From Phycisphaerales bacterium (GTDB lineage Bacteria > Planctomycetota > Phycisphaerae > Phycisphaerales > SM1A02): 45,572 nt of DNA. The position numbers and the translations under genes were made by a program. This document shows, in pieces, positions 1-45,572 of this stretch. Where the stretch lies: positions 1-45,572 of the forward strand of contig SIAR01000018.1 of assembly GCA_009691705.1 (NCBI GenBank). The letters run 5' to 3'. How positions within the stretch are numbered: the stretch's first letter is position 1; the number at the start of each line of letters is the position of its first letter. Below the pieces are notes generated by a model that worked only from the letters and a program-made list of their open reading frames with translations, was not told the DNA's origin and did no database searches.

Positions 1-116
1 TGCACACTCGCAGGCGCAATCATCGCGCATAGGGCACTCGCCACAAGAGTGCCAGCCAAGAGAGTGCTAGCCGAGAGAGTGCCACTAACGCCGCCGAAAA
101 TTCGCTCGAATGTCAT
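1..116 (-). CDS. Secreted protein of unknown function, N-terminal fragment
   Basis: Only the first 38 codons are in the window; the gene continues past the left edge. They read as a signal peptide: a short charged start (MTFERIFGG) followed by a long hydrophobic Ala/Leu/Ser/Thr stretch reaching a possible AxA-type cleavage region. The hydrophobic core is built from a five-residue repeat (GTLSA, STLLA, GTLVA) encoded by a 15-bp DNA repeat at 46-83. A TATTGT hexamer at 127-132 on the same strand, 10 nt before the ATG, fits the -10 elements seen before other genes here, so it probably has its own promoter downstream of rnr. Nothing can be said about the mature protein. Confidence 0.6.
   Translation of the reverse strand, partial: MTFERIFGGVSGTLSASTLLAGTLVASALCAMIAPASV
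46..83. repeat. 15-bp tandem repeat inside a signal peptide
   Basis: Two and a half copies of a 15-bp unit (agagtgccagccaag at 46-60, one near-identical copy at 61-75, and a half copy at 76-83). Read on the minus strand it encodes a five-residue hydrophobic repeat, so it keeps frame and hydrophobicity. Confidence 0.75.
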
Positions 117-126
117 TTTCAGAACC

Positions 127-132
127 ACAATA
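127..132 (-). promoter_or_regulatory. Putative -10 element of the secreted-protein gene
   Basis: TATTGT on the minus strand, ending 10 nt before the ATG at 116. It matches the TANNNT pattern before other genes in the window; no -35 is evident. Confidence 0.4.
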
Positions 133-151
133 AAGATGCAGCAACCCGAAC

Positions 152-174
152 CACGGGTTTCCGCGAAACCCGTG
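152..174 (-). terminator. Stem-loop between rnr and the secreted-protein gene
   Basis: A perfect 9-bp stem (CACGGGTTT at 152-160 with its complement at 166-174) and a 5-nt loop. It lies downstream of rnr and 20 nt upstream of the next gene's putative -10 element. No T-run follows, so intrinsic termination is only a guess; a 3'-end stabiliser for the rnr transcript is equally possible. Confidence 0.35.
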
Positions 175-307
175 CGTAACAGAAGCCTTGCCAAACTATG
201 CCACCGAGCTGGCCTCGCGCAACATTGAAGGGTGCGAATTGCCACATTTCGGCACACCCGCCCGCCAAGCCACGGTCAAATCAGGCCCTCTGGCTGGCTT
301 GTTTTGC

Positions 308-349
308 GGGCTTGTCTTGCCGGGCTTGTCTTGCCGGGCTTGTCGTGCC
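308..349. repeat. 14-bp tandem repeat downstream of rnr
   Basis: Three head-to-tail copies of gggcttgtcttgcc (308-321, 322-335, and 336-349 with one change), about 30 bp beyond the rnr stop codon. No convincing gene covers it. The rest of 117-379 holds only the stem-loop at 152-174. Confidence 0.7.
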
Positions 350-379
350 CGTAAACGGGTGGTGCCGCGCGTGCGCCCT

Positions 380-2788
380 TTAGTTTCCGCGCTTGCCGCG
401 TCGACCTTGTTTGAATCCCTTTTTGTGACCACGCTCGCCCTTGGGCGCGCCTCTGCCACCGACGAAGTCTCGGTTGCGTTTGCCGCGCACTTCGCCCTCT
501 TCGCCCCCGGCCTTGCCGAGGTTCGATTGCCGCAGCGAGCGCACGAGCTTGAGTTCCATCTGCCGCGTCGAAAGATTGATCTCTGCAATGGTCACTTCAA
601 CAGCGTCGCCAACGCCAAGGCTCGCGCCACTTCTCGGCGAGGTCATGCGACCAGTCGAAGCGTTGCGCGTCCACTTGTCGCCGCCGCTGCCACCACCGCC
701 GATTTCGCGAAGACGAATCATGCCGTCGGCGAGAAAGCGATCGAGCATCACGAAGACTCCGCCACCACCAGGAGAAACGCCCGTGATCACCCCCGTGAGA
801 GTTTTAGTCAAGAAGTTGTCGTACAAGAACTGCAAGATCAAGAACGAACGCAATTCGCGCTCAGCATGCTCTGCGTTCACTTCAGTCTCGCTGCAGTGCT
901 CTCCGCACGCAACCAGCGAATCACCATCTTCGACGCGCGGATCGTCGCGCATCGCATCGAGCAACTCGCGGCGGCGCTTGCCACCCGGCGGCTCGCGACC
1001 ATTCTGGGTGAGTTCGGTCCACACTTCGAGCATGCGGTGCGTCACAAGATCTGGATAGCGCCGAATCGGACTCGTAAAGTGCAAATAGTGTTCGCTCGCC
1101 AGGGCGAAGTGACCCACGAGCGCCGGCGCATATGTCGCCTTCGCCATCGAACGCAACACGGCAAAGTGAATCGCCCGCTCACTCTCGGTGCCACGCACAC
1201 TGTCGAGCAAGGCTTGCAAATCGCGACGGGTTGGCGTCTCAGGCAAGCGAATCTTGGCAGCGCGGGCGTACATGCGCAGTTCTTCGATGTCATGAAAGGA
1301 TGGCTCTGGATGGATGCGCCGCAGCGCCGGAATCGCCAGCGACGCGAAGAGTCGCGCCACCGCCTCGTTGGCCTCCACCATGAACATCTCAATCAGCGTG
1401 TGCGTGAAGGCACTGTCTTCAGGTTCGACATCCTTCACCCGCCCATCATCTGCAAAGACGAGTTCAGATTCTGGCAGCGAGAGCACAACCATTCCTTCTT
1501 TGATGCGCCGCGCACGAAGAATCTTGGCGAGGTCATTGCAGAGCCGCAGTTCAGCGACGAGCGACTCATCAACGACCGTCTGTGTCTTGGCGTGCGTGCG
1601 CGCGCTTGCCGTATCGCCATCGATGATCGCTTGCGCCTCGAGATAGGTCAGACGCTTGCGCGAACGAATCACCGTAGACGCGTAACGCTCGAAGAGCACG
1701 CGCCCATTCTTATCGAAGGTGATGAAGACACTCTTCGTGAAACGCGCAACGCCCTCTTGCAGCGAGCACACGCCATTGCTGAGCGTTTCGGGCAACATTG
1801 GGATCACCCGTCGTGGCAGGTATGCGCTCGTGCCTCGCTCGCGCGCCTCGACGTCGAGTGCACTTCCGCGCGTCACGAAAGAAGCAACGTCGGCGATGTG
1901 AACGCCAAGAACCCATTCATCGCGATTCTCATCACGTGCGATTGAAATCGCATCATCGAAGTCGCGTGCATCGGGTGGATCGATCGTGAAGATCGACGTC
2001 GCGGTTAGATCTTCGCGGCCGGTCCAGGGACCATCGCGGTGCGTTTCGAATGAGCGCGCCGCATCGGCTGCCTCATCGAGCACCTCCTGCGGAAAACTGT
2101 CGCGCAGTTCATAAGTCGCCATTACCGATTGCGTCTCAGCATCGGGCTCACCCGCGGCGCCGAGTCGTTGCGTGATGACTCCCTCAGCGCGCGACCGTGC
2201 ATCTGGAAAGCGGGTGATTTCAACGATCACCTTGTCGCCGACCTTTGCATCTTTCGCTCCAGGATCGCGCACAACAATTGGATCGGTGAGATTGCGACCA
2301 TCTGGAACGACGATCCATCCACGACCTTCCATTTCGAGGCGACCGGCGAAACGCGTTTGTCCACGCGCGATTACTTCGACGACGCGACCCGTGGGGCGCG
2401 CATCGGGGGCGCGGTCCCAGTCTTTTCCTCTGCGCACGACTGCAACGCGCACGCGATCGCCTGAGATCGCGCCCGCTGTGTCGTGCTCAGGAACGTAGAG
2501 GTCTCCTTCACGGCTCGGAACGTCTGGGATGACGAATCCGCTGCCATTGCCACGTGCGCTGATGCGGATGCGACCGACGGTCTCATCTTTGAATCGCGTG
2601 AGGCGAATGATGTCGTCGTTGCTGATGTCGATGAAGTCTTCAGTCGCCATCGCGTCGAGTGTCGCGCGAAACTCGTCGGTCTGATCTTCGAGGATGCGCA
2701 TCTGTCGCTCGAGTTCGCGACTTCGCACAGGTTGATAGCCGTTATGGCCAAGATGGTTGAGAATCTGTTTTCTGAATGCCTCGCTCAT
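380..2788 (-). CDS. rnr: Ribonuclease R (3'-5' exoribonuclease)
   Basis: Processive 3'-5' exoribonuclease of the RNase II/R family that degrades structured RNA in the cytoplasm. The 802-residue length is normal for RNase R. In order: an N-terminal winged-helix region (about 1-70), cold-shock/OB domains (about 75-215), the RNB catalytic domain with the signature DPPDARDFDDA, where D270, D276, D278 and D279 align with the four metal-binding aspartates of RNase II, a C-terminal S1 domain (about 675-760), and a very basic Gly/Lys/Arg tail that may bind RNA. The ATG overlaps the stop codon of the upstream fmdB-like gene (ATGA), so translation is probably coupled. It is the last gene of the chaperone run, a link between heat-shock chaperones and RNA decay. 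Confidence 0.96.
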   Translation of the reverse strand: MSEAFRKQILNHLGHNGYQPVRSRELERQMRILEDQTDEFRATLDAMATEDFIDISNDDIIRLTRFKDETVGRIRISARGNGSGFVIPDVPSREGDLYVPEHDTAGAISGDRVRVAVVRRGKDWDRAPDARPTGRVVEVIARGQTRFAGRLEMEGRGWIVVPDGRNLTDPIVVRDPGAKDAKVGDKVIVEITRFPDARSRAEGVITQRLGAAGEPDAETQSVMATYELRDSFPQEVLDEAADAARSFETHRDGPWTGREDLTATSIFTIDPPDARDFDDAISIARDENRDEWVLGVHIADVASFVTRGSALDVEARERGTSAYLPRRVIPMLPETLSNGVCSLQEGVARFTKSVFITFDKNGRVLFERYASTVIRSRKRLTYLEAQAIIDGDTASARTHAKTQTVVDESLVAELRLCNDLAKILRARRIKEGMVVLSLPESELVFADDGRVKDVEPEDSAFTHTLIEMFMVEANEAVARLFASLAIPALRRIHPEPSFHDIEELRMYARAAKIRLPETPTRRDLQALLDSVRGTESERAIHFAVLRSMAKATYAPALVGHFALASEHYLHFTSPIRRYPDLVTHRMLEVWTELTQNGREPPGGKRRRELLDAMRDDPRVEDGDSLVACGEHCSETEVNAEHAERELRSFLILQFLYDNFLTKTLTGVITGVSPGGGGVFVMLDRFLADGMIRLREIGGGGSGGDKWTRNASTGRMTSPRSGASLGVGDAVEVTIAEINLSTRQMELKLVRSLRQSNLGKAGGEEGEVRGKRNRDFVGGRGAPKGERGHKKGFKQGRRGKRGN

Positions 2789-3312
2789 TTGCGTTTTGTC
2801 TTTCGTGCCGCCTTTGAAGGGCGGGTGGTTGGCTTCGCCCGTGGCGGCGCCGATTGTTTAAAATTTCCAACGCCGCGACCTTCGCGGGCGGATTTCTGTT
2901 GGGGTCTCATCGCCGGCGCCTTTTGGGGATCCTTTGTTGTCGGTTCTGGAACCGTTGTCGCGGCAGATTTCGCCGGGGTCTTGTCTGTTGGCTTGTCTGT
3001 CATCTTGTCTGTTGGCTTGTCTGTTGGCTTGTCTGGCGTCTTGTCTGTCATCTTGTCTGGCGAACTCTTCTTCGACTCACTACTTCCAGCATCTTTCTTC
3101 TCGGCCTCTTCAGCTTTGCGATAGGAATCGCTGCGATAGTCCGTCTCGTAGAAACCACCACCCTTGAAGAGCACTCCCGCGCCGATGCCAATCTTGCGTT
3201 CGACGCGCTGGCGTTTGCACTTGGGACAGGTCTTGACCGCCGCCGCAGTGATCGGTTGAAACCTCTCGAACTCGTGCCGGCAGCCACGACAGACATATTC
3301 GTACGTTGGCAT
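2785..3312 (-). CDS. FmdB-type zinc-ribbon protein with Lys-rich repeat tail
   Basis: The first 60 residues match the FmdB regulatory-protein family: start MPTYEYVCRGC, then C8-x2-C11 and C29-x2-C32, which form a zinc ribbon, followed by the usual GVLFKGGGFY segment. The family's function is poorly known. The unusual part is the tail: after residue 70 the protein becomes Lys/Glu/Ser rich and then carries about seven tetrapeptides of the type T-D-K-P or P-D-K-T, encoded by a 12-bp repeat, before a basic Pro/Lys end. FmdB proteins are usually much shorter than these 175 residues. The start was set at the conserved MPTYEY, 5 nt after grpE; its stop overlaps the rnr start. Confidence 0.85.
   Translation of the reverse strand: MPTYEYVCRGCRHEFERFQPITAAAVKTCPKCKRQRVERKIGIGAGVLFKGGGFYETDYRSDSYRKAEEAEKKDAGSSESKKSSPDKMTDKTPDKPTDKPTDKMTDKPTDKTPAKSAATTVPEPTTKDPQKAPAMRPQQKSAREGRGVGNFKQSAPPRAKPTTRPSKAARKTKRK
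2980..3063. repeat. 12-bp tandem repeat coding the FmdB tail
   Basis: Seven contiguous 12-bp units beginning cttgtctg, ending alternately in ttgg, tcat, gcgt or gcga. On the minus strand they encode D-K-containing tetrapeptides. The unit is a multiple of three, so gain or loss of copies would not break the frame. Confidence 0.85.
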
Positions 3313-3317
3313 CGATG

Positions 3318-3842
3318 TCAGTCTGGCTTGGGAGTGACGGCGACCTTGGCAGATCGCAGCGGCACGTCGCCAAAGCGATAGCCAGCTTGCAGGCACTGCG
3401 AGATATGCCCAGGTGCAACGTCGACGGCAGGTTGCTGCATGACCGCCTCGTGAATGTTTGGATTGAATTCGTCGCCCACCAGTGGCGCAATGCGCTCGAT
3501 GCCGCACTGCGAAAGCGCATTGAGCAGGTTGGCGCGCAAGAGATCGACCGCATCGCCCAACTTCTCAACGGGAAGTGCCCGCAAGTTGTGTCCGAGTGCG
3601 AGATCCATGTTTTCGAGCACGGGCACGATCGCGCGCGCGACGTGGGTCATGCCATGATCGTGCGCGCGCGTTTCATTCTCGCGCGAGCGCCGCTGAAAAT
3701 TCTGAAAGTCAGCGAGCACGCGCACGTATGCGTTGTGTTTCTCTTCGAGTTGCTTGTGCAGATCGGCGATGATCATTGCATCGGTCGCCGGCACTTCGAC
3801 TTCGCTTTGCTCTGGCAATGGATTGGTTGGTTCAGCCATCAT
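3318..3842 (-). CDS. grpE: Nucleotide exchange factor GrpE
   Basis: GrpE releases ADP from DnaK and so resets the Hsp70 cycle with DnaJ. The 174-residue product has an acidic, flexible N-terminus, a long coiled coil (about 28-65, ending in the family motif ADFQNFQRRSR), and a C-terminal beta domain with the conserved pattern IHEAVMQQP ... GYRFGDVPLRSAKV. The start is taken at the first of two adjacent ATG codons because an AAAGGTG ribosome site lies about 8 nt upstream; the second ATG, 3 nt on, is possible. It lies 13 nt after dnaJ and 5 nt before the fmdB-like gene. No dnaK is in the window, so the Hsp70 itself is encoded elsewhere. Confidence 0.93.
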   Translation of the reverse strand: MMAEPTNPLPEQSEVEVPATDAMIIADLHKQLEEKHNAYVRVLADFQNFQRRSRENETRAHDHGMTHVARAIVPVLENMDLALGHNLRALPVEKLGDAVDLLRANLLNALSQCGIERIAPLVGDEFNPNIHEAVMQQPAVDVAPGHISQCLQAGYRFGDVPLRSAKVAVTPKPD

Positions 3843-3855
3843 GTGTACGCACCTT

Positions 3856-5007
3856 TCAACTTCCCGAAATCGTATCTTTGATCTTCCTCCACACGCCTTT
3901 GCCCGCGGGTCGCAGTTCTTCTTGAGGATTGGGCTCGGTCTTGGCAAACTGCTCGAGCAACTCGCGCTGCGCCGCCGTGAGTTTCTTTGGAACATCGATG
4001 CAGATTCCAATGCGCAGATCGCCGCGCACCTTGGGAGAACGCAAGTGGGGGAGTCCCGCCCCTTCGATCACCAGCACCTCGCCGTGGGGCGTGCCGCGCG
4101 GAATCTCAAGGGTGTGCGATCCTTCAAGGGTTTCAACCGAGGTCGTTCCGCCCAGCGCCGCAAGAGCAAAGCTGATGTCGCGGGTTGAAATCAAATCATC
4201 TTCGACGCGCTCGAAAGTCTCATGCTCGGTGACTTCAACCACGACGTGCAAGTCGCCGCGGGGTCCCTTGCCGGCTGGATCGGCCTCTGGCGGAGTCGGT
4301 TCGCCCTCGCCCGAGACGCGAACGGCTTGGCCATGTGAAATACCAGCGGGAATCTTCACACTGAGGTTGCGGCGCTTTGGAACGCGACCGGCGCCACGGC
4401 ACTCTGGGCAGAAGTCGGTGATGACTTGTCCGCGTCCTCGGCAGTTGGGGCAGGTCGTGACCATGCGAAACATTCCGCCAAGACCTGCTTGCGCGACTTG
4501 TCCGCTTCCAGCGCAGGTTGGGCATTTGATTGGCTTCGTTCCAGCCTTCGCGCCAGAACCATCGCAGGTCGTGCAGACATCGCGCCGAGTGAACGCGACT
4601 TCAACCTCTTTGCCGTTCAGCACATCCTTCAGCGAAATCTCGACGCTCGTTTCGAGGTCATACCCGCGCACAGGACCGCGCCGACCACCGCGCGATTGAC
4701 CGCTTCCTCCAAAGATGTCGTTGAAGATCGAGAAGATGTCATCAGGACGCATGCGCGAGAAATCGTGGCCCGGAGTCTGACGCAGTCCAGCGTGTCCATA
4801 CTTGTCGTAGAGCCCTTTGCGCTCGGGATCGGAGAGCACTTCGTAAGCCTCAGCGCAGACCTTGAATTCAGTCTCAGCCTTCGCATCGCCTGGATTGCGA
4901 TCGGGGTGCCACTTCATCGCCATGCGGCGGTAGGCGCGTTTGATCTCGTCGCCGTTGGCGGCGCGTTCAACCGAAAGGACTTCGTAGTAGTCGCGTTCGA
5001 TGCTCAT
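3856..5007 (-). CDS. dnaJ: Chaperone protein DnaJ
   Basis: Type I Hsp40 that delivers unfolded proteins to DnaK and stimulates its ATPase. The 383 residues contain a J domain (about 5-70) with HPD at 34-36, a short Gly/Phe-rich linker (DIFSIFNDIFGGSG), four CxxCxGxG zinc motifs (CTTCDGSG, CPTCAGSG, CPNCRGRG, CPECRGAG), and the two C-terminal substrate domains. It starts only 23 nt downstream of a strong terminator that ends the groE unit, and that gap shows neither a TANNNT promoter element nor a clear Shine-Dalgarno site. Expression therefore probably depends on read-through from groE. It is followed closely by grpE. Confidence 0.96.
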   Translation of the reverse strand: MSIERDYYEVLSVERAANGDEIKRAYRRMAMKWHPDRNPGDAKAETEFKVCAEAYEVLSDPERKGLYDKYGHAGLRQTPGHDFSRMRPDDIFSIFNDIFGGSGQSRGGRRGPVRGYDLETSVEISLKDVLNGKEVEVAFTRRDVCTTCDGSGAKAGTKPIKCPTCAGSGQVAQAGLGGMFRMVTTCPNCRGRGQVITDFCPECRGAGRVPKRRNLSVKIPAGISHGQAVRVSGEGEPTPPEADPAGKGPRGDLHVVVEVTEHETFERVEDDLISTRDISFALAALGGTTSVETLEGSHTLEIPRGTPHGEVLVIEGAGLPHLRSPKVRGDLRIGICIDVPKKLTAAQRELLEQFAKTEPNPQEELRPAGKGVWRKIKDTISGS

Positions 5008-5030
5008 CGACAGTGTTCGCTGTGTTTCTC

Positions 5031-5079
5031 AGAAAAGAAAAACGGAGGATCGGAGTACGCGAAGTGCTCCGATCCTCCG
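5031..5079 (-). terminator. Rho-independent terminator between groEL2 and dnaJ
   Basis: A perfect 13-bp GC-rich stem (CGGAGGATCGGAG, arms 5067-5079 and 5043-5055) with an 11-nt loop. On the minus strand it is followed by TTTTTCTTTTCT (5042-5031). It sits 17 nt after the groEL2 stop and 23 nt before the dnaJ start. Confidence 0.93.
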
Positions 5080-5096
5080 CTGTTGATGCGATTGAA

Positions 5097-6710
5097 TCAG
5101 GAAATCGCCCCTTGGGTCGGTGCGGTCTCATCCTTGAGTTCAGTGATCAGAACATCTGTGGTCAACATGAGTCCGGCGATGCTCGCTGCATTCTCGATGG
5201 CAGTCTTGGCGACCAGTGCTGGATCGATGATGCCAGCCTTGATGAGATCTTCGTATTCGCCAGTCGATGCATTGAAGCCGAACGATCCCTTGCCTTCGAG
5301 AACTTTTTCGACAACAACGTCGCCGTCGATGCCGAAATTGGTCGCGATTTGCCAGGTTGGTTTGCGAAGCGCTTCGGCAACGATGTCGTAGCCAAACACT
5401 TCATCGCCCTCAGCGTCTTTGCGGGCCGACTTGATGGCGGTGATCGCGCGCAAGTATGCCACGCCTCCACCAGCAACGTAGCCCTCTTTCGCAGCTGCGC
5501 GTGTGGCGTGCAGTGCGTCGTCGACGCGATCCTTCTTCTCTTTCATCGCTGTCTCAGTTGCGGCGCCGACGTGGATAATCGCCACGCCACCGGTGAGCTT
5601 CGCAAGACGCTCCATGAACTTCTCGCGGTCGTAGTCCGATGTCGACTTCTCGTGCTGTGACTTGATCTGTGCCACGCGGTCAGCGATTGCGCCCTTCTTG
5701 CCAGCGCCTTCGATGATCGTGCACTCATCCTTGGTGATGACGATGCGACGAGCCGAGCCGAGTTCAGAGAGTTCAACATCGGCGAGGTTGCGACCGATGT
5801 CTTCAGCGAAGAAGACGCCGCCAGTCAGAGTGGCGATGTCGCCGAGCATTGCCTTGCGACGGTCGCCGAATCCAGGCGCCTTCACAGCGCAAATCTGCAA
5901 CACGCCGCGCAAGCGATTGACGACGAGTGCCGCGAGGGCCTCGTTCTCAACTTCTTCGGCGATGACGAGCAGTGGCTTTGCAGTAGTCGCGACCTTGTTG
6001 AGCAGCGGCAAGAAATCAACGAGATTCGAAATCTTCTTCTCGTGGATCAGCACCATCGCGTTTTCAAGAACGCACTCAGCCTTCTTAGGATCGGTCATGA
6101 AGTATGGCGAGAGGTATCCCTTGTCGAAGCACATTCCCTCGACGTAATCGAGTGTTGTGTCGGCCGTCTTGCCTTCTTCGATTTCAACGACGCCGCTGGG
6201 TCCAACTTTGTGGATCGCCTCAGCGATGAGCTCGCCGATTTCGGTGTCGTGGTTGGCGCTCACCGTGGCGACTTTGGCGAGGTCTTCCTTGCCGCGGCAC
6301 TTGGTGCTCGCAGCCGAGATTGCCGTGCCGGCGACCGCCGCGGCAGCATTGATGCCGCGCTGGATCGCAACTGCGTTGGCTCCAGTGGCGACGAACTTGA
6401 GTCCGCCGTTGAAGATTGCCGCAGTAAGCACGGTGGCGGCAGTGGTGCCGTCGCCTGCCACATCAGCGGTCTTCTTTGCAACTTGGTGCACCAACTTGGC
6501 GCCCATGTTCTGGAATGGATCGGGGAGTTCGACTTCTTTCGCGACGCTCACGCCGTCCTTTGTAACGGATGGGCTGCCGAAAGACTTCTGAACAATGACG
6601 TTGCGTCCCGCTGGACCCATCGTGACGGCGACCGCTTGAGCGATCTGATCGACGCCACGCTTCAATTCAGCGTGGGCGGCGGTTGAGAATTTCATTTGCT
6701 TCGTAGACAT
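5097..6710 (-). CDS. groEL: Chaperonin GroEL, second copy without Gly-Met tail
   Basis: Hsp60 chaperonin subunit; rings of 14 subunits fold client proteins with GroES. The 537 residues keep the ATP-site elements: [11 protein letters not shown] with D52, AGDGTTAATVL with D87, and [11 protein letters not shown] in the position of the catalytic Asp398. Its C-terminus ends in a plain polar stretch (TAPTQGAIS) and lacks the Gly-Gly-Met tail carried by the other copy at 7124-8812. It also has a cysteine-containing apical region (TKCRGKE) that differs from the other copy. It follows groES by 35 nt and has a GGAG site 8 nt before the ATG. A specialised client set is inference. Confidence 0.95.
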   Translation of the reverse strand: MSTKQMKFSTAAHAELKRGVDQIAQAVAVTMGPAGRNVIVQKSFGSPSVTKDGVSVAKEVELPDPFQNMGAKLVHQVAKKTADVAGDGTTAATVLTAAIFNGGLKFVATGANAVAIQRGINAAAAVAGTAISAASTKCRGKEDLAKVATVSANHDTEIGELIAEAIHKVGPSGVVEIEEGKTADTTLDYVEGMCFDKGYLSPYFMTDPKKAECVLENAMVLIHEKKISNLVDFLPLLNKVATTAKPLLVIAEEVENEALAALVVNRLRGVLQICAVKAPGFGDRRKAMLGDIATLTGGVFFAEDIGRNLADVELSELGSARRIVITKDECTIIEGAGKKGAIADRVAQIKSQHEKSTSDYDREKFMERLAKLTGGVAIIHVGAATETAMKEKKDRVDDALHATRAAAKEGYVAGGGVAYLRAITAIKSARKDAEGDEVFGYDIVAEALRKPTWQIATNFGIDGDVVVEKVLEGKGSFGFNASTGEYEDLIKAGIIDPALVAKTAIENAASIAGLMLTTDVLITELKDETAPTQGAIS

Positions 6711-6745
6711 AAGTGCACTCCTATCGTGTTGTGCGGTGAAAAAAA

Positions 6746-7039
6746 TCAGCCATCGATCACGCCGAGCAATTCGCTCTCGCGAATGATGAGGTGTGCCACA
6801 TTCTTGATTTCAATCTCGGTGCCCGAGTACTTGCCATAGACGACGGTGTCGCCCTTCTTGACCGTTGGAACGAGGCGCGATCCGTTGTCAAGCAATTTGC
6901 CTGGTCCAACAGAAATGACCTTGCCCTGCATTGGCTTCTCTTTGGCAGATTCTGGCAAGAAAATGCCAGAGGTGGTCTTGGTCTCTGCGTCGAGTGGTTT
7001 GACGACGATGCGGTCTTCGAGTGGTCGAACAGTGCTCAT
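6746..7039 (-). CDS. groES: Co-chaperonin GroES
   Basis: Hsp10 lid that caps the GroEL chamber. The 97 residues show the family start (VRPLEDRIVVKPL), a mobile loop (TKTTSGIFLPESAKEKP) that contacts GroEL, and the conserved VKKGDTVVYGKYSGTEIEI and LIIRESELLGVI segments. A GGAG site lies about 8 nt before the ATG. It sits between two groEL genes, 84 nt after the first and 35 nt before the second, an order (groEL-groES-groEL) that differs from the common groES-groEL arrangement. Confidence 0.97.
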   Translation of the reverse strand: MSTVRPLEDRIVVKPLDAETKTTSGIFLPESAKEKPMQGKVISVGPGKLLDNGSRLVPTVKKGDTVVYGKYSGTEIEIKNVAHLIIRESELLGVIDG

Positions 7040-7077
7040 GTGTGAATCTCCGTGTGTAAAAAAAGTTGAATGTGAAA

Positions 7078-7102
7078 ATTGAATTGAATTGAATTGAATT
7101 GA
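7078..7102. repeat. ATTGA pentamer repeat between groEL1 and groES
   Basis: Five perfect tandem copies of ATTGA in the 84-nt untranslated gap between the two genes. On the transcribed strand this gives a U/C/A-rich unstructured stretch next to a T-run (7057-7064 in reverse complement). Confidence 0.85.
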
Positions 7103-7123
7103 AAAGAGTTGCTGCGCGCTGGA

Positions 7124-8812
<1,689 letters not shown>

Positions 8813-8843
8813 GGTGTTCTCCAGCGTTGGGGGATCGGATCTT

Positions 8844-8880
8844 CGCTCTATGGTCGAGCGCTCTTTTGACGAAACGAGCG
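8844..8880 (-). promoter_or_regulatory. Overlapping inverted repeats upstream of groEL1
   Basis: CGCTC at 8844-8848 pairs with GAGCG at 8856-8860, and CGCTC at 8859-8863 pairs with GAGCG at 8876-8880; the shared centre is the palindrome GAGCGCTC (8856-8863). They lie 31-68 nt before the groEL1 start. A distant resemblance to HrcA/CIRCE half-sites (GCACTC/GAGTGC) exists, but spacing and bases differ. The rest of 8813-8983 holds only a weak TTTGGC/GCCAAA inverted pair at 8942-8971. Confidence 0.35.
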
Positions 8881-8983
8881 GGTGCTTAGAGCAAAGTGCG
8901 TGCCACGATCGGTGGGGTGCATTTCGAGCGGCTTGCCCCTATTTGGCCACGAAGAGGTCAGATATGCCAAAGAGGCAGGAGTG

Positions 8984-9898
8984 TCAGTTCGGCGACTCGC
9001 CGGGAGAGTTGGGTCCTATAACACGCATGATACTCTCAAGCGAGGGGGGCGGAGAGTTCAGAATCCGGCGAATCCACCCGAAGTTGACGACGAGGTACAT
9101 CGCTCCCATCAAGAGGAGTCCTCCTGACACGAATTCAATAACGCGCGAAACGAGGGCGAGATTGTGCGACCCAGTTCTGCCGAGCATTGTTGCACCGAGC
9201 GCAGCGACGAGCGCAATTGCGCCCGCAATCACCATCGTTTCGATCGATTGGCGCGCGGGACCAGCGTGGCGAAAACGTCGGCATCTGCGGCCGAGCACGG
9301 TCACGAAGGTGCGCAAGCCAACGGCGGCGACTGCCGATCCGAGCAACTGCACCGCGAGGCAGGCAAACGAGAGTCCATCGGGCGATATGCGCACAAACTC
9401 GGCTGCGGGGATGACAATTGCGACCGTCGCACCGGCCGCCCCCAAGAACCAGATTCCGACTCCTGCCATTAGCCACCGACCAGCATTTCGAGTCTCGGCG
9501 AGAAGAATCGCATCATCGCGTCTGCTGAGTTGCACCGATCCAATTGATAGCAACACGACGCCGATGAGTGCGAGCACGCTTCCAAGTTGATCGGCAAGTG
9601 CTTCTTCAGGTGGACGACCGCTGACTAGGTTGACGAGTTCGCGGCCTGCGGCTGGGGCGGTCGTGCCAACGGTCCAGAGCAGTATCCCAGCGCCAACCGT
9701 CAAGATTCCACGGGCAATTCGCTTGGCATGCACGGGATGGGCGAGCGCCTGCGATGGCATATCGAGGGTCTCGACAAGCGTGTTCATCACCAGGGTTCCG
9801 CACTCGGGGCACGCGGCTGTAACAGGCAATCCGCGCAAGACGTACTTGCACTCGATGCATTTGAGTTCGTGCGTGACCGCACGTAAAGTCTCGTCCAT
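8984..9898 (-). CDS. Zinc-ribbon membrane protein, unknown function
   Basis: I do not recognise a named family. The 304-residue product begins with a soluble zinc-ribbon-like motif (C14-x2-C17 and C30-x2-C33) and then has about six hydrophobic segments long enough to cross the membrane (roughly 60-80, 107-127, 142-165, 177-198, 221-241 and 254-275). Similar short ribbon plus multi-TM proteins are common in planctomycetes; their job is unknown. It stands alone on the minus strand, divergent from the Lon-N gene. A TACGCT hexamer ends 6 nt before the ATG, so its mRNA may be leaderless. Confidence 0.8.
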   Translation of the reverse strand: MDETLRAVTHELKCIECKYVLRGLPVTAACPECGTLVMNTLVETLDMPSQALAHPVHAKRIARGILTVGAGILLWTVGTTAPAAGRELVNLVSGRPPEEALADQLGSVLALIGVVLLSIGSVQLSRRDDAILLAETRNAGRWLMAGVGIWFLGAAGATVAIVIPAAEFVRISPDGLSFACLAVQLLGSAVAAVGLRTFVTVLGRRCRRFRHAGPARQSIETMVIAGAIALVAALGATMLGRTGSHNLALVSRVIEFVSGGLLLMGAMYLVVNFGWIRRILNSPPPSLESIMRVIGPNSPGESPN

Positions 9899-9904
9899 TC
9901 ACCG

Positions 9905-9910
9905 AGCGTA
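9905..9910 (-). promoter_or_regulatory. Putative -10 element, zinc-ribbon membrane gene
   Basis: TACGCT on the minus strand, 6 nt from the ATG at 9898. No Shine-Dalgarno sequence fits in the gap. Confidence 0.55.
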
Positions 9911-10038
9911 TCCGCAGCGCGCATGGGCAAGATCGCAGCGCGCGGGCTTGATTCTGAGTTCCAATGGCGGCGCTGCGGGCGCGCGAGAGCGTCCAAGAAT
10001 GTCCGACAGGAAACACGACGTTGCCTCGAGCACAGGAA

Positions 10039-10044
10039 TAGCAT
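10039..10044 (+). promoter_or_regulatory. Putative -10 element, Lon-N-domain gene
   Basis: TAGCAT, 8 nt before the ATG at 10053. It argues for that ATG over the in-frame ATG at 9999. Confidence 0.45.
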
Positions 10045-10052
10045 CCTGCTCA

Positions 10053-10763
10053 ATGGCCGAGATGGTGTCAATCAATTTCGCCGAGCCTGTTGCGATCATC
10101 CCGCTTCCCGGAGTCGTGCTCTTGCCGCACACGGCGCTTCCGCTGCACATTTTTGAGCAGCGCTATCGACAAATGATTCGCCATGCCCTTGGTGGATCGC
10201 CTTCCGCGTCGATTCAACCCATCGCCATCGCCTCGATCATGCCCGACGCGAAGTCGACGCTGCGCGATCCGCCGCTGCGCGAAGTCGTCTGTGTTGCACA
10301 CATCGTGCAGCACCAAACCCACACCGACGGGCGATTCGACATCGTGTTGCAAGGTCTCTGCCGCGCCGCGATTGAGTCTCTGCACGAGCCCACTGCCAAA
10401 CGCCTCTATCGGCAGGCGATCCTGCGACCGATCGAGAATCCTGTCGCTGTGGTTCCTGGCCTTCGAAGGATGCGCGATGAGATGCGGGCGCTGCTCTCAG
10501 GGTTGCGTTTTCAACGGATGCAGAGCGCACGGGCGGTATTGGCGTGGATCGAGCGCAAAGAACTCTCGCATCAGGCCGCGCTCGAACTCGTCGCCTTTGC
10601 GTTGGTGAAAGATGATGAGTTGCGATATCGCATTCTTTCAGAGAGCGACGCATACGAACGGGCGAAACTCATCTGGACCGACTTGCACCGAACCGATCGA
10701 TTCATCGCCAAAGCCGAACTGCAGTTGGGCAAAGATGCGCCGCGCGGCGTGAGTTGGAATTAG
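10053..10763 (+). CDS. Lon N-terminal (substrate-binding) domain protein
   Basis: A stand-alone relative of the N-terminal domain of Lon protease. The conserved start of that domain is clear (IIPLPGVVLLPHTALPLHIFE, spanning about 12-32), followed by RYRQMIRHAL and the VAHIVQHQTHTDGRFDIVLQG segment, then a helical second half. There is no AAA+ or Ser-Lys protease domain, so it is not Lon itself. Such proteins are often near housekeeping genes and their role is unproven. Start: 10053 is chosen because of the TAGCAT element 8 nt upstream; an upstream in-frame ATG at 9999 would add 18 residues that look non-conserved. 236 residues. Confidence 0.85.
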   Translation: MAEMVSINFAEPVAIIPLPGVVLLPHTALPLHIFEQRYRQMIRHALGGSPSASIQPIAIASIMPDAKSTLRDPPLREVVCVAHIVQHQTHTDGRFDIVLQGLCRAAIESLHEPTAKRLYRQAILRPIENPVAVVPGLRRMRDEMRALLSGLRFQRMQSARAVLAWIERKELSHQAALELVAFALVKDDELRYRILSESDAYERAKLIWTDLHRTDRFIAKAELQLGKDAPRGVSWN

Positions 10764-10858
10764 TCGCTCGGTCGACGCAATCCAGACACGCTACGGGCTC
10801 GAGTCGGTCCGCGCAGTTCGGTCTGCAGGACGCTTTGTTTCGTTCCCAACTATCGCCA

Positions 10859-10864
10859 TATCCT
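10859..10864 (+). promoter_or_regulatory. Putative -10 element, HAD-lemA-ruvB operon
   Basis: TATCCT, 6 nt before the ATG at 10871; a TTGTTT at 10835-10840 with an 18-bp spacer could be the -35. Confidence 0.6.
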
Positions 10865-10870
10865 TTCTTC

Positions 10871-11587
10871 ATGCGCGCATCGATCCAGGCACTCGTCATC
10901 TTCGATATCGATGGCACACTCGCCCAAACCAACGCAATCGACGAGGCGTGCTATGCGCAGGCGGTGCGGGATGTGCTGGGCTTCGAAGGATTCTCAACCG
11001 ACTGGGGGACGTACAAGCACTCCACCGACAACGGCATCCTGAGTGAACTCATCGGCACGCACGGTCGTCGCGCAGCGACGTTGCGCGAGATGCGCGCTGT
11101 GCGCGCCCGATTCATCGAACTCATCGCAGCAGAGTCACGCTCGCCCGCGCAGATGTGGAGTGCGGTCGATGGCGCCTCCGCCATGCTCGCCCAACTGCCA
11201 GCAATGGGATGGCAGGTCGCGATCGCAACCGGTGGATGGGGTCCATCGGCGCGGTGCAAGTTGAACCGAGTGGGAGTCTCAATCGCCGGCCACGCCTTTG
11301 CCTGCGCCGACGACGCATTTGCGCGGCTCGACATCATCAATATGGCGATTCACCGCGCGCGCGACCGAAAATTTTTGCCTGATATTCCCGTGATTTACGT
11401 CGGCGACGGTCGGTGGGATATCGACGCAGCACGAGCGGGCGGGTACGGTTTTGTCGGAATCGGTCAGGGCGAGCGCGCGTTGCGCTTGATTTCGGCTGGT
11501 TCACAGGCAGTGTTGAGCGATTATCGCGATCTGCCGAAGTTTGAAGGCGCGCTTCTCGATGCGCGGCAGGAATTTCAGAGGCCCTAA
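10871..11587 (+). CDS. HAD-superfamily hydrolase
   Basis: Phosphohydrolase of the haloacid dehalogenase superfamily, 238 residues. Motif I is FDIDGTLAQTN with the nucleophile D12 and acid/base D14; a helical cap follows (about 20-90); the motif II region is VAIATGGWG; motif IV is YVGDGRWDIDAARAGG, with Asp residues for the metal. The fold matches phosphoglycolate-phosphatase-like members, but the substrate cannot be read from sequence. The start follows a TATCCT element with a 6-nt gap. It is the first gene of an apparent operon with lemA (19 nt downstream) and ruvB. Phosphoglycolate phosphatases are sometimes linked to DNA-repair by-products, which would suit ruvB, but this is speculative. 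Confidence 0.87.
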   Translation: MRASIQALVIFDIDGTLAQTNAIDEACYAQAVRDVLGFEGFSTDWGTYKHSTDNGILSELIGTHGRRAATLREMRAVRARFIELIAAESRSPAQMWSAVDGASAMLAQLPAMGWQVAIATGGWGPSARCKLNRVGVSIAGHAFACADDAFARLDIINMAIHRARDRKFLPDIPVIYVGDGRWDIDAARAGGYGFVGIGQGERALRLISAGSQAVLSDYRDLPKFEGALLDARQEFQRP

Positions 11588-11606
11588 GCCTCAAAGGAGT
11601 TTTCGA

Positions 11607-12185
11607 ATGGGTGGAGCACTACTCGGCGGCATTGGACTCGTGATCCTCATTGTGGTCGGTGTCGTAATCATCGCGGCGATTTTCATCGTGAGCGTTTACA
11701 ACGGACTGCAACGACTGCGCGTCGCGGCAGAGAGTGCATTGAGCGGAATCGACGTGCAGTTGAAGCGTCGCCACGATCTGATTCCAAACCTCGTCAGCAC
11801 TGTGCAGGGTTACGCAGCGCACGAGAAGGGCACACTCGAAGCGGTCATCAAAGCTCGCGCCTCAGCAATGCAAGCGGGGAGCGTTGCAGAGAAGTCAGCC
11901 GCCGAGGGTCAACTCACTGGCGCACTCGGTCGGTTGATGGCAATCGCCGAGGCCTATCCCGATCTGAAAGCGAATCAGAACTTCTTGCAATTGCAGGGAG
12001 AACTCTCAAATCTCGAAAACGCAATCTCAAGTTCGCGCGGTGGATACAACGGATCTGCCGGCGGATTCAACACAACGCTCGCGCAGTTTCCAGCCAACAT
12101 CATCGGCGGACTCTTCGGATTCAAGCCGTTTGATTTCTTCAAGGCTGACGAAGCTGACCGCGCTGTTCCAGCGGTGAAGTTCTAA
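11607..12185 (+). CDS. lemA: LemA family protein
   Basis: 192-residue LemA-type membrane-anchored protein. A Gly start is followed by one N-terminal transmembrane segment (about 6-32), then the family motif ALSGIDVQLKRRHDLIPNLV (about 49-68), an AHEKGTLEAVIKARA helix, YPDLKANQNFLQLQGELSNL, and a C-terminal QFPANIIGGLFGFK segment. The position usually written as RRFYN in LemA reads RGGYNGSAGGFN here. The family's role is unclear; LemA proteins are linked to envelope stress and export. A strong AAAGGAG lies 7 nt before the ATG. It sits between the HAD gene and ruvB. Confidence 0.93.
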   Translation: MGGALLGGIGLVILIVVGVVIIAAIFIVSVYNGLQRLRVAAESALSGIDVQLKRRHDLIPNLVSTVQGYAAHEKGTLEAVIKARASAMQAGSVAEKSAAEGQLTGALGRLMAIAEAYPDLKANQNFLQLQGELSNLENAISSSRGGYNGSAGGFNTTLAQFPANIIGGLFGFKPFDFFKADEADRAVPAVKF

Positions 12186-12221
12186 GCGGCACGGCGCAAG
12201 CACTAAGTCACAAAGGCACGG

Positions 12222-13280
12222 ATGGCCAAAGAACGAATCGTCTCTGCGACCGAACAACCCTCTGATGAAGAGGTGGTCGCACCATCCATCCGTCCTCGCA
12301 CCCTCAGCGAGTACGTCGGTCAAGCCGCGCTCAAAGAAAGACTCGGGATCGCACTCGAAGCCGCCCGCAAGCGCAGTCGTTCGATGGAGCATGTGCTTCT
12401 GTATGGACCGCCCGGGCTCGGCAAGACAACGCTCGCACACGTCATCGCAAGTGAACTTGGATCGCACGCATCGGTGACCAGTGGCCCTGCCCTCACGAAG
12501 GCCGGAGACCTGGTGGGAACACTCACCCGCATGCAAGATCGCGACGTGCTCTTCATCGATGAGATTCATAGATTGCCAGCGGCGGTTGAGGAGTTCATTT
12601 ATCCCGCGATGGAGGATTACCGAATCGACTTCACGGTCGATTCTGGGATGCATGCCAAGGTGGTCACGATCAACCTCAAGGCATTCACGTTGATCGGCGC
12701 GACCACCCGTCCCGGACTATTGACCGCGGCACTACGCACGCGCTTTGGAATCTCACATCACTTGGGGTTCTATCCAGTGGCAGATCTCTTGGCGATTCTC
12801 GAACGTGCCACTCGCATCATGCACATTGGACGGGTTGACGCGACGTCGCTTGGGATGATCGCCGCACGCAGCCGTGGCACTCCGCGCGTCGCGCTGCGAC
12901 TCTTGCGCCGCGTGCATGATTTTGCGATTGTGCGCGGCGATGGAACAGTGGTCGAGTCAACCGTTGAAGGGGCACTGCAACTCGAATCGGTCGACGCACT
13001 CGGTCTCGACGCGCTCGATCGCACCTATCTGCGAACGATTGCCACCGTGTACGAAGGTGGCCCCGTCGGCGTCGAAGCGCTCGCGGCAACCCTCGGTGAG
13101 GATGGGGGAACGCTCGAAGATGTGGTCGAGCCGTTCTTGTTGCAAACAGGATTCGTCGCCCGCACCCGTCAGGGTCGTCGCATCACGCGCGCCGGTGCAG
13201 AGCACATCGGAGTGGCGTTTCGTGCCCAAGCCGCGGCGGATGGAAGTGACGAAGAGACCCCTGGACTTTTTCGCGAGTAA
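12222..13280 (+). CDS. ruvB: Holliday junction branch-migration helicase RuvB
   Basis: AAA+ motor that drives branch migration of Holliday junctions together with RuvA. 352 residues: N-terminal RPRTLSEYVGQ, Walker A YGPPGLGKTTLAH, Walker B LFIDEIHRL, sensor/arginine-finger region IGATTRPGLLTAALRTRFG, then a lid domain and a C-terminal winged helix (GPVGVEALAATLGED through VARTRQGRRIT). All are canonical. An AAAGG site lies about 5 nt before the ATG, 36 nt after lemA. ruvA and ruvC are not in this window, so the ruv genes are split. Confidence 0.97.
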   Translation: MAKERIVSATEQPSDEEVVAPSIRPRTLSEYVGQAALKERLGIALEAARKRSRSMEHVLLYGPPGLGKTTLAHVIASELGSHASVTSGPALTKAGDLVGTLTRMQDRDVLFIDEIHRLPAAVEEFIYPAMEDYRIDFTVDSGMHAKVVTINLKAFTLIGATTRPGLLTAALRTRFGISHHLGFYPVADLLAILERATRIMHIGRVDATSLGMIAARSRGTPRVALRLLRRVHDFAIVRGDGTVVESTVEGALQLESVDALGLDALDRTYLRTIATVYEGGPVGVEALAATLGEDGGTLEDVVEPFLLQTGFVARTRQGRRITRAGAEHIGVAFRAQAAADGSDEETPGLFRE

Positions 13281-13304
13281 TCGCGTCCCATTGGCAGCGA
13301 CCAT

Positions 13305-13347
13305 GGTTCGCAAGCTCAGCGCCGCGGCGCAATCACTCTTGCGAACC
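13305..13347. terminator. Long stem-loop between convergent ruvB and lptD-like genes
   Basis: Perfect 10-bp arms GGTTCGCAAG (13305-13314) and CTTGCGAACC (13338-13347), enclosing a 12-bp palindrome GCGCCGCGGCGC (13319-13330). The right arm lies inside the last codons of the lptD-like gene. No T-run is present on either strand, so it is a candidate bidirectional 3' structure rather than a classical terminator. Confidence 0.45.
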
Positions 13348-16300
13348 GAATCCTGGGATGCCACCACCGGGCGCACCGGGAGAAAAGCTCGTTCCGCCGC
13401 CGCCAGCGCCAGGAATTCGAATCGATGCGAAGAAGGAAGTGTTGTCGACGATCTGATTGAACGATGCGCCGATCGATAGATGAAAGTCTGGAAAGGTGCG
13501 GGTGAGAGCGACCGATGCACTGCGAAAGTTCGACTCGACCAGGTCGTACTGCGGACTGACTGTGAGCGAATACTTTTTCGAGACTTGATATGCGACGCCA
13601 CCTTGAAGGAACTCATCGGCGGGGTAGGTCCCACTCGCATCAAAGGTGTTGACGTAGCGATACTCCAAGTAAAAATGCACGTCGGGCGATTGTTGAATGC
13701 TTCCGCCCAATGTTCCGCGACCGAGATTGTCGAGTCCGAATGTGTTGAGCGAGTTGCCGCGATCCTGCAAGAGGTAGGTGCCTTGCCCGTAAAAAGTGAG
13801 GGCATCACTGAATTGCCAGTTACCGCTTGCGTAGATATGGTCGCCCCACTGCGAATACTCAGGACGCCATGAGTAGAAGGTTGGCATCGGAGTCTGCGCG
13901 TACTGCAAACCAAATGGATCAGTCACAGTCTGCGTCGATTGCAATGAGTCGTTCTGATTGTCGACCACGACGCCGCCGTTGAGGACAACCCAATCGACGG
14001 ACTTCCAGTTACCTGGTCCACCGCGCATTGTCTGCAACTTTGTGGTGAGTCCGGCCTGCGCAACCGCCGCGCCCGACACCGCTTCGATCTCTTGGTCATA
14101 CACAGGCATGTCGAGCACGCTCGTTGAGTTCCATCCATACCAGAGCATCGCATTGGGCTGAATGACATGATGCAAACGGTTGAGATCGAGAAACGAACTA
14201 CGCACCGAGTTGTATTTCGACGTGAACTCGGTCGAGAAACGGCTTCCTGCGCCGAGCAGTGTGCGCAGATTCGAACCATCGGTCGAGTACTGGTCGAAGT
14301 TATTCAACATGTATCCCGTGGCTTGTCCATGAACGAACGGCACAGCCTTGATTGGACCGATCGTGAGCGGTACTGCGAGTTCTTGTCGTGTGTATAAGCG
14401 CGAGCGCATGAGATCGTCGTAGCCCGCACTGTCGTAAGCCTGCGTGATCGACTGCGACGAATTGAATGCGGCGTTCTCTGAGAACGCGCGCGCGTTGATA
14501 CCGAGATCGGCTGGTGTGCCCGATTGCACCTGCAAGCGCATGATGTTCACCGAGTAGTCCTGCGTCCACGTCATGCGATCACCGAAGAGTGACTCGCCGT
14601 AGCGGTGGTAGGCCAACTCTGGAAACTTGTCGACCGAGTATGGTCGCGAAGCGATCATGTAGGCGTTGCTGAGAAAGTCGTTGGGGTTGTACTTGACGAG
14701 CAACGAGAGCGAGTTGTTGCCACTCTCCCAGTTGAGATAGCCGCTGGTTTCATACTCGCGCCGCTGCAGGTAATCATCCCAACGAAAGACCGAGACAAAA
14801 TTCTGGTCGCTGAAGTAAGCGAGTTGCAAGTCGAGCGTCGCATCACTCGCGAGTTTTCCGCGCCAATCTCCGACCGCCTCTCCGCGGGTGGTGTTTGGAC
14901 TCGTCACGATGCCACCCGCCGCAGTCTGCTCTTCATTCTGAAAGTCGTAATAGCCCATCGCTTGCAGTGTTCCCTTGCCACCGAAGAGAATTGTGCTCGC
15001 CTGCACACCGAGACCGACCGCGTTCTTCGAGTACGCCTCCTGCAAGAGTGTGAGTTCAGTCCCGTCGGATGGATGCTCGACACCCATGAGGTCGAAGAGG
15101 TCCCAAGCCGAGTCGATCATTGCACCTTGGTAGTCCTGGAACCCAACATTGATCCGCTTGAGCGGAATCTGATTTGGAGAACCTGCAATCTGCGGCCAGT
15201 AGAAAAACGGTACTCCACTAGCGCGCAATGTCGCATCGGTGCCTGTCATATACGAACCGCCAGGCATATCGGGATTCTGTGTGATTGTCAGCCGCTGCAC
15301 TCCCACTGAGAGGTGCGGGGTGAAAAACTCACTCGTCGAAACGCGGGCATTCGTCGCCGTAAACTCGTCTGAGGCGAGTTGGCGCATCTCATCGGCCCGG
15401 GCATAGGCGAGGATGCCGCCGCGCATCGTCGTGCGCATGACCGCATCCATCACGATTGCTTGATTGCGCGCCATGTCGTAGTAGATGCGTCGTCCGCGCA
15501 GTGTGTATTGGTAGTCCGTCGCAACGACATCTCCCTCGAGGTAGATGCCCGTGACATCCTGCGCGTCGAGCATGCCAGCCTCGTTCGAGTGCGCGTCAGA
15601 TGGCGGGTCGCTGGCGGCTTTGGGCGCGAGAAAGATCACCGCCCGATCTGCTGAAAGCTGCAATTCTCGCACCTTTCCTTCACCCGGAGGACTCACATAG
15701 TCAACGCGCACCGACCCAGTCAGCATGACGCAGTCGTCTTTCGTTTCGATCGTCGTGTCGTTCGCGGCGAATGACAGCGTTCCCTTTGGTCTGAAGATCA
15801 CGCCATCGTCGATCGGCACTTGAACTGTGCCGGCTGGAAGGGCGGGCAGTGGCGGTAGCGCTGATATTGCCCCGCCAACAACAAGCGTCGGTTCGACGAT
15901 GAGCGGTGGCGTGTCGAGTTGCGGTCGTGAACGCAAGAGTGCTCCGCGGGCAACAGATTCGAGGTAACTCTTGAGCCGCACGACTCCTTGACGAAGAATG
16001 GGATTGTCTATCGGCGCGTGCGACTCGAGCATCGTGATCGAGAGAGTCACTTCACCGCGGGTGCTTCCTGTCACCAAGAGGTCGCTGCCGCTGGCGCCGA
16101 GTCCGGCGCGTCGCGTTGGTTCTTGGGCCTCAGGAAAGTAGACGGCGATCTGGTTGATGAGTCCTCCGCTGCTTGGAATGCGATCGATCCAGATGACCGC
16201 CACATCGCTCGAGAAGTAGTAGCCACCGAATCGCACCCGCACGTCCCCTTCGATCTGCAGGCGCTTGGTGTCATCGACATCCCACGCCCAGGCGCGCACG

Positions 16301-16476
16301 CCGTTGATCACGATGTCGCTTGAAACTGGTTCAGTCGGAAGCACAAATCCTCCGAGCGATTGGCCAGTAATGGCAACGTCCCGAAGTTCTTGGGCAGTCG
16401 CGGTCGTCGCGGCAACAGCCACGATCACGAGCGCTTTCGTCAGATGTCGAAGAAGAAATCCGGTCGTCAGGCGCAT
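13333..16476 (-). CDS. LptD/OstA-like outer-membrane assembly protein
   Basis: 1047 residues with a signal peptide (MRLTTGFLLRHL, cleaved near ATTATAQE). Segments around 280-400 resemble LptA/OstA jellyroll repeats (GSVRVDY, DQYTLRG-type strands, 'YLEGDVV' with 'RIYYDMARNQAIV'), followed by an LptD-like junction (GVPFFYWPQIAG) and a long aromatic, Tyr/Gln/Asn-rich region typical of an outer-membrane barrel. LptD inserts lipopolysaccharide into the outer leaflet. The last barrel-like strand (DNTSFFASIRI) is followed by about 30 Gly/Pro/Ser residues, unusual because the last strand normally ends the protein. Start at 16476: signal peptide begins there and a TACCAT element lies 9 nt upstream; an in-frame codon at 16539 would overlap the upstream gene. 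Divergence is high, so the LptD assignment is family-level. Confidence 0.78.
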   Translation of the reverse strand: MRLTTGFLLRHLTKALVIVAVAATTATAQELRDVAITGQSLGGFVLPTEPVSSDIVINGVRAWAWDVDDTKRLQIEGDVRVRFGGYYFSSDVAVIWIDRIPSSGGLINQIAVYFPEAQEPTRRAGLGASGSDLLVTGSTRGEVTLSITMLESHAPIDNPILRQGVVRLKSYLESVARGALLRSRPQLDTPPLIVEPTLVVGGAISALPPLPALPAGTVQVPIDDGVIFRPKGTLSFAANDTTIETKDDCVMLTGSVRVDYVSPPGEGKVRELQLSADRAVIFLAPKAASDPPSDAHSNEAGMLDAQDVTGIYLEGDVVATDYQYTLRGRRIYYDMARNQAIVMDAVMRTTMRGGILAYARADEMRQLASDEFTATNARVSTSEFFTPHLSVGVQRLTITQNPDMPGGSYMTGTDATLRASGVPFFYWPQIAGSPNQIPLKRINVGFQDYQGAMIDSAWDLFDLMGVEHPSDGTELTLLQEAYSKNAVGLGVQASTILFGGKGTLQAMGYYDFQNEEQTAAGGIVTSPNTTRGEAVGDWRGKLASDATLDLQLAYFSDQNFVSVFRWDDYLQRREYETSGYLNWESGNNSLSLLVKYNPNDFLSNAYMIASRPYSVDKFPELAYHRYGESLFGDRMTWTQDYSVNIMRLQVQSGTPADLGINARAFSENAAFNSSQSITQAYDSAGYDDLMRSRLYTRQELAVPLTIGPIKAVPFVHGQATGYMLNNFDQYSTDGSNLRTLLGAGSRFSTEFTSKYNSVRSSFLDLNRLHHVIQPNAMLWYGWNSTSVLDMPVYDQEIEAVSGAAVAQAGLTTKLQTMRGGPGNWKSVDWVVLNGGVVVDNQNDSLQSTQTVTDPFGLQYAQTPMPTFYSWRPEYSQWGDHIYASGNWQFSDALTFYGQGTYLLQDRGNSLNTFGLDNLGRGTLGGSIQQSPDVHFYLEYRYVNTFDASGTYPADEFLQGGVAYQVSKKYSLTVSPQYDLVESNFRSASVALTRTFPDFHLSIGASFNQIVDNTSFFASIRIPGAGGGGTSFSPGAPGGGIPGFGSQE

Positions 16477-16485
16477 GCGCCGAGG

Positions 16486-16491
16486 ATGGTA
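16486..16491 (-). promoter_or_regulatory. Putative -10 element, lptD-like gene
   Basis: TACCAT on the minus strand, 9 nt from the ATG at 16476, in the 25-nt gap after the prenyltransferase gene. It supports the shorter start. Confidence 0.5.
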
Positions 16492-16501
16492 CGAATCTTC
16501 G

Positions 16502-17476
16502 TCAGCCTCGGTATGCGATGGGTTGTGCGACTGATCCACCGAGTTCTTTCAGCAGAGTCATCGCACCGAATCCGACTCCTGCCACGATGAGCGCGATCAC
16601 TGCCCACCAGTTTTCTCCCCACGAGAAGAGCCATGCGGCGGCGTAGATCGACTGCCAGAGTGCGCCATATCGCGCAATCTTCTCGGCGGCAATCGCCGCA
16701 TTCGTTGCGCGCTTGACCTTGCGGTGCACAACCGCGATGAAGGCGATGATTGCGAGCAGTGGGATGAATGGTCCGTAGATCGGCGTCGAATCAGGCCAGA
16801 ACGATCCCGTCGATTTCGAGAGTCCAAATCCGATGATGACGGTGCTGCAGACAAGCCATCCACTAGCGAGCAACCACCTCGCGCGCATCGAGAGGGCGGG
16901 GCGCTTGGATTGCACAACGTGCATCATCGTGGCAACTGCAGTGCCATGAGTCATCGCCAGCCAAGCGGGAAGTGTGAAGGTGAACTGCTCATTTGGAATG
17001 AGCATGTTTCCGGCGTGCAACAGGCCAACGGTCAGTAGTCCGACCCCTGGGATGTACTTGGCGGTGCCGTTATAGAAGAGACTTCCTCCAGCGATCATCA
17101 GCGCGATGACGATCGCATCGGGACCGAACGAAACGACCCCCACCAGTGCCAAGAGCAGCGATGCGAGAGCAACGAGAAAGGCTTGCGCCGATCCGATGTT
17201 TCCTGCGGCAACAGGTCTGCGTGGGCTAAAAATGCGATCGTGCTTCGCGTCGAGCACGTCATTGACTGCCGCAGCGAATGAAAAAAGCCCAACAGCTGTG
17301 ACTGCAGAGCAGAGCAGCGCCTGCCAGAGTGGCATTGAGGCGACCGGCATGTAGTGGTAGTCGCTGCGACTGCGCGACAAGATGATGATGAGCCAAAGAT
17401 CGGTGATCGCGCCAAACGCCATCGAAAGTCGGGTCAATTCGACCGCTGACACGAATCTCCGTGACACACGCAGCAC
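16502..17476 (-). CDS. UbiA-family membrane prenyltransferase
   Basis: Integral membrane prenyltransferase, 324 residues, about nine hydrophobic segments. The first Asp-rich motif is intact: NDVLDAKHD (N72, D73, D76, D80), followed by SPRRPVAAG as in UbiA enzymes. The second region reads LFYNGTAKYIPGVG ... LLHAGNML rather than a clear second DxxxD motif, so it resembles the divergent UbiA-like branch (EboC-type proteins have a comparable pattern) more than 4-hydroxybenzoate transferases. Substrate unknown. The gene uses GTG with a TAGCCT element 6 nt upstream that overlaps the -10 of divergent ribH. The lptD-like gene follows after 25 nt. Confidence 0.85.
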   Translation of the reverse strand: MLRVSRRFVSAVELTRLSMAFGAITDLWLIIILSRSRSDYHYMPVASMPLWQALLCSAVTAVGLFSFAAAVNDVLDAKHDRIFSPRRPVAAGNIGSAQAFLVALASLLLALVGVVSFGPDAIVIALMIAGGSLFYNGTAKYIPGVGLLTVGLLHAGNMLIPNEQFTFTLPAWLAMTHGTAVATMMHVVQSKRPALSMRARWLLASGWLVCSTVIIGFGLSKSTGSFWPDSTPIYGPFIPLLAIIAFIAVVHRKVKRATNAAIAAEKIARYGALWQSIYAAAWLFSWGENWWAVIALIVAGVGFGAMTLLKELGGSVAQPIAYRG

Positions 17477-17482
17477 GGTCGC

Positions 17483-17488
17483 AGGCTA
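17483..17488 (-). promoter_or_regulatory. Putative -10 element, UbiA-family gene
   Basis: TAGCCT on the minus strand, 6 nt from the GTG at 17476. Its TA step (17487-17488) is also the TA of the plus-strand element for ribH. Confidence 0.55.
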
Positions 17489-17492
17489 CCAT
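17487..17492 (+). promoter_or_regulatory. Putative -10 element, ribH-nusB-ftsY operon
   Basis: TACCAT, 11 nt before the ATG at 17504. Only 27 nt separate the divergent start codons, so both promoters must lie here or inside the opposing gene. Confidence 0.55.
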
Positions 17493-17503
17493 TCCCAACC
17501 CCC

Positions 17504-18055
17504 ATGAAGCCAACTAGTTCTCATCAACCAGCCTCGCCAACAACGCACGAGGCACACGGATTGCGCGTCGGTGTTGTGACGAGTGCGTATCACGCCGAGA
17601 TCTGCGACGCGCTGACGCAGGGTGCATGCGAGGCATTCAAGGAAGCGGGGGGCGACTGTGACACGTTGATTCGCGTCGCAGCACCAGGAGCCTTTGAACT
17701 CGTCGTGATCAGCGCAGCGCTCGCAGCGCGTGCCGATGTCGATGCAGTGGTCGCCATTGGATGTGTGCTGACTGGCGAGACAAGTCACGATCGATTTTTG
17801 TGCGACGCAGTCGCGCACGGACTCGCAGAGCTTTCGATGCGCTGCGGAAAGCCCGTGGGATTCGGTGTGCTGACTTGCCTCACTCTTGAGCAAGCCCGCG
17901 CCCGCGCCGGCGGCACGAAGGGCAACAAGGGGGCAGAAGCGATGCACGCAGCAATTGCAGCCACGCGAACGATTCAAGCGATTCGCGCCGACAATCCAGC
18001 GATTCGCGCCCAAGAAGTGCTGCCCGCGGCGTGGGCAACGGGAGCCAAGCGATGA
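17504..18055 (+). CDS. ribH: 6,7-dimethyl-8-ribityllumazine synthase
   Basis: Penultimate enzyme of riboflavin synthesis: condenses 5-amino-6-ribitylamino-uracil with dihydroxybutanone phosphate. 183 residues with the family blocks VGVVTSAYHAEI, VAAPGAFELVVIS (usually PGAFE), VVAIGCVLTGETSHDRF with the catalytic His, FGVLTCLTLEQARARAG, and NKGAEAMHAAI. The usual Arg after GAVI is replaced (LTGET), a small departure. The stop overlaps the nusB start (ATGA). ribH-nusB pairing is common in bacteria and supports both calls. Confidence 0.95.
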   Translation: MKPTSSHQPASPTTHEAHGLRVGVVTSAYHAEICDALTQGACEAFKEAGGDCDTLIRVAAPGAFELVVISAALAARADVDAVVAIGCVLTGETSHDRFLCDAVAHGLAELSMRCGKPVGFGVLTCLTLEQARARAGGTKGNKGAEAMHAAIAATRTIQAIRADNPAIRAQEVLPAAWATGAKR

Positions 18056-18531
18056 GTCGAGGACATGAACGACGCTGCTGCGCATTGCAAGCCATGTTTC
18101 AATTCGACTTGGGTGGAACGGTCGATATTGCGCAGTTGCGGGAGTCGTTCGAGGCGCGGGCTCGCGAAGCGCGGTCGGTGAATCCGTTTGAACGCGAGTG
18201 CGACTTTGAACTGCCAGTGGTGGCCGAGGGAATCGAACTCGCCAAGTTGGCGTGGGCCACACACGAAGAGGCTGATTCTGCTTTGAGCGTGCTTACGCCA
18301 GAGTGGGCGTGGCATCGGCAACCAAACATTGACAGAAACATCTTGCGACTCGGCTACTACGAATTGAAGCATAGTGGAATTGCCGCAGCGATCGCGATCA
18401 ACGAAGCGGTTGAACTCGCCAAGGAATACAGTCACGCCGACAGTCCGCCGTTCATCAATGCCGTGCTCGATCGCATCGCTCATCCCGTTGCGGTTGAAGT
18501 CGATCCAGAAGTGAAACCAGCACTCCCGTAG
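18052..18531 (+). CDS. nusB: Transcription antitermination factor NusB
   Basis: All-helical RNA-binding protein that, with NusE/S10, forms the antitermination complex on boxA of rRNA transcripts. 159 residues; the N-terminal RRCCALQAMFQFDLGG corresponds to the NusB motif (R-x-x-A-[LM]-Q-x-L-[YF]-x-x-D), and the C-terminal half shows LRLGYYEL (as ILRLAxYEL), AIAINEAVELAKEYS and FINAVLDRIA. Start chosen at the ATG overlapping the ribH stop. ftsY follows 7 nt downstream. Confidence 0.93.
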   Translation: MSRGHERRCCALQAMFQFDLGGTVDIAQLRESFEARAREARSVNPFERECDFELPVVAEGIELAKLAWATHEEADSALSVLTPEWAWHRQPNIDRNILRLGYYELKHSGIAAAIAINEAVELAKEYSHADSPPFINAVLDRIAHPVAVEVDPEVKPALP

Positions 18532-18538
18532 GTCGCAC

Positions 18539-19489
18539 GTGTTCTTCAAATCAGCCATCGATGCGGTTCGCAAAGGCCTCGCGCGCACAGCAGCGGCGCT
18601 CGGCGCCGGCGTGCGCAGTGTCTTGCACGGTCGCAAGATCGACGAAGCGACACTCAAAGAAGTCGAGACCCTTTTGATCGCGGCCGATGTCGGCGTGGTG
18701 GCTGCGCGTGAACTCGTAGCGTCACTGCGCACCGAGTTTCTTGCCGGACGGATGGACCGCGGCGAAGACGCGCTCGAACACCTCAAGCGAAAGATGAAGG
18801 AGCGCCTCGCGCCCGCTGCCGGAATGACGCGCGATATCGCCGTGACATCTGCGAAGCCCGCCGTCGTGCTGGTGGTCGGAGTGAACGGCGTCGGCAAGAC
18901 GACCAGCGTTGCCAAGATTGCGCACTCCATCCAGTCATCGGGTCGAACGGTGCTGCTCGCAGCCGCAGACACCTATCGCGCCGGAGCCGTCGCGCAACTC
19001 GGCGTCTGGGCAGAGCGTCTTGGGGTCGAGATCATTCGTGGCAAGGCTGGGGCAGATCCCGCCGCGGTCGCCTTCGATGCGGCCGACGCGGCAGTGGCGC
19101 GGGGAGTCGATGTGTTGCTCATCGACACAGCAGGGCGATTGCACAACGAAGAGAGCCTGATGCGACAACTCGTAAAGATTCGCGATGTAGTACGGCGGCG
19201 CATTCCAGGCGCGCCGCATGAGACGTTGCTTGTGCTCGACGCCACAAGTGGGCAGAACGCGCTCGTGCAAGCGGCAGCATTTCGCAAAGCGGTCGACATT
19301 TCTGGAATTTTTCTGGCAAAGATGGATGGCACCGCGCGCGGTGGCGTTGTCGTGGCAATTCACGATGCGCTGCAGGTTCCAGTGAAACTCATTGGCGTGG
19401 GAGAGACCCCCCAGGATGTGCAACCATTTGATGCGGATCGGTTTGTTGATGCGGTGTTTTCTCCCGGTGCGGCTACTATTTCTGCATGA
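18539..19489 (+). CDS. ftsY: Signal recognition particle receptor FtsY
   Basis: GTPase that docks ribosome-SRP complexes at the membrane for co-translational insertion. 316 residues covering the N domain (about 1-85) and the G domain: G1 VGVNGVGKTTSVAKIA (about 113-128), DTYRAGAVAQL, G3 DTAGRLHNEE, G4 region AKMDGTARGG, where the usual TK is AK, and the closing GVGETPQDVQPFDADRFVDA. The acidic A domain of E. coli FtsY is absent, as in many bacteria. GTG start, 7 nt after nusB. The last codons contain the -10 element of the next gene, which begins in an ATGA overlap. Confidence 0.93.
   Translation: MFFKSAIDAVRKGLARTAAALGAGVRSVLHGRKIDEATLKEVETLLIAADVGVVAARELVASLRTEFLAGRMDRGEDALEHLKRKMKERLAPAAGMTRDIAVTSAKPAVVLVVGVNGVGKTTSVAKIAHSIQSSGRTVLLAAADTYRAGAVAQLGVWAERLGVEIIRGKAGADPAAVAFDAADAAVARGVDVLLIDTAGRLHNEESLMRQLVKIRDVVRRRIPGAPHETLLVLDATSGQNALVQAAAFRKAVDISGIFLAKMDGTARGGVVVAIHDALQVPVKLIGVGETPQDVQPFDADRFVDAVFSPGAATISA
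19474..19479 (+). promoter_or_regulatory. Putative -10 element inside ftsY for the pseudopilin gene
   Basis: TACTAT, 6 nt before the ATG at 19486 and within the last codons of ftsY. A TTGATG at 19446-19451 is too far away to be a standard -35. Confidence 0.5.
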
Positions 19490-20124
19490 GTTCCTTTTTG
19501 TTGCGCCGCGCTTTCACACTCGTTGAAACGCTGGTCGTTGTCGGGATCATCTCCCTTTTGTTGGGACTCGTGATGCCGGCGATCAAGATGGTGAGGGCCG
19601 AGTCGCGCAACTCAGGGTGTCTGAGCAATCTGCGTCAGAACTTCACTGCGTGGCAGGCATATCAAGTATCGAACAAGGGAGTCCTGCCAATCTGCGAGTT
19701 TCTGCCAGTCGTGACACCTGAGGGAATCAGCGGCGGGCTGCCGAATCTTCTCGAGAGTTACATGGCGATCGACAGCCCAACGTGGATCTGTCCATCAGAC
19801 TTTGATACTGAGTCGACTGACACCGGGACGAGTTACAACTATCTGCCTGGACTCTTGCGATTCAGCCCACAGGTGCAAATGGAAGTGTTACAGGTCTTGA
19901 TGACACTGCCTGCAAGCACCGTTGAAAGGCAGCGCCAGCGATTGCGGCTCGAAACCGAGGGCAAGTTGGTGGCGAAACTGTTCGAGAATGATTCAAAGCG
20001 CCTGTTTCCGATCTTGATCGACAGCGAAGATCGCCACCCGGGAACACGCGTTCCGAGGAATGCCGTCTATCTTGACGGCTCGGCACGAGCGGCTACTGTC
20101 GAGACGAACACCGTTATCGATTGA
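19486..20124 (+). CDS. Type II secretion/prepilin-like protein
   Basis: Pseudopilin-type protein, 212 residues. The N-terminus has a class III signal: a short basic leader, then AFTLVETLVVVGIISLLLG, with Glu at position 5 of the mature protein, so a prepilin peptidase and methylase would process it. The rest is a soluble domain with cysteines (NSGCLSN, WICPSD). The planctomycete H-X9-DG motif is degenerate: NAVYLDG is present near the end, but no His is correctly spaced. The start overlaps the ftsY stop. The second prepilin-like gene at 37278 is a better match to the standard pattern. Confidence 0.82.
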   Translation: MSSFLLRRAFTLVETLVVVGIISLLLGLVMPAIKMVRAESRNSGCLSNLRQNFTAWQAYQVSNKGVLPICEFLPVVTPEGISGGLPNLLESYMAIDSPTWICPSDFDTESTDTGTSYNYLPGLLRFSPQVQMEVLQVLMTLPASTVERQRQRLRLETEGKLVAKLFENDSKRLFPILIDSEDRHPGTRVPRNAVYLDGSARAATVETNTVID

Positions 20125-20135
20125 ACAGGATCACC

Positions 20136-20843
20136 ATGATTGACTTTGACGAAATCAAGTATGCACTTCGCGGTCGCGGGCGGCAGGTCTTGGGCGCCTG
20201 CGTTGGTGCTCTTTTTGTGTTGCTCTTGTCAGTCGGTGCTTGGTGGTGGTTTGCCGTGCGCTGGCAGCCGCCGCCATCGATCTTCGACACGCCCGTCGAT
20301 GATGTCTTTGGCTACCTCGCGATGGACGACTTCAACCAGTTGTCGCTCGAAGAACGCATGAGATTTCTGCTCGAATTGAGCGAGCGATTTCGGGGAATGG
20401 AGAGTTCGGATAGCGCCGCGATGGCAGGCTTCTTCGCTGGAGTCACCGGACCGGTTCGAAAGCAGCTCACGCAAAACGTGCGCATCTTGGCGCGTGACAT
20501 CCTTGTGCAGGGGGCGTCGGGGTATTTCGAATCAACCCAGAAAGATAAGGGCAAGTACATCGACGACTGGGTTCTCAACTGGATGAAGACGGGAGAGAAA
20601 CTTGCGACGGGCAAAGAGCGCGATCGATCAGACAAGGATCGACTCGAACGCATTCGCTCCAGTACCGCCCGCGACGAAAATAGATTGTCAGATCGAACGA
20701 TTCCATCGCTTAACGAGGATGGCGCTCTTGGCTTCATGAGCTTGTGGCAGAAAGAAGTCGAAGTGACCGCATCGCCGAAGCAGCAAGCGCAGGTCGCACG
20801 TTTTCTTGAGGATGTTCGCAAGCGCTACTCCGATGCATTCTGA
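20136..20843 (+). CDS. Single-pass membrane protein, unknown function
   Basis: Not a family I recognise. 235 residues: a short cytoplasmic start (MIDFDEIKYALRGRGRQ), one transmembrane segment about residues 19-40 ending in AWWWFAVRW, then a hydrophilic, mostly helical extracytoplasmic or periplasmic part with many charges (SEERMRF-type and TGKERDRSDKDRLERIR). Start: AGGA about 5 nt before this ATG; an upstream TTG at 20121 is less likely. It lies between a pseudopilin and the hrpB-type helicase, whose start overlaps its end by 11 nt. A role linked to the pseudopilin is a guess from position only. Confidence 0.7.
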   Translation: MIDFDEIKYALRGRGRQVLGACVGALFVLLLSVGAWWWFAVRWQPPPSIFDTPVDDVFGYLAMDDFNQLSLEERMRFLLELSERFRGMESSDSAAMAGFFAGVTGPVRKQLTQNVRILARDILVQGASGYFESTQKDKGKYIDDWVLNWMKTGEKLATGKERDRSDKDRLERIRSSTARDENRLSDRTIPSLNEDGALGFMSLWQKEVEVTASPKQQAQVARFLEDVRKRYSDAF

Positions 20844-23367
20844 TTCGTCGCGCGGCAAGAATGCACCGCTTCCCATTATCGAGTTTGCATCGCAGATCAC
20901 TGCGCGACTCGCGCGCGAGCGAAAGCTTGTGCTCGTTGCCGAGACCGGGTCTGGAAAGACCACGCAACTGCCGCAGATTCTGCTACTTGCGCCCGACTGC
21001 CCAGCGGGCAAGATTGTCGTGCTGCAACCGCGACGACTCGCCGCGCGCGCCGTTGCTCGGCGCGTGGCATTCGAATTGGGAACGCGCGAAGGAGACATTG
21101 TTGGATACCGCACGCGGTACGAACGCGTAGAGAGCGCGCAGACGCGCATCCTCTTCATGACCGACGGTCTCTTCGTGCGACTGGCCCAAGGGTCGCCCGA
21201 TCTCGCCGGCATCAGCACCGTCGTGCTGGACGAGTTTCACGAGCGGGGCATTGCGACCGATCTCGCCGCAGGAATCGTGCGGCGATTGCAATCGGGTCGG
21301 CGCTCAGATTTGCGCATCGTGGTGATGAGCGCCACGCTCGACGCAGCGCGGCTCGCCGAGATTTTTGAAGTTGATCCACTCCTGATTCCTGGTCGAGTGC
21401 ACTCGGTCGCGATCAAGCACCTAGGCGATACTCCCAGTACACAAGACATCGTGCAGCGAACGGCAGGGGTGGTGGCGCAGGCAGCCCAAGAGTATGAAGG
21501 GGATGGTCTCGTCTTTATGCCTGGTCGCAAAGAGATTCAGTGGACACTCGAGGCGCTGGGCGGGCGAATCGCGGCAGGGTCGATCGATCTCCTTGCGCTG
21601 CATGGAGGGCAAACTCCAGCCGAACAGGATCGCGCCCTGCAACCGAGTGATCGCCGCAAGATTGTGGTGGCGACGAACATCGCAGAGACGAGCCTCACGA
21701 TTCCGGGAGTGCGCTTCGTTGTCGATAGCGGTCTCGCGCGCGTGCATAGGTTCGATCCACTGCGCGATCTGAATGCACTGCGCCTCGAGCCAATCAGTCA
21801 AGCTAGCGCCCGTCAGCGCGCGGGCCGGGCCGGTCGCACCGCGCCAGGAGTGTGTCTGCGTCTCTGGAGCGATGCTGCGCAGTTGCGTCGCCCCGCATTC
21901 GACACGGCTGAAGTGCACCGCATCGATCTCTCTGAAGCGCTTCTTAGCCTGCTCGTGCTGGGTGAGCGCGATGCGATGGCGTTTCCTTGGATCGATGCGC
22001 CCACCGAGACCTCAAGAGAACGCGCGCAGCGTGTGCTCGAGGCGTGTGGTGCGATCACTGCCGCTGGTGATCTGACGTCCGTGGGTCGGAAGTTGGCGCG
22101 AATTCCTGCACATCCGCGGGTTGCGCGCGCCCTGCTCGAAGGCGCGCAGCGTGGATGCGTCGCGCGGGCGGCATTGTGGGCTGCGCTACTCACCGAACGC
22201 GACGCCGTTGAGCGCGACGATCCTGCCACTCTTCGCACGCATCTCGAGGCGCATGATCGACCGAGCGACGTGCTTGCCCGTGAGCGCATGTTGATGGCGT
22301 GGAAGCAAGGGCGCGCCCGTGGTGCTCCAATCGATGGCGATGCGGCGCGTGAGATTTTCAAGGCCGCCCAAGATCTTGCAGACTCTGCGCAGCGTGCCGC
22401 GGGCGAGTTGGCGAAGCGCGATGATGTCGATGGTGGTTGCGATGCGGCGCTTGCCGAGTCATTTATGCTTGGTTTTCCAGATCGAATCGCATGGCGTGGC
22501 GATCGACAGCGTGCGCACGCATCGATGTCGGGACGGCGCAAGGTGTCGATCGACAAGCGCAGTCTTTACGACGGCGTCGGTGCGCTCTTGGCGTTCGATG
22601 TTCGGCAAAGTGGCGCGGGTGATTCGGCTGAAACGACCCTGTCGATGACCGTCGCGCTCGATCGCGGCTGGGTCGAGACGACGCTGCCCGACCGCTTCAC
22701 GACGCGAACACAAGAGCGCTGGGAGGCGGAGTCCCAATCGGTTGAAGAGGTGCAAGAAGTTCTCTTCGACGAGACCGTCATTGAGAGAACCGTGCGTCCA
22801 CCACGCAACGTCCCAGCCGCGAGCGAGTTGCTCGCTGAGCAGATGATCGCCCATCGACTGCGACCCGATGATTGGCAAGAACAGGTCGAACCGTGGATCG
22901 CCCGCACCCGTTGGGTTGCTGCGACGTTTCCTGAGCGCGCAATGATGACATACGGCGACGACGACTTACGCATTCTCTTTGCTGAGCTCGCTGCGGGGGC
23001 AACGCGGTTTAGTCAACTACGCACGAGATCAAGCCTCGCGATCATGTTGAGCGCACTCTCTTACGATGATCAGCAGTTTGTTGCCCGCATGGCGCCCGCC
23101 CACTTTTTGCTGCCGAGCGGTTACAAGATGAAACTCTCGTACGAACCCAATCAGCCTCCCCGCGGAAAGGCGAAGATTCAAGATTTCTACGGAGTCGAGG
23201 AGACGCCGCGCGTTGCTGGAGGTCGGGTGGGAATCACCGTCGAGATACTCGGGCCAAACTACAGACCACTGCAGGTCACATCAGACATCGCCGGATTCTG
23301 GAAGGTGCTCTATCCACAACTGCGCAGTGAACTTCGCCGCCGCTATCCACGCCATCAGTGGCGGTGA
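20833..23367 (+). CDS. hrpB: ATP-dependent RNA helicase HrpB
   Basis: DEAH-type superfamily 2 helicase of the HrpA/HrpB group. Motif I AETGSGKTTQLPQ, motif Ia LQPRRLAARAVARRVA, motif II in the HrpB form DEFHERG, motif III MSATLD, motif IV LVFMPGRKEIQ, motif V ATNIAETSLTIPGV, motif VI QRAGRAGRTAPG. The length of 844 fits HrpB (about 800) and not the much longer HrpA. The C-terminal region (FLLPSGYKMKLSYEP and QDFYGVEETPRVAGGR) also matches HrpB, which typically ends with this type of HrpB-C domain. Cellular role in bacteria is uncertain; RNA remodelling is likely. The ATG overlaps the upstream gene by 11 nt. Confidence 0.94.
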   Translation: MHSDSSRGKNAPLPIIEFASQITARLARERKLVLVAETGSGKTTQLPQILLLAPDCPAGKIVVLQPRRLAARAVARRVAFELGTREGDIVGYRTRYERVESAQTRILFMTDGLFVRLAQGSPDLAGISTVVLDEFHERGIATDLAAGIVRRLQSGRRSDLRIVVMSATLDAARLAEIFEVDPLLIPGRVHSVAIKHLGDTPSTQDIVQRTAGVVAQAAQEYEGDGLVFMPGRKEIQWTLEALGGRIAAGSIDLLALHGGQTPAEQDRALQPSDRRKIVVATNIAETSLTIPGVRFVVDSGLARVHRFDPLRDLNALRLEPISQASARQRAGRAGRTAPGVCLRLWSDAAQLRRPAFDTAEVHRIDLSEALLSLLVLGERDAMAFPWIDAPTETSRERAQRVLEACGAITAAGDLTSVGRKLARIPAHPRVARALLEGAQRGCVARAALWAALLTERDAVERDDPATLRTHLEAHDRPSDVLARERMLMAWKQGRARGAPIDGDAAREIFKAAQDLADSAQRAAGELAKRDDVDGGCDAALAESFMLGFPDRIAWRGDRQRAHASMSGRRKVSIDKRSLYDGVGALLAFDVRQSGAGDSAETTLSMTVALDRGWVETTLPDRFTTRTQERWEAESQSVEEVQEVLFDETVIERTVRPPRNVPAASELLAEQMIAHRLRPDDWQEQVEPWIARTRWVAATFPERAMMTYGDDDLRILFAELAAGATRFSQLRTRSSLAIMLSALSYDDQQFVARMAPAHFLLPSGYKMKLSYEPNQPPRGKAKIQDFYGVEETPRVAGGRVGITVEILGPNYRPLQVTSDIAGFWKVLYPQLRSELRRRYPRHQWR

Positions 23368-23382
23368 CGGTGGCGGTGAGCA

Positions 23383-24168
23383 CTACTCGAGGTTGTCGAG
23401 TCCCATCGCGGCGTCGCCCTGCAAGTGGCGCCGTGGATGCACTCCCTGGCGGATGCCCTCTTCTTCGGCAAGCGGAGGATCAGACGCAAAACGCGGCAAA
23501 TTTGGCGCCCAAAGTTGCCGTCTTGATTGCACGTCGTCGATCAGTCGCACGGCTTCATCCACATCGTCGGTGACTCGAAAGAGATCGAAGTCTTCTGCAG
23601 AAATCGTCTTGAACTCTTCGGCGAGCGTGGTGCGCATCCAGGCGAGCAGTGGCTCCCAGAATTTCTTTCCAACCAAAATGACTGGAAACGGAACGATCTT
23701 GAGCGTCTGAATCAGGGTCAACGACTCAAACAACTCATCCATCGTCCCGAATCCTCCTGGGAAAATGATGAATCCACGCGCGTGCTTCACAAACATGACT
23801 TTGCGAATGAAGAAGTAACGAAAGGTGAGTTCGATGCTCTGATACGGATTTGGTTTCTGCTCAAACGGCAGAGAGATGTTGAGTCCAATAGAAACACCCT
23901 TCGCTTCGAGCGCTCCCTTGTTCGCAGCCTCCATGATGCCGGGACCGCCGCCCGTGATCACTGCGAATCCCCGCCCGACGAGCGATCGACCGCAATCAAC
24001 AGCTTGCGCGAATTCGGGACGATCGGGCGCGGTGCGTGCCGAACCGAACACTGCCACAGCAGGGCCGACCCGCACCAAAGTGTCGGTTGCATCCACAAAC
24101 TCGCTCATGATTCGCAGCGCACGCCATGCCTCATGTTGCAGGGCATCTTTGATGTGTTTGGATTCCAT
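23383..24168 (-). CDS. LOG family (TIGR00730-type) protein
   Basis: Rossmann-fold nucleotide-binding protein of the lysine-decarboxylase-like/LOG group, 261 residues. Key motifs: VAVFGSARTAPD, ITGGGPGIMEAANKGA and the signature PGGFGTMDELFE, with the E that is catalytic in phospho-ribohydrolases cleaving cytokinin-type or other nucleoside monophosphates. This long form with a C-terminal tail is common in bacteria; true substrate unknown. It is convergent with hrpB (15-nt gap) and divergent from folC. Start: ATG at 24168, with a TAGTCC element 8 nt upstream sharing TA with folC's -10; an alternative TTG at 24189 would lie inside that promoter. Confidence 0.88.
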   Translation of the reverse strand: MESKHIKDALQHEAWRALRIMSEFVDATDTLVRVGPAVAVFGSARTAPDRPEFAQAVDCGRSLVGRGFAVITGGGPGIMEAANKGALEAKGVSIGLNISLPFEQKPNPYQSIELTFRYFFIRKVMFVKHARGFIIFPGGFGTMDELFESLTLIQTLKIVPFPVILVGKKFWEPLLAWMRTTLAEEFKTISAEDFDLFRVTDDVDEAVRLIDDVQSRRQLWAPNLPRFASDPPLAEEEGIRQGVHPRRHLQGDAAMGLDNLE

Positions 24169-24176
24169 TGCCGAGA

Positions 24177-24182
24177 GGACTA
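24177..24182 (-). promoter_or_regulatory. Putative -10 element, LOG-family gene
   Basis: TAGTCC (TAGTCCT in full) on the minus strand, 8 nt from the ATG at 24168. Weaker than the others because the sixth base is C; it shares its TA with the folC element. Confidence 0.35.
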
Positions 24183-24186
24183 CACT
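24181..24186 (+). promoter_or_regulatory. Putative -10 element, folC
   Basis: TACACT, 9 nt before the ATG at 24196. TTGGAT at 24158-24163, with a 17-bp spacer, could be a -35. Confidence 0.6.
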
Positions 24187-24195
24187 CAAAGTCCT

Positions 24196-25722
24196 ATGAA
24201 TAGCAAGCCCGCAGGTCGAACAGGTTCTCGCTCTCTCGCACCCACAAAGTCTGCGGCGAAGAGCGCTGCCACGACGAGTTCAAAGTTTTCAGTTTCTGCT
24301 GCGAAGCTTCCAAAGGCGCCGATTGTCGAAGTTGCCGCTGCGCGTCCCGCAAAAATCGACATCAGTGGTTATCAGGCTGCGCTGAAGTGGCTGGCCGAGC
24401 GTCCCGACATCGAGCGAATGCGCGTTGTGAAGTACGACGAGAACACATTTCGACTCGACCGCATGCGGGCGCTGCTCGCGGCGATGGGAAACCCACACGA
24501 ATCAATCAAGACCGTGCACGTTGCTGGCACCGTTGGCAAGGGATCGACCTGCGCGATGATTGCCAGCATGCTCTCGGAGTGCAAGTACACCGTGGGCATG
24601 TACACGAGCCCGCACTTTGTGGATGTTCGCGAGCGCATCGCGATCAACGACAAAATGATTTCGAAGCCTGCGATGGTTGAGATGGCAAAAAAGGTGCAGG
24701 CGGCGGCCGCCAAGGCCAAGGTCGAGCCAACATACTTCGAAGCGGTGACCGCGATGGCATTCAAGTACTTCGCAGACGAGGCGGTCGACATCGCCGTGAT
24801 CGAAGTTGGGCTCGGAGGAAGACTCGATTCGACCAACGTACTGACGCCCATCGTTTCGGTCGTGACGACAATCGACTTCGACCACACGCGCATTTTGGGC
24901 GACACGTTGGCAAAGATTGCGCGCGAGAAGGCTGGAATATTCAAACGCGGCGTGCCCGCGATCGTCTTTGATGCTGCGCCAGAAGTGAACAAGGTGTTCG
25001 CAGAGGTCGCTGAGAAGGTTGGCGCCGAGTTGCGCATTGTCAACAAGGACATCGAGTTTTCAAGTCGTTTTTGCACATCACCAGAAACAGGACCCCACAC
25101 CCGCGTCTGCTATTACACAAAGACGATGCGCATCGAACACTTGCCAGTGCCGCTGCCAGGCGAGCACCAAGCGATCAATTGCGGTGTCGCGCTCGCAGCC
25201 ATTGAGTGCGTGCGCGCAGCTGGGTTCAACTGTCCCGAGAGTCTTGTGACGGGCGGATTGAGCAAGACCAAGGTCTCTGGAAGGATGGAACTCATCAGCG
25301 ACCGCCCCCGCGTGCTAGTCGATGGCGCGCACAATCCAGCGAGTCTCAATGCGCTCATGCGCTGCGTCGGCGCGCATGTGCCCTATGACAGCATGGTGTG
25401 CGTCTTTGGGTGCTGTCAAGACAAAGATGTCGGAGAGATGCTCGACCGCCTTAATCTCGGCGCAGACAAAGTTATTTTCACTCGCGCGATCGGAAATCCA
25501 CGGGCGGCCGATCCAGTGGAACTGCAGAAACTATTTCAAGAACGCAGCGGCAAGATGAGTCAGGTTGCGCGCACTGTGGGCGAGGCAATTCAGTTGGCGA
25601 TGCGCGCCACGAGCCGCGATGACTTGATCTGCGTCACTGGCAGTTTCTATGTGGTTGGCGACGCGATGAAGTACGTGCACGAGAACGCCGACTTTCAGAT
25701 GCGTCGTCCCCAGACAGTGTGA
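24196..25722 (+). CDS. folC: Folylpolyglutamate/dihydrofolate synthase
   Basis: Mur-ligase-like enzyme that adds glutamate to dihydropteroate and/or folates. 508 residues. Residues about 1-55 are an extra, low-complexity Ala/Lys/Ser/Pro-rich extension; the folC core then begins at YQAALKWLAERPDIERM. Motifs: P-loop VAGTVGKGSTCAMIASML, SPHFVDVRERIAIND, VIEVGLGGRLDSTNV, TTIDFDHTRILGDTL, IAREKAGIFKRGVPAI, VDGAHNPAS and VFGCCQDKD. The extension is absent in most FolC proteins; the start is nevertheless supported by a TACACT element 9 nt upstream and no in-frame start closer to the core is obviously better. The open frame runs further upstream but only antisense to the LOG gene. Confidence 0.94.
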   Translation: MNSKPAGRTGSRSLAPTKSAAKSAATTSSKFSVSAAKLPKAPIVEVAAARPAKIDISGYQAALKWLAERPDIERMRVVKYDENTFRLDRMRALLAAMGNPHESIKTVHVAGTVGKGSTCAMIASMLSECKYTVGMYTSPHFVDVRERIAINDKMISKPAMVEMAKKVQAAAAKAKVEPTYFEAVTAMAFKYFADEAVDIAVIEVGLGGRLDSTNVLTPIVSVVTTIDFDHTRILGDTLAKIAREKAGIFKRGVPAIVFDAAPEVNKVFAEVAEKVGAELRIVNKDIEFSSRFCTSPETGPHTRVCYYTKTMRIEHLPVPLPGEHQAINCGVALAAIECVRAAGFNCPESLVTGGLSKTKVSGRMELISDRPRVLVDGAHNPASLNALMRCVGAHVPYDSMVCVFGCCQDKDVGEMLDRLNLGADKVIFTRAIGNPRAADPVELQKLFQERSGKMSQVARTVGEAIQLAMRATSRDDLICVTGSFYVVGDAMKYVHENADFQMRRPQTV

Positions 25723-25784
25723 GTCGCGCGATTCGGTGACGGTTGGCGCAACTCAGTTGGTAACTAGCGATCGCCGCGTGTGGC

Positions 25785-25790
25785 TATCCT
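25785..25790 (+). promoter_or_regulatory. Putative -10 element, leuS
   Basis: TATCCT, 12 nt before the ATG at 25803, in the 80-nt gap after folC. A TTGGTA at 25757-25762 is 22 bp away. Confidence 0.5.
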
Positions 25791-25802
25791 TCGAAACCTC
25801 AT

Positions 25803-28595
25803 ATGGCTGCTCACGAAACACCATATCGCTACGACGCCGCGCGTGCTGGAGAACTCGAGACGCGCTGGCAGGCCCAATGGCTCGCAACGGGGGCAAATCG
25901 CGCCGCAAATCCCGGTGATGAGTCGTTCGACGCGACGCGTCCCAAGTACTACATCTTGGACATGTTTCCCTATCCATCTGGGGTGGGACTGCACGTTGGA
26001 CATCCCGAGGGATACACCGCGACGGATATTGTGACGCGCTACAAAGTGATGCGCGGATTCAACGTCTTGCATCCGATGGGATGGGACGCATTCGGATTAC
26101 CCGCCGAACAGTACGCGGTGCAGACTGGCGTGCATCCCGCCGTGACGACGCGCAGTGCGATCGACAATTTTCGTCGACAACTGCAGCGACTTGGATTCGC
26201 GTACGACTGGTCGCGCGAGTTTGGCACGATTGATCCTGACTATTACCGGTGGACGCAGTGGATATGGTTGCGCGCCTACCACTCCTACTACGACGAGTCG
26301 CGTGGGTGCGCCCGACCAATCGCAGAACTCGAAGCGAAGTGTCGCCATGAAGATCGTCCCCTCGGCGATGACGGCGTAGTGTGGTCGCAGAGCACCCCTC
26401 AGCAGCAGCAGGCCTATCTTGACACGTTGCGCTTGGCATTCATCGGGTCGCAAACGGTGAATTGGTGTCCAGCGCTTGGAACTGTGCTCGCCAACGAAGA
26501 AATCGTCGACGGGCGCAGCGAGCGGGGCAGTCACCCTGTCTTTCGAATGCCGCTGCGTCAGTGGATGTTTCGCATAACCGCATATGCGCAGCGTTTGCTC
26601 GATGATCTTGCACTTGTAGAGTGGCCAGATTCGACGCGCACGATGCAATCTGAGTGGATCGGTCGCAGCGAAGGCGCCGAGGTGAAGTTCGCCGTTGAAG
26701 GATTTGGCGACCTGACAGTTTTCACCACGCGACCCGACACGCTCTTTGGTGCTTCGTACATGGTTGTTGCTCCAGAGCATCCACTGGTCGAATGGGCGCT
26801 GGCGAAATGCCCCAAGAACTTCAAAGAAATCACGGAGTATGTCGCGTGGTCGCGCAATCGTTCAGACGTCGACCGGCAGGCAGAGAGCCGCGAGAAGACT
26901 GGCATTGCCCTTGGAATCACGGCGATGAATCCCGCGACGGGAGAGTCGATCGCAATCTGGACCGCCGACTACGTGCTCATGGCATACGGCACTGGTGCGA
27001 TCATGGCAGTCCCGGCTCACGATGAACGTGACTTTGCTTTCGCAGCGCGATTCAAACTTCCCAGTCGACAAGTCGTTGCTGCTGCCGATGGCACGCCGTT
27101 CACGGCAGATGCTGCCGCGTGCGGCGCAGGAGTCGCCTGCAACTCACACAACGGCGACCTCTCAATCGATGGTCTCACCACAGCAGTCGCGACGACAACG
27201 ATGATCGATTGGCTCACTGCAACAAAACGCGGCGCGCGACGGGTCAATTTTCGATTGCGCGACTGGCTCTTCAGTCGCCAGCGCTACTGGGGCGAGCCCT
27301 TTCCAATCGTCTTCGACGAGCGGGGGATGCACTTTCCTGTCAGTGAGAGCGCGCTGCCAGTGCAACTTCCGCAACTTGTCGACTATGCGCCGGTGCAGAG
27401 CGATCAACCCGTGCCTCCGCTGGGCAAGGCGACCGCGTGGGTCAACACAACAGCCGGAGAAGCGGGCATCGATGCGAAACTGCTCGATCCTGCGACGGCC
27501 GTGCGCCGTGAAACAAACACCATGCCAGGCTGGGCCGGATCATGTTGGTACTACCTGCGGTACTGCGATCCAAAGAATGCAGCGCGGTTCGTCTCGAAAG
27601 AGGCCGAGCAATACTGGATGGGTGACCGCGGAGTCGATCTCTACATCGGCGGCTCAGAGCACGCCGTGTTGCATCTCTTGTACGCGCGATTCTGGCACAA
27701 GATGCTCTTCGATCTGGGTGAGGTCTCGACGGTCGAACCGTTCGCAAAGCTCTTTCATCAAGGGATGATCACGAGTTTTGCGTTCGAGCGCGCCGATGGA
27801 ACGCTTGTCGCAACCGACGCAGTGCATGAGGCAGATGGCGGATGGATCGAAACAGCCGCACACGCGCCTGTCACGCGGGTCATTGCGAAGATGTCAAAGA
27901 GTCTCAAGAATGTCGTGACTCCCGATGAAGTTGTTGCAGAGTATGGCGCCGACACGCTGCGTCTGTATGAGATGTACATGGGACCACTCGCCGAGTCGAA
28001 GCCGTGGAACACCCGCGATATCGCCGGAGTCTTTCGCTTTCTGCAGCGTGTCTGGCGGCTCGCGATTGATGAACGCACTGGAGAGTTGCAGCTCGCGCGT
28101 AAGGCAGACCCTGCCGTCGAGCGCCAGTTGCATCGTTCGATTCACAAAGTTGCGCAAGACATCGAGCGGTTGGCGTTCAACACAGCGATTGCGGCCTTGA
28201 TCGAACTCGTGAATGCTGCCACTCGGCCAACAGCGATGAAAGACGCCGCAGATGGCGGACTCACCGCCGATCAACTGAGCCGTTTCTTGCGCGCGCTCGC
28301 CCCATTTGCTCCGCACATATGCGAAGAATTGTGGCAGCGTCTTGGCGAGCGGACATCGATTACCAAATCGCAGTGGCCCGCCGTGGATGAATCGCAACTC
28401 GTCGATGAGATTCTTGCGCTGCCTGTGCAGATTCAGGGCAAAGTTCGGGCGCACGTGACTGTCCCATTCAATGCCGATGCGGCGCAGATTGAGGCGATCG
28501 TGCTCGGCGATGCCAAGGTGCAAGAGGCGATGGCTGGTCGCCCTCCCAAAAAAATCATCGTGGTTCCAAAGCGCATGGTGAACGTGCTGGTCTGA
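25803..28595 (+). CDS. leuS: Leucyl-tRNA synthetase
   Basis: Class Ia aminoacyl-tRNA synthetase that charges tRNA-Leu. 930 residues with PYPSGVGLHVGHPEGYTATD (HIGH-type motif H64-V-G-H67), a zinc-binding-type insertion region without clear CxxC, the CP1 editing domain (FTTRPDTLFGASYMVVAPEH and the T-rich AYGTGAIMAVPAHDERD), FRLRDWLFSRQRYWGEP, TMPGWAGSCWYYLRY, and KMSKS at 696-700. The C-terminal anticodon-binding helices and the small end domain follow. All catalytic and editing motifs are intact. A tRNA-Leu(UAA) gene lies 6.5 kb away but is not linked in transcription. Confidence 0.98.
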   Translation: MAAHETPYRYDAARAGELETRWQAQWLATGANRAANPGDESFDATRPKYYILDMFPYPSGVGLHVGHPEGYTATDIVTRYKVMRGFNVLHPMGWDAFGLPAEQYAVQTGVHPAVTTRSAIDNFRRQLQRLGFAYDWSREFGTIDPDYYRWTQWIWLRAYHSYYDESRGCARPIAELEAKCRHEDRPLGDDGVVWSQSTPQQQQAYLDTLRLAFIGSQTVNWCPALGTVLANEEIVDGRSERGSHPVFRMPLRQWMFRITAYAQRLLDDLALVEWPDSTRTMQSEWIGRSEGAEVKFAVEGFGDLTVFTTRPDTLFGASYMVVAPEHPLVEWALAKCPKNFKEITEYVAWSRNRSDVDRQAESREKTGIALGITAMNPATGESIAIWTADYVLMAYGTGAIMAVPAHDERDFAFAARFKLPSRQVVAAADGTPFTADAAACGAGVACNSHNGDLSIDGLTTAVATTTMIDWLTATKRGARRVNFRLRDWLFSRQRYWGEPFPIVFDERGMHFPVSESALPVQLPQLVDYAPVQSDQPVPPLGKATAWVNTTAGEAGIDAKLLDPATAVRRETNTMPGWAGSCWYYLRYCDPKNAARFVSKEAEQYWMGDRGVDLYIGGSEHAVLHLLYARFWHKMLFDLGEVSTVEPFAKLFHQGMITSFAFERADGTLVATDAVHEADGGWIETAAHAPVTRVIAKMSKSLKNVVTPDEVVAEYGADTLRLYEMYMGPLAESKPWNTRDIAGVFRFLQRVWRLAIDERTGELQLARKADPAVERQLHRSIHKVAQDIERLAFNTAIAALIELVNAATRPTAMKDAADGGLTADQLSRFLRALAPFAPHICEELWQRLGERTSITKSQWPAVDESQLVDEILALPVQIQGKVRAHVTVPFNADAAQIEAIVLGDAKVQEAMAGRPPKKIIVVPKRMVNVLV

Positions 28596-28643
28596 AATCG
28601 GTTGGGGTTCGCTGCGCAATTGGTTACGCTTCATGGAGCACCC

Positions 28644-30017
28644 GTGACGAGTCCAGAAGATCACGCCGATGAACAGCCAGTCCATGGCTGGGAAGTTGAG
28701 CCGCAAGAGAGCGGATTTGTCGCGTTTTGGCCCCACGAAGAGGCGTTGACTGCTGCTGAGTTTTCGACAGCAGTTGCCGCGTGGGTTGGCGGCGAGGTCA
28801 GCATCGACGCGATCGAGACTGACGACGACGCGATCTGGGCCTTCGGAGTGCAGATGCCCGGAATCGACTCAGGACTCGTCGTCTGGTGCGAGCGATCGCG
28901 CGATCTCTCTGAGCGCGACCAGACTCAGATTGGCGATGGCGCATCGCAATCACCGTGGGTGATTCGCTTGCAAACGATTCTCTCATCGGACGAGCCGGCC
29001 GAAGAGTATTTCATGTGTGTTGGATTGCTCGGCGGAGCGATGCCAGATGTCGTGGCCATCCTCGATGTCGTGACTGGCGAGGTGTATCCACGGGCGCGCA
29101 TAGATCGCGACTTTCTGACTGAGGATGCCGCGCCCGTCGAGCGATTGCTCTGGCGACTTGGACGGTACGAGGCACTACCCGATGGCGATTGCGCGTTTGT
29201 TTTGCTTGGCACCTGCGGACTCTCGCGCTGCGGGATTCCAGAACTCGAGTTGATTGAAGTGCCGCGCGAGCACTCCGAATCTGGTGCCGTGCTGTTGCAC
29301 ACACTCGCCGGATTGCTGCTCGAAAACGAGATGCCTGATCCAGGCGAGACTCTTGAGATAGGCGATGACTTGGTCGTGCGCTTTCAGAAAGTTGGTGATG
29401 TAACGCCGTGTGTGACCGCGTCGGCCGCGGGCTCTGAACCCTGGCGTGTGCAAGCGCGCGAACATGGTCTCAGCGAATTCGCCTTGCCGCGCGCGGTGAT
29501 CTGTGCCGAGAAGGCTCTGGGCAACTTTCGATCATTGTGGGTCTGGCCGCGCGAAGTTGTTGAGCGCATCGAAGCGGGCAAGGCCGTGCTCTACATGACG
29601 CAGCACAGTGTGCGATCGACCGAGCGGCGCGCCCGTTCGACGTGGGGCTTGTTCGCAACGGCGTTTGCGAGTCTCATGCGCACTGGAAACCCAGACTTTC
29701 AAGAACTTGCCCGCACGGGATTCACCGTGCAGGCACCCGTGCCCGACACCGCTGGCGACCGCATCGAGCAATCGTGGTTTCGTGTGCAGAAGATTGATCA
29801 CGACGCGGTGACCGTCGCAGTCGTCGATCAACCAATCACTCGCCAAGATGTGGCGCCGGGATTCCAGTTCACGATGCCCACATCGAATGTCACAGACTGG
29901 CGCGTCGAGATTGGCGACGAGATGTTTGATCCCGATGATGCCGATTCATTGATGCTCGCGATTGACCGCGTGCGCAACGTCGACGCAGTGCCTCCCGCGC
30001 GCGAGGAGAATTCGTGA
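28644..30017 (+). CDS. Uncharacterised acidic protein with DUF2314-like end
   Basis: 457 residues, acidic, no signal peptide or TM segment. The C-terminus (about 400-440) resembles DUF2314: a Trp-containing strand (EQSWFRVQKID), a 'VDQPI' strand and a closing segment SNVTDWRVE, a pattern of DUF2314 proteins. The larger N-terminal part looks like the DUF4026-type architecture sometimes joined to DUF2314, but this is tentative. Function unknown. Start: GTG at 28644 with GGAG 5 nt upstream; an in-frame TTG at 28602 has no site. It follows leuS by 48 nt and overlaps the DUF2007-like gene by 4 nt, so the two are co-translated. Confidence 0.72.
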   Translation: MTSPEDHADEQPVHGWEVEPQESGFVAFWPHEEALTAAEFSTAVAAWVGGEVSIDAIETDDDAIWAFGVQMPGIDSGLVVWCERSRDLSERDQTQIGDGASQSPWVIRLQTILSSDEPAEEYFMCVGLLGGAMPDVVAILDVVTGEVYPRARIDRDFLTEDAAPVERLLWRLGRYEALPDGDCAFVLLGTCGLSRCGIPELELIEVPREHSESGAVLLHTLAGLLLENEMPDPGETLEIGDDLVVRFQKVGDVTPCVTASAAGSEPWRVQAREHGLSEFALPRAVICAEKALGNFRSLWVWPREVVERIEAGKAVLYMTQHSVRSTERRARSTWGLFATAFASLMRTGNPDFQELARTGFTVQAPVPDTAGDRIEQSWFRVQKIDHDAVTVAVVDQPITRQDVAPGFQFTMPTSNVTDWRVEIGDEMFDPDDADSLMLAIDRVRNVDAVPPAREENS

Positions 30018-30433
30018 CAGACTCCGACGATCAAAATCGTTTGGTCACGGTGCACCTCGCGTCAAGCGAATTCGAGGCGCAGTCGGTGGCAGCGATTCTG
30101 CGCGACCGCGAGATCATGGTGGCCGTGTTTGGTGCGGCAATCCAAGCATTCGGGCTCGATGTGGTTGGCAATCGCATGCTCGGCGGCATTCCCGTGCAGG
30201 TACGCGCGCAAGATCTCGAACGTGCAAAGTCGGCGCTGCGAGCAAACAAGTTTTTGGCGGACAGCGTCGACTGGGACTCGGTCGACGTTGGCGAAGAGGA
30301 TGCGCAAGTCACGGCGCTTGGTCGCCCGAGTCCGATTGACACGTTGGGACGACAGATGGTGCGCGCCGGACGCATCGCCGCGATTGCGATCGTTGTGCTG
30401 AGTCTCATTGCGTGGGTTGTGCGGTGCGCTTGA
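30014..30433 (+). CDS. DUF2007-like protein with C-terminal TM anchor
   Basis: 139 residues. The first 80 match the DUF2007 (putative signal-transducing protein) pattern: a strand near the start (LVTVHLASSEFEAQSVAAIL), a DREIMVAVFG turn, and a closing GIPVQVRAQDLERAKSAL. DUF2007 has a ferredoxin-like fold of unknown role. A hydrophobic helix at about 117-137 (RIAAIAIVVLSLIAWVV) probably anchors it, with the domain cytoplasmic. GTG start overlapping the previous stop (GTGA). Confidence 0.75.
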   Translation: MTDSDDQNRLVTVHLASSEFEAQSVAAILRDREIMVAVFGAAIQAFGLDVVGNRMLGGIPVQVRAQDLERAKSALRANKFLADSVDWDSVDVGEEDAQVTALGRPSPIDTLGRQMVRAGRIAAIAIVVLSLIAWVVRCA

Positions 30434-30490
30434 GGCGCACTCGTGGAGTTGTTGGCTACGGCACTCGCAAAGGACCGCCGCTGGCGCGGC

Positions 30491-30496
30491 TATGAT
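30491..30496 (+). promoter_or_regulatory. Putative -10 element, PilZ-like gene
   Basis: TATGAT, 8 nt before the ATG at 30505. It supports that start over the in-frame ATG at 30547. Confidence 0.55.
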
Positions 30497-30504
30497 CGAG
30501 CGCT

Positions 30505-31362
30505 ATGCCAGCATCTCGATCGCGAACGTCTGAGTGGAAGAGAAGTATGCAGCAGGTCTTCGAGCGGGGGGGAACGCTTGAGATTTCTGTCGCGCGCAGC
30601 GGTGCTGCCACGCCAACGCAACTCGATCCAGTCGAAGCGGCGGGATCAGCCGATCTCGTCTGGCGATTGAAGATTGTTTCGCTTGAAGAAGAATCGGTGG
30701 TTGTTGAAGCGCCCGTCGCTTTTGGCAAGACATTTCACATCGAAGATGGGATGGCTCTTCTGGGCGCGATTACGATCGGTCAGAATCGCTGGAAGTTCAC
30801 GACTCGAAAACTATTCGATGAACAACCCACAGGATCACGTGGCGCGTGCATGCGGCTGCAATTGCCCGACGGCGTCGAGCGATGCTTGCGACGATTCGTG
30901 CGCGTTGAGACCGCCGCATTGAATCTGCCGAGTGTGAGCATGTGGCCGTTGCTCGATCCACGAACAATCGTTGCGGCAGAGACGGCCAACGATGCAGCGT
31001 TTCATGCCTTTGCGGCGGGTGCCCCAATGGCGACCACAGCCACCCCCATGCCGACCGTTGGACCAAAGTTTTCTGCAACACTGATGAATGTGGGAGGTGG
31101 TGGTGTGGGGTTGCGTGTTGAACCGCAAGACTCTGCGGTGCTCGGTCGCCACCGAATTTTCTGGATCGAGATTCCACTCGGCCTTGACCATCCCGTTCCG
31201 ATTGTTGCAACCGGAAAGGTCGTGCATACGCACCTCGATAGTTCGCAGCGCACCTACATCGGCGTATCATTCGACTTCACATTTCACATGGCTCATCAAC
31301 AAGTTGTTGTTGAGCAGATTCATCGCGCAATGCAATTCGCACAGATTCGCAAGGAGGCCTAA
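30505..31362 (+). CDS. PilZ-like protein (possible cyclic-di-GMP effector)
   Basis: 285 residues, cytoplasmic. The N-terminal half is beta-rich and has the layout of a YcgR-type N-domain. It is followed by a possible PilZ domain: RRFVR (R129-x3-R133) fits the RxxxR motif, and the later NVGGGGVGLRVE fits the D/N-x-S-x-x-G motif, except that Ser is Gly. PilZ domains bind cyclic di-GMP through these two motifs; with Ser missing, binding may be weak or absent. A Met/Ala/Thr-rich linker sits between them. An HD-GYP phosphodiesterase at 38129 shows that the organism probably uses cyclic di-GMP. A Bax-inhibitor-like gene starts 2 nt downstream. Confidence 0.6.
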   Translation: MPASRSRTSEWKRSMQQVFERGGTLEISVARSGAATPTQLDPVEAAGSADLVWRLKIVSLEEESVVVEAPVAFGKTFHIEDGMALLGAITIGQNRWKFTTRKLFDEQPTGSRGACMRLQLPDGVERCLRRFVRVETAALNLPSVSMWPLLDPRTIVAAETANDAAFHAFAAGAPMATTATPMPTVGPKFSATLMNVGGGGVGLRVEPQDSAVLGRHRIFWIEIPLGLDHPVPIVATGKVVHTHLDSSQRTYIGVSFDFTFHMAHQQVVVEQIHRAMQFAQIRKEA

Positions 31363-31364
31363 AC

Positions 31365-32174
31365 ATGTCACTCGTATCTACCAATCCAATTCTCGCTGAT
31401 GGGGTTCTCGCAGGCGCACTGGGGCAAGTCGATCGATCGACCCAACTCTGCACCGTCTCGGGAGTCATCAATAAAACCGCTGGATGTGTGCTTTTAGCCG
31501 CAGTTTCTGGGGCGGTGGCTGTTCCGATCACCAAGGCATTTCCGGCCGCAATCTGGATCGCATTCTTCGCCTCACTTGCCATCTCAATCGCATCCATCTT
31601 TCTCGTGCGCAAGTCGCCGCGGATGGCGGCATCGGTCACAGTGCTCTACTCAGCAACGCAGGGGTTCATGCTCGGCGCACTTGGCATGTTGCTAGAAGGC
31701 ATCCTCGCGGCAAACAAGATTGCGGTCCCCGGCGGAATCGCTCTGCAAGCTTTCGTGATTGTCGTGGCGTTGATGCTCGCGATGCTCACTCTCTTTCGTA
31801 TGGGCATTCTCACTGGCGGCGCGATGTTTCAGAAGGTGCTCTCAGTCGTCACGCTCGGAATCTTTTTCATGTTTCTGATTTCAATGGTGATGAGCCTCTT
31901 CGGAGCGAGCATGCCATTCCTCTCACTCTCTAGTGCCGCAGGTGGTGGCAGCGCGGCGCTCATTGGGCTGGGCATCAACGCGGTCATCTTGATCGTCGCG
32001 GCGCTCTGGTTGATTGTTGATTTTCGTCAAGTGCAGGATGCCGTCACCGCTGGAGCTCCGGCATCGGCTGAGTGGTATCTCACCTTCGGCTTGATCGTCA
32101 CGCTTGCCTGGGTCTATCTCGAAGCACTGAAACTCGTCTTTCGCATCGCCATGATGTTTGGCGAGCGAAAGTAG
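31365..32174 (+). CDS. Bax inhibitor-1/YccA-family membrane protein
   Basis: 269 residues with about seven hydrophobic segments. It begins with the short cytoplasmic motif SLVSTNPILADG, in the form STNPI common to the BaxI_1 subgroup, and has conserved parts such as YSATQGFMLGA and a C-terminal WYLTFGLIVTLAWVYLEALKL with acidic residues. The wider TMBIM group includes pH-sensitive calcium leak channels; the bacterial YccA group can also affect FtsH. No more specific role can be read. A strong AAGGAGG lies 8 nt before the ATG and overlaps the end of the PilZ-like gene, so the two are an operon. Confidence 0.88.
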   Translation: MSLVSTNPILADGVLAGALGQVDRSTQLCTVSGVINKTAGCVLLAAVSGAVAVPITKAFPAAIWIAFFASLAISIASIFLVRKSPRMAASVTVLYSATQGFMLGALGMLLEGILAANKIAVPGGIALQAFVIVVALMLAMLTLFRMGILTGGAMFQKVLSVVTLGIFFMFLISMVMSLFGASMPFLSLSSAAGGGSAALIGLGINAVILIVAALWLIVDFRQVQDAVTAGAPASAEWYLTFGLIVTLAWVYLEALKLVFRIAMMFGERK

Positions 32175-32179
32175 CGCGA

Positions 32180-32458
32180 TCAATACTCTTTCGAATCGCA
32201 TGAACCGTAATCGTCGACATCTGCTTGCGCAGGATCGGCGAGATCGGTGCTGAAATCGATTCCAGCTTCGATCTTAAAAACAAGGTGCGCCATGTATGAC
32301 ATCTCCACGGGATGATCGTGACCGAATCGTCGTGCGACGTTCCGAAAGATGTCTGTAACGCGCGGCGCAACGCATTCGATGATGCGTCGATCCCCGTTGT
32401 CTCGAAATAGTGCGTAGTACCCGTCGCCGAGATAATCCACTGATAGGTCGCCGTCCAT
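32180..32458 (-). CDS. Small acidic protein, unknown function
   Basis: 92 residues, not recognised. Acidic, no signal peptide; sequence begins MDGDLSVDYLGDGYYALFRD, followed by a basic amphipathic stretch (DIFRNVARRFGHDHP) and an Asp/Glu/Tyr-rich end. It is well supported as a gene by a near-perfect AAGGAGG Shine-Dalgarno site 7 nt before the ATG. It is the last gene of the minus-strand group with the DUF4145-like and TerB-like genes (57-nt gap), and ends 5 nt from the convergent Bax-inhibitor gene. Confidence 0.7.
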   Translation of the reverse strand: MDGDLSVDYLGDGYYALFRDNGDRRIIECVAPRVTDIFRNVARRFGHDHPVEMSYMAHLVFKIEAGIDFSTDLADPAQADVDDYGSCDSKEY

Positions 32459-32515
32459 GGTCGATCCTCCTTGCGTGCAAATGTACTCACGCCTGGTGAT
32501 TCTCTCCACTCCAAC

Positions 32516-33328
32516 TCAATAATTGTCGGTCGCCAATCGTTCGCGCGCGTCGCGAAACGCAGACTCTTGCGCATCGAGGCGCTGCTTCACAGCGTTGAGT
32601 TGCGCCTCAGCTTCACGGCGCGCATCTCGGCTCGCTCGCCCGAATGTTGGATGCTCGAGCAACTGCTCAAGCTCGAGTGCCATGATGAGCGCCATCGTCT
32701 CGGCGTCGATGTCTGACTCACCAGCCGTCGCCGCAACGGCGTCGAGTCCGTCGAGTTCGCTCTGGTAGCGCAGCGTTTCTTTGGCGCGTTGCGTATCGTC
32801 GCGGTAGAGCAAGAGCGCCTCGCGCGTTCGCTGTCGGCGCTGTTCAATCTGATCTTCAAGTACTTCTGCCGCAGCGACTTGCGGATCAACTCCTGTGTGC
32901 CGGGAACCAGCGAGTGGCACCTGAAAATCTCGCCGCGGTCCGGCAGGTTTTCGGGTGAGCGCCTGCGTGTACCAGTAACTCAGCGAATGCGCGTCGCGCA
33001 ACCGACGCAGAGCTGTCGAACTCGGAGCCGTTCCGCCGTGCACTGCAGAGTTTCCATCGCGGCGAATTGCATGCATGCTGTCAGCCTCGCGGCGGGGAAG
33101 CACGCCACGCCGCTCGAGCTCGCCGAGCGTGACTCCAAGTTCAGGTGGAAGGGCATTCCCCAAAGTGACGCGCGCGAGCGTCGACGCCATCATCTCGACC
33201 ATGAGTCGCAACTTGAAGAGACAAGCTTCAGGATCGGAATGCGCGTAGGTCTCGGCCTGTTTGCCGAGCCGTGAAAGGCGCCGGTCGATTGCCTCGAGAA
33301 AGCCGAAGTTTGCCGAGGGTTCTTCCAT
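32516..33328 (-). CDS. DUF4145-like protein with coiled-coil tail
   Basis: 270 residues. The N-terminal half (about 5-125) closely follows the DUF4145 pattern found ahead of the nuclease/helicase in some type I restriction HsdR subunits: FLEAIDRRLSRLGKQAETY, ACLFKLRLMVEMMA, LGELERRGVLPRREADSMHA, and the signature RRDGNSAVHGG. The usual HsdR nuclease and helicase domains are absent. A short Pro/Arg linker is followed by a long charged coiled coil (about 160-265: EQRRQRTREALLLYRDDTQ and repeated Glu/Ala/Arg heptads). Function unknown. It starts 2 nt after the TerB-like gene, so they are co-transcribed. Confidence 0.72.
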   Translation of the reverse strand: MEEPSANFGFLEAIDRRLSRLGKQAETYAHSDPEACLFKLRLMVEMMASTLARVTLGNALPPELGVTLGELERRGVLPRREADSMHAIRRDGNSAVHGGTAPSSTALRRLRDAHSLSYWYTQALTRKPAGPRRDFQVPLAGSRHTGVDPQVAAAEVLEDQIEQRRQRTREALLLYRDDTQRAKETLRYQSELDGLDAVAATAGESDIDAETMALIMALELEQLLEHPTFGRASRDARREAEAQLNAVKQRLDAQESAFRDARERLATDNY

Positions 33329-33330
33329 CG

Positions 33331-33747
33331 TCAATTCATCGGGATCACGGGATGCAACATGTCGGTCAGGATGCGGGCGCCGAGGCAGCACTCTTCGACC
33401 TGCGCCGAATTGAGCCGCATCGCACTCGCCAGCGCCGATGCCCACCGAACCTCTGATGGATCCATCTTTCGATCGAGCAGCGCGATCATCAGCGCACCAG
33501 TCAGAAACTTCTCGCGCGTCTCGATTGGCAGGGCCGCGACACCCGCGAGGCAGTCGATCAGCGAAAGGCGCTCAATTCGCGCGGGAGATTTTCCTTCGAT
33601 GCACACGTCTTCAGAGAAGCCGAGTACCGACTGTGCGAAGAGTCCTGCGGCAGAAAGTTGAGTCTGCGCAGTCTGATTTGCGCACGCCGCGGTCATTCCG
33701 CGCGCCGTCAGAAACCAGAGTGTTGCTCGTTCAATATCCGCAGACAT
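33331..33747 (-). CDS. TerB-like helical protein
   Basis: 138 residues, all-helical, soluble. Residues about 80-125 (GALMIALLDRKMDPSEVRW and SAMRLNSAQVEECCLGA) match the TerB/DjlA-type pattern, in which an acidic D-x-x-[VM]-D-x-x-E turn follows a helix. TerB-like domains occur in tellurite-resistance and other stress systems. Here the acidic residues (D94, D98, E101 approximately) are kept. The N-terminal half has no recognised domain. A TAACCT element 6 nt upstream makes it the probable first gene of the three-gene minus-strand unit. Confidence 0.6.
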   Translation of the reverse strand: MSADIERATLWFLTARGMTAACANQTAQTQLSAAGLFAQSVLGFSEDVCIEGKSPARIERLSLIDCLAGVAALPIETREKFLTGALMIALLDRKMDPSEVRWASALASAMRLNSAQVEECCLGARILTDMLHPVIPMN

Positions 33748-33753
33748 GGCAAT

Positions 33754-33759
33754 AGGTTA
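33754..33759 (-). promoter_or_regulatory. Putative -10 element, TerB-like cassette
   Basis: TAACCT on the minus strand, 6 nt from the ATG at 33747; only 9 nt separate this gene from the CoA-transferase stop, so it overlaps no coding start. Confidence 0.5.
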
Positions 33760-34950
33760 CGACCGAACTGGCGAGCCTTGCTGCGCGCGGCGAATAGAAA
33801 GTTCTTTGAGAATCGCGGCGCGATCCTGATCAAGGTCTGGAGCCCCGCGGCGTGATGTGCGAGGCGTCACCGAACTCATTTTGATTGGATTCCCTGGCAC
33901 GCAGGTCGTGGGAAGGGCGGGATCGTCAACCGGCACCACCATCTCTCTCGCCACCACCTGTGGCATCGCAACCATCTGTTCGATCGATTGAATCGGCGCA
34001 CACGGCACTCCCGCACAAGTGAGAAGGGCGATCCATGCACTCGCGTCGCGGGTTGCGAGGGTGGCGGTGAGTTCCTGTTCGAGTGCATCGATCCTTGAGA
34101 CGCGGTTCGCATTGGTCGCGAAGTTGGCACTGCCCGAGAGATCTGCGCGACCGATCGCCGCACAAAGCGCGGCAAAGAGCGCGTCATTTCCTGCGGCGAC
34201 GACGATCCACTGGTCCTTGCAGCGATACGCCTGAAATGGAGCGATTGATGGATGGCGCGACCCGAGCGCTTGCGGTGCGACGTGTGTGGTAGTGAAGGTC
34301 GTAACCGCAGCTTCGAGGAAAGCGACCTGACAGTCGAGCATCGCAACGTCGATGAGGCATCCAGTACCAGTGCTCGATCGCTTGTGGATGGCACTCACGA
34401 TTCCAAGGGCCATATAGAGGCCTGCGACTAGGTCTCCCATTGAGATTCCCACCCGAACTGGAGGAGTTCCAGGATGACCCGTCAAACTCATTACTCCGCT
34501 GAGGGCTTGAACAATGATGTCATAGGCAGGTTGCGATGAGAGCGGACCGGTCCGCCCGAAACCCGAGAGCGCCCCGTAAATCAGGCGGGGCCAGCGCGCG
34601 CGCACTGTTTCCCACGCGTATCCCAGCGATGCCATGACTGGTGGCGAAAAGTTTTCGACCAACACGTCGGCGCCATCAAGAAGTTCTTCGAAGATCAGAC
34701 GATCTGCGGAATTCTTGAGGTCGAGCGCAATCGACTCCTTGTCACAGTTGACACTGGTGAAGTACAGACTCTTACCGTTGTGGTGGGGACCGAACGCCCG
34801 CGAGTCATCACCGTCTCCGGGGCGCTCGACTTTGATGACACGCGCGCCGAGCGAAGCAAGCACCGAAGTCGTGAATGGCGCTGCGAGAACCCGTCCAAGA
34901 TCGATGACAATGATTCCCGCAAGAGGAGGGGTTCGATCCAGAGAAGTCAT
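33757..34950 (-). CDS. Family III CoA-transferase (CaiB/BaiF type)
   Basis: 397 residues, the usual length for class III CoA-transferases, which move CoA between carboxylic acids. Motifs: VIDLGRVLAAPFTTSVLASLGARVIKVERPGDGDD at the start, CDKESIALDLKN, DVLVENFSPPVMASLG, LIYGALSGFGRTGP, AYDIIVQALSG, and RVGISMGDLVAGLYMALG with the catalytic Asp position. The donor and acceptor acids cannot be told from sequence. It stands alone on the minus strand. A TATCCT element ends 6 nt before the ATG. Confidence 0.92.
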   Translation of the reverse strand: MTSLDRTPPLAGIIVIDLGRVLAAPFTTSVLASLGARVIKVERPGDGDDSRAFGPHHNGKSLYFTSVNCDKESIALDLKNSADRLIFEELLDGADVLVENFSPPVMASLGYAWETVRARWPRLIYGALSGFGRTGPLSSQPAYDIIVQALSGVMSLTGHPGTPPVRVGISMGDLVAGLYMALGIVSAIHKRSSTGTGCLIDVAMLDCQVAFLEAAVTTFTTTHVAPQALGSRHPSIAPFQAYRCKDQWIVVAAGNDALFAALCAAIGRADLSGSANFATNANRVSRIDALEQELTATLATRDASAWIALLTCAGVPCAPIQSIEQMVAMPQVVAREMVVPVDDPALPTTCVPGNPIKMSSVTPRTSRRGAPDLDQDRAAILKELSIRRAQQGSPVRS

Positions 34951-34956
34951 TGCAGC

Positions 34957-34962
34957 AGGATA
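34957..34962 (-). promoter_or_regulatory. Putative -10 element, CoA-transferase
   Basis: TATCCT on the minus strand, 6 nt from the ATG at 34950, with no room for a ribosome site. Confidence 0.6.
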
Positions 34963-35031
34963 GATGCGCGCGATGTGTTGAGGCTTGTGGGTTTCATAAT
35001 GGGCGGTTTGGGATACGCTTCACTGACACGG

Positions 35032-35052
35032 GTGCGCGACCTTCTCGCGCAC
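35032..35052 (+). other. Hairpin in the tRNA-Leu 5' leader
   Basis: A perfect 8-bp stem (GTGCGCGA at 35032-35039 with TCGCGCAC at 35045-35052) and a 5-nt loop, ending 8 nt before the mature tRNA. A TACGCT at 35014-35019 could be the tRNA promoter's -10, which would put the hairpin in the precursor leader. Confidence 0.45.
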
Positions 35053-35060
35053 TTCGACAG

Positions 35061-35144
35061 AGGCCTGTGGCGGAATTGGCAGACGCAGCGGACTTAAAAT
35101 CCGCAGAGCTCACCCTCATCCGGGTTCAAGTCCCGGCGGGCCTA
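35061..35144 (+). tRNA. tRNA-Leu (anticodon UAA)
   Basis: 84 nt without encoded CCA. Acceptor arms AGGCCTG (35061-35067) and CGGGCCT (35137-35143, one G-T pair), discriminator A at 35144. The D-arm has the leucine pattern GCGGAATTGGCAGACGC. The anticodon stem is GCGGA/TCCGC (35088-35092 and 35100-35104) with loop CTTAAAA, anticodon TAA at 35095-35097. A 15-nt variable arm marks it as class II. T-arm CCGGG-TTCAAGT-CCCGG at 35120-35136. All fit tRNA-Leu(UAA). Confidence 0.97.
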
Positions 35145-35242
35145 CTCGATCTAGAGTTCACAGACAGAACTATGACTTATTGGGCACGGCTAACTCATTG
35201 GGCAATCTGCGGGGTTGGTGGTGCTTTGCACGAGGCGCGTGC

Positions 35243-35248
35243 TACTCT
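35243..35248 (+). promoter_or_regulatory. Putative -10 element, nucleotide-sugar dehydratase
   Basis: TACTCT, 6 nt before the ATG at 35255. It supports that start over in-frame codons from 35180. Confidence 0.55.
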
Positions 35249-35254
35249 GCGACC

Positions 35255-37207
35255 ATGATTTCGTGGCTTGATCGTCTTCCGCGTCGGGCAAAGCAACTTC
35301 TCGTATTGACCGTTGATGCCGGCTGCTTGGCACTTTCGATGTGGCTCGCGCTCGCCGCGCGGCTCGAGTCGTGGTGGCCAGAAGTCGGCGGCCATTCACT
35401 CATCTGGGTGTGCGCGAGTGCGACGATCATCGGCATTCCATGTTGTTACACGGCGGGGCTCTATCGAGAGATCACCCGCTACGTCGGGCTTCGTTTCGCC
35501 GTGCACGTCGCCTATGCAGTGACTGCCACCGTCTTTATTCTCGCATTCGTCGTCTTGATGACCGACCGAGGGGCGGGGTTTCCACGCTCAGCGATCATCG
35601 GATTCTGGATGGCAGCGCTGCTCGCCATCGGCGGGTCGCGGGCTGTTGCGCGCTATCTGATCAGGCGAAGTGTGCAGCCATATTCGACTCGAATGATTGT
35701 GTACGGGGCGGGTGATGTCGGAGCAGGATTGGTCTCAATGCTCGCGCAAGATCAGCGTTCAACAATCGTCGCGTTCGTCGATGACGATCCATTGCGGGTC
35801 GGCACTGAAGTGCGAAGTTTGCGCGTTTACGCCGCATCGGACATCCGAAAGGTGGTGCGCGCACTGCGCGTCAGCACGATTCTGCTCGCCCTTCCAGAGT
35901 CGAGCCGCCGGCGGCGACGCGAGGTGTTCCAAGAACTCACCATGCTGGGGTTGAAGGTGATGCTTGTTCCTACCCTGAACGAGATTGCCGACGGAACCGC
36001 GCGAACAGACGCCGTGCGTGTCATGAAGATCGAAGATTTACTTGGGCGCAACCCGGTTGAGGCAAAGACGGCGCTGCTTTCGCGCAATATTGGCGGAGCG
36101 AATGTGCTCGTGACTGGTGCGGGAGGATCGATCGGCTCCGAAATAGCTCGGCAGGTTCTGCGACAGGGACCGCGCCGCTTGGTCGTTCTCGACAATTGCG
36201 AATTCAACCTATACACGATTGAGAATGAACTTCGTCGACTCGTCGGCGAGGCGAGCGGGGTGCAAATCGTTGCAGTGCTCGGGTCGGTGCTTGACCGTGT
36301 TCGTATTGAGCAGGTGATCGGCGAAAACAAGATCGAGTCGATTTATCACGCCGCGGCGTACAAGCACGTGCCAATTGTCGAGTCAAATGAGATCGAGGGA
36401 GTTGCGGTCAACGTCATCGGAACGCTTCGCACGGCGCAAGCGGCAGAGCAGCTCGGAGTTAGGACTTTCGTACTCATTTCGACGGATAAGGCTGTTCGTC
36501 CAACCAGCGTGATGGGTGCGAGCAAGCGACTTGCCGAGAAGTGCTTGCAGGCGTTGGCCGATCACGCGCAGCGAGCCTCGCAGAAGCCAAATCGAACCGA
36601 GCGAAGAACGCGATTTGCGATGGTGCGCTTCGGAAATGTGCTCGCCTCGAGCGGATCGGTTGTTCCCCTCTTCACCGAGCAGATTCGTCGTGGTGGTCCA
36701 GTGACGCTGACCCATCCTGACATCACTCGGTATTTCATGACAATTCCCGAAGCATCGTCGCTCGTCATTCAGGCGGGAGCGATGGGTAAGGGGGGAGATG
36801 TCTTCGTGCTCGACATGGGAGAGCCTGTCAAGATCATTGACCTTGCGCGAAGCATGATTCGCCTCGCCGGGTACAGCGAAAAGAGCGATGCGAATCCCCA
36901 TGGCGATATCGAGATCTTGACAACGGGTCTGCGACCGGGCGAAAAGCTCTTCGAAGAGTTACTCATCGGCGACAATTGTGGACCGACTGAGCATCCCGCA
37001 ATCATGCAGGCGCAGGAGCGGTTTATTCCGTGGCAGACGCTCGAGCCGAGCCTCACCCGCCTCGAAGCGGCCCTTGACCAACATGATGTGCCCGGTGTTC
37101 GCGCACTCTTGGAACAACTTGTGAGCGGTTACCACGAATCGCTCGCACTGGCTGGCAACCGCGGCGTTTTTTCAGACCGCCCTGAAGGATTTGCAAACGA
37201 CAGTTGA
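35255..37207 (+). CDS. Membrane-bound nucleotide-sugar 4,6-dehydratase (CapD/WbpM type)
   Basis: 650 residues, the full-length membrane form. About four transmembrane segments lie in the first 110 residues, then a nucleotide-binding CoA-binding-like domain (MIVYGAGDVGAGLVSML), then an SDR dehydratase domain with VLVTGAGGSIGSEIARQV (about 284-301), AAYKHVPIVE and ISTDKAVRPTSVMGASKRLAEK. The catalytic Tyr of ordinary SDR enzymes is Met420 and is followed by Lys424, as in WbpM-type dehydratases. They convert UDP-GlcNAc to 4-keto-6-deoxy sugars for polysaccharide or glycan synthesis at the inner membrane. No glycosyl-transferase cluster surrounds it. Starts 110 nt after tRNA-Leu. Confidence 0.92.
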   Translation: MISWLDRLPRRAKQLLVLTVDAGCLALSMWLALAARLESWWPEVGGHSLIWVCASATIIGIPCCYTAGLYREITRYVGLRFAVHVAYAVTATVFILAFVVLMTDRGAGFPRSAIIGFWMAALLAIGGSRAVARYLIRRSVQPYSTRMIVYGAGDVGAGLVSMLAQDQRSTIVAFVDDDPLRVGTEVRSLRVYAASDIRKVVRALRVSTILLALPESSRRRRREVFQELTMLGLKVMLVPTLNEIADGTARTDAVRVMKIEDLLGRNPVEAKTALLSRNIGGANVLVTGAGGSIGSEIARQVLRQGPRRLVVLDNCEFNLYTIENELRRLVGEASGVQIVAVLGSVLDRVRIEQVIGENKIESIYHAAAYKHVPIVESNEIEGVAVNVIGTLRTAQAAEQLGVRTFVLISTDKAVRPTSVMGASKRLAEKCLQALADHAQRASQKPNRTERRTRFAMVRFGNVLASSGSVVPLFTEQIRRGGPVTLTHPDITRYFMTIPEASSLVIQAGAMGKGGDVFVLDMGEPVKIIDLARSMIRLAGYSEKSDANPHGDIEILTTGLRPGEKLFEELLIGDNCGPTEHPAIMQAQERFIPWQTLEPSLTRLEAALDQHDVPGVRALLEQLVSGYHESLALAGNRGVFSDRPEGFANDS

Positions 37208-37264
37208 CTGGGGAGCGGAGTGTTCGGCTTGGTGTTTTTGCGTGGACTTTCACAGCGTGTGGGC

Positions 37265-37270
37265 TAGGAT
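37265..37270 (+). promoter_or_regulatory. Putative -10 element, prepilin-like gene
   Basis: TAGGAT, 7 nt before the ATG at 37278. Confidence 0.5.
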
Positions 37271-37277
37271 TCCCACA

Positions 37278-38093
37278 ATGAAGTCTCTACCGCGACGGGC
37301 GTTCACACTTGTCGAGATACTCGTCGTGGTCGGAATCATCTCGCTGCTAGTGGGACTTCTCATTACAGCCATCGGGATGGCGCGCAAGGCCAGCAATGCC
37401 ACGGGCAGCCAAGCAAACCTGAAACAGTGGGGGGCTGCGACGATCAATTACACGTCGACCCACAAAGAACGACTTCCGTGGGAGGGGCTCGCAGCCGTCG
37501 CCGATATGCCGGTGAACCTCGCTGAGAAGACATATTGGGCGAATGCCGTGGCAGAACTTGCCGGCGAGAAACCTTACAGCGAGATTGTCTCGATGGCGGC
37601 GAGTGGACAGGATGAGATTCCAATTCCACCAACCCGATCGCTCTTCATCGACCCAGGGGCGAGTGCAAACGCCGAGGCTCCGTGGGACTTTGGATCGGGC
37701 GCCTTCTGCTTCAGTTACGTTCCCAACATGCGCCTCAACGACGCGTTGGCTGCCGAGGCGATCCCTGAGCCCAAAAAGGTGATCACGATGGCGATGATTG
37801 CCGACAGTTCAGCCACTGTGCTCATGTTTGAGTTGCGCAGCCGCGCCGATGAACTCTCGGCGAGCGATCCATACTTTGGGCAGGATCTATCGGTGAATCA
37901 GTCGGACTGGCGGGGATTTGCAAACCGACACTTCGATGGGGGTCACATCGTCTTCGCGGATGGTCACGTCTCGCACGTACTCACCGACATTGCGACGCGA
38001 TCCATGCAAGGGAGTCGAGATCCAGCGCAACCGCTCGGTGATTGGAACAAGCCGAAGTTGATTTGGAATCCAAAGGGTCAAGCGACCTATTGA
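37278..38093 (+). CDS. Prepilin-like protein with H-X9-DG motif
   Basis: 271 residues. N-terminal class III signal: MKSLPRR then AFTLVEILVVVGIISLLVG, with Glu5 of the mature protein, so it should be cut by a prepilin peptidase. The C-terminal part contains RHFDGGHIVFADGHVSHV, an exact H-X9-DG motif, the hallmark of the expanded planctomycete prepilin-like family. A DUF1559-like globular domain lies between. Role in the family is unproven; these are thought to be secreted or surface-exposed pseudopilins. Monocistronic by spacing, between the dehydratase and the HD-GYP gene. Confidence 0.87.
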   Translation: MKSLPRRAFTLVEILVVVGIISLLVGLLITAIGMARKASNATGSQANLKQWGAATINYTSTHKERLPWEGLAAVADMPVNLAEKTYWANAVAELAGEKPYSEIVSMAASGQDEIPIPPTRSLFIDPGASANAEAPWDFGSGAFCFSYVPNMRLNDALAAEAIPEPKKVITMAMIADSSATVLMFELRSRADELSASDPYFGQDLSVNQSDWRGFANRHFDGGHIVFADGHVSHVLTDIATRSMQGSRDPAQPLGDWNKPKLIWNPKGQATY

Positions 38094-38114
38094 TGCGCGA
38101 TTGATCTGCCGAGG

Positions 38115-38121
38115 TAATAAT
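38115..38121 (+). promoter_or_regulatory. Putative -10 element, FHA-GAF-HD-GYP gene
   Basis: TAATAAT, the most AT-rich element of the set, ending 7 nt before the ATG at 38129. Confidence 0.55.
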
Positions 38122-38128
38122 AAACACA

Positions 38129-39664
38129 ATGGCATGGCGACTCCGCGGATACTCAGGTGACACAGAGCGCGAGGTGGCGCTTACCCCCGGCAAAGTGATC
38201 ACGATTGGGCGCAGCCCAGAGTGCTCGGTGCATCTCACCGACGCGAAAGTCTCGAGGCGCCACGCAGAGCTTCACTGGGCTCCGCCCGTGGATGATCACG
38301 GGGGGCACTGGCGGGTCGGTGACTGTGGTTCAACTTCTGGGACATTTCTCAATGGCGTTAAGTTGGCCCAACACCGAGAGGTGCGCCTCGATCACGCAGA
38401 CTCGCTGACGATTGAACCGTGGCGATTTCGAGTGGACGATCTCTCAGGTGACCGCACAATGGCCGAAGGCGCAGGCACCATCGTTCACAGTGTGGGCGGG
38501 TCGGAAGGGTTCGTGCCACTGGCCGCCGTGCAGGCGCCCGCCGAATTCAATCAAGGTCTGCTCGTGCACCTCCTCGCTGCGCATGAGAACATAGCGCTGG
38601 CTGACGACGAAGTGTCAGTCGGTCAAGCAGTGGTCGAGTCGCTGACGATGGCAACGGGATTCGCAAATGTCGCATTCTTGCGCGAAGGAGCCCCTGGCGT
38701 TCCCGAACTTGTCTTCGGCAGTGGCGCGACCGCCATTGGTCGAGGCGAGTTGCAGTTGAGTCGAAGCGTGCTGAAGCGCGCCCGCAATTGCATCTTCATG
38801 AACCAATGCGAAGCGTCGCCTGGTGCGACACTCGCCGCGAGCCTCGACTCGCTCGCGATCAAGCAAGTGCTCTGCGTGCCCGTCACGATGGGGAAAAATG
38901 GCTTCTTTGGATGGATCTACCTCGACAATCGCGGCGGCGATGTTCACGAATGGAGCGAGATGGACGCCCCCGCAATGGCCCAGGCGGTCGCAGGATTGGC
39001 TGGACTCTCACTGGCGAACATCGAGCGGGGCAAGATGCAGCAACGGTTCGACCTCGAGACCAGCGAGAAGTTCAAAGGAGTCGTTCTAGCACTCATCGAT
39101 GCGGTCGACAAGAAGGATCCTTATACGAGCGGTCACTCAAAACGCGTGAGTGAGTTTGCAGCGCTGCTCGCGCAAGCAGCGAAACTTTCAGACGAACACG
39201 TCAGACAAACACGCGAGTGTGGTTTAGTGCACGACATCGGAAAGATCGGCGTGCCTGGAGCGATCTTGCGCAAGCCAACACGACTCGAGGATCATGAGTT
39301 CGCACAGATTCGTGAGCATCCGGCCAAGGGTGCAGAGATTCTGGGCAACATTCCTCAGATGCGAGATTTGCTGCCTGGCGTGCTTCAGCATCACGAGCGC
39401 TGGGATGGGAAGGGCTATCCCAACAACTTGAAAGGGGAGGAGATTTCGCAACTCGGCCGGATACTCTGCATCGCAGATTGCTTTGACGCGATGACGAGTG
39501 CGCGCGTCTACCGACCCGCGCGCAGCATCGCAGAGGTGCGCATAGAGATTGAACGCTGCCTTGGAACACACTTCGATCCTGAACTCGGTCGCCTCTTTCT
39601 TTCGATTAGCGAAAACGAACTCGCCTCTCGAATCTGTCCTTCGATTTCTCTTCCCAAGGCGTAG
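38129..39664 (+). CDS. FHA-GAF-HD-GYP cyclic-di-GMP phosphodiesterase
   Basis: 511 residues with three parts. An N-terminal FHA domain (about 1-105: ITIGRSPECSVHLTDAKVSRRHAEL and STSGTFLNGVKL) reads phospho-threonine. A GAF-like sensor domain (about 145-300) follows, with VLCVPVTMGKNGFFGWIYLD. Then an HD-GYP domain (about 310-500): YTSGHSKRVSEFAALLA, HDIGKIGVPGAIL with H368-D369, HHERWDGKGYP with G429-Y430-P431, and CIADCFDAMTSARVYRP. HD-GYP enzymes hydrolyse cyclic di-GMP and all key residues are present. FHA input implies control by a Ser/Thr kinase. Gene is alone, next to the prepilin-like gene. Confidence 0.93.
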   Translation: MAWRLRGYSGDTEREVALTPGKVITIGRSPECSVHLTDAKVSRRHAELHWAPPVDDHGGHWRVGDCGSTSGTFLNGVKLAQHREVRLDHADSLTIEPWRFRVDDLSGDRTMAEGAGTIVHSVGGSEGFVPLAAVQAPAEFNQGLLVHLLAAHENIALADDEVSVGQAVVESLTMATGFANVAFLREGAPGVPELVFGSGATAIGRGELQLSRSVLKRARNCIFMNQCEASPGATLAASLDSLAIKQVLCVPVTMGKNGFFGWIYLDNRGGDVHEWSEMDAPAMAQAVAGLAGLSLANIERGKMQQRFDLETSEKFKGVVLALIDAVDKKDPYTSGHSKRVSEFAALLAQAAKLSDEHVRQTRECGLVHDIGKIGVPGAILRKPTRLEDHEFAQIREHPAKGAEILGNIPQMRDLLPGVLQHHERWDGKGYPNNLKGEEISQLGRILCIADCFDAMTSARVYRPARSIAEVRIEIERCLGTHFDPELGRLFLSISENELASRICPSISLPKA

Positions 39665-39704
39665 TCGCTGCGGAGTGAACGGCGCGGTGCCGCCAGCGGC
39701 AGCG

Positions 39705-40547
39705 CTACTTTCGTCCAAAATCTGCGGGGTTTTCGCCGCGCTGCGAGACGTCCCAGCGCGAGAAGCGTTTCATCCATGCCGAGCGATCGGCGGCTGCCAG
39801 CCAACGCTGCGCCCCGCGAATTGCGGCGAGAAACTGCGGATCGAATGCGCGGTCGATGTCAAGAGTCGTCTTGATGATGCCCGTGCGAAACCAACTGAGC
39901 GCGGTCTTCGAGTCGCTCCAGAGAGAATCGCACGCGCACGAGCCACTCTCAATGCGCTGGCACCCCTCGATGATCGCAAGAAACTCGCCGAGGTTGTTGT
40001 GTCCGCGCGCATAGACGGGGCTGTGAAAGACCTCGCGCCATCCATCCACTCCCATATGTACAACGCCGCGCCACTCTGTGGGACCGATCAGTGACTTGCC
40101 GTACTTTGAGCAATCGACGACGAGTTCTCCAGCGACCCCGCGCACAGTTGATGCGCGCAGTGGCGATGATGCGACCAGTGGCGACGATGCGACCAGAGTC
40201 GCAGTGGACCGCGCGGCCGGAGTCGCCGTAGTTGCGCTCTGCGGCGCGGCGACGGCTCGCACGGGCGCAGCATTGGCCGCGGCGACGGGGAACGCGCCAC
40301 CTTCGAGCGCCCGCGCAATTGAAAATGCGGCATTTCCCTGCGGCACAATTCTGATCTGGCCCTTCTTGTTGAGATGCACTTGAATCTTTCCAGTGAGCGC
40401 GGTTCCTTCGAGCACGGCGTCGAGTCGTCCCCATGAGCCCTCATCGACTACGCGCACATCGCTCACTAGAAAGCCGCCGTGCGCAAGCGGACGTTCGAGG
40501 CGGGCGAGCACATCTCGCAGTTGACTCTCGACTTCACCCGAGCTCAC
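39705..40547 (-). CDS. rnhA: RNase H-fold protein with extra N-terminal domain
   Basis: 280 residues. The C-terminal domain (about 138-280) has the RNase H catalytic set: D145 (LVVDCS), E188 (NNLGEFLAI), D212 (WSDSKTA), and D276 in the family end GENPADFGRK. This matches the divergent RNase H group in which the last Asp lies in a PADFGRK end. RNase H cuts RNA in RNA-DNA hybrids. The first 85 residues form an unknown, beta-rich domain (LDAVLEGTALTGKIQVHLNKKG), joined by a 50-residue Ala/Val/Ser/Thr-rich linker, encoded partly by an 18-bp DNA repeat. GTG start overlapping the DUF1080 stop; TTGGAG lies 5 nt upstream. Confidence 0.85.
   Translation of the reverse strand: MSSGEVESQLRDVLARLERPLAHGGFLVSDVRVVDEGSWGRLDAVLEGTALTGKIQVHLNKKGQIRIVPQGNAAFSIARALEGGAFPVAAANAAPVRAVAAPQSATTATPAARSTATLVASSPLVASSPLRASTVRGVAGELVVDCSKYGKSLIGPTEWRGVVHMGVDGWREVFHSPVYARGHNNLGEFLAIIEGCQRIESGSCACDSLWSDSKTALSWFRTGIIKTTLDIDRAFDPQFLAAIRGAQRWLAAADRSAWMKRFSRWDVSQRGENPADFGRK
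40159..40194. repeat. 18-bp tandem repeat in the RNase H linker
   Basis: Two copies of an 18-bp unit (agtggcgaYgatgcgacc, differing at one base) at 40159-40176 and 40177-40194. On the minus strand it encodes six residues of the low-complexity linker (as in VASSPL). Confidence 0.8.
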
Positions 40548-41215
40548 TGCAACTCCAAGATCTCGATGTTCCGAAAGCTGACGCAGTCGCCATGCCCGAG
40601 AAACCCGATGTGTCCCCCTTGGCGCCGTAATCCCGGATGTGGCTTGCCATCGATCGTGCCATCATCTGCAGCTTTCGAAATGTCCGCATCGACAATCGTT
40701 TTACCGTTGAGAATGACTTGGACCTTCGACCCGCGCACGATGATCTCTTGTTGATTCCATTCGCCAACCGGTTTCAAATGCTCACGTTTCGCAGGAACAA
40801 CGCCATAGATCGAACCGTGATACTGCCACGGAGCGAGCTTCGCATACTTGGGGGATGTGTTGTCGAGCATCTGAATCTCCATTCCCTCGTAGGCAACATC
40901 TCCCGTGAGCGGCGCCCGAATTCCGATGCCGCTGTTGGCTCCAGGAGTCAGTCGAAACTCAAGCTTGAGGTGGAAGTCTGCGTATGACTCTTTGGTAAAG
41001 AGATTCGATCCAGTGGCGAGTGAGTGGATCGCGCCATCTTGCACTTTGTATCCCGCTGTATCGCCCACCCATCCCGTCAGAGTCGTTCCGTCAAACAAGG
41101 CAACGAATCTGGGTTGCGGTGTTGGGGCGGGAGCGGTCGCGGCAGGTGGCGCGATCTGCGCAGACTGCCCGAAGGAAAGCAGCAGTGTGCAGAAACAAGC
41201 GAGTGTGAGTTGCAT
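40544..41215 (-). CDS. Secreted DUF1080 (3-keto-disaccharide hydrolase-like) protein
   Basis: 223 residues with a signal peptide (MQLTLACFCTLLLSFGQSAQ). The mature part is a concanavalin-like domain of the DUF1080 family: FVALFDGTTLTGW, NLFTKESYADFHLKLEFRL, NSGIGIRAP, YEGMEIQMLDN, WNQQEIIVRGSKVQVILNGK, and GHIGFLGHGDCVSFRNIEI. The family is widespread in planctomycetes and some members act on 3-keto-sugars; substrate here unknown. It is likely periplasmic. TATGCT ends 6 nt before the ATG. Its stop overlaps the RNase H start. Confidence 0.9.
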   Translation of the reverse strand: MQLTLACFCTLLLSFGQSAQIAPPAATAPAPTPQPRFVALFDGTTLTGWVGDTAGYKVQDGAIHSLATGSNLFTKESYADFHLKLEFRLTPGANSGIGIRAPLTGDVAYEGMEIQMLDNTSPKYAKLAPWQYHGSIYGVVPAKREHLKPVGEWNQQEIIVRGSKVQVILNGKTIVDADISKAADDGTIDGKPHPGLRRQGGHIGFLGHGDCVSFRNIEILELQ

Positions 41216-41221
41216 TGCCTC

Positions 41222-41227
41222 AGCATA
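41222..41227 (-). promoter_or_regulatory. Putative -10 element, DUF1080-RNase H operon
   Basis: TATGCT on the minus strand, 6 nt from the ATG at 41215. Confidence 0.55.
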
Positions 41228-41282
41228 GTGCCCCGACGAATTCAACCTTTGACAAAACCTCTTCGTTGCGAGCGCAGCGGCG

Positions 41283-41288
41283 TACCAT
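41283..41288 (+). promoter_or_regulatory. Putative -10 element, sugar dehydrogenase
   Basis: TACCAT, 7 nt before the ATG at 41296. TTGACA at 41249-41254 is present but 28 bp away. Confidence 0.55.
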
Positions 41289-41295
41289 CACCGCC

Positions 41296-42501
41296 ATGAA
41301 ATTGACCGCATTGTTCGTCGCATCAAGCATCGTGGTTTCGTCAGCCGCGGCACAAGAGGTCGCACCTGCGTCAGCAGCGATTCCAAATGTGCGTATGAAA
41401 CGCGTGTATTCAAAGGCACTCTTGAAGCGGCCCGTGCAGATTGTTGCGCGCCCAGACCGCAATGACCGACTCTATGTTGTTGAACAAGCTGGACGTGTGC
41501 TCGAGATTGATTCAGCTGACACCCAGAGTGCAGGTCGGCTGGTGCTCGACCTCTCGAAGGGCCCGGTCTACGACAAGTTCAACGAGCAGGGATTGCTTTC
41601 GCTCGCATTTCATCCGAAGTTTGCCCAGAATCACTTTGCATACATCTGGTACACGGCCAAGAAGCAGGGCGAGAAGCCAGATCGCGATGTGTTGGCGCGC
41701 GTTACTGCCTCTGAAGATGGAATGTTTGTTGCAGATTCGCTGACGGTGTTGCTCGAGATTGCCGATCCAGCATGGAATCACAACGGTGGCACGGTTCTCT
41801 TTGGCCCCGACGGTTTTCTCTATCTCTCGACGGGCGATGGTGGCGCGGGAAATGATCCGTGGGGAAATGGTCAGAGTCTGAAGTCGTTGCTGGCGAAGGT
41901 ACTGCGCATCGATGTTGATCACCCAGCGGATGGCAAACCCTATGGCATCCCCGCTGACAATCCGTTTGTTGCAACTCCCGATGCGGCGAAAGAGATCTTT
42001 GCATATGGATTGCGCAACGTGTGGCGCATGTCGTTTGATCGAAAGACGGGAGAACTCTACGCCGGCGATGTTGGGCAGGATGCGTATGAAGAGATCGACA
42101 TCGTCACGAAGGGTGGAAACTTTGGATGGCGCCCACGTGAGGGGAGTCACCCGACCGAAGGTGTCGCCGACCCGAGCGAGGCGTCGGCCCGCTTTATCGA
42201 GCCGATTGCTGAATACCACCACAAGGATGGCGTCTCGGTGACGGGCGGATATGTCTACCGCGGCACGCGCTTTCCACTACTCGAAGGGGTCTACCTCTAC
42301 GCCGACTACGCCTATGGCACGATGTGGGGTATGCGTGTTGTCGATGGGAAAGTCGTGACCGCACCACGCGTCGTTGGCGGAAATCGCCGCTTTTTGCCCG
42401 CAAGTTTCGGCGAGGCGAACGATGGTGGCCTTTTCGTTTGCGGAACAGAGGGCGGAGCCGATGGCGTGGGGATGATCTACCAACTCACGGCCGAAAAATA
42501 G
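41296..42501 (+). CDS. Secreted PQQ-type glucose/sorbosone dehydrogenase
   Basis: 401 residues. Signal peptide MKLTALFVASSIVVSSAAAQ, then a six-bladed beta-propeller of the glucose/sorbosone dehydrogenase family: DRLYVVEQAGRVLEI, GLLSLAFHPKFAQN, WNHNGGTVLFGPDGFLYLS with TGDGGAGNDP, GLRNVWRMSFDRKTGELY, AGDVGQDAYEEIDIV, NFGWRPREG, and the final YADYAYGTMWGM. Members oxidise sugars in the periplasm with PQQ, but many homologues lack proven PQQ binding. The genes for PQQ synthesis are not here. Divergent from the DUF1080 gene by 80 nt. Confidence 0.9.
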   Translation: MKLTALFVASSIVVSSAAAQEVAPASAAIPNVRMKRVYSKALLKRPVQIVARPDRNDRLYVVEQAGRVLEIDSADTQSAGRLVLDLSKGPVYDKFNEQGLLSLAFHPKFAQNHFAYIWYTAKKQGEKPDRDVLARVTASEDGMFVADSLTVLLEIADPAWNHNGGTVLFGPDGFLYLSTGDGGAGNDPWGNGQSLKSLLAKVLRIDVDHPADGKPYGIPADNPFVATPDAAKEIFAYGLRNVWRMSFDRKTGELYAGDVGQDAYEEIDIVTKGGNFGWRPREGSHPTEGVADPSEASARFIEPIAEYHHKDGVSVTGGYVYRGTRFPLLEGVYLYADYAYGTMWGMRVVDGKVVTAPRVVGGNRRFLPASFGEANDGGLFVCGTEGGADGVGMIYQLTAEK

Positions 42502-42650
42502 TCGAGCGCAATGGGGTGGCGGGTGTCCCAAAAACCTCTCAAACCGCCAATAAAGCACGGGAACTACTGCAATTGAGCGTAGATTGAGTCGTTGCCCAAA
42601 GTCAGTTTTCTTGCGTTCGTGTTTCGATCCCCAACCGAAAGATTTATGAA

Positions 42651-44483
42651 ATGATGCAATCTCCATTGCGTGTCTCTGTGTTGTGTTCGTCCGCTGTGCT
42701 GGGACTTTCCATTCTCACCGTCAACGCTGCTGCTCTTCAGGGGGCGCCGCAGGATGCAAAGCAAGCAACACCACAAGCAGCGCCTCCACAGGGTCAGCCA
42801 GGACAGCCAGGTCAAGGTGGCCAAGGTGGCCAAGGTGGTGGTCGCGGAATGGGCGGCTTCGGATTTGGCGGCGGTGGTGGTGGTCAAGGCGGACCAGGCG
42901 GTCGCATGGGCGCCTTCGGCCAGATCATGAATTCGTTCAAGCCAGACTTCATGCGCCGAGACATTCCGCTCTTCAAAGAGCAACTCACCTTCGACGATGG
43001 ACAAATGATGATCGTCGAGACTTTGATCAATGACTACGACCTTGCCTTTGGTCCCGCGTCTGAAGAAGCACAAGCCAAGGTGCAAGAGTCGACCATGCAG
43101 ATGTTTCAGGGATTCTTCGGTGGAGACACGCGCGAGAAGATGCGCGGGATGCGCGAGTCGATCCAACAGACGATTGAGCAGATGGAAGTTGAGAATGGCG
43201 GTCCAATCAATGAAGAGACCCGTGCCAAGGTCGCTGCCGCAGCTTCGAGCAAGTTCGGCGCCGAACTGATCGCCGAGCGCAAGGCCACTGGAGCAGACCT
43301 TGAATCGAAGGCGATCATGGAAGAGATTCTGGCAGAGTTCAATCGTTGGACCGCTGCCAAATCAGTGCTGCGCCAAGTTGTGCTCGATGGAATCGAAGCA
43401 ACGCTGACCGCAGAGCAGAAGCCAACTTGGGCCAAGTTCCAGCGGTTTCTTCGTCGCGAAAAGACCATGGACAACGCATTGCTCTCGGGCGAGGCAACGA
43501 ACCTGCTCTTGGTGATGGATCAGAGTGGACTCTCGCAGCCATCTATCGATCTCTCTATGAAGTCACTCGATGACTACGAAGTGCAACTCGACAACGCACT
43601 GCGTGCCCGCGAGGAGTATCTCGAACAGAGCGCTCCTAAGTTGATGCGTACGGTGCTCGACGGAGACGTTGACGCTGCGAAGGCAATTGCAAAGCGGCAG
43701 ATTGCGCTGCGCAAGAGTGTTCGCGAAGTGAATCACCAGTTTCGCACCATCATTGTGGGTGCGATGCCAGTCGATGATGGCGCGAAGTTCAATCAGGCAG
43801 CGCTCGATGCGGCGTTCCGCCGTATCTACAGAACTACCTCGACCCAATCAGCATTTACGAAAGCTCTCGAGATGACAGACCTCGCGGCGGATATTGTGGC
43901 TGCAGTTGCGAATCTGCAAGGTGTCTATCTGGCAGAACTCGCAGTCATGAACGAGAAACTCGTGGCTGCGACACGAAAGTATGAGCCAGACCAGCGCCTC
44001 GAAGAGACCGAGCGCATCATTGGCATGTTGTCGGGCACCTCCTTTGGTACTGGGATGTTCGGCCGCGGAGGATCGGGCACACCCGATCCGGTGGGCGATC
44101 TTGACGACTCACGCGATGAATTGAACAAGAGGTTCTTGGATCGGCTGAAGGCGCTGCTCTCTCCCGAGCAGCAAGCGCAACTTCCCGCCCCACAATCGCG
44201 CGGACGAGGCCAAGGACAGAATGGACAGAATCGTTTTGGAAGCGGAAAAATCTCTGAGATGCCAGAACAGTTTCAGGAAGTCGCAAAGAAGGCAGACAAG
44301 AACAATGACGGAACAATTGATGAGGCTGAGCGCGGCGAGATGTTCCGTGCAATGCAGGAGCAAGGGATGGGTCGCGGCGGTCGCGGCGGTCGCGGCGGAC
44401 AGGGCGGACAGGGTGGACAGGGTGGACAGGGCGGACAGGGTGGACCGGGTGGACAGGGTGGACAGGGTGGACCACAGAACTGA
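42651..44483 (+). CDS. Secreted Gly/Gln-rich protein with EF-hand
   Basis: 610 residues, not a named family. A signal peptide (about 1-27) is followed by a Gln/Gly/Pro-rich stretch (about 40-85, PGQGGQGGQGG-type repeats), a large helical domain (about 95-450) with little recognisable homology, a second Gly-rich turn (GMFGRGGSG), and a Ser/Gln-rich linker. An EF-hand loop at 549-560 (DKNNDGTIDEAE) has all calcium ligands (D1, N3, D5, T7, E12). The last 40 residues are GGRGG then GGQGG repeats. Two adjacent ATG codons start it; no strong ribosome site or TANNNT element is seen. A clear terminator follows. Confidence 0.8.
   Translation: MMQSPLRVSVLCSSAVLGLSILTVNAAALQGAPQDAKQATPQAAPPQGQPGQPGQGGQGGQGGGRGMGGFGFGGGGGGQGGPGGRMGAFGQIMNSFKPDFMRRDIPLFKEQLTFDDGQMMIVETLINDYDLAFGPASEEAQAKVQESTMQMFQGFFGGDTREKMRGMRESIQQTIEQMEVENGGPINEETRAKVAAAASSKFGAELIAERKATGADLESKAIMEEILAEFNRWTAAKSVLRQVVLDGIEATLTAEQKPTWAKFQRFLRREKTMDNALLSGEATNLLLVMDQSGLSQPSIDLSMKSLDDYEVQLDNALRAREEYLEQSAPKLMRTVLDGDVDAAKAIAKRQIALRKSVREVNHQFRTIIVGAMPVDDGAKFNQAALDAAFRRIYRTTSTQSAFTKALEMTDLAADIVAAVANLQGVYLAELAVMNEKLVAATRKYEPDQRLEETERIIGMLSGTSFGTGMFGRGGSGTPDPVGDLDDSRDELNKRFLDRLKALLSPEQQAQLPAPQSRGRGQGQNGQNRFGSGKISEMPEQFQEVAKKADKNNDGTIDEAERGEMFRAMQEQGMGRGGRGGRGGQGGQGGQGGQGGQGGPGGQGGQGGPQN
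44370..44473. repeat. 9-bp repeat coding the Gly-rich tail
   Basis: About eleven 9-bp units, first ggtcgcggc (Gly-Arg-Gly), then variants of ggtggacag (Gly-Gly-Gln). The frame is kept. A shorter stretch of the same type lies at about 42811-42840 near the start of the gene. Confidence 0.85.
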
Positions 44484-44518
44484 TCTGCGAAGCAAAGTTG
44501 GTTTGAATTGAAGTCACA

Positions 44519-44549
44519 TGCCGCCTCCCGCGAGGCGGCATTTTCATTT
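44519..44549 (+). terminator. Rho-independent terminator after the Gly-rich gene
   Basis: A 9-bp stem, TGCCGCCTC (44519-44527) with GAGGCGGCA (44532-44540), 4-nt loop, followed by TTTTCATTT. It overlaps the last codons of the convergent cysE gene; no T-run is present on that strand. Confidence 0.88.
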
Positions 44550-45446
44550 GCCCGAGTGCGATTGTTTTTTCGACGGTGCAACCGTTAGTTCGACGCGCGC
44601 AGGTTTGACGAGCGAATGGGCGGGGACGCTCTCTTGCACCAACGCGCCAGCGGCGATTGTTGAACCTTTGCCGATGATCGTGTCACCACCAAGAATCGTC
44701 GCGTTTGCGTAGACCGTCACGTTGTCGCACAGGGTCGGATGGCGCTTCACTCCGCGGCGCAGCGATCCATCGGCATGTCGATCGAACCGCCGTGCTCCCA
44801 AGGTGACCCCTTGATAGAGAGTGCAGTTCTTGCCGATCACCGCGGTCTCTCCGATCACCACGCTGGTGCCGTGATCGACGAAGAATCCAGAGCCAATCTT
44901 GGCGCTGGGATGAATGTCGATGCCGGTCGAATCATGGGCCGATTCTGCGAGCATTCGTGGAATAAGCGGCACTCCGAGGCGGTCGAGTTCGTGGGCGATC
45001 CGGTGCACGCAGAGGGCCCGAAGTCCGGGATAGCACAACACAATCTCTGCGCGGGTGCGGGCTGCTGGGTCGCGGTTGAATGCGCTCTCGAGATCAATGA
45101 TCAGGGCACGCTGAATCTTCGGCAACGCCTTCATCAGTGCGCGCAGTTTCTTGTCGGCGTGCGACTTCGCGGTGGCGGCGTCCTTTGCTTCAGTGGAATG
45201 AGCCGCCGCAATCTCTGCTCCCAAAATCTCAAAGATGCTCTGCAGCGTGACGTCGGTTGGTTCGCCCAGCGGATCACAAATCCCAAAGATCACTCGGTGC
45301 AGATTGAGTGCCGTCCACGCGACGGCATCATGGTCAGGAAACATGCGATTCTGACGCATCTCGCGCGGCGCGCCCCGGGCGAGTGCTCGGGCAATCGACT
45401 TCACCGAGCGCGATTGTGCAATCGTTGGATGCCGCTTTGATGTCAT
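44544..45446 (-). CDS. cysE: Serine O-acetyltransferase
   Basis: Transfers acetyl from acetyl-CoA to serine, the first step of cysteine synthesis. 300 residues. The N-terminal helical domain is long (about 1-165). A left-handed beta-helix of hexapeptide repeats follows: GIDIHPSAKIGSGFFVDHG with the catalytic-region His, TSVVIGETAVIGKNCTLYQ, GVTLGARRFDR, RHPTLCDNVTVYANATILG. The end PARVELT is like the C-terminus of other SATs. It is convergent with the Gly-rich gene and shares its terminator. A TACGAT element lies 9 nt before the ATG. Confidence 0.94.
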   Translation of the reverse strand: MTSKRHPTIAQSRSVKSIARALARGAPREMRQNRMFPDHDAVAWTALNLHRVIFGICDPLGEPTDVTLQSIFEILGAEIAAAHSTEAKDAATAKSHADKKLRALMKALPKIQRALIIDLESAFNRDPAARTRAEIVLCYPGLRALCVHRIAHELDRLGVPLIPRMLAESAHDSTGIDIHPSAKIGSGFFVDHGTSVVIGETAVIGKNCTLYQGVTLGARRFDRHADGSLRRGVKRHPTLCDNVTVYANATILGGDTIIGKGSTIAAGALVQESVPAHSLVKPARVELTVAPSKKQSHSGK

Positions 45447-45455
45447 TGAATGGCG

Positions 45456-45461
45456 ATCGTA
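45456..45461 (-). promoter_or_regulatory. Putative -10 element, cysE
   Basis: TACGAT on the minus strand, 9 nt from the ATG at 45446. Confidence 0.5.
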
Positions 45462-45497
45462 GCTTGGCTTTGACCAGCGCCCACCGCAGTGCGCCGC

Positions 45498-45572
45498 CTA
45501 CTTCGCGCCATCGCCCGAGGCGGGACGATCGTCGTCACTGCTCGCACTGCTCGCACTGCTCGCACTGCTCGC
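45498..45572 (-). CDS. C-terminal fragment of an unknown gene
   Basis: The last 24 codons of a minus-strand frame that enters from the right edge: four Ala-Ser-Ser repeats then DDDRPASGDGAK and a TAG stop. The repeat DNA is open in several frames, so the gene is uncertain; the (Arg-Ala-Val) frame also stays open, to 45443. The acidic, disordered tail looks more natural for a protein end, and this frame leaves a 51-nt gap holding the cysE promoter. Confidence 0.4.
   Translation of the reverse strand, partial: ASSASSASSASSDDDRPASGDGAK
45536..45572. repeat. 9-bp tandem repeat at the right edge
   Basis: Four perfect copies of cactgctcg, running off the window end, so the true copy number is unknown. 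Confidence 0.85.

What the first reader, a model, noticed from the sequence alone, without database searches (positions are those of the whole stretch)
1..45572. Window-wide leaderless-promoter signature: TANNNT 6-12 nt before the start codon
Seen: about twenty genes, nearly all at the head of a presumed transcription unit, have TANNNT (once TANNNC, before the LOG gene, and TAATAAT before the FHA gene) ending 6-12 nt before the start codon. Examples: 17487, 19474, 25785, 30491, 35243, 37265 and 41283 (plus); 9905, 17483, 33754, 34957 and 41222 (minus). Several read GGCTANNNT or GCTANNNT. When the gap is 6-7 nt, transcription would begin at the start codon itself. In contrast, inner operon genes (groES, groEL2, grpE, lemA, the Bax-inhibitor gene, the 92-aa gene, the RNase H gene) have GGAG-type sites. 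A chance hit of TANNNT in such a short window should be rare, a few per cent per gene. Inference: leaderless initiation is a main mode in this organism. No consistent -35 is visible.
Basis: partly seen in the sequence, partly recalled or inferred. Interest (0 to 1): 0.75.

Follow-up and report, generated by a model that had tools for sequence, protein, structure and literature searches.

The report
Genes starting without a leader RNA
In this bacterium, a relative of Phycisphaerales (planctomycetes), many genes carry what looks like their promoter right against the start codon, so the messenger RNA probably begins at, or within a few bases of, the gene itself; this is known from other bacterial groups.

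Summary
All 12 listed hexamers are present; 16 of 38 window genes, including 8 of 8 heads of divergent pairs, have TANNNT 6-12 nt before the start codon. In 710,656 bp (36%) of the same genome, with starts called blind to the motif, 69 of 194 divergent heads have it, against 9 of 194 at gap 13-19 and 4 of 194 at gap 0-5. The commonest gap is 6, which would put +1 on the start codon. The sign is rarer in close-packed downstream genes (20 of 191), rarely meets a Shine-Dalgarno core, scarcely occurs with TTG starts, and is kept in orthologues: a UbiA-like gene has gap exactly 6 in 12 of 24 genera. In longer gaps the extra bases are purine-poor (leuS: 4 of 145), which could move +1 to the A of ATG. 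Leaderless or near-leaderless transcription from -10-only promoters is the best reading: a known kind (Actinobacteria, Deinococcus-Thermus). My searches showed no report for this clade. Outside the family it is clear in one of eight sampled genomes. No 5' ends were mapped.

The parts
9905..9910 (-). TACGCT, -10 element, gap 6 to ATG at 9898
10039..10044 (+). TAGCAT, -10 element, gap 8 to ATG at 10053
10859..10864 (+). TATCCT, -10 element, gap 6 to ATG at 10871
16486..16491 (-). TACCAT, -10-like, gap 9 to ATG at 16476 (an upstream GTG at 16539 is possible, so uncertain)
17483..17488 (-). TAGCCT, -10 element, gap 6 to GTG at 17476 (UbiA-like gene); exact gap 6 in 12 of 24 loci with the divergent pair, the window's own included
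17487..17492 (+). TACCAT, -10 element, gap 11 to ATG at 17504 (ribH); shares its TA with the element on the other strand
19474..19479 (+). TACTAT, -10 element, gap 6 to ATG at 19486
25785..25790 (+). TATCCT, -10 element, gap 12 to ATG at 25803 (leuS); kept in relatives mostly at gap 9, 10 or 12
30491..30496 (+). TATGAT, -10 element, gap 8 to ATG at 30505
33754..33759 (-). TAACCT, -10 element, gap 6 to ATG at 33747
34957..34962 (-). TATCCT, -10 element, gap 6 to ATG at 34950 (CoA-transferase III)
35243..35248 (+). TACTCT, -10 element, gap 6 to ATG at 35255 (Polysacc_synt_2 gene); kept in 12 of 19 loci, the window's own included
37265..37270 (+). TAGGAT, -10 element, gap 7 to ATG at 37278
41222..41227 (-). 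TATGCT, -10 element, gap 6 to ATG at 41215
41283..41288 (+). TACCAT, -10 element, gap 7 to ATG at 41296
45456..45461 (-). TACGAT, -10 element, gap 9 to ATG at 45446

Best explanation
TANNNT (most often TAGACT, TACCCT, TAGGAT) is the -10 element of promoters that work without a -35 consensus, set so close to the gene that RNA polymerase starts on the first base of the start codon (gap 6) or a few bases before it (gap 7-12). The mRNA therefore has no leader, or one too short for a Shine-Dalgarno site, and ribosomes must start on the 5'-terminal AUG or GUG, or very near the 5' end. In the longer-gap promoters the bases between the usual +1 and the ATG tend to lack purines, so initiation may slide to the A of ATG. 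Genes further down operons use the sign less and Shine-Dalgarno sites more. Shown by computation: position, gene class, start-codon use, near-exclusion of SD, conservation. Inferred: that the hexamer is a promoter, the exact +1, and leaderless translation.
For: Sharp lower edge at gap 6: own genome, divergent heads, gap 5: 0, gap 6: 29; gaps 6-12 69 of 194, gap 0-5 4, gap 13-19 9 of 194. Repeat in 20 other contigs: 29 of 84 against 3 (gap 0-5) and 6 (gap 13-19). Gene class: 69 of 194 divergent heads against 20 of 191 genes under 20 nt behind a same-strand gene, Fisher p 3.5e-9. SD core in 4 of 129 TANNNT genes against 100 of 429 others, p 1.1e-8. Candidate starts with the sign at gap 6-9: ATG 117 of 679, GTG 25 of 472, TTG 3 of 366; at gap 20-23: 19, 6, 8. 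Not a stop-codon artefact at divergent heads: at gap 6 sense (TAC/TAT) and stop (TAA/TAG) forms with T at the sixth base are about equal (10 and 11 in sample 1; 5 and 4 in sample 2), and 0 and 3 lack the T. Orthologues: leuS 41 of 68 loci against 0-3 of 68 in four control windows of 7, and 4 of the 12 loci first left out, so 45 of 80; UbiA-like gene gap exactly 6 in 12 of 24, gap 6-12 in 15 of 24; Polysacc_synt_2 12 of 19, ribH 10 of 30; the last three counts include the window's own gene. Purine depletion of the bases beyond the sixth: own 83 of 243 against 113 expected, no simulation of 3000 as low; pools B+C without leuS 60 of 182 against 81 expected, P 0.0013; leuS 4 of 145 in distinct upstreams with gap above 6, against 84 of 228 in the six bases before. 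Anti-SD CCTCC intact in 5 of 10 family 16S loci, the five whose gene lies on the strand searched. RpoD above the family cut-off.
Against: No mapped 5' end. Sample 2 has as many divergent-head hits at gap 9 as at gap 6 (9 and 9 of 84), so not all are strictly leaderless if +1 lies 7 nt after the hexamer. 125 of 194 divergent heads lack the sign as called. In close-packed genes of sample 1, 7 of 8 gap-6 hits are stop forms and several lie 9 nt behind the previous gene, so there part of the hits are just the stop codon of the gene before. The -1 base is not purine-poor in gap 8-10 genes (0.45-0.62). In pool C alone the purine effect is borderline (P 0.053). ribH loci often have the hexamer 21 nt or more upstream, or lack it near the start. 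leuS keeps it in 33 of 37 loci at 64% identity or more but in only 8 of 31 below (my count). Pool A of the nearest relatives shows no clear excess in divergent heads (1 of 20 against 1 of 20 at gap 13-19; 5 against 8, or 3 against 6, of 20 with two other models); its heads are mostly copies of a few gene pairs.
Confidence: 0.88

Rival explanations
1. The hexamer is a translation signal in a longer leader (a non-SD ribosome-binding motif or S1 site), not a promoter.
For: It sits where an SD would sit and nearly excludes SD. Nakagawa et al. 2017 say that nucleotide biases upstream of non-SD genes, in Planctomycetes among others, could reflect leaderless mRNA and/or S1 (PMC5397173, passages).
Against: A translation signal should serve inner operon genes too; it is 3.4 times rarer there (20 of 191 against 69 of 194). 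The hard edge at gap 6 and the T1-A2-T6 pattern fit sigma binding as tested in Deinococcus (PMC12340547, passages). TTG starts are scarcely used.
Confidence: 0.06
2. The -10 element is real, but most transcripts carry leaders of 2-6 nt, so the mode is 'ultra-short leader' rather than leaderless. (This overlaps the wider wording of the best explanation, so the odds do not add up to 1.)
For: Gaps 8-12 hold 35 of 69 divergent-head hits (gap 8: 10, 9: 13, 10: 6, 11: 5, 12: 1); leuS keeps gaps 9, 10 and 12.
Against: Gap 6 is the mode (29 of 194) and is exact in 12 of 24 UbiA loci; the extra bases are purine-poor, so +1 may still be the A of ATG.
Confidence: 0.3
3. Artefact of start calling, composition or in-frame stop codons.
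For: The caller is home-made and some starts look wrong (it gave 6695, 17422 and 30547 where I prefer 6710, 17476 and 30505). In close-packed genes some hits are the previous gene's stop codon.
Against: Shuffles, internal ATGs, shifted windows, sense against stop forms at divergent heads, a repeat sample, and an E. coli control with 0 of 15 heads at gap 6-12; conservation in orthologues.
Confidence: 0.01

Closest known systems
TANNNT '-10 motif' next to ORFs in Deinococcus-Thermus (Zhong et al. 2025, PMC12340547; two results sections, and passages)
   Same: TANNNT about 6-7 bp before the ORF in nearly one-third of D. radiodurans genes, a second class with GGAG, no classical -35 before most; the paper shows the -10 function by RpoD binding and mutants.
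   Different: There TACACT is commonest; here TAGACT, TACCCT and TAGGAT. 'Planctomyc' does not occur in its main text; its survey figure of phyla (S7) I could not see. Here no experiment exists.
Leaderless transcripts of Actinobacteria (M. tuberculosis: Cortes et al. 2013, PMC3898074; abstract and outline seen)
   Same: For 26% of genes with a primary TSS it overlaps the start codon. The paper uses the term TANNNT (search listing); that this is its -10 I recall.
   Different: Helper factors: the only CarD-domain match in our genome lies in an ORF of 1097 aa, probably Mfd; RbpA was not searched.
TA-led genes of Zheng et al. 2011 (PMC3160421; abstract, one section and a word search)
   Same: TAnnnT about 10 bp upstream of the start read as leaderless, found in 207 of 953 bacterial genomes.
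   Different: The section lists no planctomycetes; 'Planctomycetes' and 'Rhodopirellula' do not occur in the main text.
Bidirectional promoters with a shared -10 (Warman et al. 2026, PMC12825309; passages)
   Same: The ribH/UbiA pair of the window shares the TA of two opposed -10 elements (27 bp between starts).
   Different: Sharing with both gaps at 6-12 is seen in 2 of 24 loci, the window's own included; not a general trait here.

Membership tests
TANNNT leaderless transcription (Actinobacteria / Deinococcus-Thermus type) | TANNNT enriched about 6-7 nt before starts of unit heads | tested here: met
   the spread to gap 11 is wider than 6-7
TANNNT leaderless transcription (Actinobacteria / Deinococcus-Thermus type) | No conserved -35 | tested here: met
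TANNNT leaderless transcription (Actinobacteria / Deinococcus-Thermus type) | SD sites absent from these genes but used elsewhere, anti-SD intact | tested here: met
   anti-SD read in 5 of 10 family loci; the own assembly has no 16S match
TANNNT leaderless transcription (Actinobacteria / Deinococcus-Thermus type) | 5' end of the mRNA at the start codon | not testable with these tools
   no transcript data
TANNNT leaderless transcription (Actinobacteria / Deinococcus-Thermus type) | Hexamer bound by RpoD; T1, A2, T6 needed | not testable with these tools
   RpoD is present and above cut-off (translation); by eye its 2.4, 3.0 and 4.2 regions resemble the E. coli ones that I recall; the E. coli rpoD locus was fetched but not aligned
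Bidirectional promoter with shared -10 | Opposed -10 elements overlapping, TSS 18, 10 or 23 bp apart | tested here: inconclusive
   met by sequence for ribH/UbiA in the window; over the 24 loci a shared element anywhere in the spacer is in 7, simple shuffles give 2.8 with a maximum of 7; other close divergent pairs of the genome do not share within reach of both starts

The most novel reading that the evidence does not exclude
The promoters carry a second cis signal: a purine-free run between the usual +1 and the ATG, so that RNA polymerase's preference for a purine first base moves the start to the A of ATG even when the -10 is 8-12 nt away. Leaderless status would then be kept by selection on the start-site run, and could be lost simply by gaining a purine.
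Probability: 0.35. Interest if true: 0.55.

Novelty: new member of a known kind. Interest (0 to 1): 0.42.

Why it matters
Gene finders tuned to Shine-Dalgarno sites may misplace starts in these genomes. The family offers a natural series for a single gene pair: the UbiA-like gene is often held at gap 6 while ribH moves between near-leaderless and longer-leader forms, so how leaders are gained and lost can be read directly. The patchy spread in the phylum (clear in one of eight other genomes sampled) makes gain and loss of the mode testable.

Tried and rejected
Even/odd preference of the gap (suggested by sample 1) did not repeat in sample 2. Shared-TA bidirectional promoters as a general habit: written down as a prediction, not borne out (among 28 divergent pairs with called starts 60 bp apart or less, 5 have TANNNT at gap 5-13 on both strands, and no shared element lies within reach of both starts). 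GGC as an extended -10: not supported. Stand-alone CarD as helper: the one CarD-domain match lies in an ORF of 1097 aa. A 16S gene in the own assembly: none found. Pools A, B and C all come from leuS neighbourhoods, so their genes repeat among relatives and are not independent.

Phylum: of eight other genomes sampled (87-100 kb each), only G051 (another class) shows a clear excess, 11 of 41 heads against 0-4 in control windows; G041 (same order, 3 of 41 against 0-1) and G059 (3 of 32 against 0-1) are weak; G097, G082, G058, G076 and G081 show none. Small samples and small training sets limit these.

Literature: the listings showed no title or abstract start on leaderless genes in Phycisphaerae or other Planctomycetota; two searches listed 20 of 30 and 20 of 68 papers, and most listed papers were not opened. 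Nakagawa 2017 (passages) used one planctomycete and allows leaderless and/or S1. PMC10783764 (passages) lists Phycisphaerae for its anti-SD. Lomsadze et al. 2018, as quoted in PMC9581028 (passages), predicted leaderless transcription in 21.6% of bacterial species; whether planctomycetes are among them I could not see.

For Polysacc_synt_2 I gave the 19 loci L205-L223 and left out the more partial matches L224-L234; for ribH the 30 loci held, of 39 genomes with a match. The UbiA test used the 24 of these 30 loci in which it was found; the others may end too soon. In-59 genes running off a stretch, edge genes and upstreams too short or holding N were dropped or set apart; classes 313 of 328 genes. 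An earlier count said 13 of 24 for the UbiA gap 6; the recount is 12 of 24.

Full report
What the window is. The window is contig 24 (all 45,572 bases) of a 1.99-Mb assembly, 93% complete. GC is 58.5%. The nearest leuS in the named genome collection is 88% identical; the titles of the 80 records returned are mostly planctomycete, many of them Phycisphaerales or Phycisphaerae, though they are depositors' labels and vary. Sites such as Baikal and ponds in the titles suggest fresh water.

The observation. The 12 listed hexamers are all there, and 16 of 38 window genes carry TANNNT at gap 6-12 (gap = bases between the last T and the start codon), including 8 of 8 heads of divergent pairs. Seven genes have GGAG/GAGG, none of them among the 16.

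Genome-scale test. I wrote a simple gene caller that uses dicodon statistics and start-codon type only, never upstream motifs. First sample: the window plus stretches of 20 contigs, 388,935 bp, 328 genes. Divergent heads with TANNNT at gap 6-12: 41 of 110; dinucleotide shuffles give 5.2 (maximum 13 in 100 runs). Genes less than 20 nt behind a same-strand gene: 13 of 105 (shuffles 2.1). In-frame internal ATGs: 11 of 2176. I wrote predictions down and repeated on 20 other contigs, 321,721 bp: 29 of 84 divergent heads, 7 of 81 close-packed genes; divergent heads at gap 0-5 3 of 84, at gap 13-19 6 of 84. Pooled after retraining: 69 of 194 divergent heads, none at gap 5, 29 at gap 6. The even/odd pattern of sample 1 did not repeat.

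How many genes. Allowing any in-frame start within 60 nt, 96 of 194 divergent heads have a start with the sign at gap 6-11, against 18-27 for five shifted windows. That gives about 42% (45% if TTG is left out) of divergent heads by my arithmetic; the same sum gives about 30% for genes 20-100 nt behind a same-strand gene, 16% for those over 100 nt, and 9% for those under 20 nt.

Why a promoter and why at the start codon. The lower edge at gap 6 is what RNA polymerase would give if +1 lies seven bases after the hexamer and may not lie inside the gene (a passage of PMC12825309 gives 7 bp as optimal in E. coli; its bearing here is inference). The sign nearly excludes an SD core (4 of 129 against 100 of 429), is commoner at heads, and goes with ATG and GTG but scarcely TTG starts. 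At divergent heads sense and stop forms are equally common; in close-packed genes stop forms prevail, so part of those hits are the previous gene's stop codon. No -35 pattern is seen; the hexamer favours G or C at the third and C or A at the fifth base.

Conservation. leuS: 41 of 68 loci keep TANNNT (gap 9 in 20, gap 10 in 11, gap 12 in 8), with 0-3 of 68 in four control windows, plus 4 of the other 12. It is in 33 of 37 loci at 64% identity or more and 8 of 31 below (my count). The divergent pair ribH/UbiA is found in 24 of 30 loci of the family. On the UbiA side the gap is exactly 6 in 12 of 24 and 6-12 in 15 of 24, the window's own included; on the ribH side it is 8-11 in 7 of 24, while in several others a TACCAT or TACGAT lies 21 nt or more upstream. 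The Polysacc_synt_2 gene keeps it in 12 of 19 loci, the window's own included.

The run before ATG. In promoters with gap 7-12 the bases beyond the sixth are purine-poor: 83 of 243 against 113 expected in the own genome, 60 of 182 against 81 in pools B+C without leuS, with pool C alone borderline. In leuS loci it is extreme, 4 of 145 against 84 of 228 in the six bases before; these sequences are related. In leuS loci without the hexamer the last four bases hold 40 purines of 108. The -1 base itself is not purine-poor in the own genome. I take this as a moderate sign that initiation is moved to the A of ATG.

Breadth. Pools of leuS neighbourhoods without leuS: B 23 of 56, C 20 of 62 divergent heads; these repeat gene families. 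Pool A, the nearest relatives, shows no clear excess but holds copies of a few gene pairs. Other genomes of the phylum: clear in G051 only, weak in G041 and G059, absent in five, absent in 50 kb of E. coli (0 of 15 heads). The anti-SD is intact in the family loci read and RpoD is present, so nothing in the basic machinery examined explains the habit.

Verdict. The mode is a known kind; its presence in this family, its frequent exact gap at one gene and drift at its neighbour, and the purine-poor run are what this work adds.

Noticed in passing
window 17476-17504: Divergent UbiA-like gene and ribH have only 27 bp between their start codons, and two opposed -10 elements share one TA (AGGCTACCAT).
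   Followed up: yes
window 3856-8812: Two groEL genes flank groES in one run, followed by dnaJ; the three chaperonin genes have GGAG sites, dnaJ (5007) has neither sign.
   Followed up: no
G003, G005, G006, G012, G028, G029, G039: 16S rRNA matches in these family genomes break at model position about 873-902, some at contig ends; in G005 the two pieces are adjacent, so it may only be how the search splits. Not checked for an insert.
   Followed up: no
L004, L005, L006, L007 between two divergent genes behind leuS: A 35-bp divergent spacer holds TAGCGT at gap 7 before the plus gene in all four, with further TANNNT-like elements.
   Followed up: partly
G000:C8:20935-21117: The only CarD-domain match of the genome lies in an ORF of 1097 aa, probably Mfd; no stand-alone CarD was found.
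   Followed up: no
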